Origin: Stentor roeselii
Lineage: Eukaryota > Ciliophora > Heterotrichea > Heterotrichida > Stentoridae
NCBI GenBank assembly: GCA_006503475.1
Contig: RSEH01000031.1
Location: 124,001 to 188,000 of the forward strand
Length of the DNA: 64,000 bases
Reading direction: 5' to 3'
Position numbers and translations under genes: made by a program. Shown here piece after piece: positions 1 through 64,000 of this stretch; position 1 is the stretch's first letter; each line of letters starts with the position of its first letter. The notes below the pieces were generated by a model that was given only the letters and a program-made list of their open reading frames with translations, did no database searches and had not been told where the DNA came from.

Positions 1-145
1 TTGAGGCTCCTTTAGTCTTTTATCATATTGAAGCTGAGTCACTTGATAATCAGGACTTTCAATTTCTCTCTCTTCACTTTTTTTCTGACCTTCAGAATCA
101 GTTGTATTTCTTTTTGATAAAGAAGTCCTACCCTTATTTTCCATT
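1..145 (-). CDS. 5' fragment of unknown gene, family copy A (runs off window)
   Basis: A minus-strand ATG at 145-143 opens a frame that stays open for 48 codons to the left edge. The start reads MENKGRTSLSKRNTTDSEG and is rich in charged residues. It matches the start of the decayed copy at 2749 (shared pattern R-x-L/S-L..R-x-T-x-DSEG-x-x-KSE-E/D-R, then VTQ), and the DNA just upstream (146 to about 330) also resembles 2750 to about 2910. I do not recognise the function. Whether this copy is intact cannot be judged because most of it lies outside the window. Confidence 0.4.
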
Positions 146-999
146 TTATATTCAAAGCATCCAAATAAGTAAATAATTTAAATTTGGATAACTTTGATCA
201 ATGTTTATGATCTGAAGGAATAAAAATTTTAAGGATTTAAAACTAAGAAAGATTTTTTAGTCAAATCTGCATAATAGTTGAAGCTAGAGAAGAAATGCTT
301 CAGTTTTACAGAAAATTTTTTATATTATTTGGATTTTGGATACTTTTTGATGTTCAGTTTAATTTCATTGTGAAAAAATCGAAAATTATTGAAAAATTAT
401 CAGAAATATAAGAAAATTTAGCATTTTTAGGAATATTATATAAACTCTCTTCAGAGTGAATATTCAAGTACTTAAAGATAGTAAAATACATGAAATATTG
501 AAGAGAAATGAGCTGGTTAATACAAATGATTTTCAGGAACAAGGATTCAAATAAATTCGATTTGGTTAATTGAAAAAAAAATATGTTTGGGGAGATTGTT
601 TAGAGTCTAAAGATTAGACTAGATTTATTAGATCTGATAAATTTAAAATTATTTGGATTACTACGATATAATATATAATTAGTTACTTTAAGAGATTGCT
701 CATATGATTAAAAAAAAGTCTTAGATCCTAAACATTGAAAGAAAGGCATAAACTCGTCCATAGTTATAACTAAAGAAATCCTGATAGCCAAAATAATTTA
801 TATAAATTTTGTGTGATTTGAATAAAAAAGCTTGTTTTTATAGGTAATATTTCACTATTTCCAAACAAAATTATCCATATGAATTACTGTACGAGAATTT
901 TATATATAAAAGAATTACTATTAATTTTTGATTATTATTAACCTTAGTGATATATAGATCACACTATGTCCTTCCCAAGTCCTTAAATAACCTTTTGAT
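146..999. other. AT-rich spacer, no recognised gene
   Basis: Very AT-rich sequence with no convincing coding frame. The first part (146 to about 330) resembles the upstream region of the copy at 2749, so it probably holds the promoter of copy A. The rest may include the unrecognisable 3' end of the decayed copy B. Confidence 0.4.
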
Positions 1000-2749
1000 A
1001 CCACTCCCTTTGTAAGAAGCCTTCTCAATATTCCGACTCCAGTTCTTCTAAACTCAGTCCATCATCCAGGAATCTCAAATTATCAATTCAAAGCCTTTGT
1101 AACATCAGACATTTTCCCTTGAAGTTCATATCGATGATAATAGCCTGATTATTCTTCATATTTTCTAAGTTTTTGATTGAAACTTCTAAAGAGATCACCT
1201 TGTTAAATTTCTTTTGGTTATAAACAGTTTTTCATATATAAATAGAGCTCGTTATAGTTGTTTATTATAGCTGAATAAGTAGAAAGTCTTTACTTGGTTA
1301 TTTTTAACACTAGTTGTATGTGTTCAGGTTCAACTACTGATACAATCGAATTAGTATATCAGTTATAAAACTCTGAAACAAGTTTATTTGATTTATTAAG
1401 CTGATAAAGTTTTAAGTGAAAGAGGTCTTGAAACAGTTTTTTACGATTGAAGCAAGTCTATAGATCTTGGATGTTGAATGTACAGACTGATTTTTTTTAT
1501 TTTCATTTTTCGGTTTTTCTTATATTTCGATTTTTAATTATCATTTGCTGATTAGTTTGTTAAAAAGTCATAGTTAAATAGATTGCACAAAAAAATTATA
1601 TTAAATAATTTCTTATATTTCCAAATTCTAAAAAGTAGTTCGATTTATTAATTCTTGATAGAGATTCTTTAATAGAGGGAATATCATCAAAGTTCCTTGA
1701 GTGTACTAATTAATTGTCTGTTTGATTTCTAATAATATAAATTTCTATCATTCTTTCTTATCCAAAACTGAAAATACTTAAGCATTAAAATTTTCTTCCA
1801 CATAAGTAAATTTTTCTTGAACAATATATTATTTTTCTTATCTCCAACTCAAAGAAAGTATTCAATGTTTCCTTTTTTTCGATAAATTATTTTCTGTCAA
1901 TATACTCAATTAGTACCTTGACTGAATATAGAAAATTTATATATTCAAGGATTTGATCAATGTTTGATTTTTACTTTTGATAAATGATTCTATGGAAAGA
2001 AGATGACAATACCTGAGCAAATTTTTCTGAATTCAAATTTCAAATTTTTAAATTTTTATACTTTCTTAGGAAAATATAATTCTTTTTTAATTACCACTTT
2101 TCACGTATGAGTAATTCTTTCATTTGAATAATTTTATGCCATTGAACTCGTTGATTTTACTAGCCCAAGATACCAAATCTTCTTGTCTGTTAATGATGTT
2201 TATTAACACAGAAATACAAAAATGGTCGCTAAGGTCACTTGATGAGGGTTGAGTCGATATAATATCGTTATTTATATTTGAAATAATTCAAAATATGGTT
2301 TTTATATCTGGAGTATCTGCTTAATAGGCTTCTGGTTTACTTAAAACATCAGAACTGGCTACTTTTGTGTAGCCTGATTTTTTTTATTATTTTAAGGTGT
2401 AAGATCACGGTTATGATATCTAATTCAATCCTTTATTGTATTAGGAGCAGAATTATTCTTTAATTCGAAACATTTGTCCAAATCTTCCTAATTATTTTCA
2501 CATAAATCATAATAACATTATTAACTTATTTTCATATTTTAAATACTTAAAATTAAGAATTATTTCTGGGTTCAAGTCATCAGAAATTACTTTCAATATT
2601 ATTTCTGAATCAGAGTAATTACTGTCGTGAGACTTATGAAACTGAGTCACTTGAGATTTAAGACAGCCAACTACTCTATCTTCACTTTTTTGCTTACCTT
2701 CGGAATCATTAGTAACCCTTTGAGTAAGAAGTCTAGCTCTTATTTTCAA
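1000..2749 (-). pseudogene. Decayed gene, family copy B
   Basis: The first 80 codons (2749-2507) are open and begin like copy A at 145. Beyond that the frame is broken in several places, but coding blocks can still be read in order on the minus strand. A block near 2260 contains a DHFCIS...NIINRQEDLV-like stretch, one near 1170 has IKNLENMKNNQAIIIDM, and one near 1050 has FLDDGLSLEELESEY. Each block has a clear partner, in the same order and at almost the same spacing (about 1.1 kb between the first and second), in the relic at 35070-37165. Parts of the two relics are alike at the DNA level, for example around 1890-1990. Function is unknown. The 3' limit is approximate. Confidence 0.6.
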
Positions 2750-2953
2750 TTTATATTCTGAATTTATATTACTAAAAAATTCAATTAGGATAAATATTTA
2801 TGATCTGAAAGGAACAAAACTTTACCAATTAAAGATAATAAACGATTTTATATGGAATCTAAAAATCGATCAAGATAATTTAGAAACGCTTGAGTTTCTG
2901 TGAAATTATTCATTCTCATTATTAACTAACTACTTCTAACCCATAAAGATTTT

Positions 2954-4291
2954 TTAATTGGTAATTTTCTTAGGAAAATAATTTTCTTGATTCAGTATTT
3001 TTAAAAACTCTTGATTTGTGGGTATTTTGGAAAAGGTAATTTGATTTGCCTTTTCAAATTTTTTGACTAATGTTTCCTGATGTTCACTATTTAAAAGTTG
3101 CATAGTTATATTACGAATGACATCATCGTAGGGTTGCAAATTATCTAGGAAATCCTTTGTGGGTAAAAATTCAGAACTTTTGAAGCTAAATATAGACTTT
3201 AATTCATTTGGCAACAATCCATCTCTTTCTAAATTCAGCCTTATAGAATCAATGATATTTTCATCAGTAGTTTTACTCTTTATTTTGGTATTTCTTTTTG
3301 ATTTTTCTTGATATTGTATATCAGAACTGAATACTAATACATGAAAGATAGTTTCTGGATTGACTACTTGTTTTATAAATCTAAAGAAAGCTTTTTTTGA
3401 GTTCAATTCTAAATTTTTAGGCTTTATAAGATTGACTTTTATTGTTTTGGATGATTTAAGCCATATGAACTCAATAGAACCGAAGTAAATTTTAGAAAAA
3501 ATTGTGCTAATAGAAGGTTGATCACATTCTAAATGAAACTTAATTAAAGAATTCTCTTTATCGTATTCAACACTTAAAGTCACCTCCATAAATTTCTCTA
3601 AGAAGGGTGATAATTCTAATATATATTTTTCTTTTTTATCATTTTTACTATTAAAGAATGTTTCAAAATTTTCTTTGAATGTTTTTGGAATTTCTTTAAT
3701 TCCAGAATCAGTAATCGATGAGTTACTTCCATCGATTTTCATATTAAGCATCGAATTTTCTAATAAAAGTTCTTCAAGTTTAAACTTTGATCCTTCAAAT
3801 GATAATTTTGCAAATTTGAATTTTTTTTTTGAAGTATCTTCCTTATTAGGACTTTTGTTATAAGGTACATTTTTAGAAGGACCTTTTGTACTAGAATCAT
3901 TTTTAGAAGAGCATGGTCTTTTATAAGGTAATTTCGATTCTTCCTCTTCATCCTCATAGATATTCTCTTTTATTTCTTCATCTCTTAAAGGTAAATTTTG
4001 ATTATGAACTTCTGGATTCATATCTTCATCCAATACCGGCTCAATAAGATAATAAAATATGTCAGGATGACGTTCGCTTGATCGGGTGAAAAAAGTTCCA
4101 TTACTCTGGTCTATAGATTCTAAGTTTTGCAATAAATCATCATAATTTTCGTTGGCCTTGAATGTATTATTATGCTTTGACTTAGGCATTTCCTCATCAG
4201 CATCATTATCCTGAGGGTCTTTGTCTTTCATTTCATTGTCAGTACCAGTATCAGAAGTGATCTTATCTGAAGGATGAAAGGAATCTATCAT
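2954..4291 (-). CDS. Hypothetical acidic protein, paralogue of 4984-6153 product
   Basis: An uninterrupted 445-codon frame. The first 140 residues or so are acidic and low in complexity (Asp, Glu, Asn, Lys), followed by a Lys/Ser-rich linker. The C-terminal 230 residues look folded. This part aligns by eye with the neighbouring gene at 4984-6153: a FMEVTLSVEYDKE block near residue 235 matches FMEDVNVIVHFTE, and NPETIFHVLVFSSDI near 315 matches DPRVIFYHMFEDVLDV. I recognise no known domain, signal peptide or membrane segment. The gene lies directly beside decayed copy B in the AT-rich end. Its intact frame suggests that it is under selection or young. Confidence 0.6.
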   Translation of the reverse strand: MIDSFHPSDKITSDTGTDNEMKDKDPQDNDADEEMPKSKHNNTFKANENYDDLLQNLESIDQSNGTFFTRSSERHPDIFYYLIEPVLDEDMNPEVHNQNLPLRDEEIKENIYEDEEEESKLPYKRPCSSKNDSSTKGPSKNVPYNKSPNKEDTSKKKFKFAKLSFEGSKFKLEELLLENSMLNMKIDGSNSSITDSGIKEIPKTFKENFETFFNSKNDKKEKYILELSPFLEKFMEVTLSVEYDKENSLIKFHLECDQPSISTIFSKIYFGSIEFIWLKSSKTIKVNLIKPKNLELNSKKAFFRFIKQVVNPETIFHVLVFSSDIQYQEKSKRNTKIKSKTTDENIIDSIRLNLERDGLLPNELKSIFSFKSSEFLPTKDFLDNLQPYDDVIRNITMQLLNSEHQETLVKKFEKANQITFSKIPTNQEFLKILNQENYFPKKITN

Positions 4292-4983
4292 TTTTTTATT
4301 AATGTTTTATATACGCAAAAATTTCTTACATCCATGTTAGAAAGATGAAAACTAAACAAGCAAAAAAAAATTTTTTTTTAACGATTTGATTGATTGCAAA
4401 AAGATCATCAGAGGTGAAAAATGATCGATTGGGATTTAGGAATCAAAAATCTCTCGAGAATTATCGGAAAATAGAGAGTAATCAAAATTTTGGATGTAAA
4501 TCAAACTTTTTATTGCTTACTCCTCTGCAGATGCTTCATCTCTCTAGATACAAATATATTTCAGGTTGAAGCACAAGGTCGGAAAAGATTCGGGCTGCAC
4601 TAAGACTTTGGTCATTTAAGAATCGAATAGGATTAATCAATAGGAATTATTTGTGAAGCTCGATGAGTTATGATTTTATAATTAGATTTAAGGAAGCGAT
4701 TTCTCAGATAAGAAAATTCAGATTGCTAGATGTTTCAGAAATAGATTTATAAGCAAAAGTAAAATTTTATATATAAATAGGGTTAGGATTTTTTAGATAA
4801 GAATGGGATATGAGATTTATTATTTCTTGTAATTTATACTAATGATTATATATCTTATAAATAGGATTAGGATTTTTTGGATAAGAATGGGATATGAGAT
4901 GTATTATTTCTTGAAATCTTAAATCAGAACCTATGAAAAGATTATGAAGCCTTAAAGATATTCAAATTTAATAATACTCTAAA
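4292..4983. other. AT-rich intergenic stretch
   Basis: About 690 bp between two minus-strand paralogues with no coding frame I can support. It contains the direct repeat at 4773-4914. The part next to 4291 probably holds the promoter of the gene at 2954-4291. Confidence 0.5.
4773..4914. repeat. Imperfect direct repeat, two units 84 bp apart
   Basis: A block of about 57 bp starting ATAAATAGGGTTAGGATTTT at 4773 recurs with few changes at 4857 (ATAAATAGGATTAGGATTTT). Both continue through GATAAGAATGGGATATGAGA and end near TATTATTTCTTG. The copies are separated by about 27 bp of diverged AT-rich DNA. This looks like a local tandem duplication. It is not a telomere array. Confidence 0.75.
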
Positions 4984-6153
4984 CTAACTATTGTTAATTT
5001 TCTTAGTTTTTCTATCTTCATCAAACAAATGACTACAAATTTCAATAAGGTAATCATCAGAAACATTATCAATAAATTTATAATATCCAGCATTTTCTAA
5101 AGAATTTAAAAAATATGACTTTTGTTCTTGAATACAAATTTTAAAAACCTGATTTAAAGCAGGATTTAATTCCATTTTTTCAGATAATTTTTCATAATAA
5201 ACTTTATTCGGTTTGAAATAAGCCTGAGTTGTGACATTTAAATTTTTAATCATAACATCTAGCACGTCTTCAAACATATGATAAAAAATAACTCTTGGGT
5301 CAAACTTTTCCTCAACTTTTCCAAGATATTCAAATTTGGGGCAAGGTCCTTTCGCTAAATTTTTCAGTTTGATCAAATATTTCTTTTGAAAATTTTGCTT
5401 ATGGAATTTAAGTTTAAATAATTTGATATTTTTTGTTTTTTTACTGTTATCATCATGGCGAATATACAAAGTTCCAATAATGATCTTTTCAAAGACTTGT
5501 TTAACTTTTGAATCATTAAGTAACTGAAGTGTTACGAAACCTTTCTTAAAATTCTCAGTAAAATGAACTATAACATTTACATCTTCCATAAACCTATTAA
5601 GGTGGGTATTCATTTTAATTTTGAATTTTGTATTTATTGTAATATCTTCTTGACATTCGAATGGATATTGAAGATTATCAAAGGAATCAGGCCATATCAC
5701 ATCACCAATTTCTATAATTTTAATTTTTTTTTTCTCTTGTTGTTTTATGAATGCTTTTAATTGAATTTTAGATGACTGATAAATTGATAATAAGGATAAG
5801 ATACCTGTGATTTTGATATTATTGATTTGTTGAGTGACTAAGTGAATATTATTTCTGTTGTCTGGATCATTATCCAACTGTTCTATCTCTGCATCATAAT
5901 CCAACTGTTCTATCTTATCAATTTCATTACAAACAATATTAACTCCAGTAGTATCCTTAGTACTTCTACAATCCTTCAAACTTCCACCTCTGCATCTTTC
6001 ATCTTCTTCAACCTGATTAACTTCCCCATCATCTTCCTTTTCTTTAAATTTCTTTTTCTTCCCAGGTCCATCAAGTTCACAATCCTCATTTCCCAAACCT
6101 TCCAATTCCCAACCAAACTCTTCTGTAGCTTCAACACTCTCAAATATATCCAT
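4984..6153 (-). CDS. Hypothetical acidic protein, paralogue of 2954-4291 product
   Basis: An uninterrupted 389-codon frame starting MDIFESVEATEEFGWELEG. The first 100 residues are acidic with a short Lys run, and the remainder is rich in Ile, Lys and Asn. Two blocks (near residues 190 and 285) align with the neighbouring gene at 2954-4291, so the pair is probably an old tandem duplication. No known domain is recognised. The gene is divergent from the SHIPPO-like gene at 6269, with 115 bp between start codons. Confidence 0.6.
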   Translation of the reverse strand: MDIFESVEATEEFGWELEGLGNEDCELDGPGKKKKFKEKEDDGEVNQVEEDERCRGGSLKDCRSTKDTTGVNIVCNEIDKIEQLDYDAEIEQLDNDPDNRNNIHLVTQQINNIKITGILSLLSIYQSSKIQLKAFIKQQEKKKIKIIEIGDVIWPDSFDNLQYPFECQEDITINTKFKIKMNTHLNRFMEDVNVIVHFTENFKKGFVTLQLLNDSKVKQVFEKIIIGTLYIRHDDNSKKTKNIKLFKLKFHKQNFQKKYLIKLKNLAKGPCPKFEYLGKVEEKFDPRVIFYHMFEDVLDVMIKNLNVTTQAYFKPNKVYYEKLSEKMELNPALNQVFKICIQEQKSYFLNSLENAGYYKFIDNVSDDYLIEICSHLFDEDRKTKKINNS

Positions 6154-6268
6154 TATCCCTAAAAAAACCCTAAAAATCCTAAATTAAATCCTCTAGCATC
6201 AAATATGTCAAAAGCCCAAAAAACACCCCTTCAACCTCTAATCATCTCCAAACTCCCTAATAAATAAA
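6154..6268. promoter_or_regulatory. Divergent intergenic region
   Basis: A 115-bp spacer between divergent start codons at 6153 (minus) and 6269 (plus). On the plus strand it is strongly A+C rich (runs of CCCTAAAAA and CCCAAAAAACACCCC type), as are other regions upstream of plus-strand genes in this window. No defined element could be identified. Confidence 0.35.
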
Positions 6269-7390
6269 ATGAATTTTTACCAAAAGCGTCAAATGGCATC
6301 TAAACAAGGCCGAGCAATAAACCACATGTACCCAACCCTTTTCGCTTCAAAGCTAAAGCGAAAAAAGCAAGAACCATCAGACCCGGAGCCTGTCTACGAC
6401 TTCTCCCAAATGCTTTCCGACCTCGAAACAAAAAAGCAGTTAGAGCAAGAAAAAGCTGACCAGCTGCGAGGAACTTCTCTGACTTCAAGTTTCCGAGCAG
6501 TATCTCGAGAAAAACATGAATTCACGACTCGAAACAAGTCAGGTTCTCCAAAGGTCGGTCTTTACAACCCCAAATATGAATCAACAAAGCCAAGAATTGA
6601 CCGAGCCCCGACTTATACAACGAAAAAATGCGAAATCAATGAAAAATTGGTTTTCACGCCGAAGTGTCTTGATGCGAACCTTCATTGCTCGTTTCCTAGA
6701 AGAAAATCTGCTGAAGACTCTAATGAACTTGGAAATTTTAGTCATGCACTTCGAAGAACTTTGACGAAATTTAAGAAACATGATCAAGCTGAGCATAAAA
6801 ATGAAAGGATTCATAAAGAAATACCGAAAAAAGCACAAAAAAGAATTCAGTCGCCGATTAAGTTTAATGTTCAAGTTTCGAGAAAAGCTTTTGTTAGTGA
6901 AAAAGATCCTCCTAATGATAAAAGATTTGATTTTAATGGATGCTTGTCGCAGCAGTACTCGAGAAATTTAAAGGCACAGACTTATGACTTTGGAAAATGG
7001 GAAGAGAGAAAAGAATTGTTTCCTTCGAAGATGTCGCTTGGGTTTTATGAACGGGATGAGGAAAAATGTATGGAAAGATTGGATGTATCGATATTGGAAT
7101 TTGGAAAAAGACCTTCGAGACAGGACTTGGTGCATACTCAGGTCTTGGAGACTCCTTTTCCGGTTGAGTTCGAAGTTTATGAACATGCTTATTTCAAGCA
7201 AAGCAATGTCAGGGGACCTTTTAAAATTCCCACAATGAGCAGCATTGTCCCCAGAGATGACTTGATGTATAGAGTCAAAGACTCTTATGTTTATAATGTG
7301 CCTATTATTCAGGCTGCTGAAGCGAAAGCTCAGTTTCAAGGGGAAATTCCCATCACTGTTCTTAAAGATAAGTTCAAATCGAATAATTAG
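6269..7390 (+). CDS. SHIPPO-like (STPGR-type) protein, putative cytoskeletal
   Basis: A 373-residue basic protein, MNFYQKRQMASKQGRAINHM at the start. Near residue 93 it has SPKVGLYNPKY followed by a proline after TK, which resembles the Pro-Gly-x-Tyr-x-Pro repeats of SHIPPO/ODF3-type proteins that sit on or in ciliary microtubules. Only one clear unit is visible, so the assignment is weak. The C-terminal half (LVHTQVLETPFPVEFEVYEH and onward) is non-repetitive and unrecognised. The next gene, BBS2, starts 8 bp after the stop codon. A role in cilia or cortex would suit that neighbour but is inference. Confidence 0.65.
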   Translation: MNFYQKRQMASKQGRAINHMYPTLFASKLKRKKQEPSDPEPVYDFSQMLSDLETKKQLEQEKADQLRGTSLTSSFRAVSREKHEFTTRNKSGSPKVGLYNPKYESTKPRIDRAPTYTTKKCEINEKLVFTPKCLDANLHCSFPRRKSAEDSNELGNFSHALRRTLTKFKKHDQAEHKNERIHKEIPKKAQKRIQSPIKFNVQVSRKAFVSEKDPPNDKRFDFNGCLSQQYSRNLKAQTYDFGKWEERKELFPSKMSLGFYERDEEKCMERLDVSILEFGKRPSRQDLVHTQVLETPFPVEFEVYEHAYFKQSNVRGPFKIPTMSSIVPRDDLMYRVKDSYVYNVPIIQAAEAKAQFQGEIPITVLKDKFKSNN

Positions 7391-7398
7391 AATAATTA

Positions 7399-9426
7399 AT
7401 GCTTTCAACCATTTATACACTTGACCTCAATCAAGCCGTGCTACAAAGTCTCGCAACGATCTCAAAGTGTAATTAAAATTCAGTCGACGGAACATGTCCA
7501 AGTCTCGCATGTGGAACAGTAGGTGGCAAGGTATTCATCCATACTCCTCACATTCCAGGCTCAAACGTGACATACCTAAACATAAACAAAACAATGGTTT
7601 CTTTGTCATCAGGTATTTTGAACCCTAGTTTAAATCGAGACATTTTAGTTGTGGCATCGCCTTCAAGTCTCATGGCTTACGACGTTCATAACAATTCAGA
7701 TGTTTTTACCTCTGAAGTCAGAGATGGAGTCTATTCAATGATCCTTGGACAAGTTGATGTCAACAATGCTCCACTTCGAGTCGCGCTTGTTGGAGGAAAT
7801 TGCTCGGTCCTTGGATTTGATATGACTGGCTCTGATGTTTTTTGGACTGTTTCAGGAGATAATGTCTCAGCGATTGACTTTTTTATGACGGAAAAGAATG
7901 AGAGAAGGATTCTAGTTGGTAGCGAAGACTATGCTATTAGAATTTTCAATAATGAAGAAATGCTTTTTGAAATCAATGAAACTGCGAAAATCACTGGATT
8001 CTGTGAGATGAGTACTGGAAAATATGCTTATAGTCTTGATAGTGGTGGGGTTGGGGTCTACAAAGGGACTCACCGCATGTGGAAAGCCAAGGCCAAACAC
8101 AAAGTAACCAGCCAAGTCTGCTGCGACATAACCGGAGAAGGCATCCCTGTCCTTGCTCTCGGCTGGAGCAACGGAAAAGTCGAGTTGCGGTCAGAGCGCA
8201 AAGGAGAAGACATCTTTAAAAAAATGCTGAAACAGCCCATCGCTAAAATCATGTACGAAGACTACCGACTTGAAGGGAAGAAACAAATTGTCGCCGTCAC
8301 AAACTCAGGGAAAATCGTCGGACTTGGAAAAGAAACTCAAGTTCAAACAGAACCACAACCTGATCAGTTAGAAGACTTGAATAAGCAGAAGACTTCTTTG
8401 TTAAATGAATTACAAAGTCTTAAAGATCAAAGCAGAGGAGCCTCAATCCCCAACTACACAAGCCTATCAGTATCCTTCCAAACGAGTCCTTTAACCTTAC
8501 TCCTTTCAAGCAACAACAACACCTGCATAAAATGTTCCCTCTTACTATCCGAAGGTCTTTTCGAAAACGACTTAAAATTAATCCACCCAAGCCGGCCCTC
8601 AAGTGACCTAAAAATTCCTTTAAACAATCCAAAAAACCTAGAATGCGAAATCGACATAAAAGCTTTAATCGGTTCTTCATCCTCCTCCCAGCAGTTCCAA
8701 CTATTCGAGCGTCGAATAAAGCTTCCAAAATACTGCAACTTTTCATTAGAACCCTGCACAGAGCCAAGCAGTCAAGTTTCTTTTTCTTTTTCATTCACTC
8801 CAAAATTACAAGACTGGATAAAAGCGAAATTTTTAGTAAATGAACAAGATTTAATGAAGATCAACGACGGGAAGTTCCGTTTTGTCTCTGAAAAAGAAAA
8901 TCTTCATATTTATCAGGTTGACAGGTCTTTAAGGGTCATGACTGAATCAATTGACCTGGCAGGAGAAGTGATTCAAGACTTGGCAGGTTTTTTTGGAGTC
9001 ACTGAATTGAATAGTTCTGCAAGTTTCACTCGAGAACTTGCAAAAATTAAGGAATTGTTGGAAAAAATTGAAGATTTTAATACTGTTCGAACTCAACTTA
9101 CTGTTAATATGGCTGAAAATTGTCAGAATGTTAAAACACTTTTGGTCAAGGCGGAAGATGCAAGGATACAGAGAAATATGCAGTATTTTAAACAGAATCT
9201 TAGCAATTTGCATCAGTTTAATGGACAGTTACTTGGGGAATATCAGATCAGGGCGAATAATCACTCGGAATTGCTTAATTGCTTGAAGGTTATCAATCAG
9301 TTTATACAGAGGGCAGGAAATTTAAGGTGTGGACAAGCGAAGAATAAGTGTATTGCTTTGTTTAGAGAGGGGATTAAAAATAGGAATTTTGGGGTGATTA
9401 CACAAGCGGTTTGTAATGGAAATTGA
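7399..9426 (+). CDS. BBS2: BBS2, BBSome subunit
   Basis: Two exons (7399-7468 and 7484-9426) encode about 670 residues, against roughly 720 in human BBS2. Splicing out the 15-nt intron joins MLSTIYTLDLNQAV... to ...FDGTCPSLACGTVGGKVFIH, which restores the family N-terminus. Clear family blocks follow: VLNPSLNRDILVVASPSSLM, AYDVHNNSDVF, GGNCSVLGFDMTGSDVFWTV, GWSNGKVELRS, IDLAGEVIQDLAGFFGV, LLVKAEDARIQRNM and RANNHSELLNCLKVINQFIQ. BBS2 is a beta-propeller subunit of the BBSome, which moves membrane proteins in and out of cilia with intraflagellar transport. The starting ATG at 7399 matches the family start and lies 8 bp after the upstream stop codon. Identification is secure. Confidence 0.95.
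7469..7483 (+). other. 15-nt intron in BBS2
   Basis: GTAATTAAAATTCAG, with A at position 10. Removing it joins codon TCAAAGT|TCGAC in frame and fuses the conserved BBS2 N-terminus to the long second exon; left in, it creates an immediate stop. Confidence 0.93.
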
Positions 9427-9577
9427 GAATTTAGGTGGAGTTTGGAATTAACCTTAATTGAATAATATCTCAAATAATAACCTACTTCAAATAAATCTCC
9501 CTAAATCCCAAACCCCTCCAAACCTATATTCCAATAAACCTTTCTCAAAAATCTTTCCAACACATCAATTCTCTATA

Positions 9578-10564
9578 ATGAAAGATTTCGAAGAATATGG
9601 CTTCCAAATAATCTACCTCGCTTCGGGAATAACTCTAACCTGGTTAAAGCCAATCCAATACACCCTCTCAAGTCCATCAAGCGAGTACAAAATCTGGTTG
9701 AAATACTGGGTCTTACTATCAATAACAGTCTCTCTCGAGCAATATTTTTTCATTGATTTTTCCTCAAACCTCGGCTATTTTTTCCTCCGTTCAATCTTTT
9801 TCTTCTACTTAAGCGAGCAGAAATTTTCACCATCAAATCAAAACTATTCTTCCTTAATGTTAAAAAAAGTCTGCGAACAAACTGACTTCAAAGTCCTTTC
9901 CGAGATGCTTTCAAGTGACTCTGACATTCAAACTACTGCAAAAATCCATCCCTGGGCACCGAACCCGACAAGTCTTGGAGGACTAGCCGCTTCTAGAATC
10001 GGGCAACTGTCAGCAGAGCCGATTTCCATTCAAGATCAGGACTTTTTAGCTGAAAATACTCTGGAGTTACTTTGTCAGATGGTTGAAAGCCCTGAAGACG
10101 CTCAAAGTATTAACGCGATGCTCAGTCTGTTGTTTTTATCAGAATATGAAATACTTTTGAATAAATTAGTCACTTTAGCAGTTTTTTCAAGGCTTCAAGG
10201 AATTATAAAGAATTCGCAGAAACAGGTTAATTTAAGTGTTTTGAAACTTTGTGCGAATATTTACTTGAAGAATAGAGATATGCAGAAAGAGTTTTTAAAT
10301 TTAGGGTTTCATAGATATTTGGTTCATCATTTGAAGGAAAGTGACCCGATTAGTGTTTTTGAAACTATTGAAAATATTTTTCAGCTGATTTCGGTAAGTT
10401 TTAATTAGACTACTGTTGGAGATGTTTACTTGAATCATGTTGAAGCTTTGATGCTCGTTGGTCTTCGTGAAGGGTTGGTGGAAGCTGAGAAAAATCATGG
10501 AAAACGACGAGAGTTGAGAGATAGGATTTCGATATTAAAAGAAATAATAGAAAAAGTTGGGTAA
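9578..10564 (+). CDS. TB2/DP1/HVA22 (REEP-like) membrane protein with helical C-terminus
   Basis: Two exons (9578-10393 and 10409-10564). The start chosen is the ATG at 9578 (MKDFEEYGFQIIYLASG); the frame upstream lacks an ATG. Residues 10-80 resemble the TB2/DP1/HVA22 domain: proline and glycine after the first hydrophobic hairpin, then SPSSEYKIWLKYWVLLSITV, a second hydrophobic stretch and FFLRSIFFFYLS. That family shapes ER tubules through hairpin membrane segments. The C-terminal 200 residues are helical and read like armadillo-type repeats (NLSVLKLCANIYLKN, FLNLGFHRYLVHHLKESDP), an unusual addition. The stop codon lies 3 bp from the stop codon of the convergent giant gene. Confidence 0.7.
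10394..10408 (+). other. 15-nt intron in REEP-like gene
   Basis: GTAAGTTTTAATTAG, with A at position 10. It contains an in-frame TAG; removing it extends the protein by 51 codons to TAA at 10562. Confidence 0.92.
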
Positions 10565-10567
10565 TTA

Positions 10568-13500
10568 TTAATAACTCACTCTACTTCTCAGTTTCAAGTA
10601 GCTCACCATGAAAAACCCTTCCACTGCCAAGGTAATCACAGCAGTAAACAACGCGACCTGCCAAGTATCACTACTAACCTCAAACAAAGCAAGACAAAAA
10701 ATACAAATGATCATGAGTGGTGCACTAACAATGAAAACATTCAAATACGACAATTTTTCAAGAGGCATTCTAAACCTAGTCGACATTCCCAAAGTCTTAC
10801 TTTCTGTAGTCGCAGGTAGTCCAAAGAGTCCTGAGTAAATAATCCTTATAAACTGACAACCAGTCATTAAAACCACGAGTCTCACCAGTAAATATGAATA
10901 ACAATGAATAGTCTTGTAGTATTCTAAACTCGCACTTTGAAAACTCAGAGGCTCCAAGTGCATTAAAATGAAAACAGCCCCCAAGGAACTCGTCCCTATC
11001 AGCAATGATGACGTCAAAGGAACTAAAAGTCCTGAACCCACGTGGCCTGAAGACCAAATCGAGGCCAATAGGAAGACTTTGCATGTGAATAAAAGGATAC
11101 TGAATAAGGATAAACCTGAAGCACCTGCCTGGTAACAGTCGTTACGGATCAATGATCCTAAAAGTAAAATGATGCAGATTAACAAGAACTCCACTATTAA
11201 TGGATATATCATGAAGGCGGACTTTGATTTTTTTTTTTGATTTTCAGACTTTTCGCATTTGTTTGATTGTGATGAGTAGCCTGATGGACAGACTGATACG
11301 CATTGGCTTTCGTGCAGGTAACCTTCGCTGCAAGATGAGCAATCATGCTTGGATGAGCACTTGTTACACCCTGGAACACAATCAACACATGAACCTGAAT
11401 CTAAATAAGTCCTATTCGGGCAAGTTTCGCAAGAGTTTAAATAAAATCCGAAGCCTTCCTCACATGATGTGCATTCAGTCGCTGTGCAAGACAAGCAATT
11501 ATTCGGGCAGATTACTTCACAGGTCTTGTTGACTTCTTTTGTGCCTTCAGGACATGAACTTAAACATGATCCTTCGTATTTAATTGCTTCTTCTTTGCAC
11601 TGTTCGCAAAAATCTTTGCTTTTGCAGGAAAGGCAGGAATCTTCACAGGATAAACAAGTTTTTTCACTGGGGAAATAACCTTGAGGGCAATCTTCGATGC
11701 AGGTTCCATCAAAATGATTACCTTTGAGACAACCTTCGCATTTTTCTCCCTTGCATTTCGTGCAGTTGTCAGGGCAATGAAAAACACAGATTGAGTCAAC
11801 AGCGTCGTACCCCAAAGGACATACGCTGACACATTTTTCATTTAATAAAAATGAATTTTCATCACATATAGAACAAATTTTTGTACTTTCACATGTAGTG
11901 CAGTTTTCTGAACAAGATTGACAAGTCTTGTCGTATTCGAAAAATCCAGAAGGGCATTCATCAATACAACTTCCTTCATGATTTATTTTATTCTGTTGAC
12001 ATTTTTCACATGTTTCAAGTGACTGGCAAAGCTCACAACTATCACCACAAAAATTGCAAACATTCTCATTATCAAACATACCATCAGGACAATAATTAAC
12101 ACAAATTCCTTGATTCAAAATAGTTCCATTTTTACACTGCAAGCAAAAATCACTATTTCCCTTCTGACATTTGATGCAATCCACGTCATTACACTCCACT
12201 TCACAATGTCCTAAAACCGGTTTATATCCAGCAGGACACATTTCAACACATTGAAAATTATCAGTCAAAAGCAAATCATTTTCACATTTAAAACAAGTCT
12301 TAAAATCCTTACAAGTCAAGCACCCTGTCATACATTCAGAGCAATTCGACTCATTAGGAAAAGTACCTGAAGGACAAGACGAGAGACAAGTATTGTTCTC
12401 ATATTTTAAATACCCTTGATTACAACTTGTCACACATTGATCAAACTGCAAATAAGTCTCTCCTTTACAACTAGTGCAAGTATTGAAAGAACTGCAGTTT
12501 CCACAGGACTCGTTGCATACTCGGCACATGTCTTCTTCAATAAAAAGATGACCTGAACAATCAGAAGCCTTCAAACATTTTCCTTCTTTTTTTACCATCC
12601 CTGAAGGGCAGGTGAGGCTGCAGGTATTGTTAAACAAGTAAAAACCTGAGGCACAGACTGAACAGTTACTTTGAGAAGAGCAGGAACTACATTCATTTGG
12701 ACAGGAAAGGCACCAGTCTTTGTTTATATATTTTCCTGAAATGCAGTCCTCGGTCTTTGTGCAGAGTCCTGCCTCGGCTTTGAGGTAGCCTTGAGGACAG
12801 TTGGAGAAACAAGTTGAATTGTAAAGGAATAAATTTTGGATGCAGGATGTGCAGTCGATTGAATTTGAACAGGTTTGACATGAGGAGTTGCATGGAAGAC
12901 AGTCTTTTGAATCTAGTGTTATGTAGTTTTTATTGGGACAGGACGATATGCAGAGATTTCCTGAACTTCGATAGTATCCTGAAGGGCAGATCTCCAGACA
13001 AGTCCCTTGATGTAGATATCTTGAACCTGAACAGCTAATGCAGTCGTTTTGAGAGGTGTCTGTGCAGGTTGCGCAGGTTGAATCGCAACTTACACATTTT
13101 TTTCCCTTGAGAACTGAGATGCCCGGAGGACAAGCAGCCACACAAACTCCATTATTGATGATTTGTTCATAATAATAAGAAAGACACCCATTACAACTAG
13201 AAGCACTCGAGCAAGCACTACACTTATAATAACAAGAGCTACAAACAGCCCCATCCCAATAAAACCCAATCGGACATTGCAAATCACATGATCCAGTAAC
13301 AATAGAAAACTTATACCCATTAATACAAGAAAGGCAAAAATCCGGACTTTTACTACAAGTCGCACAAGGTGCAGTACATGGACTATTTAAAACACAATCA
13401 TTTCCACTTTGACTAGTCCCCACAGGACAAAAAGCAACACAAGCCCCATCAGTCTTATAAAGACCATCAAGACACGTAAGGCAAGCATCAGCCTGATGCG

Positions 13501-16500
13501 AAGAGCATGTCTTACAAGTGAAATGACACTTCAAACAAGTATAAGGCTGAGTGACAGTCAAGAAGTACCCATCATCGCACTTGGCAATACAAGAGTACTC
13601 CTGTAAAAAAGGGTTATTACTAGGAATCAAGCATTCATAACAAACTGACCCAGAACATTTACTGCATTGACAAGAAACAGCAGGCGGGTAGTAAGTAACT
13701 TGAAGAATTGGAGACTGATCCACCACGAATCCATTCGAGTCCTTTAAAGTAATTCGAAAGCCGGTGAAAGAAATCGGTGATGATGGGTTCGTGATTACTG
13801 AAACAAGTACTCCTACCATGATGCTTCCTTTTATTGTTTTTGAAAAGCCGTTTCTTATAGTCACGATATTAGAACTCTTGGTACAACTCAGGGTCTCTTC
13901 AATTGACAGGTACTCGGAACATGAAAGACTTGAAACTAACAAACCACTTGCAAGGGTCAAGTCGATTATCGCTCCTGTAGTTACACTATGCTCAGTTGTA
14001 AAAACCACTCTATAAGTACTGCTTATTGAAACTGTTGGGTCGACAGGGTGTATATCAGAATTAAAGATCTTGCCCGGGGTGAAAGCAGAAATCACTGAAC
14101 TCACATCAGCAGAACCTGAGTCAATCAAACTGGAATAACGAGAACTCACTGATATTATCCCTGATATCGTTATCACTGAATCAGGGTTCTTCGTGCCAAT
14201 TATTGTCAAGTTCACAGTACTCCCTGCTAAACATTCAGATTCACAATAATCAATTATTTTCAGGTCAGTTAAAGACCCGGAGTACTGCAAAACTTTCGAA
14301 CCTTTCAAGATCTGAATAGAACTTTCAGTCAATAACAAATTTTCTGGAAACTTGATCATGATTTCACCTCCTGCTGGAAGTTTCGAAGCGATTTTAAATG
14401 AAAAATTTACCGTTGTCGAGGCACTTACCACGTTACTAGTCCTGGTAAAGACAAAAGAAGAGACAGTATTCGGCTGAAGACTTTGAATAGACGACACCAA
14501 ACTTCCAGTCTCGATTTTAAAGTTAGAAAAAAGTACAACATACGAGAAATTTCCAGTCACATTCGCAGTAGTAGTAGGATTTTTCAGTCCCATCACCCGT
14601 AAAGAGAAGAAAGTCCCTGCAGGGCATGAAGAGCTGCAAAGACTTACCTTGAAACTTCGAATACTTCCATTAACACCCAGTTCATACGAGCAGTCAACAG
14701 CTTTGCCTGAAGACAAGCAGGTCACTGAGGTGGAAGGAAAGACCAGAGACCCTGGAAGGACTATCTGCACTGTTGAACCTGAGACGTAGTCGACTAATGA
14801 AGTGAAGGACACTGATAATGAACTGTCCAGTTGCACTGTGTCCCCTGCTCTTGAGATCTGCCCTGATGAGGACCTTGTTGATAAGCTCGGCTGGAATTGC
14901 CCGGCATTTGTCACTAAGTCAATCACTGCAGACATTGAAGGGTTGTAGGTGTAAATCCTTATTTGCGATGATAATGATGGGTCTAAGTACATCGGGTTAC
15001 GCAGACCTGTCAGGTTTAAAGAAAATGATGTTCCACTTTTACAGCAGTTGTTGCAGGATGTGTCTGTTGAAGAACACCATTCTTTTAGGATTAGCTCTTG
15101 AGTGTCTGGGTCTTGTGATGAGGACTTTGAACAGAGGTTTGTGTTTGAACTTGCCTCCGTGCATTGGATACCGGATGTTTCTTGGAATTGATCTGATGGA
15201 ATCACTAGCTTTATATAGGCTCCTGATGGAATTGAGGTTGATGTTGTGAAGGTTAGTGTGAATGGACCTGGGTCAGTCACAAACTCCGAAGCACGATTTT
15301 TGCTCTTAACAGAAATCAAATTAGGATTAGCAGTAAAGTTAACAATCTGTTCATTCATACAAATAAGTGTATTCGCCGAAGTATACAAGTAAAGTTTCAA
15401 GAACTCCGTAGTCTGATTATTCGGAGGGTTGATAATACTAGTAAACCGAATAGCAACAGTTTTATCAATTTGAGTCACCAAGTTCGAAGTAAACTGATTA
15501 TTCGAAACAGAGCAACTAAGTGAAGGCGACGTTCCAAGTCCTCCTGCATTGATGCAAGCTGAGTTGCTTTGAACAACATAAGTCGAAGGAAAGACCAAAG
15601 TGAAGTAAAACTGACTCGTATAAGAACTATCATAAATATCATTCGAGAAGTAAAACGCGATTTGAGTTGATGCCAAAACAAATCTATTCACCGGGATATA
15701 CCCCGTCAAAGTAATCGCACAAGGATGTATCGCACTTATCATAAAAGTCCCTTTTTCTATCAACTCATTCGATGAAGTCGATGAAAAGATAGAACCTGAA
15801 GAATATCCAACAAATCGAGGGTTCTTCACCTGTGATATATTTAAAAATATCTCAGAACCTGCAGGGATCAAGGATGATGAAAGTCCAGTCAATGTAATTG
15901 ACTGGCTGTTTATATTAACACCTAAAACTTTAGCCTGTCCTCCAGTGACCTGCCCATAGGCCAAGGTTTCTGCAGCAGTTCTCAGGCTTGAATCTGAAGT
16001 AAAAGTTATAATAAGCCAGCCATTTGCAGGGATTATTTTAGATGAGGTAAAAGTTAGACTGTAAGTTGACCATCCTCCTACTTTTAAATTGTCTTGATCA
16101 AAACGATTGCTTGTCATGTCGCAAGGGCTGAAATAATTGTTTGCAAAAGTGTATGATATTGAAAATGATGCAGTTGAGGACCCTTCGTAATAACCAAACA
16201 TTTGGATCGTGCCCATGTTTGAACTTGAATATGCAATGCTGGGGTTTGATACGAGACCCACTTTGAAGGTTATTATCACTTCTATTGTTTTAGGAGTTAT
16301 TAAGGTCAATTTGTTTGGACCGGTTATTCCGCATTGAGCGTCTAGGTCGGAGTCTTGTTGGTTTATGCTTGGATTTGAAGAGTTGTAGACTGTTGTTATT
16401 ATTATTTCAGGAACGTCGACCACTGAACAATAACCAGGTAAAGAACCAATCGACCCCTTCAAAGAAAGTGTCGAAGGTAAAACAATTTCAATCTTAAATC

Positions 16501-16654
16501 TCGCGGGAATTGAAATATAACTATCAGTTAACGCAAGACTAACAGTCAAATTCGTATCAGCCCCAACAGTCTTATTAGCAAAATCAACAGAAGCACTATA
16601 AAAAGCAAAAACATTTTGAATTAAAAGGCAAAAACAGCCCGCCAGGTATTTCAT
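10568..16654 (-). CDS. Giant cysteine-rich multi-membrane surface protein
   Basis: About 2028 residues. The start is placed at the ATG at 16654 (MKYLAGCFCLLIQNVFAFYS), a clear signal peptide; an upstream in-frame ATG at 16702 would overlap the neighbouring gene. Residues 20-985 contain repeated beta-rich units with the pattern FTTxxxIPxGxxIxIxFPxxF and paired cysteines. Residues 990-1800 are furin-like/growth-factor-receptor type repeats (CxxCxxCxxSxxCxxCxxGYY..., each ending in CPxGY). After residue 1810 there are about six hydrophobic segments. This layout is typical of very large ciliate surface proteins; ligand and role are unknown. The stop is 3 bp from the convergent upstream gene, and the start is 13 bp after the stop of the same-strand gene at 16668. 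Confidence 0.88.
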   Translation of the reverse strand: MKYLAGCFCLLIQNVFAFYSASVDFANKTVGADTNLTVSLALTDSYISIPARFKIEIVLPSTLSLKGSIGSLPGYCSVVDVPEIIITTVYNSSNPSINQQDSDLDAQCGITGPNKLTLITPKTIEVIITFKVGLVSNPSIAYSSSNMGTIQMFGYYEGSSTASFSISYTFANNYFSPCDMTSNRFDQDNLKVGGWSTYSLTFTSSKIIPANGWLIITFTSDSSLRTAAETLAYGQVTGGQAKVLGVNINSQSITLTGLSSSLIPAGSEIFLNISQVKNPRFVGYSSGSIFSSTSSNELIEKGTFMISAIHPCAITLTGYIPVNRFVLASTQIAFYFSNDIYDSSYTSQFYFTLVFPSTYVVQSNSACINAGGLGTSPSLSCSVSNNQFTSNLVTQIDKTVAIRFTSIINPPNNQTTEFLKLYLYTSANTLICMNEQIVNFTANPNLISVKSKNRASEFVTDPGPFTLTFTTSTSIPSGAYIKLVIPSDQFQETSGIQCTEASSNTNLCSKSSSQDPDTQELILKEWCSSTDTSCNNCCKSGTSFSLNLTGLRNPMYLDPSLSSQIRIYTYNPSMSAVIDLVTNAGQFQPSLSTRSSSGQISRAGDTVQLDSSLSVSFTSLVDYVSGSTVQIVLPGSLVFPSTSVTCLSSGKAVDCSYELGVNGSIRSFKVSLCSSSCPAGTFFSLRVMGLKNPTTTANVTGNFSYVVLFSNFKIETGSLVSSIQSLQPNTVSSFVFTRTSNVVSASTTVNFSFKIASKLPAGGEIMIKFPENLLLTESSIQILKGSKVLQYSGSLTDLKIIDYCESECLAGSTVNLTIIGTKNPDSVITISGIISVSSRYSSLIDSGSADVSSVISAFTPGKIFNSDIHPVDPTVSISSTYRVVFTTEHSVTTGAIIDLTLASGLLVSSLSCSEYLSIEETLSCTKSSNIVTIRNGFSKTIKGSIMVGVLVSVITNPSSPISFTGFRITLKDSNGFVVDQSPILQVTYYPPAVSCQCSKCSGSVCYECLIPSNNPFLQEYSCIAKCDDGYFLTVTQPYTCLKCHFTCKTCSSHQADACLTCLDGLYKTDGACVAFCPVGTSQSGNDCVLNSPCTAPCATCSKSPDFCLSCINGYKFSIVTGSCDLQCPIGFYWDGAVCSSCYYKCSACSSASSCNGCLSYYYEQIINNGVCVAACPPGISVLKGKKCVSCDSTCATCTDTSQNDCISCSGSRYLHQGTCLEICPSGYYRSSGNLCISSCPNKNYITLDSKDCLPCNSSCQTCSNSIDCTSCIQNLFLYNSTCFSNCPQGYLKAEAGLCTKTEDCISGKYINKDWCLSCPNECSSCSSQSNCSVCASGFYLFNNTCSLTCPSGMVKKEGKCLKASDCSGHLFIEEDMCRVCNESCGNCSSFNTCTSCKGETYLQFDQCVTSCNQGYLKYENNTCLSSCPSGTFPNESNCSECMTGCLTCKDFKTCFKCENDLLLTDNFQCVEMCPAGYKPVLGHCEVECNDVDCIKCQKGNSDFCLQCKNGTILNQGICVNYCPDGMFDNENVCNFCGDSCELCQSLETCEKCQQNKINHEGSCIDECPSGFFEYDKTCQSCSENCTTCESTKICSICDENSFLLNEKCVSVCPLGYDAVDSICVFHCPDNCTKCKGEKCEGCLKGNHFDGTCIEDCPQGYFPSEKTCLSCEDSCLSCKSKDFCEQCKEEAIKYEGSCLSSCPEGTKEVNKTCEVICPNNCLSCTATECTSCEEGFGFYLNSCETCPNRTYLDSGSCVDCVPGCNKCSSKHDCSSCSEGYLHESQCVSVCPSGYSSQSNKCEKSENQKKKSKSAFMIYPLIVEFLLICIILLLGSLIRNDCYQAGASGLSLFSILLFTCKVFLLASIWSSGHVGSGLLVPLTSSLLIGTSSLGAVFILMHLEPLSFQSASLEYYKTIHCYSYLLVRLVVLMTGCQFIRIIYSGLFGLPATTESKTLGMSTRFRMPLEKLSYLNVFIVSAPLMIICIFCLALFEVSSDTWQVALFTAVITLAVEGFFMVSYLKLRSRVSY

Positions 16655-16667
16655 TTTTATAACCCAA

Positions 16668-19367
16668 TCAAGAATGAATACTTTTATTATAAATTTCAAC
16701 AATATTCAAAACGCACTTCAAAACAATCAAGTCCAAATCTTTCCCAAACTCTTTAAACATTTCGAAATATCCACAAGCAACAAAATAACTCGATTTCTCC
16801 AAAACGTCTAAAACCTCTTCAAAATTCACAGGCCCGGCCTCTACAAACTCTTCAGGGAAAATTTCTTTTAAATCACTTGAAAAGACTTCTTCCACAGAGA
16901 GAAACTCGCTGCAGGTTTCAAGTCCTTTAAACCCGCGGCCAGGTCGAAAGAGAGAAGCGATAAAGACCAAGTCGGCCTTTCGGACTGTTTCTGGATTGTT
17001 TTCGCAGGTTAAAGCTTTTAAGATCAGGTCTCCTGTTGACTTTATACATTGAAAATGTTCTTCGTTGATGAGAAGAGCGAAGTTTAAAGCTGCTTCCATT
17101 TCAATCACGCCTTGTTTGTTTAAACGTTTTTTGTCAAAAATTGTGTTTTTTTCAGCGAATTCGGTCAATTTGGTCATTCGGGCTTGTGAAAGGTTTTCAC
17201 TGAAGTAGTCTCGGTAGAACTCGGAAATTCGAATCACTGGGACTAGATTGGTTTCGGAAAAATCGTTGAAGTCTGGCATTAGTCCGAGTTTTGACTTGAA
17301 AACACTGTCGAAACCTGTTAAGTACATGGAAAGACTGTCTTTTACATTTATAAAACTCGCTTCTTTTATCTTTTTGGAGAGGTTTAAGAATTTTATAAAA
17401 TTTTTTATCTTGAGAACTGAACTATTTTGCAATAAATTCGCAAGAAAATCGATAACTTTTCGTTGGACTACTTTTTTTAAGGAATTTTTTGTTTCGAATT
17501 CAGTGTAAACGTATTCTAATAAGTCTTCTGGAACTTCTTCAGCTTTTATAAGAGAGGTGTAGAAGTTGTTAATAATTTTTACAAGCATTTTTCTGCTCAT
17601 TTTCTTTCTTTTATCCAATTCATGAAGACTTTTTTTCATAATGAACTCTCGAACCTTTTTACTTTTGACTTTTTTCTGAATTACGATTTTTTCCCTTCTT
17701 TGAAAGTTGAACTCTTTGAACTTTGTGGTGGTCGCCCTTCTTTTTTTTTCCATTCTCTTGAAAAACGTTTCTTTTTTTTCACTGTCTCTTAAATGTGCGT
17801 CGTCTTTATGCTCGAAATGAAGAGCGACTTGCATTTCTTCTCCTGTCCTTTCGTCGATTTCGTTTATCATATCGTCTTCGTACTTTTTTACTAGCATCTC
17901 GTATTTTGTTAACCGGTTGTTTCGAAGAGTTTCTTCTTCGTCTTCGCTTAACTCGAAACTGCTCTCGTTGGTGTTTAGGTTGTCCATCAACTCTTCTGCT
18001 TGAAGGGCTTCTCGTTGAGCGATGCTTCTTCCTCGGGCTAGACCTGTGAAGTAACCTGCACTCCAGGATATTATTTCAGCGTTTTCGGGAATGTAACCGG
18101 CTTGTTGCAGGTCACGTATTTCACTATCAACTTCCGCACTTGTTTCTTGGTTTTGATTATCGAACACCTGACCGTAAGTCTGAGTTTCTGCGTTGAAATA
18201 TACAAAGCTGAGCATTGTTTCTTTATCAGATGTCTCAATAGAGGTTTGGATTGATTTGTGCGATTTACAAAGTTCTTCTTGGTCGTCGAGTTTTTTTTTC
18301 TCAAGTAAGTGCACGGACTTGAACTTATCGAGAACTTGGAACTCAGACATGATTGCTTTGGCGAGATTTTTGTCTTTCAAAAGGTTTTTGTTATTCAAGT
18401 CCATGATGCCTCCCACTTTTTTCTTCAAACTATGAATAATTTTCTCATAGTTTTCCAGATATTTTTTCGGTACCTCCTCTCTAATAATCTTTTCAAGTTG
18501 CAAGTCCTTAATCTTAATTTCCTCTTCATTATCCTTCAACCTAGCCTTAAGCTGTATAAACATTACACTCAAAATTTTCTGCTTAGCCTTTTTAGCCAAA
18601 GTGACAAATTCCGATTTCTGTTTCTCCAAATCCCTAACAAGTCCCTGAACAGTCCTCTCCGACTTGGCAGCCTGTACAACAAGCAAAACTTCCCAATATC
18701 TTTGATACCCAGTGAAAAGTTTATTAACCAAAAGTGAAGTTTCATTATTTCTGCTCCTAATAAGCATCAAAAACTTATTAAGCGCTTCCTTTAAAAAGTC
18801 CTCAGCACTTTTAAGTGCTTTTCCCTGTTCTTCACTATCATTTTCAAAGAAACTCTTCTCAACATTCGCTCCAATCAAAGTTTTTTTAATAGTAAAGTCG
18901 AACCACTCAGTCAAATGAAGAGCTTCAGACTTCTCCTGGACTGCCTTTTCAAAAATCTTCAGTTCTTCACGAATGCTGAGCCTTACAGGGCTTTGTCCTT
19001 GTTGGTTAAACTGTTTCAGTTGGCTTTTCGGGTTCATAAAAGCATTTAAAATATTTTTATTGGCGTGCTTTATTTTTACCAGGTTTCTCAAAAACTTGTC
19101 GGTCGCTGATGGACTTATTAATGATGAGTCTGAGGTTTTTAAATTTGCTTTTGGACTTGATAAACTTATCACGTCAGCTGATAAACCTGATGGACGGTGA
19201 AGGGGAACTTTTGGAATTTTTAAAGCGTCTGAAGATAAAAATTGTTTTAGGTTGTCTCTTCCTGAACGACCTATTGATTCTAGGTCTTGATTTGAAGGGT
19301 CTGATAGGTTTATGCCTATTCGAGATTTTCTATCAATTATTGGACTCAGAGATTTTATGTTTTTCAT
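16668..19367 (-). CDS. Large coiled-coil protein, unknown
   Basis: An 899-residue uninterrupted frame. The first 110 residues are Ser/Pro-rich and probably disordered (SLSPIIDRKSRIGINLSDPS). From about residue 240 there are Lys/Glu-rich heptad-like stretches, an acidic cluster (SFELSEDEEETLRNN), a strongly basic segment (FKRMEKKRRATTTKF) and a helical C-terminus. SIQTSIETSDKET and NAETQTYG resemble the T-Q-T patches often found in ciliary coiled-coil and dynein light chain (LC8) binding proteins. No named family was recognised. It ends 13 bp before the start of the giant surface-protein gene. A cytoskeletal role is inferred from composition only. Confidence 0.8.
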   Translation of the reverse strand: MKNIKSLSPIIDRKSRIGINLSDPSNQDLESIGRSGRDNLKQFLSSDALKIPKVPLHRPSGLSADVISLSSPKANLKTSDSSLISPSATDKFLRNLVKIKHANKNILNAFMNPKSQLKQFNQQGQSPVRLSIREELKIFEKAVQEKSEALHLTEWFDFTIKKTLIGANVEKSFFENDSEEQGKALKSAEDFLKEALNKFLMLIRSRNNETSLLVNKLFTGYQRYWEVLLVVQAAKSERTVQGLVRDLEKQKSEFVTLAKKAKQKILSVMFIQLKARLKDNEEEIKIKDLQLEKIIREEVPKKYLENYEKIIHSLKKKVGGIMDLNNKNLLKDKNLAKAIMSEFQVLDKFKSVHLLEKKKLDDQEELCKSHKSIQTSIETSDKETMLSFVYFNAETQTYGQVFDNQNQETSAEVDSEIRDLQQAGYIPENAEIISWSAGYFTGLARGRSIAQREALQAEELMDNLNTNESSFELSEDEEETLRNNRLTKYEMLVKKYEDDMINEIDERTGEEMQVALHFEHKDDAHLRDSEKKETFFKRMEKKRRATTTKFKEFNFQRREKIVIQKKVKSKKVREFIMKKSLHELDKRKKMSRKMLVKIINNFYTSLIKAEEVPEDLLEYVYTEFETKNSLKKVVQRKVIDFLANLLQNSSVLKIKNFIKFLNLSKKIKEASFINVKDSLSMYLTGFDSVFKSKLGLMPDFNDFSETNLVPVIRISEFYRDYFSENLSQARMTKLTEFAEKNTIFDKKRLNKQGVIEMEAALNFALLINEEHFQCIKSTGDLILKALTCENNPETVRKADLVFIASLFRPGRGFKGLETCSEFLSVEEVFSSDLKEIFPEEFVEAGPVNFEEVLDVLEKSSYFVACGYFEMFKEFGKDLDLIVLKCVLNIVEIYNKSIHS

Positions 19368-19544
19368 AATTTACTTGGGAATATTTAATGATGGGACTGC
19401 TGAGGATGACAAACAATCAATATCATTCCAAAAAATAAGATTTTTATTGACTGTTGATACCTACAATTTCCACTATTTTAAAAGTGAACATTAGAAAATA
19501 TATATCTTTCAATAAACCGTTTCCAACACCTTAAACTAATAAAT

Positions 19545-20297
19545 ATGAGATCTTCAAGCAAAGAGCTAAAAGAGCTACTCCCAATCCTACCAAATCAAAT
19601 CACATTACTCTCCCGAATCCCAATAGCAACATCAGCTCTGATCATAACCTTCACAACCCTTTCTCTCCTTCTCTCCTTATTTTCATCAGGTTTCCAGAAT
19701 CTCGAGTTTCTTTTCCAAACAAAGCTGATGTCAACAGGTATTTTCCTATCCTCGCCCGGAGGTTTTTTGACAATATTTTCCTTTCATTTCCTTTTAATAA
19801 CCAAGCTGAAATCATCAGACAGCATTCTTTACACAGGACTTTCATGCATATCAGGTACAATTGGCCAGATATCTTTATTGCTATTATCTTTTTCCATAGC
19901 AGAAAAGAATTTCGTAAAAAGTGACTTTCTAGAAGAAGAAGAAGCTCTTGCATTAGCAATTTTTATGATAAGTTCAGTGATCTTCGAAACTTTAAGTCTT
20001 AACTTGCTCCTTGAATTCGGAGGGGTTCTGAGTAAAAATGAAAAAACTTGGGTTTGCCTTAAAATCGCTCTTGTCGGAGTTATTCTCTTTGGAAGTTTCT
20101 TGCAGGGTGCTATGGCGATTTTACTGCAAGTGATTCAAGAGGCTTGGCTGAGACTTGCCTTTGACATCACTCAATATTCAATGTTTTTCTTACATGCTGC
20201 TTATTTCAGCACTTTTTGTTACGATTTGCGAGATATTCAATTAACTGTCGACTTGAAACAAGAATATGAAGACTCTGTCAACATCTCCACTTTTTAG
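19545..20297 (+). CDS. Six-segment membrane protein, unknown
   Basis: A 250-residue protein with about six hydrophobic segments: ALIITFTTLSLLLSLFSSG, FLTIFSFHFLLIT, the segment around SGTIGQISLLLLSFSIA, LALAIFMISSVIFETLSLNL, the segment around CLKIALVGVILFGSFLQGAM, and ITQYSMFFLHAAYFSTFCYD. Size and segment number resemble the DRAM/Frag1/CWH43 group, but no diagnostic motif was confirmed. The stop is only 9 bp before the start codon of the ankyrin-DHHC gene on the same strand. Confidence 0.75.
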   Translation: MRSSSKELKELLPILPNQITLLSRIPIATSALIITFTTLSLLLSLFSSGFQNLEFLFQTKLMSTGIFLSSPGGFLTIFSFHFLLITKLKSSDSILYTGLSCISGTIGQISLLLLSFSIAEKNFVKSDFLEEEEALALAIFMISSVIFETLSLNLLLEFGGVLSKNEKTWVCLKIALVGVILFGSFLQGAMAILLQVIQEAWLRLAFDITQYSMFFLHAAYFSTFCYDLRDIQLTVDLKQEYEDSVNISTF

Positions 20298-20306
20298 ATA
20301 ATAATA

Positions 20307-21818
20307 ATGAATAAACTTTTAGAAGACCTTGAAGATTCCATCAAAAACAACGATTTTCGGTATTTTAAAGACCTGCTCGATGAAGGGTTGACAGGAATTT
20401 CATCGATAACGAATGAGTTCTCAGAGAATCTTTTTCATATAATTCCAGGTCTCTGCAAAACAGAGAAAATTCTGATCGATTTTGTGAAGTTTTCCTCAGA
20501 TATGATGAAAGAGCGCTTCGGATGTCAAGCGATGGTAAAACTGATGAACATGAAATCGACAACTGGAGAATGTTGGACACCTCTGCATGTGTCGATCACA
20601 AAAAGCAGGAGAGTAAGGAGTACCTAGAAAATGACAAAAAAGTACTTGGAACTCGGCGCTGACCCAAGAAGTAAAACTGACTTCGGACAGAACAGTCTTC
20701 ATTTAGCGGCAAAGTCCAGCATGTTTTCTATTCTTTTACTTTTGGTGAACTTGCATGGTTTGAACCTTCATGCAGTGGACAATGATGGCTTGACTCCTCT
20801 TCAGCTTGCTATTCAATCAAATCATGAAGAAATGGCTTTACTTATTCTTTCTTTATCTAAACAGTCAGATGACAGCAGAGCAAGAACATTAGGAATGGCA
20901 GTAAGAACTGGAAGTTATCGAATAACTCGACATTTGTTGGTACATAACCGATACGAGTCCTTTGAAATCATTGAAACCAGCAAAAAATGTGAAAATAAAG
21001 ACATTGAAAAACTTTTAGTAAGATAAAAACAGAGAAAAAAAGGAAATAAAGCAAAAAATAGGTGGAAGTTTTGGCTGCTACTTTTTGGGATTTTTACTAA
21101 AGAGTCCTTTCGATGGGAACAATTTATCTTAATTCGTCGAATTCAGCATGAAGAAGAATTTTTAATCATTGAAACCATTATTCAAGCTGCTTTGATCGTC
21201 GGTGCCATCACTTCTCTTATCGTCGTCAGAATGAAAGACCCAGGATTTGAAAATAAAGGCGACTTGACTTTATCAGTACCCGTCATTCAGGAGCTTTACG
21301 AGAAGTACCGGCCGGAGTTCGTCTGTCCCTACTGCTCAATAAAAAAACACAAAGACACCCGACATTGCGTCATTTGCCAGAAATGCGTCAGAAAACACGA
21401 CCATCACTGTAAATGGATAAACAACTGCATAGGGCAGAAGAACTACGCGAGTTTCATTAGTTTTCTCATCTTTTTCGCTGTTGATATCACTATCGACACT
21501 GCAATCTGCACTTATGATATCGCTTATCATAGAAAAGATGAATTAGTGCATTTTTACAATTTTAAAGGGAATTTTCTTCAGCTTTATCTGCTGATTTTTG
21601 GACTTGTTGTAAATTTTTCTATCATTTTTGTACTTTTTCCTGTTCTTTTTAAACAGCTTAAAAATATCAGAAATAACTGCAAAAAGAAGCCGAAAGTGCA
21701 GAAAAAATTAATTATTGATGAAAAGGAGTTTGGGGAACCTTTTAATGATGAAGTTTCGGATACTGCTTCTATGTTTTTAAAGGAATCTGGAGATAGAGAA
21801 AGTCTTTTAAGTGTTTAG
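20307..21818 (+). CDS. Ankyrin-repeat DHHC palmitoyltransferase
   Basis: Three exons (20307-20612, 20628-21017, 21033-21818) joined across two 15-nt introns, giving about 493 residues. The first two exons encode ankyrin repeats (TGECWTPLHVSITK, YLELGADPRSKTDFGQNSLH, DNDGLTPLQLAIQSNHEEMA). The third carries membrane segments flanking the cysteine-rich catalytic domain CPYCSIKKHKDTRHCVICQK...DHHCKWINNCIGQKNY, followed by two more hydrophobic segments. Enzymes of this type (ZDHHC13/17, Akr1) transfer palmitate from CoA to cysteines of target proteins on Golgi and vesicle membranes. The DHHC motif is intact. The stop codon is 4 bp from that of the convergent RING gene. Confidence 0.93.
20613..20627 (+). 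other. 15-nt intron 1 of ankyrin-DHHC gene
   Basis: GTAAGGAGTACCTAG, with A at position 10. It ends in an in-frame TAG; removal joins SRR to KMTKKYLELGAD within the ankyrin repeats. Confidence 0.92.
21018..21032 (+). other. 15-nt intron 2 of ankyrin-DHHC gene
   Basis: GTAAGATAAAAACAG, with A at position 10. Removal joins ...DIEKLL to RKKGNKAKNRWKFWLLLFGI, linking the ankyrin part to the membrane/DHHC part. Confidence 0.92.
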
Positions 21819-21822
21819 TTAA

Positions 21823-22416
21823 CTAGGATTTTGTGTCGACTGATTTGAAGTTATTGTTTTGAACGGCGAAGATTATTTCTCGAAGACGGTTGTTTGGGAT
21901 CAGGGAATGAATGGTTTGCCCAGGTGTCTTGCAGAGAGGGCAGTGATATTGAGAAGATATTAACAGCTGAGACGCGCAGTCATAGCAATAAGAATAATTA
22001 CAACACCTGGTGATAACAGCCATTCTTGGAGCATTATGACAATACGCGCAAGCGAGTTCAGCCGGTATTTTTTTCACAGTTTTCCTTAAAGAATTAGTAA
22101 AATCTGCATGATCCTCAAGACGGATGAACCTTTGTCCAGATGAAGATTCAAGCATGGTTTCAGGTTCTTTATCAGTGGCTTTGCTAACAGCTTGAAGAAA
22201 AGTGGTCGGTATTCCTGAAGGTCTTTTGGACTTTTTAGAGGTTTGGTCAAAGTTTGGGTTGCCATTCGTCGGGCAGTACTTGATGAAGTGTCCACGCTCA
22301 TTACAACGATGACAAGTATAGTTAGGTCCCGGCTTAGGTTCTGGTATTTTTCCACTTGACAAAAGAGGTTGCATGATGACTGCTTTGATTCTGTCTTCTT
22401 CAGATATTTCCATCAT
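21823..22416 (-). CDS. RBBP6/Mpe1-like zinc knuckle and RING protein, no DWNN domain seen
   Basis: A 197-residue protein. Near residue 35 it has a CCHC zinc knuckle (CHRCNERGHFIKYC) followed by NGNPNFD and KRPSGIPTTFL, blocks typical of RBBP6 and yeast Mpe1. Near residue 122 there is the RBBP6-type RING/U-box (CAYCHNAPRMAVITRCCNYS, then YCYDC and CPLC). These proteins work in pre-mRNA cleavage and polyadenylation and can act as ubiquitin ligases. The usual N-terminal ubiquitin-like DWNN domain is absent: the frame starts at the EEDRI block just before the knuckle, and no upstream exon with a 15-nt intron was found. Its 3' end abuts the ankyrin-DHHC gene. Confidence 0.85.
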   Translation of the reverse strand: MMEISEEDRIKAVIMQPLLSSGKIPEPKPGPNYTCHRCNERGHFIKYCPTNGNPNFDQTSKKSKRPSGIPTTFLQAVSKATDKEPETMLESSSGQRFIRLEDHADFTNSLRKTVKKIPAELACAYCHNAPRMAVITRCCNYSYCYDCASQLLISSQYHCPLCKTPGQTIHSLIPNNRLREIIFAVQNNNFKSVDTKS

Positions 22417-22609
22417 ATATAAAAAAACCCCAAAAAACGAACAAAACCAAAATTCTTCATCACTAAAAACATTTAATCAACTCATCCCAAACTCACTAAA
22501 AAAAAATCATATCCCAAAGTTCAAAACCCTGAAAAATCATAAAAAATCCAAAAAACCTAAAAAATCCGAAAACCTCAGCCATTTCCATCCAAACCCGACA
22601 TCCAAATAA
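22417..22609. promoter_or_regulatory. Divergent intergenic region
   Basis: 193 bp between divergent starts, with a strongly A+C-rich plus strand and runs of ACCCCAAAAAACG type. No specific element was identified. Confidence 0.3.
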
Positions 22610-23608
22610 ATGAAAAACCCGACAACGCCTCGTCGTTCCAATCGAAAAAAGCCGCTAAAAAGCGAGAATCCAAAAAGCATCTGCATTCCAGTTCCATCCA
22701 AGACCTTAGTAAAGCCAAGCCACACACAAGAAGAAAAGACTCGAGTAATGACAAGTAATTTCAACATATACAAAGAGCAATCAAGTCATTTCCAACTAAC
22801 CCAAAGCCAATCTTTATTTATCCTGCGACTTTCAACATCAAAATCGATTCCTCTTCAGTTTTTTTCAGTGCCAGTCTTTAAACTACTGCATCAAACCACA
22901 TGTGAGATGATGTTAAATGAAATCGAGTTAGTCCTTTGGGGTATTTACCTTGACCGGTTTGTATGGCGCGAGGTGGTGAATCATTTGAAGCTGATGCTTT
23001 ACATGACTGCTTTCGCAGTCAAATCTTACATGGGAAGTGCAATAGAGCCTTTTTCAGCTTATCTTTCATTCAAATTTCACAACTTTTCAGCTTGTTTCAA
23101 CAAGTGGCTTGTGAATGCGAAGCCAAGACTTGCAGTTTCTCCGAAAGAACTGAATAAAAAGTTCAGTCTTCTCAGTAAAAGAATAGGTTTAAACGAACAG
23201 TCTTTGTTAAATGTGAACTTTTTAGTTGATGAAATACTTGACAAGGCTCCTCCTTATTCACAAGATAAGAACTTGAAAGTTGATTCAGCGTCTTCTTCAC
23301 TTCAAGGTTCTTACTTTGATCCGAACTTGCCCTGTGCAAGTGTTTCAGTCGCTGATATTGAAGGAAAAGAAGTTTTAAGTGAAGATGAAACCCAGCCTCC
23401 TGCTTTAATGGTCAGAATGGACTCAGTCTTTGCTTATCCCTGCAAAAGTGAGATGAACGACGCGGGGAATATGAAAATGAGTTTCGATGTGGCGAACTCT
23501 TGGATGCTGGAAAACTTGGAACATGGAAAAGAAACAATTGAAGAGGAAAACTTGCCGCAGTTAACTGGAGAAGTTTCTTTTTTCACTCTTTATATGTCTC
23601 AGAGCTAA
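22610..23608 (+). CDS. Hypothetical protein
   Basis: A 332-residue frame. The first 25 residues are basic and Pro/Ser-rich (MKNPTTPRRSNRKKPLKS). Residues 55-190 look globular and helical, with a Trp/Leu-rich patch (IELVLWGIYLDRFVW) and a Tyr/Phe-rich patch (YLSFKFHNFSACFNKW). The C-terminus is acidic and probably loosely folded. It vaguely recalls helical cyclin-box-like folds, but I see no diagnostic motif and assign no function. It is convergent with the TPR gene, with 34 bp between stop codons. Confidence 0.75.
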   Translation: MKNPTTPRRSNRKKPLKSENPKSICIPVPSKTLVKPSHTQEEKTRVMTSNFNIYKEQSSHFQLTQSQSLFILRLSTSKSIPLQFFSVPVFKLLHQTTCEMMLNEIELVLWGIYLDRFVWREVVNHLKLMLYMTAFAVKSYMGSAIEPFSAYLSFKFHNFSACFNKWLVNAKPRLAVSPKELNKKFSLLSKRIGLNEQSLLNVNFLVDEILDKAPPYSQDKNLKVDSASSSLQGSYFDPNLPCASVSVADIEGKEVLSEDETQPPALMVRMDSVFAYPCKSEMNDAGNMKMSFDVANSWMLENLEHGKETIEEENLPQLTGEVSFFTLYMSQS

Positions 23609-23642
23609 TAATATTTAATGTACACCTGATAATTAGAATACA

Positions 23643-24785
23643 TTAATTAGAAGTGAAGTACTTTGAACGGAAAGGAATCGGCTTGAATTCCTTTAAGTCG
23701 ATTATTTCTCGGTTTTCTATTCGAGATTTCAGATACTGCAAATGTTTTAGTTCTTCGTAGGCGGATTGGACTTTAAGCTCGGCTTTTTTTATGTTTTGGT
23801 TGATGTTTTTAGCTTCTTGTAATTTTCGGGATTTGAATCTTCTCCATGCGTTTTGGATTTTTAAGGCTGCTGAGGTTTTTGGGTCTTGGTAGTCTACTTG
23901 TACTGCGACTTCTGTACGGGTTATTACTTTTTTCTTGGATTTTAGTTTTTTGGGTCTTGATTTTGATAGAGAGATTTTGTTGGTTTTGGTATTGCTCATT
24001 CTTAAAGGTGGTGAAAGTCCATGAAAAGTTTTAACAAGTCCAGCATTACCCCATCTTTTACTAATTCTCGAAAAAGTACTTGCATAAGTATCCGTACTTC
24101 TATCTAACTCCGACTTCAATTTTTTCAAAGCACTAGTCGCAGCAGTAGAAGTCCTAATACTCCTCCCAGGGCTACCCCTTCCCCTAACAGGACTATTCCA
24201 ATCCCTCTTCCCCCTAGGACTAAAACTCTGCAATTCTCCAAGATTTTCCTCAATTTTTACCGTTAAAAAGTGAGTAGTTCCAAGAAGTTCCCTAGAAAAT
24301 CTGCATCCAGCTTCTAAAATAGTCCGACTTTCACTCAACCTTCCCAACTTGCGATATTCAGCCGAGGCATTAAAATGGGCAGTGACAAAAGTTTGAGCAA
24401 GTCCAGGACTTGAGGTGTGAAAGCCCTTTAACATATGAATGACTTTCAAACAGTTGTCAAGTGCGCCGAGATGATTTCCCAGTTGTGATTCAGTCGCACA
24501 AAGGTTCAAATGAGTCGCTGCCAAGTTGCTCAAGTCATTTAAGTTGGCCTTTTCGACTTCTAAGGCCTGGCCGAGGTAGACTAGAGCTTTTTCAGGTTCG
24601 TTTAGTGACTTGTAGTAACACCCTAGGTTGTTTAAAGTGATTCCCATGAGTTTAGAGCAGATTGATAGAGAAGATCCTCTCATTTTTGACTTGGCTTTGT
24701 TGAGGTATTCAAGGGATGTTAAGTAGTCGCCTTTGTTTAGGTGAAAAATGGCTTGTCGGTTGTAATGTAAAACTTTTTGTTCCAT
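23643..24785 (-). CDS. TPR protein with IQ motif
   Basis: About 380 residues from the ATG at 24785 (MEQKVLHYNRQAIFHLNKGD). The frame extends upstream to an ATG at 24911, but those 42 residues look non-coding, so the inner start is preferred. Residues 1-190 carry tetratricopeptide repeats (NRQAIFHLNKGDYLTSLEYL, ITLNNLGCYYKSLNEPEKAL, THLNLCATESQLGNHLGALD, HFNASAEYRKLGRLSESRTI). A basic Ser/Arg-rich linker follows, then an IQ-like motif (ALKIQNAWRRFKSRK) and a coiled coil. TPRs bind partner peptides and IQ motifs bind calmodulin or centrin, so a scaffold in the calcium-responsive cortex is plausible but inferred. Confidence 0.82.
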   Translation of the reverse strand: MEQKVLHYNRQAIFHLNKGDYLTSLEYLNKAKSKMRGSSLSICSKLMGITLNNLGCYYKSLNEPEKALVYLGQALEVEKANLNDLSNLAATHLNLCATESQLGNHLGALDNCLKVIHMLKGFHTSSPGLAQTFVTAHFNASAEYRKLGRLSESRTILEAGCRFSRELLGTTHFLTVKIEENLGELQSFSPRGKRDWNSPVRGRGSPGRSIRTSTAATSALKKLKSELDRSTDTYASTFSRISKRWGNAGLVKTFHGLSPPLRMSNTKTNKISLSKSRPKKLKSKKKVITRTEVAVQVDYQDPKTSAALKIQNAWRRFKSRKLQEAKNINQNIKKAELKVQSAYEELKHLQYLKSRIENREIIDLKEFKPIPFRSKYFTSN

Positions 24786-25024
24786 AGTAGATTTGTTTCC
24801 ATTTAACAGAAATGAGGTGGGAGTCGAGGTAAGGTACCTGGGGGAAGAATAAGAAAGAAAATTCACATTATTATTGAATAGTAAGCATCTTTGAATGATG
24901 AGGTTTATCAATCTTCTTAAAAGATAAAGTTATCCTTTATAACCTTCCAGGTATTCAATCCTCCATTTATCCCCAGACACTTAAATCCAGAATTTAATTG
25001 GTCAGATTAAAAGCTAATTAAAAC

Positions 25025-25384
25025 TTAACTAGTGAACTTGGTGACTGCCTTGGTGCCTTCAGACACAGCATGTTTCGCAAGTTCTCCAGGTAAGATCAAT
25101 TTAATAGCAGTTTGGACTTCCTTGCTCGTAAGAGTATGTTTTTTGCTATACCTGAGGAGTTTCGTGGACTCAGTTGACATCCTTTCAAAAATATCATTGA
25201 TAAACGAGTTCATAACACTCATTGACCTTTTAGATATTCCAGTGTCAGGATGCACTTGTTTGAGGACTCTGTAAATATACAAAGAAAACGTCTCTGCTCG
25301 TTTTTTCGCCTTTTTCTTCTCAACAATGGCAGCTTTTTGAGCTTTGGTCTGACGCTTTTCGACGACTTGTTTTCTACCCGCCAT
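25025..25384 (-). CDS. Histone H2B
   Basis: A 119-residue single-exon protein with a short basic tail ([20 protein letters not shown]) and the complete H2B fold: [40 protein letters not shown] and [20 protein letters not shown] followed by [13 protein letters not shown]. It pairs with H2A in the nucleosome core. No partner H2A gene lies within the window. Confidence 0.97.
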
Positions 25385-25408
25385 ATTATAGGGCCCTGTT
25401 TAGATTTA

Positions 25409-26275
25409 CTAAATTATTTTGAACCCGTTGTTTTCCATGTGAATTGGAGGGCAGCCTAATGCTCTTAGGGTTATTGGAAGGATCAGGCACCAGAGACAGA
25501 TTCCTACTCCGAATAGAATCTGGTTTTTACGAAGACATTGCAAGGTGTTACTGCAGCAGGACTTGGAACTCTCTGATGATGACTTGTCCTTGCTTACCTT
25601 GAAGAGCATTGATAAGATTATGTAGATCCAGTAGAGACTCACACCGTATACTCCGGAAACCATGAATTTTAATAACCAGGGAAGGTCGTATTGGTAAACG
25701 TCGTAGTTCACTATGGTGCCCAGCAAACCACTATCTAGATGTTACCGGTTAACGATAAAGACTACTGCGAAGCTGAATTCAATTATCTTGTAAAAACTGG
25801 AATCTTGCATTTTATGGCCTTTGAGGATAAGTCTTGCCTCCATGAAAGGGTTGGAAAACTCAGTTAGGAATAAGCAAAGAGGACCTAAAGCTCCTGCCTG
25901 GTCTTGAATGAGTAGACAGACTCCTCCTGCAATGACGAATAAGTGATGGATACGCATGGGCCAATCATGTAAGTTATAGATCTCAGCATAGAAAAAGTCG
26001 TAAACAAAGTACCCTAAGGAAAACCCGAGTGTCCATATCTGAAGATAGTCGGTAGGTGCAGTGTAATCAATCCCATTGCTATAAATGTACGAGACAATGC
26101 AAAGAGTAATTGCTTCAATCGAATGGATAAAAGAAACCCACTGTCCGTAGTAATCATGTCTCTGTTTGCGGTCCATGTGCATAGGAGCTTCAAAAGTGAA
26201 CCTAAAGACTAAATTAATGACAGAGAAAGTGATTACACCAGCAGTCATTGGCACTGAGCATCCCAGGTCTTCCAT
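25409..26275 (-). CDS. TLC-domain (TRAM/LAG1/CLN8) membrane protein
   Basis: Two exons (26275-25746 and 25730-25409, minus strand), about 283 residues. There are five to seven hydrophobic segments and a TLC-type core: DYYGQWVSFIHSIEAI, LGFSLGYFVYDFFYAEIYNL, then MRIHHLFVIAGGVCLLI with the paired histidines, and ALGPLCLFLTEFSNPFMEAR. TLC proteins include ceramide synthases and TMEM56/TLCD lipid-related proteins of internal membranes. No N-terminal homeobox-like or TRAM1 part is present, so the small TLCD type fits best. Substrate is unknown. It lies 24 bp downstream-strand from histone H2B. Confidence 0.85.
25731..25745 (-). other. 15-nt intron in TLC-domain gene
   Basis: On the minus strand GTAACATCTAGATAG, with A at position 10. 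Removal turns a stop after IVNR into a continuous frame (VNRGLLGTIVNYDVYQ). Confidence 0.92.
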
Positions 26276-26423
26276 TTAATAAAACTTAATCAAATCCAAC
26301 CAACCTTCCATTAAATCTTAAACCCATTCCAACTTTCTTCCTTTTCCTTCCCATTCCTATTCCACCAAAAATTTCATATTTCTTCAAATTCAAATTCAAA
26401 CCTTCTTCATATTTCGTTAAATA

Positions 26424-27422
26424 ATGGGCTGTCAACTTTCAAATCCAGAAGAAATCTGTGAAATCGACCTAGAACATGACTTGCCTCCAACAGTGATCTC
26501 AAGTCTCAACGCTTCGACGATTCCATCACTTCCTTCATCAAATTACAAGCAAAAGCACTCGATTTACACCCATTCTAAATACTTGAAACTAAAGTCTTTA
26601 GTTACAACCTGCCTTGAAAGTCTTTTCAACTTTTCAGACCTGATGAGGATTCTTGACTACTGGGAAGACCTGGTGCTTAAAAAGACTGAAGAACTGGTGC
26701 AAGTATCTGAATTATCTTTTTCTATAAATGAAAGTACTAAACCTGAAGTTTTAATTTCGCTTCAAGTTGACGGGCTTAGGAAATTTGATTTTCTTCAGAA
26801 GTTTTTAAAGAAACTTAAGGAAACTTGTGGATTTTTAGGACTTTCTCCTGATGTTGTTAAGGAAAATCAAGAGTTTATTCAAGACTTGACTCCTCTTACT
26901 GTCCATTTTTACCTTTTGCTTGGAAAAGAAGTGGATTTTGGAATAGGTGTTAATAAAGCGATTGATAGGAAAAATTTTTCAAGGTTTTTGCAGTATTCTG
27001 CTGATCGCAAAACTTTAACTCAGTGGAGCTATGTCGGAATCATGCCTATTCCTGTTTCTATGAACTTTTCATTGGTCAAACAGGCAAAGTCTTGCAGTTT
27101 TTATATTTTTGATGGAGAAAAGGATCAGAACTTTTCGAAGGCTTTTGCGATTTTTGAACATCTTGGAGCTCCTGTTGATGAAAAAGTGAAAAAAGCGTTT
27201 TGGGCTGCCAGAAGTGCTGAAACTTGTTGTAAGGTCTGGCTTGAGTCAGAAAAAATTGTTGAGGTTGCTGTTGAAGTTAACCAGTTGCCTTGGCAAGACT
27301 ATCTAAATATTTCTGAGCTCCTTTCTGTAGAAGTTCGAACAAAACAATCCAATTACTCAGAAAAAGTAGCGCTACAGCTAGACAAGCATGGTTTAAACCT
27401 TGTAAAGTACTCAGATATTTAA
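26424..27422 (+). CDS. Hypothetical protein with N-terminal acylation signal
   Basis: A 332-residue frame beginning MGCQLSNPEE. Gly2 with Ser6 matches the N-myristoylation pattern and Cys3 is a likely palmitoylation site, so the protein is probably membrane-anchored at its N-terminus. Two DHHC enzymes lie in the same window, which is suggestive at most. The remainder is a globular helical domain (LESLFNFSDLMRILDYWEDL, VHFYLLLGKEVDFGIGVNKA) that I do not recognise. It is divergent from the TLC gene and convergent with the coiled-coil gene, with 13 bp between stop codons. Confidence 0.75.
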   Translation: MGCQLSNPEEICEIDLEHDLPPTVISSLNASTIPSLPSSNYKQKHSIYTHSKYLKLKSLVTTCLESLFNFSDLMRILDYWEDLVLKKTEELVQVSELSFSINESTKPEVLISLQVDGLRKFDFLQKFLKKLKETCGFLGLSPDVVKENQEFIQDLTPLTVHFYLLLGKEVDFGIGVNKAIDRKNFSRFLQYSADRKTLTQWSYVGIMPIPVSMNFSLVKQAKSCSFYIFDGEKDQNFSKAFAIFEHLGAPVDEKVKKAFWAARSAETCCKVWLESEKIVEVAVEVNQLPWQDYLNISELLSVEVRTKQSNYSEKVALQLDKHGLNLVKYSDI

Positions 27423-27435
27423 TTAACTTAATAAG

Positions 27436-28854
27436 TTATAACTCGCCCTCAAAATGTGTAACTTGTGCAGAATTGAACTTATAAAGAAGAAAAACCAACT
27501 TTTTAATTCCATCTGGGGCAAGACTCTCACCTTTTTCAGCTTCTTTAACCTGACTCATTTTCTGCAGTTGGTCCACCTTTTTCAAATAATTAATCTTCAA
27601 ACTATTCAACTCATTTTTAATCTTATCAAGTTCATTCATCAATTTTTCATTCTCGTTTTTTCCCCTTTCTTGTTCATTTTTCGCCTTTTCAAGTTCAATC
27701 CTCATACTTTTCATACTTTTCTTACTTTCTTCCAATTCAACTCTCGTTAAATTGCTATTATTTAATATTTCTTCTTGACTTTCAATCATTTCTTCAAGTT
27801 CTTGATTCAGTTTCTGAACCTCTAAATTTTTTTTCAAGTCCTCATTTTTATAATTTTCTAAAATTTTTTCAAGTTTTTTCTGATGATTTTCATTCAACTC
27901 ATTAATTTTCAATTCAGCTTTTCTCAGATTTTCTTGAAGTTCTTTCCTTTCAATCTCTAAATTCCAGATTTTTTTCTTAACCTGTATAACTTCATCAGCA
28001 TAATTACTAAAAAATCTTTGAATTTCAGAAGTTGAGACTCTAGAAGCCTGTGCCAAGTTAACATTTTCATACAATTTTACAATTTCCTTCAAAGACTTGA
28101 CTTCGAATTTCAAGCAATCAACCATTTTTTCAAGACTTTCCTTTTGAGCACTGAGCTGAACAACAACATCCCTGACCCTGACAATTTCTTTCCAATATTC
28201 CAAGACCTGAAAGCGATTTTTATCTAAAGTTCTTCGATATTCAGCACAAGTTATTTGCAATTGATGTAAACAAGCTTTAAGTTCATTTTTTTCTTTATCA
28301 TCCTGCTGAAGTCCAGTCCTTTCAACTCCATTCTTCCCTTTAACCTCATCCTTAAAAGACTGAAGGACTTTATCTTGCCTGGCAATAACTTCATTAGCCA
28401 TAAGAAGTTGTTTTTCAAGTCTTGCAACTTTTTCATCATTCCAAGAAGATTCCGTAAGTTTTTGCGAGACGAGGTCAAAAAACTGTATTTTTTGACTAGA
28501 AGTTAAAAAAGGGTCTCTTTTATAAGTAAGTAAAAAGTTTTCTTGAAGAGCATTCATCAACTTCTGGGTGAGGTAAGACTTTTCCTTTCTCAACAACGAG
28601 TTTTCACTTTTTAGGTCTAAGACGAGGTTGTTGGTGAACTCGTTTGGACTACTTGCAAGGTAACTTCGAAAGGAATGGGATAAATCGTTGTAAGACGTGA
28701 GAAGGTCCTTGATGTCGATGAAGGACTCAGGAGCTGAATTCGGCTCTGACTGGACTCCAGGGTTTTCCGATTCAAAGCAGGGCGGAAGAGAGGTTTGACG
28801 AAGATGATCAAGAGCTTTTCGTTCAGCCTCGTTTAGAGCTTGTTCGCTTTCCAT
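27436..28854 (-). CDS. Coiled-coil protein
   Basis: A 472-residue frame. After a disordered N-terminus (MESEQALNEAERKALDHLRQ) it forms long coiled coils from about residue 80 to 440, with heptad runs rich in Glu, Lys and Leu. A Trp-containing block (VLEYWKEIVRVRDVVVQLSA) interrupts them near residue 220. There are no membrane segments. It resembles centrosomal or axonemal coiled-coil proteins in general, but no specific family is recognised. It starts 22 bp after the stop of the next coiled-coil gene on the same strand. Confidence 0.78.
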   Translation of the reverse strand: MESEQALNEAERKALDHLRQTSLPPCFESENPGVQSEPNSAPESFIDIKDLLTSYNDLSHSFRSYLASSPNEFTNNLVLDLKSENSLLRKEKSYLTQKLMNALQENFLLTYKRDPFLTSSQKIQFFDLVSQKLTESSWNDEKVARLEKQLLMANEVIARQDKVLQSFKDEVKGKNGVERTGLQQDDKEKNELKACLHQLQITCAEYRRTLDKNRFQVLEYWKEIVRVRDVVVQLSAQKESLEKMVDCLKFEVKSLKEIVKLYENVNLAQASRVSTSEIQRFFSNYADEVIQVKKKIWNLEIERKELQENLRKAELKINELNENHQKKLEKILENYKNEDLKKNLEVQKLNQELEEMIESQEEILNNSNLTRVELEESKKSMKSMRIELEKAKNEQERGKNENEKLMNELDKIKNELNSLKINYLKKVDQLQKMSQVKEAEKGESLAPDGIKKLVFLLYKFNSAQVTHFEGEL

Positions 28855-28876
28855 TTATGAAAAAGATTAAAATCTA

Positions 28877-29746
28877 TTAAAATCTCTTCCAAGTTAAAAT
28901 CTTTTGCTCGGAGTTGCTGCGACCATGAGTTCTGCCAGTGCTTGACTTTTGAAGGTCTTTTCTTATAGTCACTACCTCTTTTTTTAAATAAGGAGAAAGA
29001 CTCATCTTGCTCACCTCGCCGTCGCCCATCGACTTTCGCTCGCTTTTTACATCAGAACGATCTTTTAAACTTTGTTGAATATTTTTCGCATTCCACTTTT
29101 TTTTTATTAACTCGATGCTGGCAGAGACAGTCATTTTTTCATTTACTTTAGAAAGTTTGACTAGTTCTTTTTTTACATTTTCACATTCTCTTATTTTTTC
29201 TTCAAGTAAAGTTCGAAGTTTTGAGATCTCGATTTCGTTTTTTTGGAGAATTTTGTCTTTTTTTTCAATGATTTCTAGAAAATTTTTTAATTTTTCATCA
29301 AATTCTTTCCGAATTTTTTCTTGATCTGGTTGTTTTTTAGAGAATTTTTCTTCAAGTGAACGAATTAACTGCTTGTCATTTGTTTCAGTTTTTTCGAGGT
29401 CGTCAATGCGCTGCTGGGTGTTTTCAATGTGAAGCTTTAACTGATGTTGGACCCGAATGTGTGTCCTTACCTCGGCTTCAAGTTTTTGTAGAAGAGACTC
29501 GAGTTGATCACTGCGTTGGGCAAGTTCTGCCTTGTCAGAAGTTTTGAATTCTTTTTTGAATTTCAGAAGGGATAAAACCAGGTCTTTGAAGTTTTCTAGG
29601 GTCTCTGATGAGTCGAGTTCTTCGAGGGTTTTTGACTCTTCGGAAGTTATGCTTTCCCCGTCTAGGTCACAGTTTTGTTTGAATGCGTATTTGAATAGAT
29701 CGTGTAAACCTTTTTCTATATTATGTAAATCGATTGATAGTTCCAT
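28877..29746 (-). CDS. Coiled-coil protein
   Basis: A 289-residue frame. The first 55 residues are mixed and acidic (MELSIDLHNIEKGLHDLFKY). Residues 60-210 form a coiled coil with regular heptads (IENTQQRIDDLEKTETNDKQ and after). The C-terminus is basic and Ser-rich (TRGRSNSEQ-type). Function unknown. It is followed at 22 bp by another coiled-coil gene on the same strand; a shared complex is possible but not shown. Confidence 0.75.
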   Translation of the reverse strand: MELSIDLHNIEKGLHDLFKYAFKQNCDLDGESITSEESKTLEELDSSETLENFKDLVLSLLKFKKEFKTSDKAELAQRSDQLESLLQKLEAEVRTHIRVQHQLKLHIENTQQRIDDLEKTETNDKQLIRSLEEKFSKKQPDQEKIRKEFDEKLKNFLEIIEKKDKILQKNEIEISKLRTLLEEKIRECENVKKELVKLSKVNEKMTVSASIELIKKKWNAKNIQQSLKDRSDVKSERKSMGDGEVSKMSLSPYLKKEVVTIRKDLQKSSTGRTHGRSNSEQKILTWKRF

Positions 29747-30011
29747 AACTGTTTATTTTGGATTTTTTCTTGTGAATTTTAAGATCAGGTTGTAGGAGAT
29801 GGGGTTATAAAGATGGGACTTTTGGGGTTGGTTTGGAAGATGTTTTTATAGTGAGTGATTTATTGGTTATTTAAATAAGATGAGGACTTTGGAACATTAT
29901 TTATTTTAAATTTATTGTAACTTAGAATAATTACTACCCAATTCTTATTTTATTTAAAATCTTACTTATTCCAACCTCTCATAATTTTCTATCTTTTCGC
30001 TGAATCCTCTA

Positions 30012-31910
30012 TTATTTCTTCACATTCAAAAAAGACCACCCATCCACCCTTTGCGCAACTTTTTCATCATCAAGTTTTCCAAAAATCTTCTCTAAAGTCA
30101 CTCCTTTAGGAACCCTTCTGACAGGTTTTGCAGGAGGAGGTGGAATTTTTTTCGCCAAGAAGTCATTCCAATCGATTCCATTGAAAAAAGGATGCTCTTT
30201 GATTTCTTCAGCGTCTTTTTTAGTAGATCCAAGTCTTTTAGTGTTATCGCGATGCAAAAGAGCTTTAATTAAAGATTTCGCTTCTTCTGTCATGTTTTTG
30301 GGTAAAACGAGTTTTCCTCTTTGAATGTTGTTGAAGAGTTGTTCTCTGTTGTTGGAATAATAAGGAGGCGTTCCGACTATTAGCTCGTAAAGAACTACTC
30401 CTAATAAGTACCAGTCGACTGTTCGGTTGTGACCTGTTCTTCTTAGCATCTCTGGAGCGAGGTATGCGACTGAACCGCAGAAGGATCGTAAAAGTTGACC
30501 TTCTTCGCAACCTTCTTTGGATAAACCGAAATCTGTTAGTTTTGCGTGGCCTTCGTTGTCAAGGACAACATTTTCAGGTTTCAAGTCCCTAAAAACAATT
30601 CCATGTTTATGCAGCTCTTCAAGTGCAAGTAAGATTTCGACAGTATAAAACCTAGCTTTTTCCTCAGTGAAATGTTTTTCCCTAGCTAAATGAGTTCCAA
30701 GGTCTCCACCCGGGCAATACTCCATAACAAAAGCAAGTTTTTCAGGAGTCTGAAAAGCATAATTAAGCCTGACAATATAAGGATGATTGATAGCCGACAG
30801 AATATTCCTTTCAGTAAACGCATACCTGACCAAGTTATTCCCAAGCACCTTATCCTTTCTCAGCACCTTAAGTGCAAACTGTTCACCAGTATCAATCTTT
30901 TCAACCAAGTAAACCTCTCCAAAACTTCCTTTCCCAAGTTGCAAAAGTCCTTTAAAATCTCCAGGATTAACTTTCGAATTAGGAATTTCCAATTCTTTCT
31001 TCAGTCCAAGACACAAACTTCTAGCTCGAGTATTCGGTTTCTGCACATTTAAACTATGCAGACTTGGTTTTTCTTTAAAATTTTTCACTTCTTTATCATC
31101 AGGTCGATGAGCTGCTTTTTCAAGTAACTTATTGATATGGTCCTGTCGGGAGTTATGCATATAAGAGCTATAAAATGCCGTCCTTGAATACCCAGTAGTC
31201 TCTAAGTTAATCCCGTATTTGCTGCAATGGTCTTTAAAAGCTTGAAAAACTTCGAAAGAAACAGCCAAATCAGCTGAAGTCCTTCCGAGATGATTTTTAA
31301 TTGAGAGGTCAGGCTTTCTGCAGAGTAGCCACTTGACTAGTGAGAGGTGTCCGTTGATTGAAGCGAAGTGAAGGCCAGTGTTGATTTCAAAGTCCACTGC
31401 GTTGATATCTGCACCTTCACGAATCAGCACCTTGACAACAGGCAGGTGCCCGTGAAGGCAAGCCAGGTGTAAAGGTGTCCGGTTCATTGAAGTCCTCGCG
31501 TCGATGTCGGTGCCTTCGCCTTGGAACAACAGGACTTCGCAGGCGTCTTTGAACCCTTCACTTGAAGCGATGTGAAGCGCTGTCCAGTCGTTTAGACCTT
31601 TCGCATTCGTTTGAGCTACAAGGTCATTGTACATCTCTCGATCTAAAAGCTCTTTACATAGGTTTATATCATTTCTTTCTATCGCTTCCCATAACTTCGC
31701 GTTCATTAAACGCTTTTCTTTGTAAAAAAGCTCTAACTCACTTTGCTTATTTTCAAGGTTTAGAACTTTCGCTAGTTTTTGAGGGTAGGACTCTTTGTTC
31801 TCGTCTCGCACGTCAAGTTCTTCTCCTGTGTCCAGGTTTTTTATGATGAAAAGACCTTTAGGAGTAGAACAAGATGGAAAAAAATCGAGACTGTTTGTTT
31901 TTGTGTTCAT
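30012..31910 (-). CDS. Ankyrin-repeat AGC-family protein kinase
   Basis: A 632-residue protein. Residues 75-230 carry ankyrin repeats (NDWTALHIASSEGFKDACEV, NRTPLHLACLHGHLPVVKVL, NTGLHFASINGHLSLVKWLL). The kinase domain runs from about 317 to 573: Gly loop LGKGSFGEV, FALKVL lysine, catalytic loop FRDLKPEN, DFGLSKEG, APE motif and a DWYLLGV core, so it should be active. After the kinase domain comes an AGC-type tail with WNDFLAKKIPPP and a closing segment near GWSFLN resembling an FxxF-type hydrophobic site. Ankyrin-AGC fusions are common in ciliates and oomycetes. Upstream signal and substrates are unknown. Confidence 0.92.
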   Translation of the reverse strand: MNTKTNSLDFFPSCSTPKGLFIIKNLDTGEELDVRDENKESYPQKLAKVLNLENKQSELELFYKEKRLMNAKLWEAIERNDINLCKELLDREMYNDLVAQTNAKGLNDWTALHIASSEGFKDACEVLLFQGEGTDIDARTSMNRTPLHLACLHGHLPVVKVLIREGADINAVDFEINTGLHFASINGHLSLVKWLLCRKPDLSIKNHLGRTSADLAVSFEVFQAFKDHCSKYGINLETTGYSRTAFYSSYMHNSRQDHINKLLEKAAHRPDDKEVKNFKEKPSLHSLNVQKPNTRARSLCLGLKKELEIPNSKVNPGDFKGLLQLGKGSFGEVYLVEKIDTGEQFALKVLRKDKVLGNNLVRYAFTERNILSAINHPYIVRLNYAFQTPEKLAFVMEYCPGGDLGTHLAREKHFTEEKARFYTVEILLALEELHKHGIVFRDLKPENVVLDNEGHAKLTDFGLSKEGCEEGQLLRSFCGSVAYLAPEMLRRTGHNRTVDWYLLGVVLYELIVGTPPYYSNNREQLFNNIQRGKLVLPKNMTEEAKSLIKALLHRDNTKRLGSTKKDAEEIKEHPFFNGIDWNDFLAKKIPPPPAKPVRRVPKGVTLEKIFGKLDDEKVAQRVDGWSFLNVKK

Positions 31911-32066
31911 TTTTCAAGTTTATTGTTGGAGATTTTTAGAACTTCAAAAAAAAATCATTAAAATTTTCAAGAGTTAAAAACTTGAAAAATTTAAGAAAAC
32001 TGTTGATTTCTTTAAAATACCTCGAAAACCTAATCATAATGATTTTTCATATTTAAGTAATTTGAA

Positions 32067-32372
32067 ATGGAACGAAAACTTGAAGAGTCCAACAAACGTT
32101 ATTACAACCCAAGCACCAAGTCACTCATGGAAGCTGTAAAAAAACGCAAATTGATTAAAGGGACTGAAAATATTCTTCCGTCCCCTGGACTTATCGGCCC
32201 TGCAGTGAATGAAGCTCTGCCCTGGCCAAAAGAATTCGCTTCAGAAGACTTTGAAAGTCTGACAAAGCTCGCGATTTTAGCTGAACAAGAACGAAATGTG
32301 AGAATCAACAAAGTCACTTATGAGACTGTTCAAAAAGGGTCAATAAAAGAGATAATCAAGGCAAGTGATTAA
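32067..32372 (+). CDS. Small hypothetical protein
   Basis: A 101-residue hydrophilic protein (MERKLEESNKRYYNPSTKSL) with a Pro-rich middle (SPGLIGPAVNEALPWPKEF) and a helical C-terminus (ESLTKLAILAEQERNVRINK). The reading frame, base composition and tight fit between neighbours (156 bp from the divergent kinase gene, 34 bp from the convergent stop) support a real gene. No family recognised. Confidence 0.7.
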   Translation: MERKLEESNKRYYNPSTKSLMEAVKKRKLIKGTENILPSPGLIGPAVNEALPWPKEFASEDFESLTKLAILAEQERNVRINKVTYETVQKGSIKEIIKASD

Positions 32373-32406
32373 TTATTTCAAATAGATACCTTTTAAAGGA
32401 AAATGT

Positions 32407-33231
32407 TTACTTCTTTAATTTCATCGCTTCTTCACGCCATGACTCGGAAAATTCGTCGATTTTTTGCATGAACTCTTCGTGGAAGTTGGATTTTTCTGTT
32501 GTTGATAAGGGAAGACTTGGAACTTTTCCATCTTTTGATGAGATTTTTGGAAAGTCTGAGGAAAGGTCGGATTTTGTCACTCGTTTTAAAGTTTTTAGAG
32601 GAAAATGAAGGTTTTTTGGAATTTGATTTAGGAATTTTTGAGAAGATCCTGAAAGGTTTTGGGAAAATATTGAGTCGTTGAATACATTTTTATCTGGAAG
32701 AAGATTCAACTTAACGACTTTACCGGGAACTGGCTGTTGAAACTTGTTTTTGATTTCGAAGGAAAGGTCACCGATACGGGTTGAGTCTAAACTTTTTACG
32801 TGTTTTTGGTAATTTTTTATGATTTCTTGAATTTTTGAAAAGACTTCGGAAAATACTCGAAAAGTTTTACTGGCTTCATCCAAAAACTCGACCAACAAAA
32901 AAACCTGGTTATCGATATTTTTTTCCATTTCAAGTTTTTTCAGAAATCTATCAAAAACATTCAAGTCAAAAGGATAAGCAGAGTTTTTATTGACAATATC
33001 TGAAATAGTTCTTGTATGATTTGCAAAGTCATTGTTTTTCGAAATAACAATTCGATTCCTAAGGTTGATCTTATGATAATTTTGTGACATTGTTCCCGTT
33101 GGAGTTTCTTTGAGTTTCTCATGGTTGAGTTCATTGACTTTGACTTGAGTTCTGGAAGCTTTGAGGCATCTAGATTCGTTGCTGAATGACCTGGCAAGGC
33201 TATGGACTGGGTGATTATCTGCCAATGACAT
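32407..33231 (-). CDS. Hypothetical protein
   Basis: A 274-residue frame. The N-terminal 90 residues are polar and probably disordered. Residues 90-150 are helical (DNQVFLLVEFLDEASKTFRV), and the C-terminus is Ser/Lys-rich, ending in FSESWREEAMKLKK. No signal peptide, membrane segment or known motif is seen. Confidence 0.68.
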   Translation of the reverse strand: MSLADNHPVHSLARSFSNESRCLKASRTQVKVNELNHEKLKETPTGTMSQNYHKINLRNRIVISKNNDFANHTRTISDIVNKNSAYPFDLNVFDRFLKKLEMEKNIDNQVFLLVEFLDEASKTFRVFSEVFSKIQEIIKNYQKHVKSLDSTRIGDLSFEIKNKFQQPVPGKVVKLNLLPDKNVFNDSIFSQNLSGSSQKFLNQIPKNLHFPLKTLKRVTKSDLSSDFPKISSKDGKVPSLPLSTTEKSNFHEEFMQKIDEFSESWREEAMKLKK

Positions 33232-33588
33232 ACTTTTATTAAGTAAACCTTATCGATCTTTACATAAATTTACGTTTTGGCACTTTTTCGGAATATGCTG
33301 AAATGTTCTATTAAACCAAAAGAGTAAATAATTAAAATCTAGAAAGTTTTTACTTGTTTAAAAAAGACTCCTGGTTTAACTAGTTAATAAAAGGCTGTTT
33401 GAAACAAGATCATCTAGAATAAATAAAAATTTATCGAAAACTATGAAAGTCTTTATAAATTTTAAAAAGAATTTTTTAGTTTCTTGGCAAAATGGAGAAA
33501 TGAATGACTTAAGACTATATCCCAAGAGTTTAACGAAAAATTCTTAAAAACTTTAGAAATAATTAAATATTTTAAAATACTTAAACAT
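33232..33588. other. AT-rich intergenic stretch
   Basis: About 357 bp between two minus-strand genes. I see no coding frame, RNA or repeat. It should hold the promoter of the gene at 32407-33231 and the 3' UTR of the DHHC gene. Confidence 0.5.
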
Positions 33589-34647
33589 CTATATCTTCCA
33601 GAAAGTAACCTCCTTGCACGGCCTACAAAAGTAAACCAAATTTCCTAAAATTCCTTTAGAAAAAGGTGATTTTTCCTTGTTTTCCAAATAATAAATCTCC
33701 TTCCATTTGATGATTTCAAAGGTAGTAACTCCAGCACAAGCCAGGTAAAAATGATAAAACCACAGAAAACTAAGTAAAATTCCAATCAAAAAAGGGCAAA
33801 AACTTGCTAAAACCATCAAATAATTCTCATTCCAAAACTCCTTCACCATCTCTTCCCTATGAATCCTCGAAACAATCAACGAAAACGTGAAAAAACATTC
33901 AAAAGTCTGTACAAAAACAAACCAAAAGAAAAAAAACTTGTTTTTTTCTCCAATACAATTATCAACAAAAGGACAATGATGATCAAACAAAGCAATACAA
34001 ACTCCACATTGTTTGCAATGTCGAGCTCTTAAAGGCTGATCATTAAAACAAGCTGTACAATAAACATAATCAAAATTTTCCACATTTTTTTCCTTTCCCA
34101 CTCCAAGATTGACTGAAACTTCAGCAGAAGGACTTTCAAGTTTCATCGATGGAGGGTCTTGACTGACATCTTCAGATTTTTTCTCTTGTTGCTTGTTTTC
34201 AGGGACTTGCAAATGTTGTGTTAAAGAAGGCTCTTCCTCGTCTTGGATTATGTCAAGATTGATGCTCACTGAATCAACTTGGCTGTCGTGTTGATGAAGA
34301 CTTTCTGATATCGGGTTGCCTTCGAATACTTCGCCTTCTGCCTGGTCTTTGCAGTCAGTGCCTTTGTTTGTCTTGTGAAGTCCTGAAGCCGCTGTCAAGA
34401 TAGAACCGAGAGAAGACTGTTGTTGGTGAAAAGTCACTTCAGGCTTCGTAGTCGAAACTCCCTTCAAATTAGAAATTTTTCCTGGGTCTGAAAAGGATGT
34501 CAGGAAATATAGGATGAATGAAACTCCTACTGTTAACCAGTAGAGGTAAAAAGTAATTGAATCTGGTTTTCTTAATGTCGGTAATAAGAATGTCGTTCCT
34601 GATATATGCAACAAGTGGAAAAGGGTCATGATTATTCGGGCTTTCAT
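33589..34647 (-). CDS. DHHC palmitoyltransferase
   Basis: A 352-residue protein. Two membrane segments lie near the N-terminus, followed by a long acidic cytosolic loop (residues 65-190). The catalytic cysteine-rich domain is intact: YCTACFNDQPLRARHCKQCG, then DHHCPFVDNCIGEKNKFFFF. Two further membrane segments follow, and a TTFEIIKW block matches the conserved TTxE motif of the family. It should attach palmitate to cysteines of membrane-associated proteins. It is the second DHHC enzyme in the window, is not tandem with the first, and lacks ankyrin repeats. The expanded loop between segments 2 and 3 is longer than usual. Confidence 0.93.
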   Translation of the reverse strand: MKARIIMTLFHLLHISGTTFLLPTLRKPDSITFYLYWLTVGVSFILYFLTSFSDPGKISNLKGVSTTKPEVTFHQQQSSLGSILTAASGLHKTNKGTDCKDQAEGEVFEGNPISESLHQHDSQVDSVSINLDIIQDEEEPSLTQHLQVPENKQQEKKSEDVSQDPPSMKLESPSAEVSVNLGVGKEKNVENFDYVYCTACFNDQPLRARHCKQCGVCIALFDHHCPFVDNCIGEKNKFFFFWFVFVQTFECFFTFSLIVSRIHREEMVKEFWNENYLMVLASFCPFLIGILLSFLWFYHFYLACAGVTTFEIIKWKEIYYLENKEKSPFSKGILGNLVYFCRPCKEVTFWKI

Positions 34648-35069
34648 TAGAATTATTATGAAGAGAACAGGATTAAGATGGATGAGGATTTTTTTTTGGA
34701 TTTTTTATGGGTTTTGGAGAAGTGGGGATGAGAGGGTTTTGGAATAGCTTTTAGGGGTTTTAGTGGATTTTTATTGGAATGGTAGAATTTTTTTTGTGAT
34801 TGTTTTAAGTTGGATGGGATTGGTTTTGATGGAGATTTTTGAAATGATTAGAAGGATCTACTGGCGGTTTGAGATGAAAGTGATTGGATTAGGTTAGAAA
34901 GGATTTTGAAATCGCTCTGGGATGGGTTATATGGAATTTTTTTTAGGGTTAACTGATATGCTCATAGTTTTTAGTTATTGATGGTATTTCGAACATTGAT
35001 GATTTAGATAGGAAAATTATTATTGAATATACTTGGATTAGTAAGAAATGATGTTGATTTTGCTATTTT
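34648..35069. other. Intergenic stretch, G+T-rich plus strand
   Basis: About 420 bp upstream of the minus-strand DHHC gene. The plus strand is G+T rich to about 34930 (so A+C rich on the sense strand of that gene), like other upstream regions here. After that it becomes plain AT-rich, leading into the relic at 35070. No gene seen. Confidence 0.45.
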
Positions 35070-37165
35070 TTGCAGGATTCAACCGACTTTAGCATTCATT
35101 TTTGTATTTTTGATGTAATAAAAATAATTAACAGACTAAAAGATTTGGTAGCTTCTACTTGGACAAGCACTGAGTTATCAAACAGCATAAAAAATTATTC
35201 AAATCTAGAAATCAGCGAACTAGTGATAACTAACCAGTCGCAAATAAATAGAAATTTTATTTCCTCAGTAAGTATAAAAATTGCAAATCGAAAAATTTAG
35301 AATTTGAATAGACAAAAGTTTCTAAGCTATTGTCATTTATCAAAAATTGAAATCAAACATTATCAAAAACTTGAACTTAGGAATTTTCTATATTCAGTTG
35401 AGGTACTAATTGAGTACTTTGTCCGAAAATATTTTATCGAACAAATGGGTGCATTGAATACCTTTTTTGAATTGGAGATAAGAAGAATAACATTTTAATT
35501 CAAGGAAAATATACTTCTATGCGAGATAATGGATTTGAAATAAAAAATTTCAATGCTTGACTATTTTAAGTTTGGATACAAAAGAATCAATATAATTTAA
35601 TTGAATATGATCAATTTATAAATCTAACTTGTAGACTTGAAAAAATCTTATATGATATTAAATTTTTATCATCATCTCTACCAAGAATTAATAAATCTAA
35701 CTACGATTCAGAATATATAATAATTAAAATACATTTAAAGAATATTCTTTTATACAAAATGTTTAACTCAGTTAAAACTTATGACTTTTTGATAAATTTA
35801 AACAATTTTCAATTAGAAACCGAAATAACAGAAAATTTGAAAAACGAGATTAACAAAATCAGTCTCTTCATTCAATATCGAATATCTATAAATTTCTTGA
35901 ATTCATAGAAAAGCTGCTTCCAGATTACTTTTACTTCAAATTTATCAGCTTATGAAGCAAAATCACTTGTTTCGGAGTTTTATCACTTATAAACTAATTG
36001 ATTGTATCAGAAGTTGAACCTCAATACTTGAGCACTAGTGTCTACAAATAACCAAATAAAGACTTTTTACTTATTAAGTTGATTTCAGCTATAATCGACC
36101 ATTATGAGAAGCTCTACTCATGTATGAAAGTATCATTTAAACTAGATCAAGAATTTACTAAGGTGTTCTCTACTGAAGCCTTGATCAAGAACTTGAATAA
36201 CATGCCCAATAATCAGACAATTATAATCGACATGTTACTTCAAGGGATAATATCTCACACAACAAAACCCTATGAGTTGATTACTTCGAAGTTCCTGAGT
36301 CATAAAATAAATTTTGAAGAACTGGAGTTGGAATTTAAAAAAAATTTCTTACAGAATGCTCTAAAAAATCCATTCAGAGAATTTTTGATGCAGTTTTTAC
36401 CATCAAACTCTCCAGGAATCAAAGAAAGTTTGGAAGAGATGCTAACAAGAACATACATAGTTAACCTGCAGTCAAACATTTCCGGAGTATCTTGATGCGA
36501 AAAATTGTTCTAATACAAAAATATGAAGGAAGTTTAAAAAAGTATCAACTTTCTACTTTTTTTTTTCATGAAGCAGCACATTATCTTCAAAGAATCAACG
36601 GTACCGTGCTTTGGTGATGCGAATCGATCTTTAGTCCTAACTTGAGTATTGAGTTTGATCCTAGTGAAGATCTTGATGACGACTTTGGCATTTCGAGCAA
36701 CGAAGCAATTTTTGAAAAAATATTGGAGATTAGAGAAGCAGCAATTAAAACAGAAGATAAAGGGAATATAGCATTAGAGGAGGAAAAAAAACAAGAAATC
36801 GTAGAAAAGCAAGAAAAATCAGAAGATTTTGAGAAAAATGAAATTTAAACTGAAAATAAAATCGGAAAACAAATGAAAATGAAGAGAATAAAGAATTGAG
36901 AGAAGTTAGTAATAAAAAAAATAGGAAATCTAAAAAATAGAAGGAGGAAAACTTCTAGAAATAACACTTTTTGGTAGAAAGTATAGAAAGATTACTGCAA
37001 GTGGAGCTGAATTCTTGATGTCAGACTTGGAAGATTATAGTCTACCGAAATTTAAGTCTGAATTCAGCATATTTAATATAATAAGAGATTCAGAAAACTA
37101 CCAAAATTTAAGATCTGGAAATGGTATGGAACTTGGTAGTTGTCCAGGCTTTGGGTATTTTCTAA
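35070..37165 (+). pseudogene. Decayed gene, family copy C
   Basis: An AT-rich stretch where coding blocks persist in order but the frame is broken in several places. The first block (SIHFCIFDVIKIINRLKDLV) and later ones (IKNLNNMPNNQTIIIDM and FLSHKINFEELELEF) match copy B at 1000-2749. DNA-level likeness is evident around 35384-35490. Further on are FHEAAHYLQRING near 36564, an acidic block FDPSEDLDDDFGISSN near 36654, and GGKLLEITLFGRKYRKI near 36945. HEAAH fits the HExxH zinc-peptidase pattern, but no known family is recognised. The start matching copies A and B at 145 and 2749 was not found, so the 5' end may be missing. Confidence 0.6.
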
Positions 37166-37591
37166 TGATGAAAAGAAGGATTATTTAGATATAGTTAAAT
37201 CTCTTAAAAATAGATATATCAGGACTTAGCTTTAAATATTTCTTATTAATATAAATCATAGAATTAACAAATAATATCTTTCTAGGATTTACGATTTTTT
37301 TATTTCATTCATATTCAAACTTAAATTATAACAGAACTCTTTAATTTTCTGATAATTTTTACAGCATTAATAATATATCAAATATTTTATTGCCTTCTTT
37401 TTTCTGATTTATAATGCTTACCCTATAGATTTAGTGATTAATATCTTTGAATATGTGATAATAGTGCCAAAAATTTTCAGGAAATATAGTTTGAATGATC
37501 TAGAGTCAGGAAGCTGACTTTCCTTCGAATTACAAGAGAAGGTTCAAATACTATAGCTGAATTATTTATGAGATTTTAGAGTAATTATTGT
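37166..37591. other. AT-rich spacer
   Basis: About 425 bp between the relic and the 3' end of the secreted-protein gene. No frame, RNA or repeat is recognised. Confidence 0.45.
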
Positions 37592-38299
37592 CTAAAATTT
37601 ACTTTTGGTCTGTGAATACATGCTGTAGATGCTGTATTTACGGAATTGAGAAATTCTGTAACTCGCGCTTAGAAGGTTCTCATCGTTAGCATCAGTACCG
37701 ATCCATGTTACGTAGATTCGTGGGTCACAGTCCTTTTCTTTTCCTCCCTTACAAAACTTTTCAGCACAAACTTCTTCTTTTTTCCATTTCACACATTTAT
37801 CACTGCAAATATCACAAAAGTTATCCCATTGGATTTTCTTAACTTTACCACTTTCAAGTGTAACAACAATACTAAAGACAATACCCACATATTTTTCTTT
37901 GGTATAAGGTGCGAATTTTGAATAGATCTTTTTACTGTAAGCAACTGAAATTCCTTGATAACTCGTGCAATTTTCGTATTTATTGGAATCCTCATTAGTA
38001 CTATTATCATTTGAATTGTTTGTCCCATTCCCTCCCTGAAGGAATCTTCTAGATTCATTGCAATAAGACATAACAGTCTTAAACGAATTCTTCAACTTGA
38101 GTCCAGAAAACTGGTCAACCTCGACCTCAACAGCCAAGACTTCTTCCATATCCTGCACTTCGATGTCATTAGTTTCAGAGTAGTTAGCAGGATTGATATA
38201 AACACAAAGAACCGCCTTATCACCAATTTTATAAGACTTGTCTTTTCCTTCACAGTACCGGGAAGCGACAGCTTGAATGAAAAGAAGCAAAAAAGCCAT
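37592..38299 (-). CDS. Small secreted cysteine-containing protein
   Basis: A 235-residue protein starting MAFLLLFIQAVASRYC, a short signal peptide likely cleaved after VAS or VASR. The mature part has about twelve cysteines, clustered in the C-terminal third (CDICSDKCVKWKKEEVCAEK, then CKGGKEKDC), and an Asn-rich stretch with several N-glycosylation sites (NGTNNSNDNSTNEDSN). No membrane segment follows. Family unknown. It lies 23 bp downstream of the coiled-coil gene on the same strand. Confidence 0.75.
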   Translation of the reverse strand: MAFLLLFIQAVASRYCEGKDKSYKIGDKAVLCVYINPANYSETNDIEVQDMEEVLAVEVEVDQFSGLKLKNSFKTVMSYCNESRRFLQGGNGTNNSNDNSTNEDSNKYENCTSYQGISVAYSKKIYSKFAPYTKEKYVGIVFSIVVTLESGKVKKIQWDNFCDICSDKCVKWKKEEVCAEKFCKGGKEKDCDPRIYVTWIGTDANDENLLSASYRISQFRKYSIYSMYSQTKSKF

Positions 38300-38322
38300 T
38301 TATAAGAAATTCTGTATAAACA

Positions 38323-39387
38323 TTATTTAAATCCTTTTTTCTGAACTTTCATCAAGTCCTCCACAGCAGAAGCCATGCATTTCAAGTACATCAAACTAGT
38401 CTTCCCTGCTTTCGACTCAGTCTGAACGGCAGCATCACAAAGGTCCTGAGCCGAAAACGATTCAAGTTCTTCTAAACTGCTGAGATCTGTGAAGGACTCA
38501 TTCATTTCACCCTTCAAGCAGATTTTTTGCTTCAGGTCTTGAATTGTTTCGAGATACACCTGGTTAGTTCTTTGATACTCTAAAATGCTGCATTGAAGTT
38601 GGGTGTTTTGAGCCTTCAAAACAACGATTTCTAAGTCTTTGCTTTCAACTTCTTGCTTGATGTCGCTTTCTGATATTGAAATAGGAGATATTCTGTTTAG
38701 TCGAGCCATTAATGTTTCGTTTAAAGCTTTTTCTTCAGTTAAAGAAGAGTCTTTTTCAAGCAGCTGAGCTTTTAAGTTTATGATTTTTTCTTTTAAACTT
38801 TCAACTCCTTCAACTTTTGATTTTAACTCGTTTTCGATCTGAAAAAGAGATGAACTTAGTTGCTCGTTTTTTTCCATTAGGTCTTTGAGACAGTTTTCCA
38901 TGTTTGAATTGGATAGAAGGGAATTTTCGATGATTTTTGGAGACTTTTGCATGATGGTGTCTTTTATTTTCTCTAAGACTGACTCATCCTGGGCTTGAAT
39001 CCAGTCAATAACATCTTCTAAAATAATAGAAGACCTAAGAAGTCTATTAGAATTCCAGTTGTTTAATTGTTCTTTATAGTAATCCGCACTATTTTTCGAG
39101 TACTACCTAAAAATTACATTTTCAATAGCTTGTATATACCCACGTTTTTCACGATCCCAAGCCTGAGCTTTGATTTTCCACTTTTCCTGATTTTTTTCAA
39201 GATTTTCTGCTTTTCTCGATAATTTTCCATGACACTTAGGAACTTCTCCAATAAGCCGATACAAGCATTTGTTAATCAAACTGGCCGATCCAGGTCTAGT
39301 CAAAGTTTTCTGATTTGAATCCGGAGATTGACTTCGTTTGACTTTCGGAGTAGCGGGTTTGTGGAAACTATTTTCATGAAAACTCAT
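38323..39387 (-). CDS. Coiled-coil protein, two exons
   Basis: Exons 39387-39118 and 39102-38323 (minus strand) join across a 15-nt intron into about 349 residues. The N-terminal 45 residues are basic and Ser/Pro-rich (RSQSPDSNQKTLTRPGSASL). Residues 60-150 are helical, including ENLEKNQEKWKIKAQAWDRE. Residues 165-310 are a coiled coil with Leu/Glu heptads. The C-terminus has DAAVQTESKAGKTSLMYL, similar to the VQT patches of LC8-binding cytoskeletal proteins. No named family recognised. Confidence 0.82.
39103..39117 (-). other. 15-nt intron in coiled-coil gene
   Basis: On the minus strand GTAATTTTTAGGTAG, with A at position 10. Removal joins ...AIEN to YSKNSADYYKEQLNNW. Both exon lengths are multiples of three. 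Confidence 0.92.
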
Positions 39388-39438
39388 TTTTAAGTAAACC
39401 TGACTCTCTTGCCATTGAGTGATTGATGGATATAAATA

Positions 39439-40146
39439 ATGATCGGAAGACTTGCTATTCGGTCAACCAGTTCCATAGCTGACATTATTGCGAACTACAA
39501 GCATCTGCCTAATGAAACAGCCCGAGTAGAGGCTTTATTGCAAAACATGTTGTGGGCATTCAAGTACCCTCATGATGGTGAATATTTATCAACATATGGC
39601 GAGTGTTCTTCTTATTACGCTCTGGTTGACTTGCAGAAAAGAATGCAAAATGACCCTGTGGGTTCTCAGATTCTTCGAGAAAAGCCCAGGATCAGAAACT
39701 GGTGCTTTGACTTTGATCGGCTTAAAGACTTGCCGAGTAATACTGTGGGAAATCATTATTGGAAATATATGACAAGTTATAACTTCCACCCTGAACATCG
39801 ACCACTTGTTAAACATCTCGGGGACTTGGAACTGGCTTATATTTTCCAGTGGTATAAAGAAATTCATGACTTTTTGCATGTCCTGCTTAATAAATCGTCA
39901 ACGATTATACATGAACTTGAAGTTAAATGGTTTGAATTTGAACAACTTGGACTTGCTTCGTGTGCAGCCTCTTCGATCTTTGGAAGTCTTTTGGTTCCCA
40001 TGTCTCAAAAAGTTGAACTTTTCACAACAACAGGACCTGAAATGATAAGACTCGCCAAAAAATCAAAACTCGTTTTGAATGTTTATTGGCCAAAACATAT
40101 GGAAGACGATGTTGACGACTTCAGACGATATGTTTTTAATGATTAG
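39439..40146 (+). CDS. COQ4: COQ4, ubiquinone biosynthesis protein
   Basis: A 235-residue single-exon protein close to the usual family length. Family blocks are clear: QKRMQNDPVGSQILREKPRI, LPSNTVGNHYWKYM, DLELAYIFQWYKEIHDFLHV and LVPMSQKVELF. The metal-binding HDxxH-x(n)-E motif is present at H143-D144 to H147, with HELEVKWFE downstream. COQ4 is a mitochondrial inner-membrane protein of the coenzyme Q synthesis complex. The N-terminus (MIGRLAIRSTSSIADIIA) is compatible with a short mitochondrial targeting signal. The next gene begins 6 bp after the stop codon. Confidence 0.96.
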   Translation: MIGRLAIRSTSSIADIIANYKHLPNETARVEALLQNMLWAFKYPHDGEYLSTYGECSSYYALVDLQKRMQNDPVGSQILREKPRIRNWCFDFDRLKDLPSNTVGNHYWKYMTSYNFHPEHRPLVKHLGDLELAYIFQWYKEIHDFLHVLLNKSSTIIHELEVKWFEFEQLGLASCAASSIFGSLLVPMSQKVELFTTTGPEMIRLAKKSKLVLNVYWPKHMEDDVDDFRRYVFND

Positions 40147-40152
40147 TTAAAA

Positions 40153-41610
40153 ATGGAAGAACTTGATTTTTGCACTGCTTTTATTTGCGCTAAGGAAGTA
40201 ATCGATTTGGCTTTAGAAAGATTCGGCGAAGTCATATATAATCGGGAAATCAAATTTAGAGCTTGTGGATTCGGAATTAACTACACTTTAGACTTGATTG
40301 TCTCGGTAATTGAAACTGGGTTCATCAGACGTGACTCTGGACTGGACTTGCCTGATGCGGAATTAGAGGAACCTCGTCCTCCGATTAGCGAAAATTGGAT
40401 GCGAAGTTCGGTTCCAGTTCATAAGAAATTCGTGAGTCCCAAAATAGAAAAACTCGAAACCCAGCCCCCAGAGGTCAGAAGCACAATAAGCTTCAAAACC
40501 AGTTTCTACCGTTCGAACACAAATCAAAAACAATTGAAAAAAACCTCTAAAATCCACGAAGAGCCCCTTCCAGAGCCAATGGAAGTCACAGAAGTCCAAA
40601 TCTCAGACTCTGAAGAATTCATGCGTTTAAAAAAAGAAAGAGACTTCAAAAGAAAACAAGAAGAAAACACACGACTCGAAGCTTTAAAAAAAGAAGACGA
40701 AAACAAAAGAAAACTCCTCGCAAAGCAATTCAACGGTAAGATGAAAAACTTCACCTATGACTGTAACGGTAAGATCCTCATCATTAATCCTCCAAAGGTC
40801 GAAGCAGACTTGATAGAAAAGGTTGATTTTCAGGTAATCCCTGAAAAACCAGAAGAAAAAATCAAAAGTCTTCCGAGGACCGGCCAAAGCACAAGACTTC
40901 CTCAAGAAAGAAAGAAAATATTAGAGCCTATCCTCGAGAAGCCCCTAAATAAAGTCCACAGTCTCAGCATCTTAGAACACATGAGACTCGCTCCTGGTGT
41001 CACCATCGGAACCAGCAACAGAGTAGCAAGTACTGCAAGAATTCACGATTTACCTTCAACCCACTTCAAAAGATTCGAAATCCCCGGAACCCAGCCATTA
41101 AAAATCCCAGATTTCGAGCCTAGGTCTTTAAAACCTTTAAAACTTGTTGAAACTGTTTCAGAGTCAGTTTTGACTCTTCCGAAAATAGAAAAACCTGAAA
41201 CCTTTAAAAGTCAAATAAAAACACTTTCAAGGCCGAGTAGAAAAAAACCGAATCAGGTCAAACAGTACTCAAAAGAAATGCATGCTAGTGATAATCTTTC
41301 AGACTACGATAAATTTAACCTCGCTATTTTAAATGATTTGAACTGGGGAAGAAACCCTTCGACTAGAAATGTGAAAGTCCCTGCACGGGTACCGAAGGCG
41401 ATGACTGCGAAAGACGAGTGGGAAATTTATGGATACCTGGCGAAGAAGCCTAAAGACGATCCTTTTATTTCAGTTGAAGAACTCTGGAAACTTTCTTCTC
41501 AGAAGAAAAAACCTAGAGACCGCCCGTTTTTAGAGAAAGTTCAAAACAAGACGAAACCACCTCCTCCACCTTTAGGACAGACGATGTTTGTTAATTTGAA
41601 TGAAAGTTAA
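40153..41610 (+). CDS. C2orf81-like (DUF4639) protein
   Basis: A 485-residue protein, mostly disordered and Pro/Lys-rich. Two blocks recall vertebrate C2orf81: a helical N-terminus (FICAKEVIDLALERFGEVIY... to TGFIRRDSG) followed by W-x-R-x-SVPV, and a later LAPGVTI block. The middle has a Glu/Lys-rich helix (RLKKERDFKRKQEENTRLEA) and a conserved-looking FTYDCNGKILIINPPKVEAD block. C2orf81 is a poorly characterised protein; I infer a possible ciliary role from its presence here, not from known function. It starts 6 bp after COQ4 on the same strand. Homology needs a profile search; I am moderately sure. Confidence 0.6.
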   Translation: MEELDFCTAFICAKEVIDLALERFGEVIYNREIKFRACGFGINYTLDLIVSVIETGFIRRDSGLDLPDAELEEPRPPISENWMRSSVPVHKKFVSPKIEKLETQPPEVRSTISFKTSFYRSNTNQKQLKKTSKIHEEPLPEPMEVTEVQISDSEEFMRLKKERDFKRKQEENTRLEALKKEDENKRKLLAKQFNGKMKNFTYDCNGKILIINPPKVEADLIEKVDFQVIPEKPEEKIKSLPRTGQSTRLPQERKKILEPILEKPLNKVHSLSILEHMRLAPGVTIGTSNRVASTARIHDLPSTHFKRFEIPGTQPLKIPDFEPRSLKPLKLVETVSESVLTLPKIEKPETFKSQIKTLSRPSRKKPNQVKQYSKEMHASDNLSDYDKFNLAILNDLNWGRNPSTRNVKVPARVPKAMTAKDEWEIYGYLAKKPKDDPFISVEELWKLSSQKKKPRDRPFLEKVQNKTKPPPPPLGQTMFVNLNES

Positions 41611-41678
41611 TTAATCCCATATAAAATTGAAGAAAAATGGATATTTAAAGGTAAAATGATGGAAAAGTTTAGTATGAA

Positions 41679-41780
41679 GGGCCTGCCAGGCCCGTCAGTT
41701 CAAAAACAAGCACCACTCGTGTAAAGTCTGTAGAACTGACATGCGAAATAAATAAAAGTTGAGCCCGAAAGGTGCTCCTT
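41679..41780 (+). ncRNA. Candidate structured RNA
   Basis: An unusually GC-rich segment in a 259-bp spacer with no convincing gene. Three hairpins can be drawn: GGGCC-TGCCA-GGCCC (41679-41693); an 8-bp perfect stem GTCAGTTC/GAACTGAC (41694-41701 with 41733-41740, loop of 31 nt); and GAGCCC-GAAA-GG-T-GCTC (41761-41776) with a GAAA tetraloop. Strand and ends are uncertain, since hairpins read on both strands. It could instead be a 5' UTR structure of the kinase gene that starts at 41870. Confidence 0.3.
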
Positions 41781-41869
41781 TTAGCAAGGTACATTCCTAT
41801 TCTCTGAACATTCTTGTTCTTAGACACACCGTACTTGTACATTCTTCTGTATTAAAGTTAATAAATAAG

Positions 41870-43192
41870 ATGGCAGCTTTGATGGACCCTCCTCTTAGCT
41901 TTTCTGGAGAATTGTGGTTTAGGAGGCCTTTGTTGCAGGATTCTAAGGTTTATTTATTACTTGATACTGTTACTTGTGTTTTTAAACACTTTAAGAATCG
42001 GGATGAGTATATGGATGATGGAATACCTGAATTTCAGTTTGAACTTAGTGAGTTGGTTTCGATTAGAGATACTTCGAATCAGGAGCGGGACATGTTTACA
42101 ATAAAAACTCGTACAACCAGTCTAACCTACTACGCTGACTTTCGAGATATGACATCAGAGTGGTTTAAAAAGTTCCAGCTTTCTCTAGACTACTACCACA
42201 TCAGCTTCGCCGATCGTAAACGACAAGAAGAAGACAAACTAAGTAACAACAGCGAGTACTCCGAAGACACCACAACAAACGGCGAAAACTTTGTAAGCGA
42301 AGAAAGCTTCGAAGTTCTTCAAGACCTGGGCCAAGGAGGTTTCGGAAGCGTGACAAAAGTTTCAAAAAAAGACACAGGCGAGATATTCGCCTTGAAACGT
42401 TTAAACAAAGCAAGTCTTCGTTCAAAAGGAATGATAAAATACGCAATATCCGAATGTAAAACCCTAAAAAGCATCAATCATCCTTTCATAATCAACCTAG
42501 AATGGTCCTTTCATACAAAAAATCACATCTGCCTAGTCCTTGAATTCTGCCCTTTTGGAGACTTCGAACCTGTCCTCGACCATTTCAAGAAACTTGAAGA
42601 ACAAGTCGCAAAGTTTTACATTTGTGAGACGATTCTTGCTTTTGAATACCTTCATTCTAGAAATATTATTTATCGTGACTTGAAGCCTTCTAACTTGCTT
42701 CTTGATAAGGAAGGACATATCAAGTTGTCTGATTTTAGTTTAGCGAAAGAAAATGTTACAGTCGAAAATCCTGCTGTTTCATTTTGTGGAACTTTAGCTT
42801 ATTTACCACCGGAAACTTTGAATAACACTGGAGCGTATACGGCTACTGATGTTTACTTGATTGGAGTTAACTTGTTCTTGTTTTTGACGGGAAAGACACC
42901 TTTTTATGATAAAATTAACAGTTTTCAAGATTTTTCTAAAGCGATTTCAACTGCGAAACTCGCTTTTCCACCTGATGTTAAAAAAGAAGCAAGGGACTTG
43001 ATTTCAGCGATGATGAACAGGAACCCTGAGAAGAGGCCGAGTATTAAAAGTGTGAAGGAACATAGGTTTTTTAAGGATGTTAATTGGGATTTGATGTATC
43101 AGAAGACTGTCCCTCCGCCTATTCCTGTTGAGGTACTTGCGAGTATTGTAAGTGCTGACTGTGAATATGACACTGATTTGGGTTTTGTTTAA
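41870..43192 (+). CDS. AGC-family protein kinase with N-terminal PH-like domain and DFS motif
   Basis: A 440-residue protein. The ATG at 41870 (MAALMDPPLSFSGELWFRRP) is the first in-frame one; the frame upstream lacks an ATG. Residues 10-120 resemble a PH-like membrane-binding fold. The kinase domain spans about 147-403: Gly loop GQGGFGSV, Lys176 in ALKRL, catalytic loop YRDLKPSN with Asp270, APE-like PPE, and the tail NWDLMYQKTVPPPIP. The metal-binding DFG motif reads D288-F289-S290. The Asp is kept, so activity may remain, but Gly to Ser is rare. It resembles the kinase half of the product of 30012-31910 and may be a divergent relative. Confidence 0.87.
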   Translation: MAALMDPPLSFSGELWFRRPLLQDSKVYLLLDTVTCVFKHFKNRDEYMDDGIPEFQFELSELVSIRDTSNQERDMFTIKTRTTSLTYYADFRDMTSEWFKKFQLSLDYYHISFADRKRQEEDKLSNNSEYSEDTTTNGENFVSEESFEVLQDLGQGGFGSVTKVSKKDTGEIFALKRLNKASLRSKGMIKYAISECKTLKSINHPFIINLEWSFHTKNHICLVLEFCPFGDFEPVLDHFKKLEEQVAKFYICETILAFEYLHSRNIIYRDLKPSNLLLDKEGHIKLSDFSLAKENVTVENPAVSFCGTLAYLPPETLNNTGAYTATDVYLIGVNLFLFLTGKTPFYDKINSFQDFSKAISTAKLAFPPDVKKEARDLISAMMNRNPEKRPSIKSVKEHRFFKDVNWDLMYQKTVPPPIPVEVLASIVSADCEYDTDLGFV

Positions 43193-43250
43193 TTGGAATA
43201 ATAATCATGTTCGAGATAAGGGTTTTAGAATGATTTTAGTTATTGAAGAT

Positions 43251-43329
43251 TATTATTCAAGTAAAAATATTTCTTGTTTGTTTTTATTAGAGTATTATTC
43301 AAGTCAAAATATTTCTTGTTTGTTTTTTT
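43251..43329. repeat. Tandem duplication, 42-bp period
   Basis: TATTATTCAAGTAAAAATAT at 43251 recurs at 43293 as TATTATTCAAGTCAAAATAT, both followed by TTCTTGTTTGTTTTT. The two units sit in the short spacer after the kinase gene and look like a recent local duplication. Confidence 0.8.
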
Positions 43330-43399
43330 AGATTATCTTGATTTTATTATTGATATTATAAATCCCAACGTTTTTATATGATGATTGAGTTAATAATAT

Positions 43400-46300
43400 A
43401 TGAACATCGACAGAGATAACATCCAGGCCATTGTCAATAACTTAAAACAAAGAATCTCTGCCTTGGAAGACCAGTACCGAAGATTTGTCAAATACTGCAT
43501 CGAAATGATAAAAAATCACAGACTTATCATCGACTCCGAATTGAAAAACGACCCTAACACCCCAAGAGAGCTGTTGAAACAAATCACCATGCACGGTGAA
43601 TACCTGGAAAACAGTGTAAAACTCGCTTCAAGTTCAATAAAAGTCCAGGAATCTCTGAAACTTTCCACATTTGAAACCTTTAAATACGAGGTCTTGTTTC
43701 TTATAAGCAACCCTTCTGAACATCAAAAAACTGAGCAATTAGAATCCTTGTTAAACGACTTGGAGCAGTTCATCACCACGAATTACATAAAAAAAGACGA
43801 ATTCATCAGGAAATCTGATAAAAAGCGTACTTTAACCCAAAAAAAACCCTTAAAACCTTCAGATTCCGAAGAAATCAACCATTTAACCTCAACAATTTCA
43901 ATCTTACAACAGAAAATCTCTCTATTAACCCAAGAGTCATCAAAAAAAGATGAAAAGTTTCAAAAAGTTTTTGAAAAACTTGAAAAAATCCAAAAACTTC
44001 AAAAAATTAACACTTTTAACATAAACAACCATTGCAACTCTTTGCAATACTCGAAGGTCCTTTCGCCTGAACCGAAAGGATATGACTCGATGCCTGACAT
44101 GAGCAACTCGAGTCAAGCATCGATGAGACAAGACGATTCTTTTGATTCAAGAGCTTTTTACTTGATTGTAAGGAAGAAACTTTTGGGACTTTCAGATGTG
44201 ATTAAAAAGTTCACTCAACAAGCGTGTTTTTTAAGCAAGTATCTTGAACAGAATAGAGAACTTGAGTCTTTTATGCATACTTTCAGAGCAGATACTCAAG
44301 AAATAGGAAAAGTCATTGAAGAAATTGTTACGCCCAGGTTTAAAGATGAGGTTTTTGATAAGAGAAAGGAAATTAATGATTGTCTTGGAGTTATTAGGAA
44401 AATGAAAAATGAGAAAAAAGCTTATGATGTTGAAATCAAGGCTAAAGAAGCACAAATTGAACATTTGAAAACGGTTAATGAAAATTTGAATCGAGAGGTG
44501 AAAAGTTTTAAGGGAAAAGTCATCGCGAATGTGAAGATTATTGATAATTTGCATTTACAGATTGAAGAAAATAATAAGGAATTTAGAAAAATGCAGGAAG
44601 AAATGATGTTGATGAAGGATAATAGCCAGTTCTTGAAAGTCACTCGGTTAAGCTTGAACATGTCTGATAAAAGCTCAGGAAACTACTCGATTCGAATAGA
44701 AAAAAACTTTGAAATAATGCACTGCTCTGAAATCAGCATTAAAAATGTGTACAAAAACGAAAACCTTATTAGAGAACTCAGAAAAATGTTGAAACTTAAG
44801 GAAAAAGAATGTGCTGACAAAGACTCTTTTATGAAAAACTTAGAAAAACAGATGGTTTCGAAAGAATCTCAGACTGAAACCGAAGAAATTGCTGAAAAAC
44901 TGGAAAAAATAGAAAAAATTGAAAGACCAGAATTTATTTCTATTAAAAATCGATTTAGCTATGAAGAAAATCTGACTCTTAGCAAAAAACTCTCAGCAGC
45001 ACTCATCGAAAAAGCGAAAATTGAAGAAAAGTTGCAGATAAGCGAAAAACTTGTGGATTCTCTTCAAGAAAACTTGAAAGTTTTACAGCTGAAACCCTTT
45101 CAATTAAAACCTGAAACAGAAGACCTTTTAAATCATTTTTCAATTATTGTAACTTCTCAAATCCTCATTCAACCCTATCAAAAAAGCGATGAATTTAAGA
45201 CCTGGAAAAGAAAAATCGAAGATTTTTCTCAAGAAATCAAAACTTTGAAGTCAGAAAACTCGATACTTTTAATAAACTTTGAAAGAATAGAGAGAGAAAA
45301 AAACGAGCAAGAGCTTTTAAGTCAAATTTACCAGGAAAAACTTCAGATTTATTCAAAAGAAAACGAAAAATTAATCAAAGTGTTAAAAAAATACGAAGAC
45401 GACTCAGCAAGACAAGAAAATTCAATCACGTCTCTTCAAAGAGAAAAAGATTTTTTCCAAGCGAAACTCGAAGAAACCACTTCTCTTTCTTTAGCCAGAT
45501 CTGAAAAAGATTCAAAAAATCGTCAATTTTCTTTCAATCTTCTTAAAAAAAACTTAGAAAAACTTCTAGAAAATCAAAAAATTTTCATTGAAAAAACCTT
45601 GAAACTATTCGAAGCACAAGTCATGAGTCATGCAGTGAAACTTACAAAAATAGTGAAACTTTGCTTAAACCTTTCCTTTAAACACAAGATCTCTGCACAG
45701 CTTTCAGCTTCGAATGTAAAGTCACTTAATATGCGGGTGGAGGACAGAGAAAACTCGATTTTGATGTTGAATAGTTCTTTGAAACTAGCGGAGTCAACGA
45801 TTGCGACTCAAAATGCGAAAAATCTTGAACTGGAAAAGGAAAAAGAGGCTTTACTTGCTAATCGTGTTGAACTTATGAACGAAATTAATGATTTGAATGA
45901 GAAGCTTAAACAGAAAAACATTCAAATTACTTCGGAAAAAACGGAAAATATGACTGTGCATGTTGAAAAGTTCAATGATTTCATTAAAAGTTATGAGAGT
46001 TCTAAAGATTCTCTTAATTTTACTATTGTTAATCAGGAAAAAATCATTCTGTCGCTTCAGGATCGAATCAAGTCGCTGCAGCAGGACTTGCAAAATGCGA
46101 AAGAATCTTTTGATGAACTTCAAATCGAGTTGAAAGAAGGGAAAAAAGAACTGAAAAATGAAAAAAATAACTTGAAAGTTATTGAGAATGAAATGAAACA
46201 AGTAAAAAATGACTTAAAAAACACGGAAAATGAGTTAAACAACACGAAAAATAACTTAAAAACCACAGAACACGAATTAAACATATCGAAAAATAACTTA

Positions 46301-47398
46301 AAACTCTCTGAAAACGAGGTAAAATCCTTAAAAAACGATTTAAAATCAACTGAAAATGAGTTAAAAACAGTGAAAACCAATCTAAAATCTACCGAAGATG
46401 ATTTAAAATCCTTAAAAAACGACCTAAAATCTACTGAAGATGAATTAAAAGCCATAAAAAACGACCTAAAATCTACTGAAAATGAGTTAAAAACCATTAA
46501 AAGTCTCCCCAAACCAGAAGACCTTCAAAAAAAAATCGAAATTCTCGAATCTCAATTAAAAATCCATTCATCAACCGCCAGCGACATCGAAGTCTCCCAA
46601 TTAAAATCAGTCCTTCAGTCCCAAGTCTTAATTCTCGACACAGAATGCAAGAGACTAGAAGAAAAACTAAAAACAAGTCAATCCTCAAAAGAAAAAGAAG
46701 TCGACTCCCTAACCAAGAAACTCGACATCCTCTCAAAACAACTTGCAGGTCTCAGCCTAAAAAACGAAGAACTAAAGCGCAAGATAGACGACCAAGAAAA
46801 CTGGAAAAATGAAGAGTTCGAAGTTGTGAAAGTCGTGAAATTCAAACTTTTTTCCTGGTTTCTCATTCAAACCAAACCGGAAAATCGATTGATTTGGACT
46901 GACCAGGACATAAAGACTGAAGTTCGTGATGAGTTTGAAGAGTTGAAGATAAAATACTGCAAATTAAAAAATTACTCTTTTAGACTGAGGGAAGAATACA
47001 AAAAAATTTTGAGAAAATTTCAGGTTTTTAGGAAAGATTTTGAATTTGATAAGAAATTCGTACCGCATGATACGAATGATGAGGTACTTGAAATTACTTC
47101 ACCTTTTATTAGTCCTAGAGATACTGATATGCAACTTTTGTATGACGGTCTCAAGTCTGCAAGGTCTTATGGCACTGATTTCGAGGATGATACTTTTGGA
47201 GAGCTGAGTTCGAAGATTGTCAGAGAAGGAAATTCTATTTTTAATGCCTCGAGTTTTGAGGAAGTTAATGAAGATACGGATAAAATCAATTTGATGATTG
47301 AGAAAATGAGTGGCGAGCTGCAGGTGAAAAATGAGATTATTAAAAACTATGAGAAGACTATCAGTGAATTGAAATCAAAAGTAAATAATAAAGAATAG
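43400..47398 (+). CDS. 1332-residue coiled-coil protein
   Basis: A single uninterrupted frame. After a helical N-terminus (MNIDRDNIQAIVNNLKQRIS) the protein is almost entirely coiled coil, rich in Lys, Glu, Asn and Leu, broken by short linkers such as the Ser-rich one near residue 225 (DSMPDMSNSSQASMRQDDSF) and a VSKESQTETEE patch near 495. Residues 922-1033 are eight tandem 14-residue units. A less regular region near 1150-1170 (VKVVKFKLFSWFLIQTKPEN) may be a small folded element. Overall this looks like a centriolar, basal-body or cortical fibre component, but composition alone cannot assign it. The start ATG is in-frame with the first coding signal. Confidence 0.82.
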   Translation: MNIDRDNIQAIVNNLKQRISALEDQYRRFVKYCIEMIKNHRLIIDSELKNDPNTPRELLKQITMHGEYLENSVKLASSSIKVQESLKLSTFETFKYEVLFLISNPSEHQKTEQLESLLNDLEQFITTNYIKKDEFIRKSDKKRTLTQKKPLKPSDSEEINHLTSTISILQQKISLLTQESSKKDEKFQKVFEKLEKIQKLQKINTFNINNHCNSLQYSKVLSPEPKGYDSMPDMSNSSQASMRQDDSFDSRAFYLIVRKKLLGLSDVIKKFTQQACFLSKYLEQNRELESFMHTFRADTQEIGKVIEEIVTPRFKDEVFDKRKEINDCLGVIRKMKNEKKAYDVEIKAKEAQIEHLKTVNENLNREVKSFKGKVIANVKIIDNLHLQIEENNKEFRKMQEEMMLMKDNSQFLKVTRLSLNMSDKSSGNYSIRIEKNFEIMHCSEISIKNVYKNENLIRELRKMLKLKEKECADKDSFMKNLEKQMVSKESQTETEEIAEKLEKIEKIERPEFISIKNRFSYEENLTLSKKLSAALIEKAKIEEKLQISEKLVDSLQENLKVLQLKPFQLKPETEDLLNHFSIIVTSQILIQPYQKSDEFKTWKRKIEDFSQEIKTLKSENSILLINFERIEREKNEQELLSQIYQEKLQIYSKENEKLIKVLKKYEDDSARQENSITSLQREKDFFQAKLEETTSLSLARSEKDSKNRQFSFNLLKKNLEKLLENQKIFIEKTLKLFEAQVMSHAVKLTKIVKLCLNLSFKHKISAQLSASNVKSLNMRVEDRENSILMLNSSLKLAESTIATQNAKNLELEKEKEALLANRVELMNEINDLNEKLKQKNIQITSEKTENMTVHVEKFNDFIKSYESSKDSLNFTIVNQEKIILSLQDRIKSLQQDLQNAKESFDELQIELKEGKKELKNEKNNLKVIENEMKQVKNDLKNTENELNNTKNNLKTTEHELNISKNNLKLSENEVKSLKNDLKSTENELKTVKTNLKSTEDDLKSLKNDLKSTEDELKAIKNDLKSTENELKTIKSLPKPEDLQKKIEILESQLKIHSSTASDIEVSQLKSVLQSQVLILDTECKRLEEKLKTSQSSKEKEVDSLTKKLDILSKQLAGLSLKNEELKRKIDDQENWKNEEFEVVKVVKFKLFSWFLIQTKPENRLIWTDQDIKTEVRDEFEELKIKYCKLKNYSFRLREEYKKILRKFQVFRKDFEFDKKFVPHDTNDEVLEITSPFISPRDTDMQLLYDGLKSARSYGTDFEDDTFGELSSKIVREGNSIFNASSFEEVNEDTDKINLMIEKMSGELQVKNEIIKNYEKTISELKSKVNNKE
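46163..46498 (+). repeat. Eight in-frame 42-nt repeats (14-residue coiled-coil unit)
   Basis: Within the coiled-coil gene, eight units of 14 residues follow each other without gaps, e.g. KNDLKSTENELKTV, KTNLKSTEDDLKSL, KNDLKSTEDELKAI and KNDLKSTENELKTI. Fourteen residues equal two heptads, so the array lengthens the coil without changing its register. Later units are more alike at the DNA level than the early ones. Confidence 0.88.
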
Positions 47399-47557
47399 TT
47401 GTTTCGCGTAATATTAACTCACATATTTTATAATAAATTACAAAATTATCTTAAATTTCTCTAAAATTAGAAAAAATGAATGAATAACAAAGGTCTAAAG
47501 TGAATACCATCAATATTAAACTATTCAAAAACTCACAACCAAACTAAATTCATTTAA

Positions 47558-48124
47558 TTAAAACTCTCTATAATTACTCATCGATTCCATAAACTCAGAA
47601 GACTCCATATTCGACTGAACCTCAGGAATATACTGCAAATGTCGATCTTCCTTATTCTGCATAAACAAGATCTGAGTAGTATTCAAACTAACAGGAGCCC
47701 TTTTCCAAATCCTATCCTTTCCCTTAGGCATTTCGATTTCACAATAAAAAGTCTTATCAACTGTTCTTTTTTCCCCTCTAACATGTTTGGGCGAATAATA
47801 CTGTTTAACAACAGGTGAAGGTAAAGGTTTAGTTTCAAAAACTTTTCTATAAACATAAGAACTACTACAAGGCCTTGCATTTTCAGCCTGTTGTAAAAAA
47901 CTCTCAGTTTTCCACTTCTTTCTCCGAGTTTTCCGCGGTGTTAAAACAGGAGGACCTGTTAACCCCGACGGTTTTTTGCTTATTGAGAAGATCTTCGGAC
48001 GATGATGCATTTCTTGACAGGCCTTCGGAGGAATTGAGTGAATCAAGCTGCGAGACAAGGAAGGGAGTCGAAGAAAGTTCGGGTGTCCTGGAATCACATC
48101 AAGACTGACAACTTTAGACTCCAT
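47558..48124 (-). CDS. Hypothetical basic protein
   Basis: A 188-residue protein rich in Pro, Lys, Arg and Ser (SLSRSLIHSIPPKACQEMHH, LTPRKTRRKKWKTESFLQQA), with no membrane or signal segment. It is mostly disordered, with a short aromatic block (TVDKTFYCEIEMPKGKDRIW). Divergent from the LNR surface gene, with 61 bp between start codons. No family recognised. Confidence 0.68.
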   Translation of the reverse strand: MESKVVSLDVIPGHPNFLRLPSLSRSLIHSIPPKACQEMHHRPKIFSISKKPSGLTGPPVLTPRKTRRKKWKTESFLQQAENARPCSSSYVYRKVFETKPLPSPVVKQYYSPKHVRGEKRTVDKTFYCEIEMPKGKDRIWKRAPVSLNTTQILFMQNKEDRHLQYIPEVQSNMESSEFMESMSNYREF

Positions 48125-48185
48125 ATAAAGTTATATTAAAGTTTTTTCATTTCTTTTGATTTAAACTGATATAATTCCGTTGAAT

Positions 48186-51100
48186 ATGAAGAAAATCAAA
48201 GGTTTTTTAGTTTTTCTTGGATTTTTTGCCTTTGCCTGCATGGAAGAATGTAAGACGGTGCCTTGTCAGGAGAAGTGCTTTGGGAATAGTTGTGATGTGG
48301 ATTTGGAGAAGTGCCTTGAGGAACTTGAATGTCCTGAGAAGTGTCGAATGCTTGCTGGGGACTTGATTTGTGAAGAGTCTTGTAATATTCATCAGTGTCT
48401 CTGGGATGGACTTGACTGTCGGCAACAATGCAGTGAAGGGTGCCGGTTAAATGATTTGAATAATGGAAGATGTGAACAGGCTTGCTTTAATGAAGATTGT
48501 CAATGGGATGGCAATGATTGTCTTCAAAGGAAACTTAGTGATTGTGATTGCAGCTTAGTTAACAAAGAAAGACCTGTGGAGTACTTTGTGGGAAAAACGA
48601 AGGAATTTTCAGATTTAAAGGATTTTTTTCAATCGGAAATATGCTGTGAATTTGTTTCTGTCATTGTGGAAGATGACTCTTATTTTAACTCACTTATGCA
48701 AATTGAAATAAGGTCTGAGAATTTAAAGGTTTTGACTATCTCGACGAAAAATAGAAAAATCATGAAAATTGGACCTTTTCTTAAAATTTTAGTATTTGGG
48801 GCAAGTTTGACTTGGAAAAATTTTGAATTTCAATTTAATGCAAGTAGTGATTTGGATGGATTTAATTTTCAGGTCTTTGATGATGGAAAAATTCTGTTTG
48901 AAGACTGTGATTTTCAAGGAAGACTTGGAAGTTTCATTCAGGCTTTCAAGGGAACTGTTGCTATGCAGAGAGTAGACTTTTCAGGAGAGATAAAAGGAAA
49001 AAAATTACTTGGGTTTGAACGATGTGATGAAAAATGCCAGTTTTTTATGGAAAATGTGAAAATTTCTGGAATTTTCAGTGATTCTAAGTTTTTTGTAGGG
49101 GAAAACACTGAAGTTCATGCAGAAGAGGTTTTGATAGAGAACAGTGATTTTCAAGAGAGTATTTTCGATATGTCTCGACATTCAATTTTTCTAAACCATA
49201 TTACAATAAAGAACTCGACAATCCATTCTTTAATTTCAGGAACTTTCTTAGAAAACTTATCAGTTTCAAACCTAGAAATAAAAAACAGTACCTCAAAAAA
49301 TTCTCTATTTTCCTTAAAATACTCCACAAACCTTAAGTTCTCTTCAATTACAATATCAAACCTGTTATCCTCCACTTCAACTTTCCATTTAATAGGAAGT
49401 CATTCCTCATTTTCCCAGATTTCCATCATCTACTCAACAAGTCAGTCCTTCTTGCTAGAAAGTTCCTCAACCGTTGATTTTTCCGACCTGTCAATAAAAA
49501 GCTCCTCTTTTTTATCATCTGCTTTAAATTCCACGAATTCTCAAATCAACTTGAAAAATTCATTTTTTTCCAACTTATCAAATTCAGCAATTTTTTTATC
49601 ATCCAGTGAATTTTCAATAGTCTCCTCTTCTTTCATCAACTGTTCAAGTGACCGAGGAGGAGCTGCAGTGATACTTAATTCATGTGGAAAGATAAGCGAG
49701 TCCCTTTTCCGAAAAAACAAGGCACTTAAAAAAGGAGGAGCTTTATTCATACTCTCTGAAGCCTGCATCAGTATCTCCAAATCTCAATTCGATGAAAATG
49801 AAAGCAGAAATGGAGGAGCTTTTTTCAGTAGTCAAAATATCAGCGAGTTAAACAACACCTTCATTAAAAATAAAGCCTTGCAAGGAAATGACAGAGCTTC
49901 TTCGATTTTTAAGGTGTTTTCTGAGAAGTCCTTTGAAAGTGCAAGGCCTGGGCAGGAGATATCAGGAGAGATCAAGTTTCGCATGGTGGATGTTTACAAC
50001 CAGACAGTTCTTCTTGAATCTGTTTCTTGGCTTGCTTTAAGCATTTCAAATCCGAGTAACTTGACTTCTATTTCAGGGACTCAATTTAACAAGTCAACTG
50101 ACGGAGTTTTTTTATTCACAGGGCTTTCCTTTTACGGCACTCCTGGAAGCACCTTAACTTTAGAAGTTGATTTATTCTGTGATGATCCTTATTGTCGTAA
50201 AAAGACTGAAGTGCAGGTAGAAGTTCCTTTAAGTCATTGTCTTTCAGGAGAAGTTCTTTCAGAGGACTTGAACAGTTGTGTCGAGTGTGAAAAAGGCTTT
50301 TATTCTTTTAGAAGTAACGAAAAATCTTGCAGGTCTTGCCCTGACAACGCGGAGTGCTACTCAAATAAAATCGTTCCTAAAGCAGGTTATTGGCACAGTA
50401 CAGCAAACAGTTCAAAAATCTTCAAATGTATCAACCAAGACTCCTGTTTAAATGAAAACCGATGCGAAAAAGGCTATACTGGCAACTTATGTGCAGTATG
50501 TGCTTCAGGGTACATCGCAGGGACTTCTAACACCTGCAAAGAATGTCCTTCTAAAACAAGCAATATAATTCTGATAGTTTTTTTGACAATTTTATTTGTA
50601 TTGATCATAACGTACATCATCTACAGGACCTACGAAGATGCTTATGAGCCGAAGTTGTACCATTCAGTCCTGATAAAGATTTTAATGAATTACTTTCAAC
50701 TGATGATGTTGACTTCAGTAATCAAAGTCCGTTGGCCTGAGCCTTTTTATGACTTGATAAGCATTCAAGAGCAGATCGGCTCGAACACTGGAAAGCTCTT
50801 GTCCGTTGACTGCCTGATTCAAACTGCAACTGAAGTAGACCCTTACTACATAAACCAACTGGCAAGCTTTTTAGCACCTTTGGTCCTCGGCCTTCTGATA
50901 ACCCTTCTCTGGTCATTGATCTCTTTGTTTATCTCCAACAAGGCCAGGGTTTTAAAACCTCTCATCACGTCTTTAGTCGTTGTTTTCTTTATTTTACACC
51001 CAGGAATTTCCAGCAGTGCTTTAAGCATCGTCAGTTGTTATGAACTGGAAGAAGGTGAGTACTGGAACACGGATTCTTTTAATATTCAATGTTTTACTGA

Positions 51101-52082
51101 AGAATACGGAAAAGACTACTACGCAATTTTTGTACTTGATGTCGTTTTGTGGACTATCGGAATGCCTGTCGTGGCTTATGTGATGCTCTGGAAGAATAGA
51201 AATCAACTTGACGATCCTTCAACTAAAGCAAAATACGGATTTTTGTATCATGGGTACCACGGAGAACGGTTTTACTGGGAATTCATCATCATGCTGAGGA
51301 AACTACTGATCATCTCTGTCGCGGTAGTCATGCGGAACTCGACTGTAAGTCTTCAGCTGATCTTCGTGTTGATTGTCCTTCTGGCAGCTCTTGCTTTGAA
51401 CCAGTTCTACAAACCTTTCGAGCTTGACGAGTTGAACAGAACTGAAAACTACAGCATCATCCTTTCTATCATTTGTCTCACTTCTGGACTCATGATTGAA
51501 GCAGGGGCTTCTAAAGCTCTTCATATTTTTTTGTTTATTGTTCTTGTTGTTTCTAATTTACTCTTTTTTTGCTACTTTGCGAAAAGGGTCTATCAAGCTG
51601 TTGGGCATTATTTGTGGAGTACTTGTCCGAATATTGCGAGAAATATTTGTCCTAATGCTCAGAGACCGAAAATTAAAATTAGGGAAATCTTGCAGAAGGA
51701 AGAGAGGAAAAATAGAAATAAAAAAATTCCGTTTGAACCTCAGTCGGGGTTTGTGGAAAATAATAAAGAAGTTGTTATTCAGATGTTGAATATGAGACAT
51801 TTTGCTGATTTTTATAATGAAGTACTGGCTGCTAGGTTCTCTGGAGAAAGTATTAAGGATGTTGAGGAAAGGGAAATGATTGAAAGTGAAAATAATCAGG
51901 CTGCTCTTTATAATGCTATGACTATTAGTGAGAGTAGGCCGTTCTTTAGAAGGATTTTTACTAGGAAAAGGAAAAATGAAACTGTTCAGCAGAAGATTTT
52001 GAATATTAGGAAGCAGAGTTTAGTTGATCATACTAATCGAAGGGTTAGTAGTGATGGTGGGATTGTGGAAGCTGTAGAGTAA
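48186..52082 (+). CDS. LNR, beta-helix and multi-membrane surface protein
   Basis: About 1298 residues from the ATG at 48186 (MKKIKGFLVFLGFFAFACME, signal peptide). Residues 25-120 hold Lin-12/Notch repeats (CNIHQCLWDGLDC and RCEQACFNEDCQWDGNDC). Residues 200-560 form a parallel beta-helix-like region with Ser/Asn ladders and GGA-type turns (KNKALKKGGALFILS, SRNGGAFFSS). A cysteine-rich furin/EGF-like block follows (CVECEKGFYSFRS to CKECPSK). About seven hydrophobic segments lie between 792 and 1130, then a charged cytosolic tail. Similar multi-membrane proteins with a large ectodomain are abundant in ciliates; a sensory or adhesion role is inference only. Confidence 0.88.
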   Translation: MKKIKGFLVFLGFFAFACMEECKTVPCQEKCFGNSCDVDLEKCLEELECPEKCRMLAGDLICEESCNIHQCLWDGLDCRQQCSEGCRLNDLNNGRCEQACFNEDCQWDGNDCLQRKLSDCDCSLVNKERPVEYFVGKTKEFSDLKDFFQSEICCEFVSVIVEDDSYFNSLMQIEIRSENLKVLTISTKNRKIMKIGPFLKILVFGASLTWKNFEFQFNASSDLDGFNFQVFDDGKILFEDCDFQGRLGSFIQAFKGTVAMQRVDFSGEIKGKKLLGFERCDEKCQFFMENVKISGIFSDSKFFVGENTEVHAEEVLIENSDFQESIFDMSRHSIFLNHITIKNSTIHSLISGTFLENLSVSNLEIKNSTSKNSLFSLKYSTNLKFSSITISNLLSSTSTFHLIGSHSSFSQISIIYSTSQSFLLESSSTVDFSDLSIKSSSFLSSALNSTNSQINLKNSFFSNLSNSAIFLSSSEFSIVSSSFINCSSDRGGAAVILNSCGKISESLFRKNKALKKGGALFILSEACISISKSQFDENESRNGGAFFSSQNISELNNTFIKNKALQGNDRASSIFKVFSEKSFESARPGQEISGEIKFRMVDVYNQTVLLESVSWLALSISNPSNLTSISGTQFNKSTDGVFLFTGLSFYGTPGSTLTLEVDLFCDDPYCRKKTEVQVEVPLSHCLSGEVLSEDLNSCVECEKGFYSFRSNEKSCRSCPDNAECYSNKIVPKAGYWHSTANSSKIFKCINQDSCLNENRCEKGYTGNLCAVCASGYIAGTSNTCKECPSKTSNIILIVFLTILFVLIITYIIYRTYEDAYEPKLYHSVLIKILMNYFQLMMLTSVIKVRWPEPFYDLISIQEQIGSNTGKLLSVDCLIQTATEVDPYYINQLASFLAPLVLGLLITLLWSLISLFISNKARVLKPLITSLVVVFFILHPGISSSALSIVSCYELEEGEYWNTDSFNIQCFTEEYGKDYYAIFVLDVVLWTIGMPVVAYVMLWKNRNQLDDPSTKAKYGFLYHGYHGERFYWEFIIMLRKLLIISVAVVMRNSTVSLQLIFVLIVLLAALALNQFYKPFELDELNRTENYSIILSIICLTSGLMIEAGASKALHIFLFIVLVVSNLLFFCYFAKRVYQAVGHYLWSTCPNIARNICPNAQRPKIKIREILQKEERKNRNKKIPFEPQSGFVENNKEVVIQMLNMRHFADFYNEVLAARFSGESIKDVEEREMIESENNQAALYNAMTISESRPFFRRIFTRKRKNETVQQKILNIRKQSLVDHTNRRVSSDGGIVEAVE

Positions 52083-52102
52083 GGTATTTCAAATAAATAA
52101 AT

Positions 52103-53227
52103 TTAACTAAAAGTACCCAAAAACCTTTCCCCAGTGAAATTCATATTTTCTTCATGCTGAGAATACAACTTTTCAATATACTCAATATTTCTATCAAGAT
52201 GTTCAATCAAAGCATCAGAGTCCATTTCCGTCTCCTGTGTAGGTTTCGTTTTGAGTTTCAAAGGAAAAGTCTTAAAATACAAATTTTTTAGTACCTCCTT
52301 CCGAGTGTCTTCCTTTTTTCCCTTACTAGTAGGGCGAGGCGAGAGTAAATCTCCATCAATAGCGAGTTTCAAAACATTCTCAAGTTCATTACGATCCTGC
52401 AGTTCCCTTGTATAAGCATTTCGAGCAGCTCTCAAGTTCTTTTTTTCCAATTCAATCATTTTTTTCAATCCTTCAATTTGAACGCTGTCTCCTTTCATCT
52501 TCGGCCGATCAGTTTGAGCCCTACTTCTATTTTCACTAAACCTTTTAAAATCCCTTCTTTTTCCTTGCAATTCTTGAAGTTCTTTTCTAAGTTTTTCATT
52601 TTGTTGCTTAAGTTTTTTGATATGATCATTCAAAATATTCCCATCATTTTCATGAGCTTTATATTGAATCTTCAATTCAGTGTTGGTTTTATGTAAGAAG
52701 TTGTTTTGTGTTTCTACTTTTTCTACTTTTGCCCTGTTTTTCACGATTTCGTCGTGAAGCTTTTTTTTGTCGAGTTTTATGATTTTTGCTGAGTTGTTTT
52801 TTTGACTTTCAAGAAGTCGTCGGTGGAAGTTGTTCAGTTCGTGGTTCAGTTCACGGACTATCAGTCGCTCGTGGTCTTGGAGAAAACGTGCTGTTTGGGT
52901 TTGGACCATTTCTACTTTTTCCTGCACTTTTTGATGAGTTCTAGTTATTTTCGCTCGTGATTTCGCAATGTAATCGTTTGGGTCTAGTTGTGAAGGGAAT
53001 AAAAGTTTTTCGTATTCGGCTAAGGTTCTTTTGAACTCTTTTTCACGTTTTATGTAAGTTTCTTGTTTTTGTAAACAGGTTATGTATAAAAGTTTGGATT
53101 TTTCTTTTTCTTCTTCTAGTTGATCTACTAGGTCTTGAAGTTTCGCTTCTGCTTCTGTGTTGTTTGTCGGTTTGTTTTTACGTCGGAGTTTTGGAGTTGA
53201 GCTTTGGCCAAGGGTGTGATCACCCAT
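52103..53227 (-). CDS. Coiled-coil protein
   Basis: A 374-residue protein. A short basic start (MGDHTLGQSSTPKLRRKNKP) leads into coiled coils through residues 25-290 with long Glu/Lys heptads; RELNHELNNFHRRLLESQKN and KMIELEKKNLRAARNAYTRE are typical stretches. The C-terminus has a separate helix (DALIEHLDRNIEYIEKLYSQ) and ends in ERFLGTFS. It resembles axonemal coiled-coil proteins in style; no specific family is named. The stop lies 20 bp from the convergent surface-protein gene. Confidence 0.8.
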   Translation of the reverse strand: MGDHTLGQSSTPKLRRKNKPTNNTEAEAKLQDLVDQLEEEKEKSKLLYITCLQKQETYIKREKEFKRTLAEYEKLLFPSQLDPNDYIAKSRAKITRTHQKVQEKVEMVQTQTARFLQDHERLIVRELNHELNNFHRRLLESQKNNSAKIIKLDKKKLHDEIVKNRAKVEKVETQNNFLHKTNTELKIQYKAHENDGNILNDHIKKLKQQNEKLRKELQELQGKRRDFKRFSENRSRAQTDRPKMKGDSVQIEGLKKMIELEKKNLRAARNAYTRELQDRNELENVLKLAIDGDLLSPRPTSKGKKEDTRKEVLKNLYFKTFPLKLKTKPTQETEMDSDALIEHLDRNIEYIEKLYSQHEENMNFTGERFLGTFS

Positions 53228-53501
53228 TTATTTTAATTATATTGGATGGAGTTTCGGGTCATGGGGTAAAAATTATCATTTTTTATTCAATATTTTAATG
53301 GATTTCATTAAGATTTATTATTGAAAGTTTTTGGAGGAATTGAGGAGTTTATGTTTTAGGAAAAGTTTTATTTTTTGGAGAAATTTGAGATTTTAGTGAT
53401 TTTGAGAAGGAATTTATTTTGGATTAGATTTTTGGAATGGAGGAGATTATTATGAGATGATTGAAGAAAATGAATTTTTGGAAAAGTTTTGGTTATAAGA
53501 A

Positions 53502-54113
53502 ATGGAAAAAAAAGATCTATCGAGTAGTGAGGATGAATTCTTGGAGCTTTCTGATGGTAATTTTTAATAAGATCTTGTGTTTCCTAAGAGTGATGAGGAG
53601 AAACCTCCACTTCCAAAACAGAATTTTAATAAAAAACGCTTTCAGAATAAAAAGTTTTACAAAGGGAATAAATTTTATAGACCTAGACAGACGAAAGAAG
53701 TTCCTATGAAAGATGCAGAGGTTCAACCTCCTCAATCAATTCCTAATAACCCAGAGATCAAAACAGATGACTGTTCAAAAAACCCTCAAATTATCAAAGA
53801 CTCAGAAAAAATCCCAGAACGAAGACCAAAACAATACAAAAAAAAATTTACCCCAAAAGCAGAAGCCGAAGTCTTCGAACCAAGACAAAATCCAACCAAC
53901 TCCCTTTCAACCAAAGCAAACGCCGAAGAGTTCAAGCCAAATTCAGCCAACCCCTCAACTCTAAAATCACAAGCAGAAGATTTCAAGCCAACCCAATCAA
54001 AACTTTCTGAATTTATTCCAAAATGCACAGCAAAAGAGTTCAATCCAATTTCCCCTCACGGTGAAAATTTCATCCCAAACAAAGACGCGAAAGAGTTCCT
54101 TCCAAATCACTGA
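53502..54113 (+). CDS. Protein with repeated PAM2-like motifs, putative PABP-binding
   Basis: Two exons (53502-53556 and 53572-54113), about 198 residues. Exon 1 gives MEKKDLSSSEDEFLELSD, an acidic start; next comes a Lys/Asn-rich basic stretch (NFNKKRFQNKKFYKGNKFYR). The C-terminal half has about five copies of A-x-x-F-x-P: AEAEVFEP, NAEEFKP, QAEDFKP, TAKEFNP and DAKEFLP, plus degenerate EFIP and NFIP. PAM2 motifs (consensus around L-N-x-x-A-x-x-F-x-P) bind the MLLE domain of poly(A)-binding protein. A translation or mRNA-decay adaptor is therefore likely. The basic part may bind RNA (inference). Confidence 0.78.
53557..53571 (+). other. 15-nt intron in PAM2-repeat gene
   Basis: GTAATTTTTAATAAG, with A at position 10 and an unusual AAG 3' end. 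Removal joins GAT G|AT CTT GTG, linking the acidic exon 1 to the Lys-rich exon 2 in frame. Confidence 0.85.
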
Positions 54114-54206
54114 ATAACTTTAAAATTCTCAAATCTCTCCACTAAATTTCAATAAATCTAAAAATCCCAATTAATGATTTTTATCTCCTTAAATAATCTT
54201 ACACAA

Positions 54207-55427
54207 TTAAGTCAATTCACCTCCATTAGGAGAACTCAAGTTAATAAGTATCTGTGACTGTGGATTTTCAACAGAAGTATCATTCTGTAATTCAACAGCG
54301 AAGTCAATAACAACACAAGAAATATCATCAATAGGGACCCTTTCTTCCTGCGCCAGGCCGAGCCACCTGAACCTTGCTTCTTCGGCAAGTAGTCTAGAGA
54401 TGCTAGAGTTGCTAGGAAAGGCAGGGTATTCAGAGTTATCAACATTGACACATCTGCCCTTCCACTTATCCACAAAGTTAATAACTTCAATATTCTGCAT
54501 CACGTCCCAAACACCATCCGAGGCGATGACGATGTAAAGATCCTGCCCTGGCGTGATGGTCTTCTCCGTGTAAAGAGGAATTGAAATCACTCCACAGGTC
54601 TTCGCTATTTGGTCCCCTAACGACCTGGACATCGCCAGGCCAGGACCTGAGCCTTCCTTGCTCCAGACGCGGAAAGGCCCGACATGTCTTCCGAAAGGGT
54701 CAGTTGACCTTTCGACGGACCCTCCTGACAACTTGATCCTCATCATCTCTTCATTTAAGTTCGGCTTCTGGTCCTTTGTAAGAGCTTCAGCTTTCAATGC
54801 CCGGTCAGTCAAAATTTTACGAAAAAATTTGTTGTTTCGAGGACGGAAAACTTCTGCCACGTCTGATAAACTTCCGATTATTGATCTTGAGTCTCCTAAA
54901 CTGCCACAGTGGATTATGCCTTGATAGATAAATAGGACTATCATTGTTGTTCCGCTGTTTTCACTGATTGTTTCGCTTAGAAGTCTTTTGTCGCATTTTT
55001 GTAACATTTGGGTCATTGCGGATTTACTGTCGTGGGTGAAGGACTGGAAATGCTTTTTGAAGAATTTTAGGCAGAAGGATATTGAATAGTCACTTATTTG
55101 GTGACCTTCCGGACCGTGACCATCACCTAGAAGGCAGAGAAGGGAGTTGTTGTGGACTAGGCAGGTGTAGTTGTCTTGGCAGGTTTTTGTTTGGCCTATT
55201 CGAAAATCCATGCCGGGAAGCATGCATCCTGAAATTTTCATGGGAAGGTCACATAAAAAACTATTCAAATTAATCTGGTTTTTTGGATCCGATAAGCAAA
55301 ACCTACTATCAGTAGGAAGCAGATCTAAATGCGATGCATAAAGTGAAAAGACATCAAGATAAACGTATTTATCATATTTCACTTCTTCAGGGAAGTCAGG
55401 TGGTTGAGAATTGCAACAATTTCCCAT
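54207..55427 (-). CDS. PP2C-family protein phosphatase with N-terminal acylation signal
   Basis: A 406-residue protein beginning MGNCCNSQPP: Gly2 and Ser7 suit N-myristoylation, and Cys4 and Cys5 are likely palmitoylation sites. The PP2C (PPM) fold motifs are visible: DNYTCLVHNN, LLGDGHGPEGHQIS, NSGTTMIVLFI, GSLGDSRSIIG, AMSRSLGDQIAKTCGVIS and IASDGVWDVM, then a final DDISCVVIDF. PP2C enzymes are metal-dependent Ser/Thr phosphatases. The initial RxxxED-type block is altered (Q-D-N at the equivalent place), but the Mg/Mn-binding DGHG and DG/DD motifs are intact. It is probably membrane-anchored. Confidence 0.93.
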   Translation of the reverse strand: MGNCCNSQPPDFPEEVKYDKYVYLDVFSLYASHLDLLPTDSRFCLSDPKNQINLNSFLCDLPMKISGCMLPGMDFRIGQTKTCQDNYTCLVHNNSLLCLLGDGHGPEGHQISDYSISFCLKFFKKHFQSFTHDSKSAMTQMLQKCDKRLLSETISENSGTTMIVLFIYQGIIHCGSLGDSRSIIGSLSDVAEVFRPRNNKFFRKILTDRALKAEALTKDQKPNLNEEMMRIKLSGGSVERSTDPFGRHVGPFRVWSKEGSGPGLAMSRSLGDQIAKTCGVISIPLYTEKTITPGQDLYIVIASDGVWDVMQNIEVINFVDKWKGRCVNVDNSEYPAFPSNSSISRLLAEEARFRWLGLAQEERVPIDDISCVVIDFAVELQNDTSVENPQSQILINLSSPNGGELT

Positions 55428-55499
55428 AAATTATAAACAACATGACAAAGATGCTACAAAATATTCCAACTCCGAAGAAACCTCTTAATAAAAACAATT

Positions 55500-56063
55500 A
55501 TGTCTTGCAAGAAGTACATCTTAAAAAAAGACCTAAAAGCATATGTCCTAAAGAGCAAAGAGAAACTTCCTTCAACGCCAATAAGTCCAAGTGTCAAAGC
55601 CAAGTTAAGCTTTCTTAAAAACAGTCCAGTCACATTTTTGCCAATCATCAAAAAGCCGACGAAAATAGCGAAATCTTTACAAACTTTGAAAGGACTGAAT
55701 AAAAGAAGGTTTAAATCAAGTGGCCGAAAAACCCTTGAAAGAAGTCTTCCGAATGGATATTATCACATCGCTTTAAGTAAAAATCTCAGGTACCTTAAAG
55801 CGAACCCAGAAGAATTCGATGATAAAAATTTGCTTGTCACGCCTTCTGATAGTATCAATTCGAAGAAGGACTCTTTGCGTGGAAAGATTGAAAGCGAGTA
55901 TCAAGAGTACATCAACAGGACTGATAATTATGTAAAACAACTTGAAGCTCCAAGGTCAGTCACTCCTGATACTTATAAAAGTTTGAATCAAGGAAGAGAT
56001 AATATTCTTGCACAGACTCCCCCGGATTTTACGTGTTTTTGGAAAAGAAAAAGAATTTTCTAG
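55500..56063 (+). CDS. Hypothetical basic protein
   Basis: A 187-residue Lys/Ser-rich protein (MSCKKYILKKDLKAYVLKSK) with PSTPISPSVKAKLSFLKNSP near residue 25 and a possible helical stretch (GKIESEYQEYINRTDNYVKQ) near 130. No domain recognised. It is divergent from the PP2C gene, with 72 bp between start codons. A second frame from an ATG at 55451 is also open for 59 codons but looks less protein-like. Confidence 0.62.
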   Translation: MSCKKYILKKDLKAYVLKSKEKLPSTPISPSVKAKLSFLKNSPVTFLPIIKKPTKIAKSLQTLKGLNKRRFKSSGRKTLERSLPNGYYHIALSKNLRYLKANPEEFDDKNLLVTPSDSINSKKDSLRGKIESEYQEYINRTDNYVKQLEAPRSVTPDTYKSLNQGRDNILAQTPPDFTCFWKRKRIF

Positions 56064-56104
56064 TGCTAAATTATTTCTTATTAACGCTTAATGTTTTCTT
56101 GAAT

Positions 56105-56962
56105 ATGAAAAAAAGATTTTATGTCTGGGATAAGTCCTCTGGTGCATCTAGTCCTTCTAGGGACTCGAGTGAGTACTTTCAGTATGTTAAACGGTTAAGC
56201 TCGGCTAAAAGGGAAAATCAGGAACTTAGGGATGGGCTGAGGGGTATCAACAGGTCTTTAGATAAAATTATTAAAGAATCCAAGACACCTCTTCGATTTC
56301 GTTGCATGGACACAAGAGCGGACTCAGAGCAAAACCTGAGCCATCAAATAGAATCAACCGAGTTACTCATAACAAAATACAAAAAAGAAATCAATTCCTT
56401 GAAAGCAACTACTTCATTCGACAACCAAGACGAAAAGTCACAGTTAATCATCAAAGTTTCGACACTAAAGACAAAACTCGCCGAACTCGAAAAAGAAAAC
56501 TCGAAATTAAAGACCAACGAAAAAAACCTCAAAAGATTTGACGGAACCGAAGCAAAAAAAGTGATTCAAGACTACAAAAATCGCATCATTAAGCTCAGTG
56601 AATTAATCAAAGAAGACGATGAGGCAATTTTTCTCTTCAAGAACAACGTAAAAAACCTGAAAAAAGTTGCAAGTCAAAAAATGAACAGCATTGACTCAAC
56701 ATCAACGATTCAAGAATTAGAAAATCGAATCTCTGACCTTGAAAAACAGAAAAAAACTGAAGAAAGTATCTGGAGACAAAAGATTTTAATGTTAAAACTT
56801 GAAATTGACAAAAAAAATCAAGAAATTGATGAACTTGCTGCTGTCTTTAAAAACAAGGATAAAATTTGCAGGATTAAAAGAATGAAAATCAAAGCTTTTG
56901 AGAGGGAAGCTCGTGCTGCTGTGAAAGAATCGGATAATCAAACTGAATATGAAGATAGTTGA
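56105..56962 (+). CDS. Coiled-coil protein
   Basis: About 285 residues from ATG 56105 (MKKRFYVWDKSSGASSPSRD); the frame is open upstream but lies inside the previous gene. After a Ser-rich start it forms coiled coils (residues 25-60, 85-160 and 185-250) with regular Leu/Glu/Lys heptads and a final RIKRMKIKAFEREARAAVKE helix. The next gene begins only 6 bp after the stop codon. Function unknown. Confidence 0.75.
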   Translation: MKKRFYVWDKSSGASSPSRDSSEYFQYVKRLSSAKRENQELRDGLRGINRSLDKIIKESKTPLRFRCMDTRADSEQNLSHQIESTELLITKYKKEINSLKATTSFDNQDEKSQLIIKVSTLKTKLAELEKENSKLKTNEKNLKRFDGTEAKKVIQDYKNRIIKLSELIKEDDEAIFLFKNNVKNLKKVASQKMNSIDSTSTIQELENRISDLEKQKKTEESIWRQKILMLKLEIDKKNQEIDELAAVFKNKDKICRIKRMKIKAFEREARAAVKESDNQTEYEDS

Positions 56963-56968
56963 TATAAA

Positions 56969-57514
56969 ATGTATAAATACTTAGAGAAGAGAAACAAGTA
57001 TTTATATTCTAGTATAGGACTCTTTTTAGGGAGTTTAATTACAGATAGTCTGGCGATCAAAAGTCTTGGTGCAGGGGCCGTGCTTTACACCTACTTCGAA
57101 AAAACCGATTTAATCTCAACAGAAATGCATCCAGATCTCATTCGTCGAAAATTAATTCTAACAGAGTAAAATCCACATAGACTACTCCGAGACCACCTCT
57201 TAAAATCAGAAGTTCTAAATAGATGGATGACTGACAGAACTCTCCAATTATCCAAACCAAAAACTTTTTTCAGAGACCAAGGCATTCTCGGTCTTTTAAA
57301 CCTAAAGCTAGGTTTGAATTTCTACAAACCCCAGGAGTTTTTAATGACAATTCAATGGAAAGACGAGAAGTTCCACGGAGAAGGAACCGTTTTTTGTGTA
57401 GGAAGCTTCACAGACATGAACCACTATTTCTTCACCGACATTTCCGTCTCATTGATAAGACCTCGAAAAGAACATCTGGTAATTCTTGATGATCAAACCA
57501 TTAACGTTCCTTAA
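56969..57514 (+). CDS. Small membrane-associated protein, two exons
   Basis: Exons 56969-57165 and 57181-57514 give about 176 residues. After KRNKY there is one hydrophobic stretch (LYSSIGLFLGSLITDSLAIK and after), probably a single membrane span, then a soluble domain with LNRWMTDRTLQLSKPKTFFR and FHGEGTVFCVGSFTDMNHYF and a beta-rich end (VSLIRPRKEHLVILDDQT). I do not recognise the family. It is separated from the upstream coiled-coil gene by 6 bp and converges on the SOSS-B gene with 27 bp between stops. Confidence 0.75.
57166..57180 (+). other. 15-nt intron in small membrane-protein gene
   Basis: GTAAAATCCACATAG, with A at position 10. Removal joins LILTE to LLRDHLLKSEVLNR in frame and bridges two open frames. 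Confidence 0.9.
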
Positions 57515-57541
57515 AATATTCCAAAACTTATCAATTCTCAA

Positions 57542-57964
57542 CTATCTCATATTTTTAAAAGAATATGTCCCATTCGAGTCTCTTTCCCAGGAAGTTTCAC
57601 TCATTTTCGGTTCTTCAATGAAAGGCATGAAAAATTCTCCGATTTTGAAGACTTTCGATCGCTTGCCTGTGTAGAGAGTCAGAGTTAACTCTTTATAAAG
57701 AGTCGCGTAAATACCTGACATGAAGACTATGTCGCTGATTTTAAGACTTTGCCCGTGGTCACCGAAAAAGTTGCATTTTATTGAACCTGTGTGATCAGCT
57801 GCGAGGAACTGATGAATAATGTCACCACTTTTTAGGTTTATACTTCCGAGTTTCTCGATTAGGATCAAACGGATTTCAATGTTTTTGTCGTTTGGGGTTA
57901 TGCCGGAGACTGTGTGGGTTAAAGGACCGCTCACGATTTTAGAGTAATCGTTTTGAGAGATCAT
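57542..57964 (-). CDS. SOSS-B/NABP-type single-stranded DNA binding protein
   Basis: A 140-residue OB-fold protein. The family pattern is clear: KNIEIRLILIEKLG, then a TGSIKCNFFGD block (as TGSINISVWDD in human NABP), SDIVFMSGIYATLYKELTLT, and the C-terminal block LYTGKRSKVFKIGEFFM followed by EEPKMSE (human LYTGRGGDLQKIGEFCM, EVPNFSE). In animals this protein (hSSB1/2) works with the INTS3-containing SOSS complex at DNA breaks. Human orthologues carry a long Pro/Gly-rich C-terminal tail, which is absent here. Confidence 0.9.
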   Translation of the reverse strand: MISQNDYSKIVSGPLTHTVSGITPNDKNIEIRLILIEKLGSINLKSGDIIHQFLAADHTGSIKCNFFGDHGQSLKISDIVFMSGIYATLYKELTLTLYTGKRSKVFKIGEFFMPFIEEPKMSETSWERDSNGTYSFKNMR

Positions 57965-58113
57965 TTTTATTATAGAATTTTGAAGATTTTGTTAAGATTG
58001 ATGTCAAGTTTCAAATCTTTTAAATCAATGTTAAATCTTTTAATTGAATCTTTCATGGTCCCAACAGCTTCAAACCCAAATAGTTTAAATCCTAAAAAAA
58101 CTCCATAATTTAA

Positions 58114-59382
58114 ATGAAAGAAGAAGACTCAAAAACGAACCCACCAACAGGCCGTCCAATAATTTCCTCTCGTCTTCCCAAGGCCTTTTCCCAGCCGAAG
58201 CACCTGACAACTAAAAAGAGTCAAGACCACCAAGACCTAAGCCTAGTGAGCGAATTCAAGAAAGTAAAAAAACTTTTATCTCCTCTCAAAAACGTGAGTC
58301 ACAAGTCAAGTGCCTTCCGTCAAGTGATAAACAAGTTATCAAAATTTCCTCAATTCAACGAAGGTCCTTCTTCCTCCCTTCCACAGATTGACTTTTTGAC
58401 ACAGTCCGTGGTAAGACTAGAAGAAATGATAACTTTATCAATAATCAAAAGTTCTTGCGCTTCAGGCACAGTTCGAAAAGTGCTTCACGCGCCGACTTTT
58501 AAAATCTACGCAACTAAAGAAATTCCAATAAACACTGTAGCGACTCGAAAGCACCTTGTTGATAATTTGAAGGCTTGGCAAGGTGTTCAAAGCTCGGCAA
58601 GACATCTGGTTGATGTAAGTTCGTCTTTTTGGAACACCCCTGAAGGCTGCGTCACTCTCGTCACTGAGTTCATGAGCGGCGACTCACTTGCACGACTTTG
58701 TGACAACATCGGCGCAATCCCTGAGAAAAGCTTGAAAAGTGTCGCAAGAAGAGTCCTTACAGGACTTAGTTACTTTCATCAAAAAGTAGGACCTCATGGT
58801 GCCGTCAACTTGAATCATATTTTATTTGACAGACAGGGAAAGTCCAAGTTGAGCATCGGGATTAATTTGAAGGAAAGGATTCAGGAAAAAACAGTCAATG
58901 ATGATATTAATGCTTTTGGGTCTTGTTTTATTGCCGCTGCACTTGGAAGTCTTGAATGGCTCAGCGAAATTCCTCAGAATTCTTGTTGTTTGTTGCATGC
59001 TGGGTTAAAAACTGGAGAAATACCATATTTGGCAAGACTTTCTGGAAAGTTTCAGGATTTCTTGTGTAAGGCTTCTGCTTTTGAATGCAAAACGACTATT
59101 AATGAACTGCTCTCGCATTCTTGGATTAATGAAAGTGATGCGGATGGACCTGATGTCAGTTTAAAGGATTTGCTTAGTTTGACTGTGGCAGGGTCGAAAG
59201 AACTAATGCCTGATAATGACAGGCAACTTGAAATTTTTATGGAGAATGTTTTAGTGGTTTTGTCGGGAAGAAGTGATATGAAGATGGCCACGGCGAGTAA
59301 TGTCAAGGAAGTCGCTTTAGAACTGGGTGTTAAGCCTGAAGTGCTTCAAGAAAAAGTAGCTGCTATTTTTAAAAATAACTGA
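58114..59382 (+). CDS. MAP2K-like pseudokinase
   Basis: A 422-residue protein. Residues 1-100 are disordered and Ser/Lys-rich. Residues 110-345 follow the protein-kinase fold: a Gly-loop remnant (SGTVRKVLHAP), an ATKEI segment that keeps the ATP-binding Lys, VTLVTEFMSGDSLARL, and AlphaE-type ARRVLTGLSYFHQKVG. The catalytic loop reads HGAVNLNH instead of HRDxKxxN, and the metal-binding DFG is replaced by SIGIN, so catalytic activity is not expected. The last 75 residues (LEIFMENVLVVLSGRSDMKM and on) form a helical domain I do not recognise. The lobes look most like MAP kinase kinases. A scaffold or regulator role is likely. Confidence 0.82.
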   Translation: MKEEDSKTNPPTGRPIISSRLPKAFSQPKHLTTKKSQDHQDLSLVSEFKKVKKLLSPLKNVSHKSSAFRQVINKLSKFPQFNEGPSSSLPQIDFLTQSVVRLEEMITLSIIKSSCASGTVRKVLHAPTFKIYATKEIPINTVATRKHLVDNLKAWQGVQSSARHLVDVSSSFWNTPEGCVTLVTEFMSGDSLARLCDNIGAIPEKSLKSVARRVLTGLSYFHQKVGPHGAVNLNHILFDRQGKSKLSIGINLKERIQEKTVNDDINAFGSCFIAAALGSLEWLSEIPQNSCCLLHAGLKTGEIPYLARLSGKFQDFLCKASAFECKTTINELLSHSWINESDADGPDVSLKDLLSLTVAGSKELMPDNDRQLEIFMENVLVVLSGRSDMKMATASNVKEVALELGVKPEVLQEKVAAIFKNN

Positions 59383-59684
59383 TGTATCTTATTAAAACTA
59401 GATTTTTTAATAAACCTTGATTACTAGTGAAATTATTCAAGGAAACTTTCAGGAAAATGCTTTAAAATCGCCTGGAAATCAATTCATATGAAAAAATGAA
59501 AATTCCTTCTTCTGTTAAAATCTCGTTAATACCTCTTAAAATAATCCAATTTCAAATTTCACATCTTTCTTGATTCCTTGACCCTCCGTCGTTTCCACCT
59601 GATAAAAAACCTTCCCGATGATAACCCCCACCTCAAAAGATTAACACCCAAAAAACAACAAGTTAAGTAGGTAAATTTAAATAA
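59383..59684. other. Spacer with orphan minus-strand frame
   Basis: Between the pseudokinase gene and the open frame of the STIL-like gene. On the minus strand 59640-59536 reads as 34 codons that look protein-like (SFEVGVIIGKVFYQVETTEG, then QGIKKDVKFEIGLF and a stop) but no start codon or upstream exon was found. The rest shows nothing recognisable. Confidence 0.4.
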
Positions 59685-59819
59685 ATCATATACTCATCAC
59701 AAGATCACGACGTAGAAGTCCTCCTGACGCACTACAAATCAATAACATTCAAAGCAAACACTTTCAACATCTGGGACCGTTCATCTCAAGGCAAGACCAT
59801 CGGAATCCGTTCTCAGTCA

Positions 59820-61187
59820 ATGCTTCCTCAACTCGCGATTTCGCCAGGGCTTATTCAAAGCTTGAGTCAGGTCCAAGTGAGGAAAGTCGGGATTTCGCCA
59901 GGGTACAAAGTGTCAGACACTCATTTTTTAAGTCTTATTTGTGAAGACTGTTACTGGAATGAGGCGCAGTTCCCTTCAGCTGACTTGATCGTTCATTTAA
60001 GGGCTGCTTCTCGGCAGAGAATTGTCGATCATATGGCGCATGATGAGAAAATATTGGAATCATTTTATCAGTCTTTGGAAAGACTTAGCTATTGTCATCA
60101 GAGACTTGAAGCTCTTGACTTTTGCAGGGTTTATGCGATGTATTCGAAAGATAAGTACCTTGGGAAGCTTTTACTTAGGTTTGAAGTACTTTTTCCTCAT
60201 TGTAATTTGCTTTTTACACCTTTGACGCAACATAAACTTGTTTCTTGTCCTCTTACTAAAAGATTGATTCAGAAGACTGAAGAGTTTCAAAGAGGGTATT
60301 TGACCATGGACCAGAGCTCAAGACTAGTTCCATTAGAACCATCAGACCCGATGGTTCTAAAATACCCAATAATCGGAATCTGGGTGAAAGCAATCCCTCA
60401 GACCAACTCATCCTGCCGAAGCGTGAGCCTAGTCCATCCCCTAGTCTGGGCAGCCTGCATCCAATTCATCCTAAACAAAGACTTCCGAGAAAAAGCCTCT
60501 CCAAGTCCTTCCACCTGCACTTTTTTATTACTCGACTTTTCCGAAAAACTAAAAGTCTTCGAAGTGAACAGTCAAAAGCCCCCTGCCTGGAAAACGACTT
60601 CTTTTTCAGCAGAAATCGACTCAACCAGCATAAATCCAGAAAAAACATCTCCTCTTTCCGTTCAGTTCCTAAAAAAAGACACCAGGTTTCTCTTAAAACA
60701 CATCGTCGGGACCTACGCAGTCCATTCCACGTCAAACTCGAGGTCAGGGACTCCTCCGACGTCGAAGACTCCAGGACACAAGATCCAGAGAACCTCTGGA
60801 TCCGCGAAAGAAATGATTCGGACGAGAAGTTATGATAAAATCATCAATGAACAGACGAAACTCATTGAAAAATTGCAGGTCAAGGTCCAGAAGTTACAGC
60901 AGCAAGTCAGTCCTAAGTCGAAAAGTCATGAATTTCAAGACTTGCACAGTCCTGCAACTCGCAGGTCTGCACAGAATGCTGAAGTTGACTTTGGAAAGGT
61001 TAAGAAAAAAATTGACTTTGATGTGGAGGAAGGAGTTCAGGAAAATAGGAATGTTGTTTATTCTAGTCAGAAAATCGTTAAACCTATGGCTTTTCATCCG
61101 GCTTTTGCGGCAGGGTATGGCAGGAGTTCTATGGAGGAGGAAAAGGTGGCGATTTTAAAGAGGATTCATGTTCATAGAAAAAAATGA
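59820..61187 (+). CDS. STIL/SAS-5/Ana2-like centriole duplication protein
   Basis: From ATG 59820, 455 residues. The conserved STIL N-terminal domain is recognisable: YPIIGIWVKAIPQTNSSCRS, HPLVWAACIQFILNKDFREK, then TCTFLLLDFSEKLKVFEV. After a Ser/Pro-rich linker a coiled coil follows (SYDKIINEQTKLIEKLQVKV), in the place where STIL/Ana2 binds Plk4 or self-associates. STIL proteins load SAS-6 when new centrioles or basal bodies form. The same frame is open up to 59685, and the part just before the ATG (TFNIWDRSSQGKTIGIRSQS) fits the family start better, so the annotated ATG is probably inside the gene and the true 5' end is unresolved. Confidence 0.85.
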   Translation: MLPQLAISPGLIQSLSQVQVRKVGISPGYKVSDTHFLSLICEDCYWNEAQFPSADLIVHLRAASRQRIVDHMAHDEKILESFYQSLERLSYCHQRLEALDFCRVYAMYSKDKYLGKLLLRFEVLFPHCNLLFTPLTQHKLVSCPLTKRLIQKTEEFQRGYLTMDQSSRLVPLEPSDPMVLKYPIIGIWVKAIPQTNSSCRSVSLVHPLVWAACIQFILNKDFREKASPSPSTCTFLLLDFSEKLKVFEVNSQKPPAWKTTSFSAEIDSTSINPEKTSPLSVQFLKKDTRFLLKHIVGTYAVHSTSNSRSGTPPTSKTPGHKIQRTSGSAKEMIRTRSYDKIINEQTKLIEKLQVKVQKLQQQVSPKSKSHEFQDLHSPATRRSAQNAEVDFGKVKKKIDFDVEEGVQENRNVVYSSQKIVKPMAFHPAFAAGYGRSSMEEEKVAILKRIHVHRKK

Positions 61188-61565
61188 CGAATAAATTCAG
61201 GGATTTAATAGTTTATTCGGGTTAGGTTCAGTAGTTTGTGGCTTTTGGAGTGATTTTAGGAAGGTTTTAATAGTTTTTTGTGAATTTTTTTATGGTGGTT
61301 GATTTCTGTTGTTTAATTAAGTTAAAATATCGACTTGTGTTTACATGTTGAGATTTCTTTATTTTTTAATGACTTTCTTCAAGTCTCATTCGATTTCAAT
61401 AGAGCAAGTGAATTAATTTAAAATGACCTAATTTCTAGAATTCTTAATCACATTGATATTTAAATAATATGCATAATTATAGCTAGTATAAATATAAGCT
61501 ATTTAAATTTGATTGTAGTATTCAACTATTTACAACTACTGACTTCACTGATTTAGTTAGTATAA
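61188..61565. other. AT-rich intergenic stretch
   Basis: About 378 bp between convergent 3' ends. No gene, RNA or repeat is recognised; plus-strand skew changes from G+T rich to plain AT. Confidence 0.45.
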
Positions 61566-62114
61566 CTAGTATATTAAGCATTTACAATTCGGCCCAGCCG
61601 GATCATCCTCAACACTGAAATGTTCAAATCCTTTCCCAGCTTCTCTAAATTTCTGAATCTTTTCCCTCGTATCTCTAACCTGCTCTTCCAGTTCCCCAAC
61701 CCTCTGCCTATAAATCCTAGTATCCTGCTCTTCACCTTTCCTACTCAAATTCTTAGCTGATTTCACTTTCCTCTCAGATTGAATCTGATGTTTAACTTCA
61801 TCTAAAGCATCAAGAATTTCCAAATTAAATGAAATTTTGTCATTTTCCAAGTCTTTCAACTTTTTCTTCAAGTTCGCGTTTTCAAAGATCAAATCTGCCT
61901 TTGATGGGAATTTGTTCGACTCGATCTTTTTACAAGATTCTCCAGATCTGTAAAGAAAGATTTCTTGTTGAAGCTGTTCAATTTTTACCTGCATTCCTTG
62001 AAGTAAAATGTGCTTTCCAGCGATTTGAATGTGGTCTTTATTGAGCTTCTGGTTCATGCTCCAGAGTTGTTGCTTTAATTTTTCCTTATTTTCAGTCATT
62101 TTTCCATTATACAT
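61566..62114 (-). CDS. Coiled-coil protein with CaaX-like C-terminus
   Basis: A 182-residue protein, almost entirely coiled coil (QVKIEQLQQEIFLYRSGE, then DLIFENANLKKKLKDLENDK and YRQRVGELEEQVRDTREKI). The C-terminus is PNCKCLIY, matching Cys-aliphatic-aliphatic-X, so it may be prenylated and membrane-bound; a second Cys two residues before could take palmitate. Tyr in the X position is uncommon, so this is tentative. The start ATG at 62114 has another ATG five codons later. The divergent gene starts 48 bp away. Confidence 0.78.
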   Translation of the reverse strand: MYNGKMTENKEKLKQQLWSMNQKLNKDHIQIAGKHILLQGMQVKIEQLQQEIFLYRSGESCKKIESNKFPSKADLIFENANLKKKLKDLENDKISFNLEILDALDEVKHQIQSERKVKSAKNLSRKGEEQDTRIYRQRVGELEEQVRDTREKIQKFREAGKGFEHFSVEDDPAGPNCKCLIY

Positions 62115-62162
62115 TATTTGGTTGGGCTAAGGTTGAGATGTTGAGAAGTTATTTCAAATTGG

Positions 62163-63620
62163 ATGAATGAAGAATTGGAGGATTTTATAATATTAATGGA
62201 AAATCAGTGTCTTGATATAAGAAAAGGTCTTAAAAGTCTGATTAAGTCGACTGGAAATAAGGAGATTTCTAGAAGATTGAAAGGTTTATCTGGAGTCATC
62301 TTTCGAGTTCAGGACTCTTTACTTGGAGCTGCTTGGGTAGACCGTCTTTTAGAATCTTTTTCGAAATTTATCAGTCTCAGTCACTTATCAGATGAGGGTC
62401 TTCTGCATGAAGTTGAAGTCTTAGAAGTCTCTTCATTAAGCTACTTAATTGATTCCCTTGCACTACCTGCACAGACCTTTCAAATGATTCTCGAAGACTG
62501 CAAAAAAAATCTGAAAAATACAAAAATCACTAAATTATTTCCTAAATTTTTAGAAATTTACTTGAAAAACAGATGGTTTTGCAATGAATCCCTTGCAAGA
62601 GAGTACTTCGACAGCAATATCTTGACTTTTTTTAGATATTTCGATATTCCTTACAACCACTTCTGTAAATCGTTGGCAGTGAAGTACTTAGGTGATGGAA
62701 ATGATTTTTTTTTCAAGTTTGAGTCTTTAGAGCAATATCTTCAGCTTTTCTTTGGAAATGTTAAAAATTATAAGTTTTATGTTAAAGTTGCTCGAATCGT
62801 TGAATCTGTGAATTTTTTGTTTAGACCTGAGGATCAGTTTTCGGCGACTTATAAAATTGTTCTTACTTCAAGAAGTAGAAATTATTTTGGAGTTGATGGA
62901 AGATTGAGTCTTTATTCTCAGTATCTTATGGATGCCTCGGGGATTGTAAGACAAGGGTCTAGAAGGGATGGAATTGTTATCTTTGGAAGACATCATGATG
63001 CTGATTTGGTCTTTCCTGATGATGATAAAAGTATTGATTTAGCTGCTTTTTTGATCTTTCATTTGAGAAATGGAGTTGTTGGAATTGATATTTCTAAAAA
63101 TTCTTACTGTTCTCTTAAATTACAGAGTGGTCGATCGTATGAACTTAAACCAGGACAGCTCTTAAATTTTGCCAAAAAAGAACTATTTCTTATTAAAAGC
63201 ATTCGTTTTTCTGATGCCAGTCAAGAAAGCAATGTTTTGACTAACTCAACTCTTACCGTTGAAAATCAAGAAGGCTTATGTCAAGGGACTTGCTATGAAT
63301 TTTACACACAAACTAGTAATCCAAGTATAAAGAAACTAACTCATACCATTGGTTGTGGAAGTGGAGGAGTTAGCCCAGATTTTTTCATGTCTCCTTCGCT
63401 AGGAATCAGTAAAATCCATGCGCAGTTAACATTTGATGAAGTATCAAGAACTTGGAGTATTTCTGACAATGTCTCTACGAATGGGACTTACTTGCTGATG
63501 AAGAATTTTGAACAATATAGCAGAAAACAGTATTCAAGTCTTGTGAATATTGTAGAGAATGGCTTAAGTCATGGAGTGTTCATGATTGAAAAAAATGCAT
63601 TTTTTATTTCACTGGAATAA
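62163..63620 (+). CDS. Protein with two FHA-like domains
   Basis: A 485-residue protein. The N-terminal 220 residues are helical (LEDFIILMENQCLDIRKGLK, SLSYLIDSLALPAQTFQM) and unrecognised. Two FHA-like beta-sandwiches follow: one near 268-345 (GIVIFGRHHDADLVFPDDD, IDLAAFLIFHLRNG, GIDISKNSYCSLKL), and one near 385-470 (HTIGCGS, SLGISKIHAQLTFDEVSRTW, ISDNVSTNGTYLLM). The second keeps the S-K-I-H and S-T-N-G-T motif that normally recognises phosphothreonine; the first lacks a clear H and NGT. A phosphopeptide-reading role is likely for domain 2. The gene is divergent from the coiled-coil gene, with only 48 bp between start codons. Confidence 0.82.
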   Translation: MNEELEDFIILMENQCLDIRKGLKSLIKSTGNKEISRRLKGLSGVIFRVQDSLLGAAWVDRLLESFSKFISLSHLSDEGLLHEVEVLEVSSLSYLIDSLALPAQTFQMILEDCKKNLKNTKITKLFPKFLEIYLKNRWFCNESLAREYFDSNILTFFRYFDIPYNHFCKSLAVKYLGDGNDFFFKFESLEQYLQLFFGNVKNYKFYVKVARIVESVNFLFRPEDQFSATYKIVLTSRSRNYFGVDGRLSLYSQYLMDASGIVRQGSRRDGIVIFGRHHDADLVFPDDDKSIDLAAFLIFHLRNGVVGIDISKNSYCSLKLQSGRSYELKPGQLLNFAKKELFLIKSIRFSDASQESNVLTNSTLTVENQEGLCQGTCYEFYTQTSNPSIKKLTHTIGCGSGGVSPDFFMSPSLGISKIHAQLTFDEVSRTWSISDNVSTNGTYLLMKNFEQYSRKQYSSLVNIVENGLSHGVFMIEKNAFFISLE

Positions 63621-63780
63621 ATTAGCTTAAATAGATATCAAATTCAATTATTGATTATAAAGATTAAGCTGAACTTTCCTTTGACTATTTCTATTCATTG
63701 AATGTAGAATTCAATAATGAAGATAATACATAATAATTATAAGTAAAAAGTAATCACCTAAAATTCTATTATTATTCTAA

Positions 63781-63936
63781 CTATCGACTAGTCAAGTTCA
63801 TATTTATTGTTTTCATTTCTTCAGTCGTTTCCTGTTGTTGCTTCATTAAATTTCTTCTAATAACAAAAGGAATCCACAGTTTAAAAACTGTGAGAACCAT
63901 GATAACTATAGATGCTTGCTTCAATTCTTTTTTCAT
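63781..63936 (-). CDS. Small single-span membrane protein
   Basis: A 51-residue frame from ATG at 63936 to TAG at 63781. It starts MKKELKQASIVIMVLTVFKL and runs to WIPFVIRRN, one hydrophobic span, followed by a Gln/Glu/Thr-rich polar tail (LMKQQQETTEEMKTINMNLT). Charge distribution suits a tail in the cytosol or matrix. Its coherent protein-like order supports a real gene, but no family is recognised. The upstream side reaches the window edge. Confidence 0.5.
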   Translation of the reverse strand: MKKELKQASIVIMVLTVFKLWIPFVIRRNLMKQQQETTEEMKTINMNLTSR

Positions 63937-64000
63937 TGTATATATTATTATAGTCATAATAAGGTTTATGATAAAATTAATAAATTCATTGAAGAAAACA

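Follow-up and report, generated by a model that had tools for sequence, protein, structure and literature searches.

We identified two relics, B and C, in the genome of the ciliate Stentor roeselii that are very probably pseudogenes of an active birth-and-death family with intact members elsewhere in the genome. Both lie in AT-rich islands of the window, the 64,000-nucleotide stretch of DNA that was analyzed; positions are those of the window unless a contig is named.

1011 to 2242, minus strand: relic B, a pseudogene of approximately the N-terminal 425 codons of the B/C family, without the HExxH part
35079 to 37158, plus strand: relic C, an almost full-length pseudogene that a tree places in the long-linker clade of the HExxH family

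The relics give a single blastn alignment (C 35079-36353, plus strand, with B 2242-1011, minus strand) of 1306 columns with 70.6% identity and an E-value of 2e-161. The first-pass annotation had proposed that B and C are alike at the protein and DNA levels, and had named pairwise alignment as the comparison that could refute this kinship. The likeness is far above that of shuffled sequence, since the real pair reaches 557 bits and none of 500 dinucleotide-preserving shuffles of B exceeds 39.2, and chance matching between AT-rich sequences is thereby excluded. The shared protein blocks quoted for the two relics are indeed present in both. The proposed limits require some revision. Relic B was drawn from about 1000 to 2749, and while 1011-2242 is related to C, the portion at 2256-2758 has no match to C and matches gene A. 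Relic C extends to 37158 and contains an HExxH motif that had been overlooked.

36184 to 36234, plus strand: the block IKNLNNMPNNQTIIIDM quoted in the first-pass annotation, within a stretch aligning with residues 273-472 of the C40 family member
36567 to 36593, plus strand: HEAAHYLQR, the HExxH motif kept in relic C, in frame +2, placed by the family alignment
36937 to 37158, plus strand: C-terminal block of relic C (GGxLLE..LFG ... GAEFLMSDL ...), 41-51% identical by tblastn to four long-linker members

Relic C consists of five frames, in order +2 (35079-35490), +1 (approximately 35570-35906), 0 (35896-36492), +2 (approximately 36492-36845) and 0 (36937-37158), all collinear with intact members. 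The first two match residues 5-133 and 164-275 of the C522 member (E-values 9e-5 and 4e-6 among 17 proteins), and the last three are matched by tblastn with intact members. The relic has four frame changes, in addition to five in-frame stops. A working gene interrupted only by tiny introns or sequencing errors might look similar, as a passage of PMC9505925 gives Stentor introns as 15–16 nt, a 15-nt GT..AG accounts for 6 of the 23 single-stop breaks between long frames in the window, and C is open over long stretches. However, none of the five stops of C falls inside a 15- or 16-nt GT..AG, and we rejected tiny introns as their source. Between B and C, 58 of 60 indels are not a multiple of three. 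Mismatches between them are spread evenly over the codon positions (69/368, 81/376 and 81/373; P = 0.54), and the third-position share is 35%, compared with 48% in five close pairs of family members (P = 4e-4). It is therefore extremely unlikely that B and C are working genes.

Over 35896-36353 the reading frame of C stays in step with that of intact members, and the 19 B-C indels in this interval consequently seem to be on the B side. These B-side indels and the neutral-looking substitutions in both relics are not fully reconciled, which counts against our preferred explanation.

The N-terminal portion of relic B leads to a second set of genes.

2256 to 2758, minus strand: gene-A-like N-terminus within the B mosaic, in frame with the family relic across a junction at approximately 2242-2256
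1 to 141, minus strand: start of gene A (C220:122648-124141, 498 aa), an uninterrupted frame outside the B/C family
2954 to 4306, minus strand: O1, an open frame of 450 codons, distantly paralogous to gene A and in the same AT-rich island
4984 to 6183, minus strand: O2, a 399-codon open frame in the AT-rich island of A and O1

Relic B is a mosaic pseudogene in which an A-like N-terminus is fused in frame to the N-terminal part of the family. Gene A and B are 69.9% identical over 682 blastn columns ending at 2256, in agreement with tblastn, and the likeness extends upstream of the B N-terminus to about 2897. The reading frame is identical on either side of the junction. Positions 1-145, which had been taken as a third decayed copy, do share their start with B but hold the first 47 codons of the intact gene A, a different gene that shows no decay and stands outside the B/C family. 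Gene A was rejected as a family copy on its uninterrupted frame and its matches, which in the genome at E<=1 comprise only itself and the B N-terminus. The Smith-Waterman score of A with O1 has a z of 9.6 and is reached by none of 500 shuffles; beyond this, O1 matches nothing else in the genome at E<=0.01. For O2, 30 and 36 of 500 shuffles reach the real score in the comparisons with A and O1, so that kinship with either is not demonstrated.

The family appears to be undescribed and very probably evolves by ordinary birth and death. Titles and the beginnings of abstracts on Stentor, heterotrich macronuclear genomes and families of this kind describe no such family, although this is no proof of absence. 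We compiled 49 loci on 42 contigs of the 44.4 Mb genome, classified by hand as 15 uninterrupted (a single frame of 564-877 codons), 17 disrupted, and 17 partial or unclear. The search of the whole assembly for copies and intact members thus confirms a multicopy family; it is not confined to the two islands but occurs in dozens of places, many near contig ends. A 143-aa piece of C yields 20 matches at E<=1, including C and B, and searches with three intact members match 33, 19 and 40 stretches at E<=0.01, counting the queries themselves. No protein similarity at E<=1e-4 surrounds a 59-nt DNA match on C20, which was left out of the locus count. Relic B is assigned to the family through C, as its direct matches to intact members are weak (best E-values 0.008-0.026); at E<=1e-4, tblastn with the 17 long frames recovers C but misses B. 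A scan found no viral relatives. The sole bacterial match, 32 residues antisense to an aminotransferase-like open frame, was taken as chance.

In the uninterrupted members, the N-terminal half has no known domain, and the C-terminal part carries HExxH, then a spacer and the block ExGxxLExxxFG. The spacer varies in length and is long and rich in lysine and glutamate in one clade. HExxH is intact in 13 of the 17 long frames, and the other four have lost one residue (HELAY, HELAN twice, YESGH). In the ExGxxLE block, the first glutamate is present in 14 and the last in all of 15 aligned members.

Zinc metallopeptidases of the gluzincin type carry HExxH followed downstream by a conserved glutamate block. 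The family shares this arrangement, but its second block is ExGxxLExxxFG, its spacer is very variable, and no profile matches above cut-off. No curated model matches any family member above cut-off, and NCBIfam gives no match. All matches to models named for peptidases are weak (E-values 0.088 for projannalysin, 0.089 for ATLF, 0.12 for WLM, 0.13 for M78, 0.16 for M90), as is that to a PHROG metallo-protease (0.25). The lowest E-value of any model is about 0.007, and the models concerned are non-peptidase or unnamed; with PADLOC, 12 members gave two single-member matches (gop, 0.0067; PDC-M10A, 0.012). Judging from the sequence motifs, the chances are about even that the members are zinc-dependent peptidases, in which case zinc would be bound by the two histidines of HExxH and a glutamate of the second block. 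Relic B, which lacks the HExxH part, cannot have functioned as a peptidase.

Taken as a whole, the family has not decayed, as purifying selection acts on the long frames of close pairs; the earlier suggestion of decay applies to B and C, which are dead. Among eight pairs computed, dN/dS is 0.31, 0.32, 0.34, 0.40 and 0.36 in the five closest, which take in C58 and C333, both with broken C-termini, and 0.41-0.43 in the three wider pairs.

In all four pairs of recent copies examined, the duplication unit is gene-sized, comprising the frame with approximately 180-450 nt upstream and 60-300 nt downstream. It had been suggested that the family spread from a mobile or fast-duplicating gene, and it is the duplication that stands; hallmarks of a mobile element were absent from the tests made. 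A transposon-borne gene that spread and then decayed would be consistent with the dispersed and sometimes partial copies, the edges of the gene-sized units close to the gene, the AT-rich surroundings, and weak single-member Pfam matches with suggestive names (Relaxase_C, 0.21; RepL, 0.14). However, no terminal inverted repeats occur in the four units searched, one of which was truncated at its 5' edge, in keeping with the earlier report that terminal repeats are lacking. No transposase, integrase or reverse-transcriptase model is among the Pfam matches listed, and the selection in close pairs also argues against a mobile element. Searches of the genome with the DNA of relics B and C give only three places each, self included, so there is no set of near-identical relic copies, which again counts against it. 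We consider this explanation very unlikely.

The islands are more AT-rich than the surrounding host genes, as first noted. Their GC content is 22-31% over C220:119000-130000 (500-nt steps) and 18-36% over 35000-37600 (200-nt steps), compared with a mean of 38.1% for the 14 host genes of the window. The 17 long family frames are likewise GC-poor (26-31.5%), and because intact members are AT-rich too, AT-richness is not decay. Any idea that the AT-rich islands here are nothing but decayed DNA is thereby corrected.

Family loci cluster near contig ends, with 28 of 49 within 10 kb of an end where 14.2 are expected (simulated P 5e-6) and, on contigs longer than 60 kb only, 16 of 35 compared with 5.5 expected. 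Seven of the 49 are within 10 kb of a telomere-capped end (C40, C181, C211, C244, C69 twice, C254); on C40 a family frame begins 376 nt after CACCCTAA repeats, and on C181 a family piece adjoins such repeats. Telomere repeats were present at 6 of 60 sampled contig ends (120 bases each) and absent from 54, so that "near a contig end" often means near an assembly break. Uninterrupted loci (15) and disrupted loci (17) lie at similar distances from contig ends (Mann-Whitney P 0.88); like the scarcity of telomeric ends, this counts against our preferred explanation.

This clustering raises the possibility that the internal islands are former chromosome ends, through lost fragmentation sites or fused ends, that keep end-linked genes as relics. 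Island composition matches that of other copies. None of the 15 uninterrupted loci lies more than 26 kb from an end and 5 of the 17 disrupted ones do (Fisher P 0.046), although this cut-off was picked after seeing the data and B and C are two of the five. The islands have no interstitial telomere repeat: the one near-match in the window (43550, two mismatches) is elsewhere and near chance expectation, and the examined left part of the first island has no exact double repeat. Given also that most sampled ends are not telomeric and that the same facts follow from gene-sized duplication into the interior, we regard former ends as improbable. A broader proposal is likewise doubtful, namely a somatic genome of two compartments, GC-richer housekeeping blocks on the one hand and, on the other, AT-rich islands at chromosome ends and at a few internal sites that are former ends. 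The islands would host an undescribed zincin-like family whose members are duplicated one gene at a time, fuse with neighbouring island genes into chimaeras (B with A) and decay once internal.

Under birth and death, gene-sized duplication into AT-rich regions, often close to contig ends, would enlarge the family, and decay would remove members from it. C would once have been a near full-length copy that then died. B may have formed when a duplicated piece of gene A, comprising its upstream region and N-terminus, came to lie in frame ahead of the N-terminal part of a C-like copy. The data directly show the homology of B and C, their uninterrupted relatives, the selection on close pairs, the decay of both relics, the mosaic and the clustering near contig ends, whereas enzyme activity, biological role and this order of events are what we infer. 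Among ciliates, a passage of PMC6564038 describes rapidly duplicating leucine-rich-repeat gene families of Tetrahymena with >1,000 genes in most species. However, these are not HExxH proteins, they outnumber the 49 loci compiled here, and they are located on germline chromosomes, whereas the present family is known from somatic contigs only. The var genes of Plasmodium and the surface antigens of Paramecium are similarly multicopy and linked with subtelomeric regions; in the present family, by comparison, purifying selection acts on close pairs.

The analysis brings to light, in a lineage of giant-cell ciliates, a family of proteins that bears a metallopeptidase-like signature and is unnamed in the libraries searched. 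As one genome holds both intact and dead members, the birth, fusion and death of its genes can be traced.

Relics B and C, the two decayed copies in the window, resemble each other at the DNA level. The features discussed are as follows, in window positions unless preceded by C and a number, which denotes an assembly contig (the window lies on C220):

1011-2242, minus strand: relic B, pseudogene
35079-37158, plus strand: relic C, pseudogene of the same family
C220:122648-124141 (window part 1-141), minus strand: gene A, uninterrupted frame of 498 amino acids
2954-4306, minus strand: O1, open frame
4984-6183, minus strand: O2, open frame

Alignment of B (2242-1011) with C (35079-36353) gave 70.6% identity over 1306 columns and a score of 557 bits, compared with a maximum of 39.2 bits among 500 dinucleotide shuffles of B. 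The likeness reported in the first-pass annotation is therefore real, and these shuffles rule out chance matching of AT-rich sequence as its source.

A 143-amino-acid open piece of C matches 20 places at E≤1, including C and B, several of them within open frames of 579-877 codons. Searches of the assembly (522 contigs, 44.4 Mb in total) with three intact members gave, with the query itself counted, 33, 19 and 40 stretches of similarity at E≤0.01. Merged by hand, the stretches form at least 49 loci on 42 contigs; each match count is a minimum, and the evidence for some distant loci is one short stretch each. The earlier picture of a decayed multicopy family holds for copy number and for B and C themselves, but 15 loci are uninterrupted; 17 are disrupted and 17 are partial, cut or unclear.

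Seventeen long frames were aligned, including those on C58 and C333, which have broken C-termini and are classed as disrupted. The C-terminal part conserves the blocks LHExAHYLQR and ExGxxLExxxFG ... FLL ... F ... CG, and HExxH is intact in 13 of the 17. No family member matched Pfam or NCBIfam above the curated cut-off, and PHROGs, PADLOC and PDB sequences gave weak matches at most. The lowest E-values (about 0.007) pair single members with models naming no peptidase (USH1C_N, phrog_13670, gop). The weak peptidase-named matches (projannalysin, E 0.088; ATLF, 0.089; WLM, 0.12; M78, 0.13; M90, 0.16; phrog_87, 0.25), with HExxH inside the matched stretch for projannalysin, M78 and phrog_87, the three whose place is given, together fit a zincin-like site but are no proof of one. 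One scan each for prokaryotic and viral relatives yielded none that was accepted.

A tree built from the 199 alignment columns that a segment of C spans separates long-linker and short-linker clades. Relic C falls in the long-linker clade (99/98 for this eight-row group, 86/79 for its place inside, long branches being flagged). Its five frames follow the order of the protein: the two 5' frames resemble residues 5-133 (E 9e-5) and 164-275 (E 4e-6) of the C522 member, as calculated among 17 proteins with composition correction off, and the last three correspond to residues 273 to the end.

Living and dead copies differ in substitution pattern. The dN/dS ratio is 0.31-0.40 in the five closest pairs and 0.41-0.43 in three wider pairs. 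Third positions hold 48% of mismatches in the five close pairs versus 35% between B and C (P 4e-4), where mismatches are flat over codon positions (departure from flatness, P 0.54) and 58 of 60 indels are not divisible by three. Relic C changes frame four times and contains five in-frame stops. The standard code is used in Stentor, whose introns are 15-16 nt long (PMC9505925); many long frames in the window are open under that code, and of the 23 places where a single stop separates long pieces in one frame, 6 are covered by a 15-nt GT..AG segment. None of the five stops in C lies within a 15- or 16-nt GT..AG segment. From 35896 to 36353 the frame of C agrees with that of intact members, and the 19 B-C indels there therefore seem to be B-side, which is in tension with the flat substitution profile. 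Possible reasons are that B is a much older pseudogene and C a recent one, or that C was under weak constraint.

The first-pass annotation took positions 1-145 as a third copy. The shared start with B stands, at 69.9% identity (C220:123627-124306 versus 2256-2897), but it is confined to B upstream of 2256, A does not match C at E≤1e-3, and gene A is a different, uninterrupted gene whose genomic matches at E≤1 are itself and the N-terminus of B. Relic B is a mosaic, with an A-like N-terminus (2256-2758) followed by the family segment in one frame across the junction. The in-frame join is only suggestive because chance alone would preserve the frame in one of three joins. Island 1 contains A, relic B, O1 and O2, with the AT-rich orphan frames A and O1 flanking B. 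O1 is distantly paralogous to A (z 9.6, 0 of 500 shuffles reaching the score) and has no further genome match at E≤0.01.

The islands are poorer in GC than the host genes, as first proposed, but the long family frames are AT-rich as well. The 17 long frames have 26-31.5% GC (third positions, 18-27%) and A, O1 and O2 have 26-28%, compared with 38.1% (third positions, 36.3%) in 14 host genes of the window. The islands are AT-rich because the genes in them are. One large host gene, a 2045-codon open frame at 10568-16705, appears by eye cysteine-rich and membrane-like, with many CxxC repeats.

Family loci are concentrated near contig ends. Within 5, 10 and 20 kb of an end lie 21, 28 and 38 of the 49, versus 7.7, 14.2 and 23.9 expected under uniform placement of each locus within its own contig; for contigs over 60 kb the counts are 11, 16 and 24 of 35, versus 2.8, 5.5 and 11.1. 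Telomeres of the assembly are CACCCTAA repeats, and those of the heterotrich Blepharisma are CCCTAACA (PMC9942806); from these repeats, the code and the short introns we infer that the assembly is a Stentor-like heterotrich macronuclear genome. Telomere repeats occur at 6 of 60 sampled ends (120 bases each; C244, C211, C69, C254, C9 and C59), at both ends of C40 and near the start of C181. For seven of the 49 loci a telomere-capped end is no more than 10 kb away; the loci on C9 and C59 are 48 and 87 kb from the nearest contig end. Enrichment at true subtelomeres is likely, though short of proof, because the remaining ends may reflect breaks of the assembly in repeated sequence. Distance to a contig end shows no overall difference between uninterrupted and disrupted loci (P 0.88); beyond 26 kb there are five disrupted loci, B and C among them, versus no uninterrupted ones (P 0.046, post hoc).

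Several observations concern individual ends. At the start of C181 (1-653), a degenerate telomere-like tract precedes clean CACCCTAA repeats. A family frame without its N-terminal half starts about 490 nt past these repeats, which reflects either breakage within a gene followed by telomere healing or an artefact of assembly. C333:22469-26260 holds two opposed copies less than 6 kb from a contig end, one decayed and the other with a long frame that is interrupted close to the C-terminus. On visual inspection, the non-telomeric ends of C164, C84, C339 and C273 seem to fall within WD40-like repeat genes, which may be another multicopy family breaking the assembly. Within the window, telomere-like GACCCTAACACCCCAA at 43550-43565, with two mismatches, is near chance (at least one match in 13 of 100 shuffles).

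In four recent pairs the similarity extends beyond the gene by about 180-450 nt on the upstream side and about 60-300 nt on the downstream side, the upstream limit in one pair being the edge of the compared sequence. The C522-C333 pair has a second block of 272 columns further upstream at a shifted distance. A search of the four pairs, one with its 5' edge cut, found no terminal inverted repeats, in agreement with the earlier failure to find terminal repeats. The family spreads as single genes duplicated to new places. A ciliate precedent is found in Tetrahymena, where young LRR genes lie in pericentromeric and subtelomeric regions (PMC6564038), and lineage-specific families are described in ciliates, including heterotrichs (PMC10810533). 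The family behind relics B and C is undescribed, and the two relics are very probably pseudogenes produced by its birth and death, a real and mostly ordinary phenomenon.
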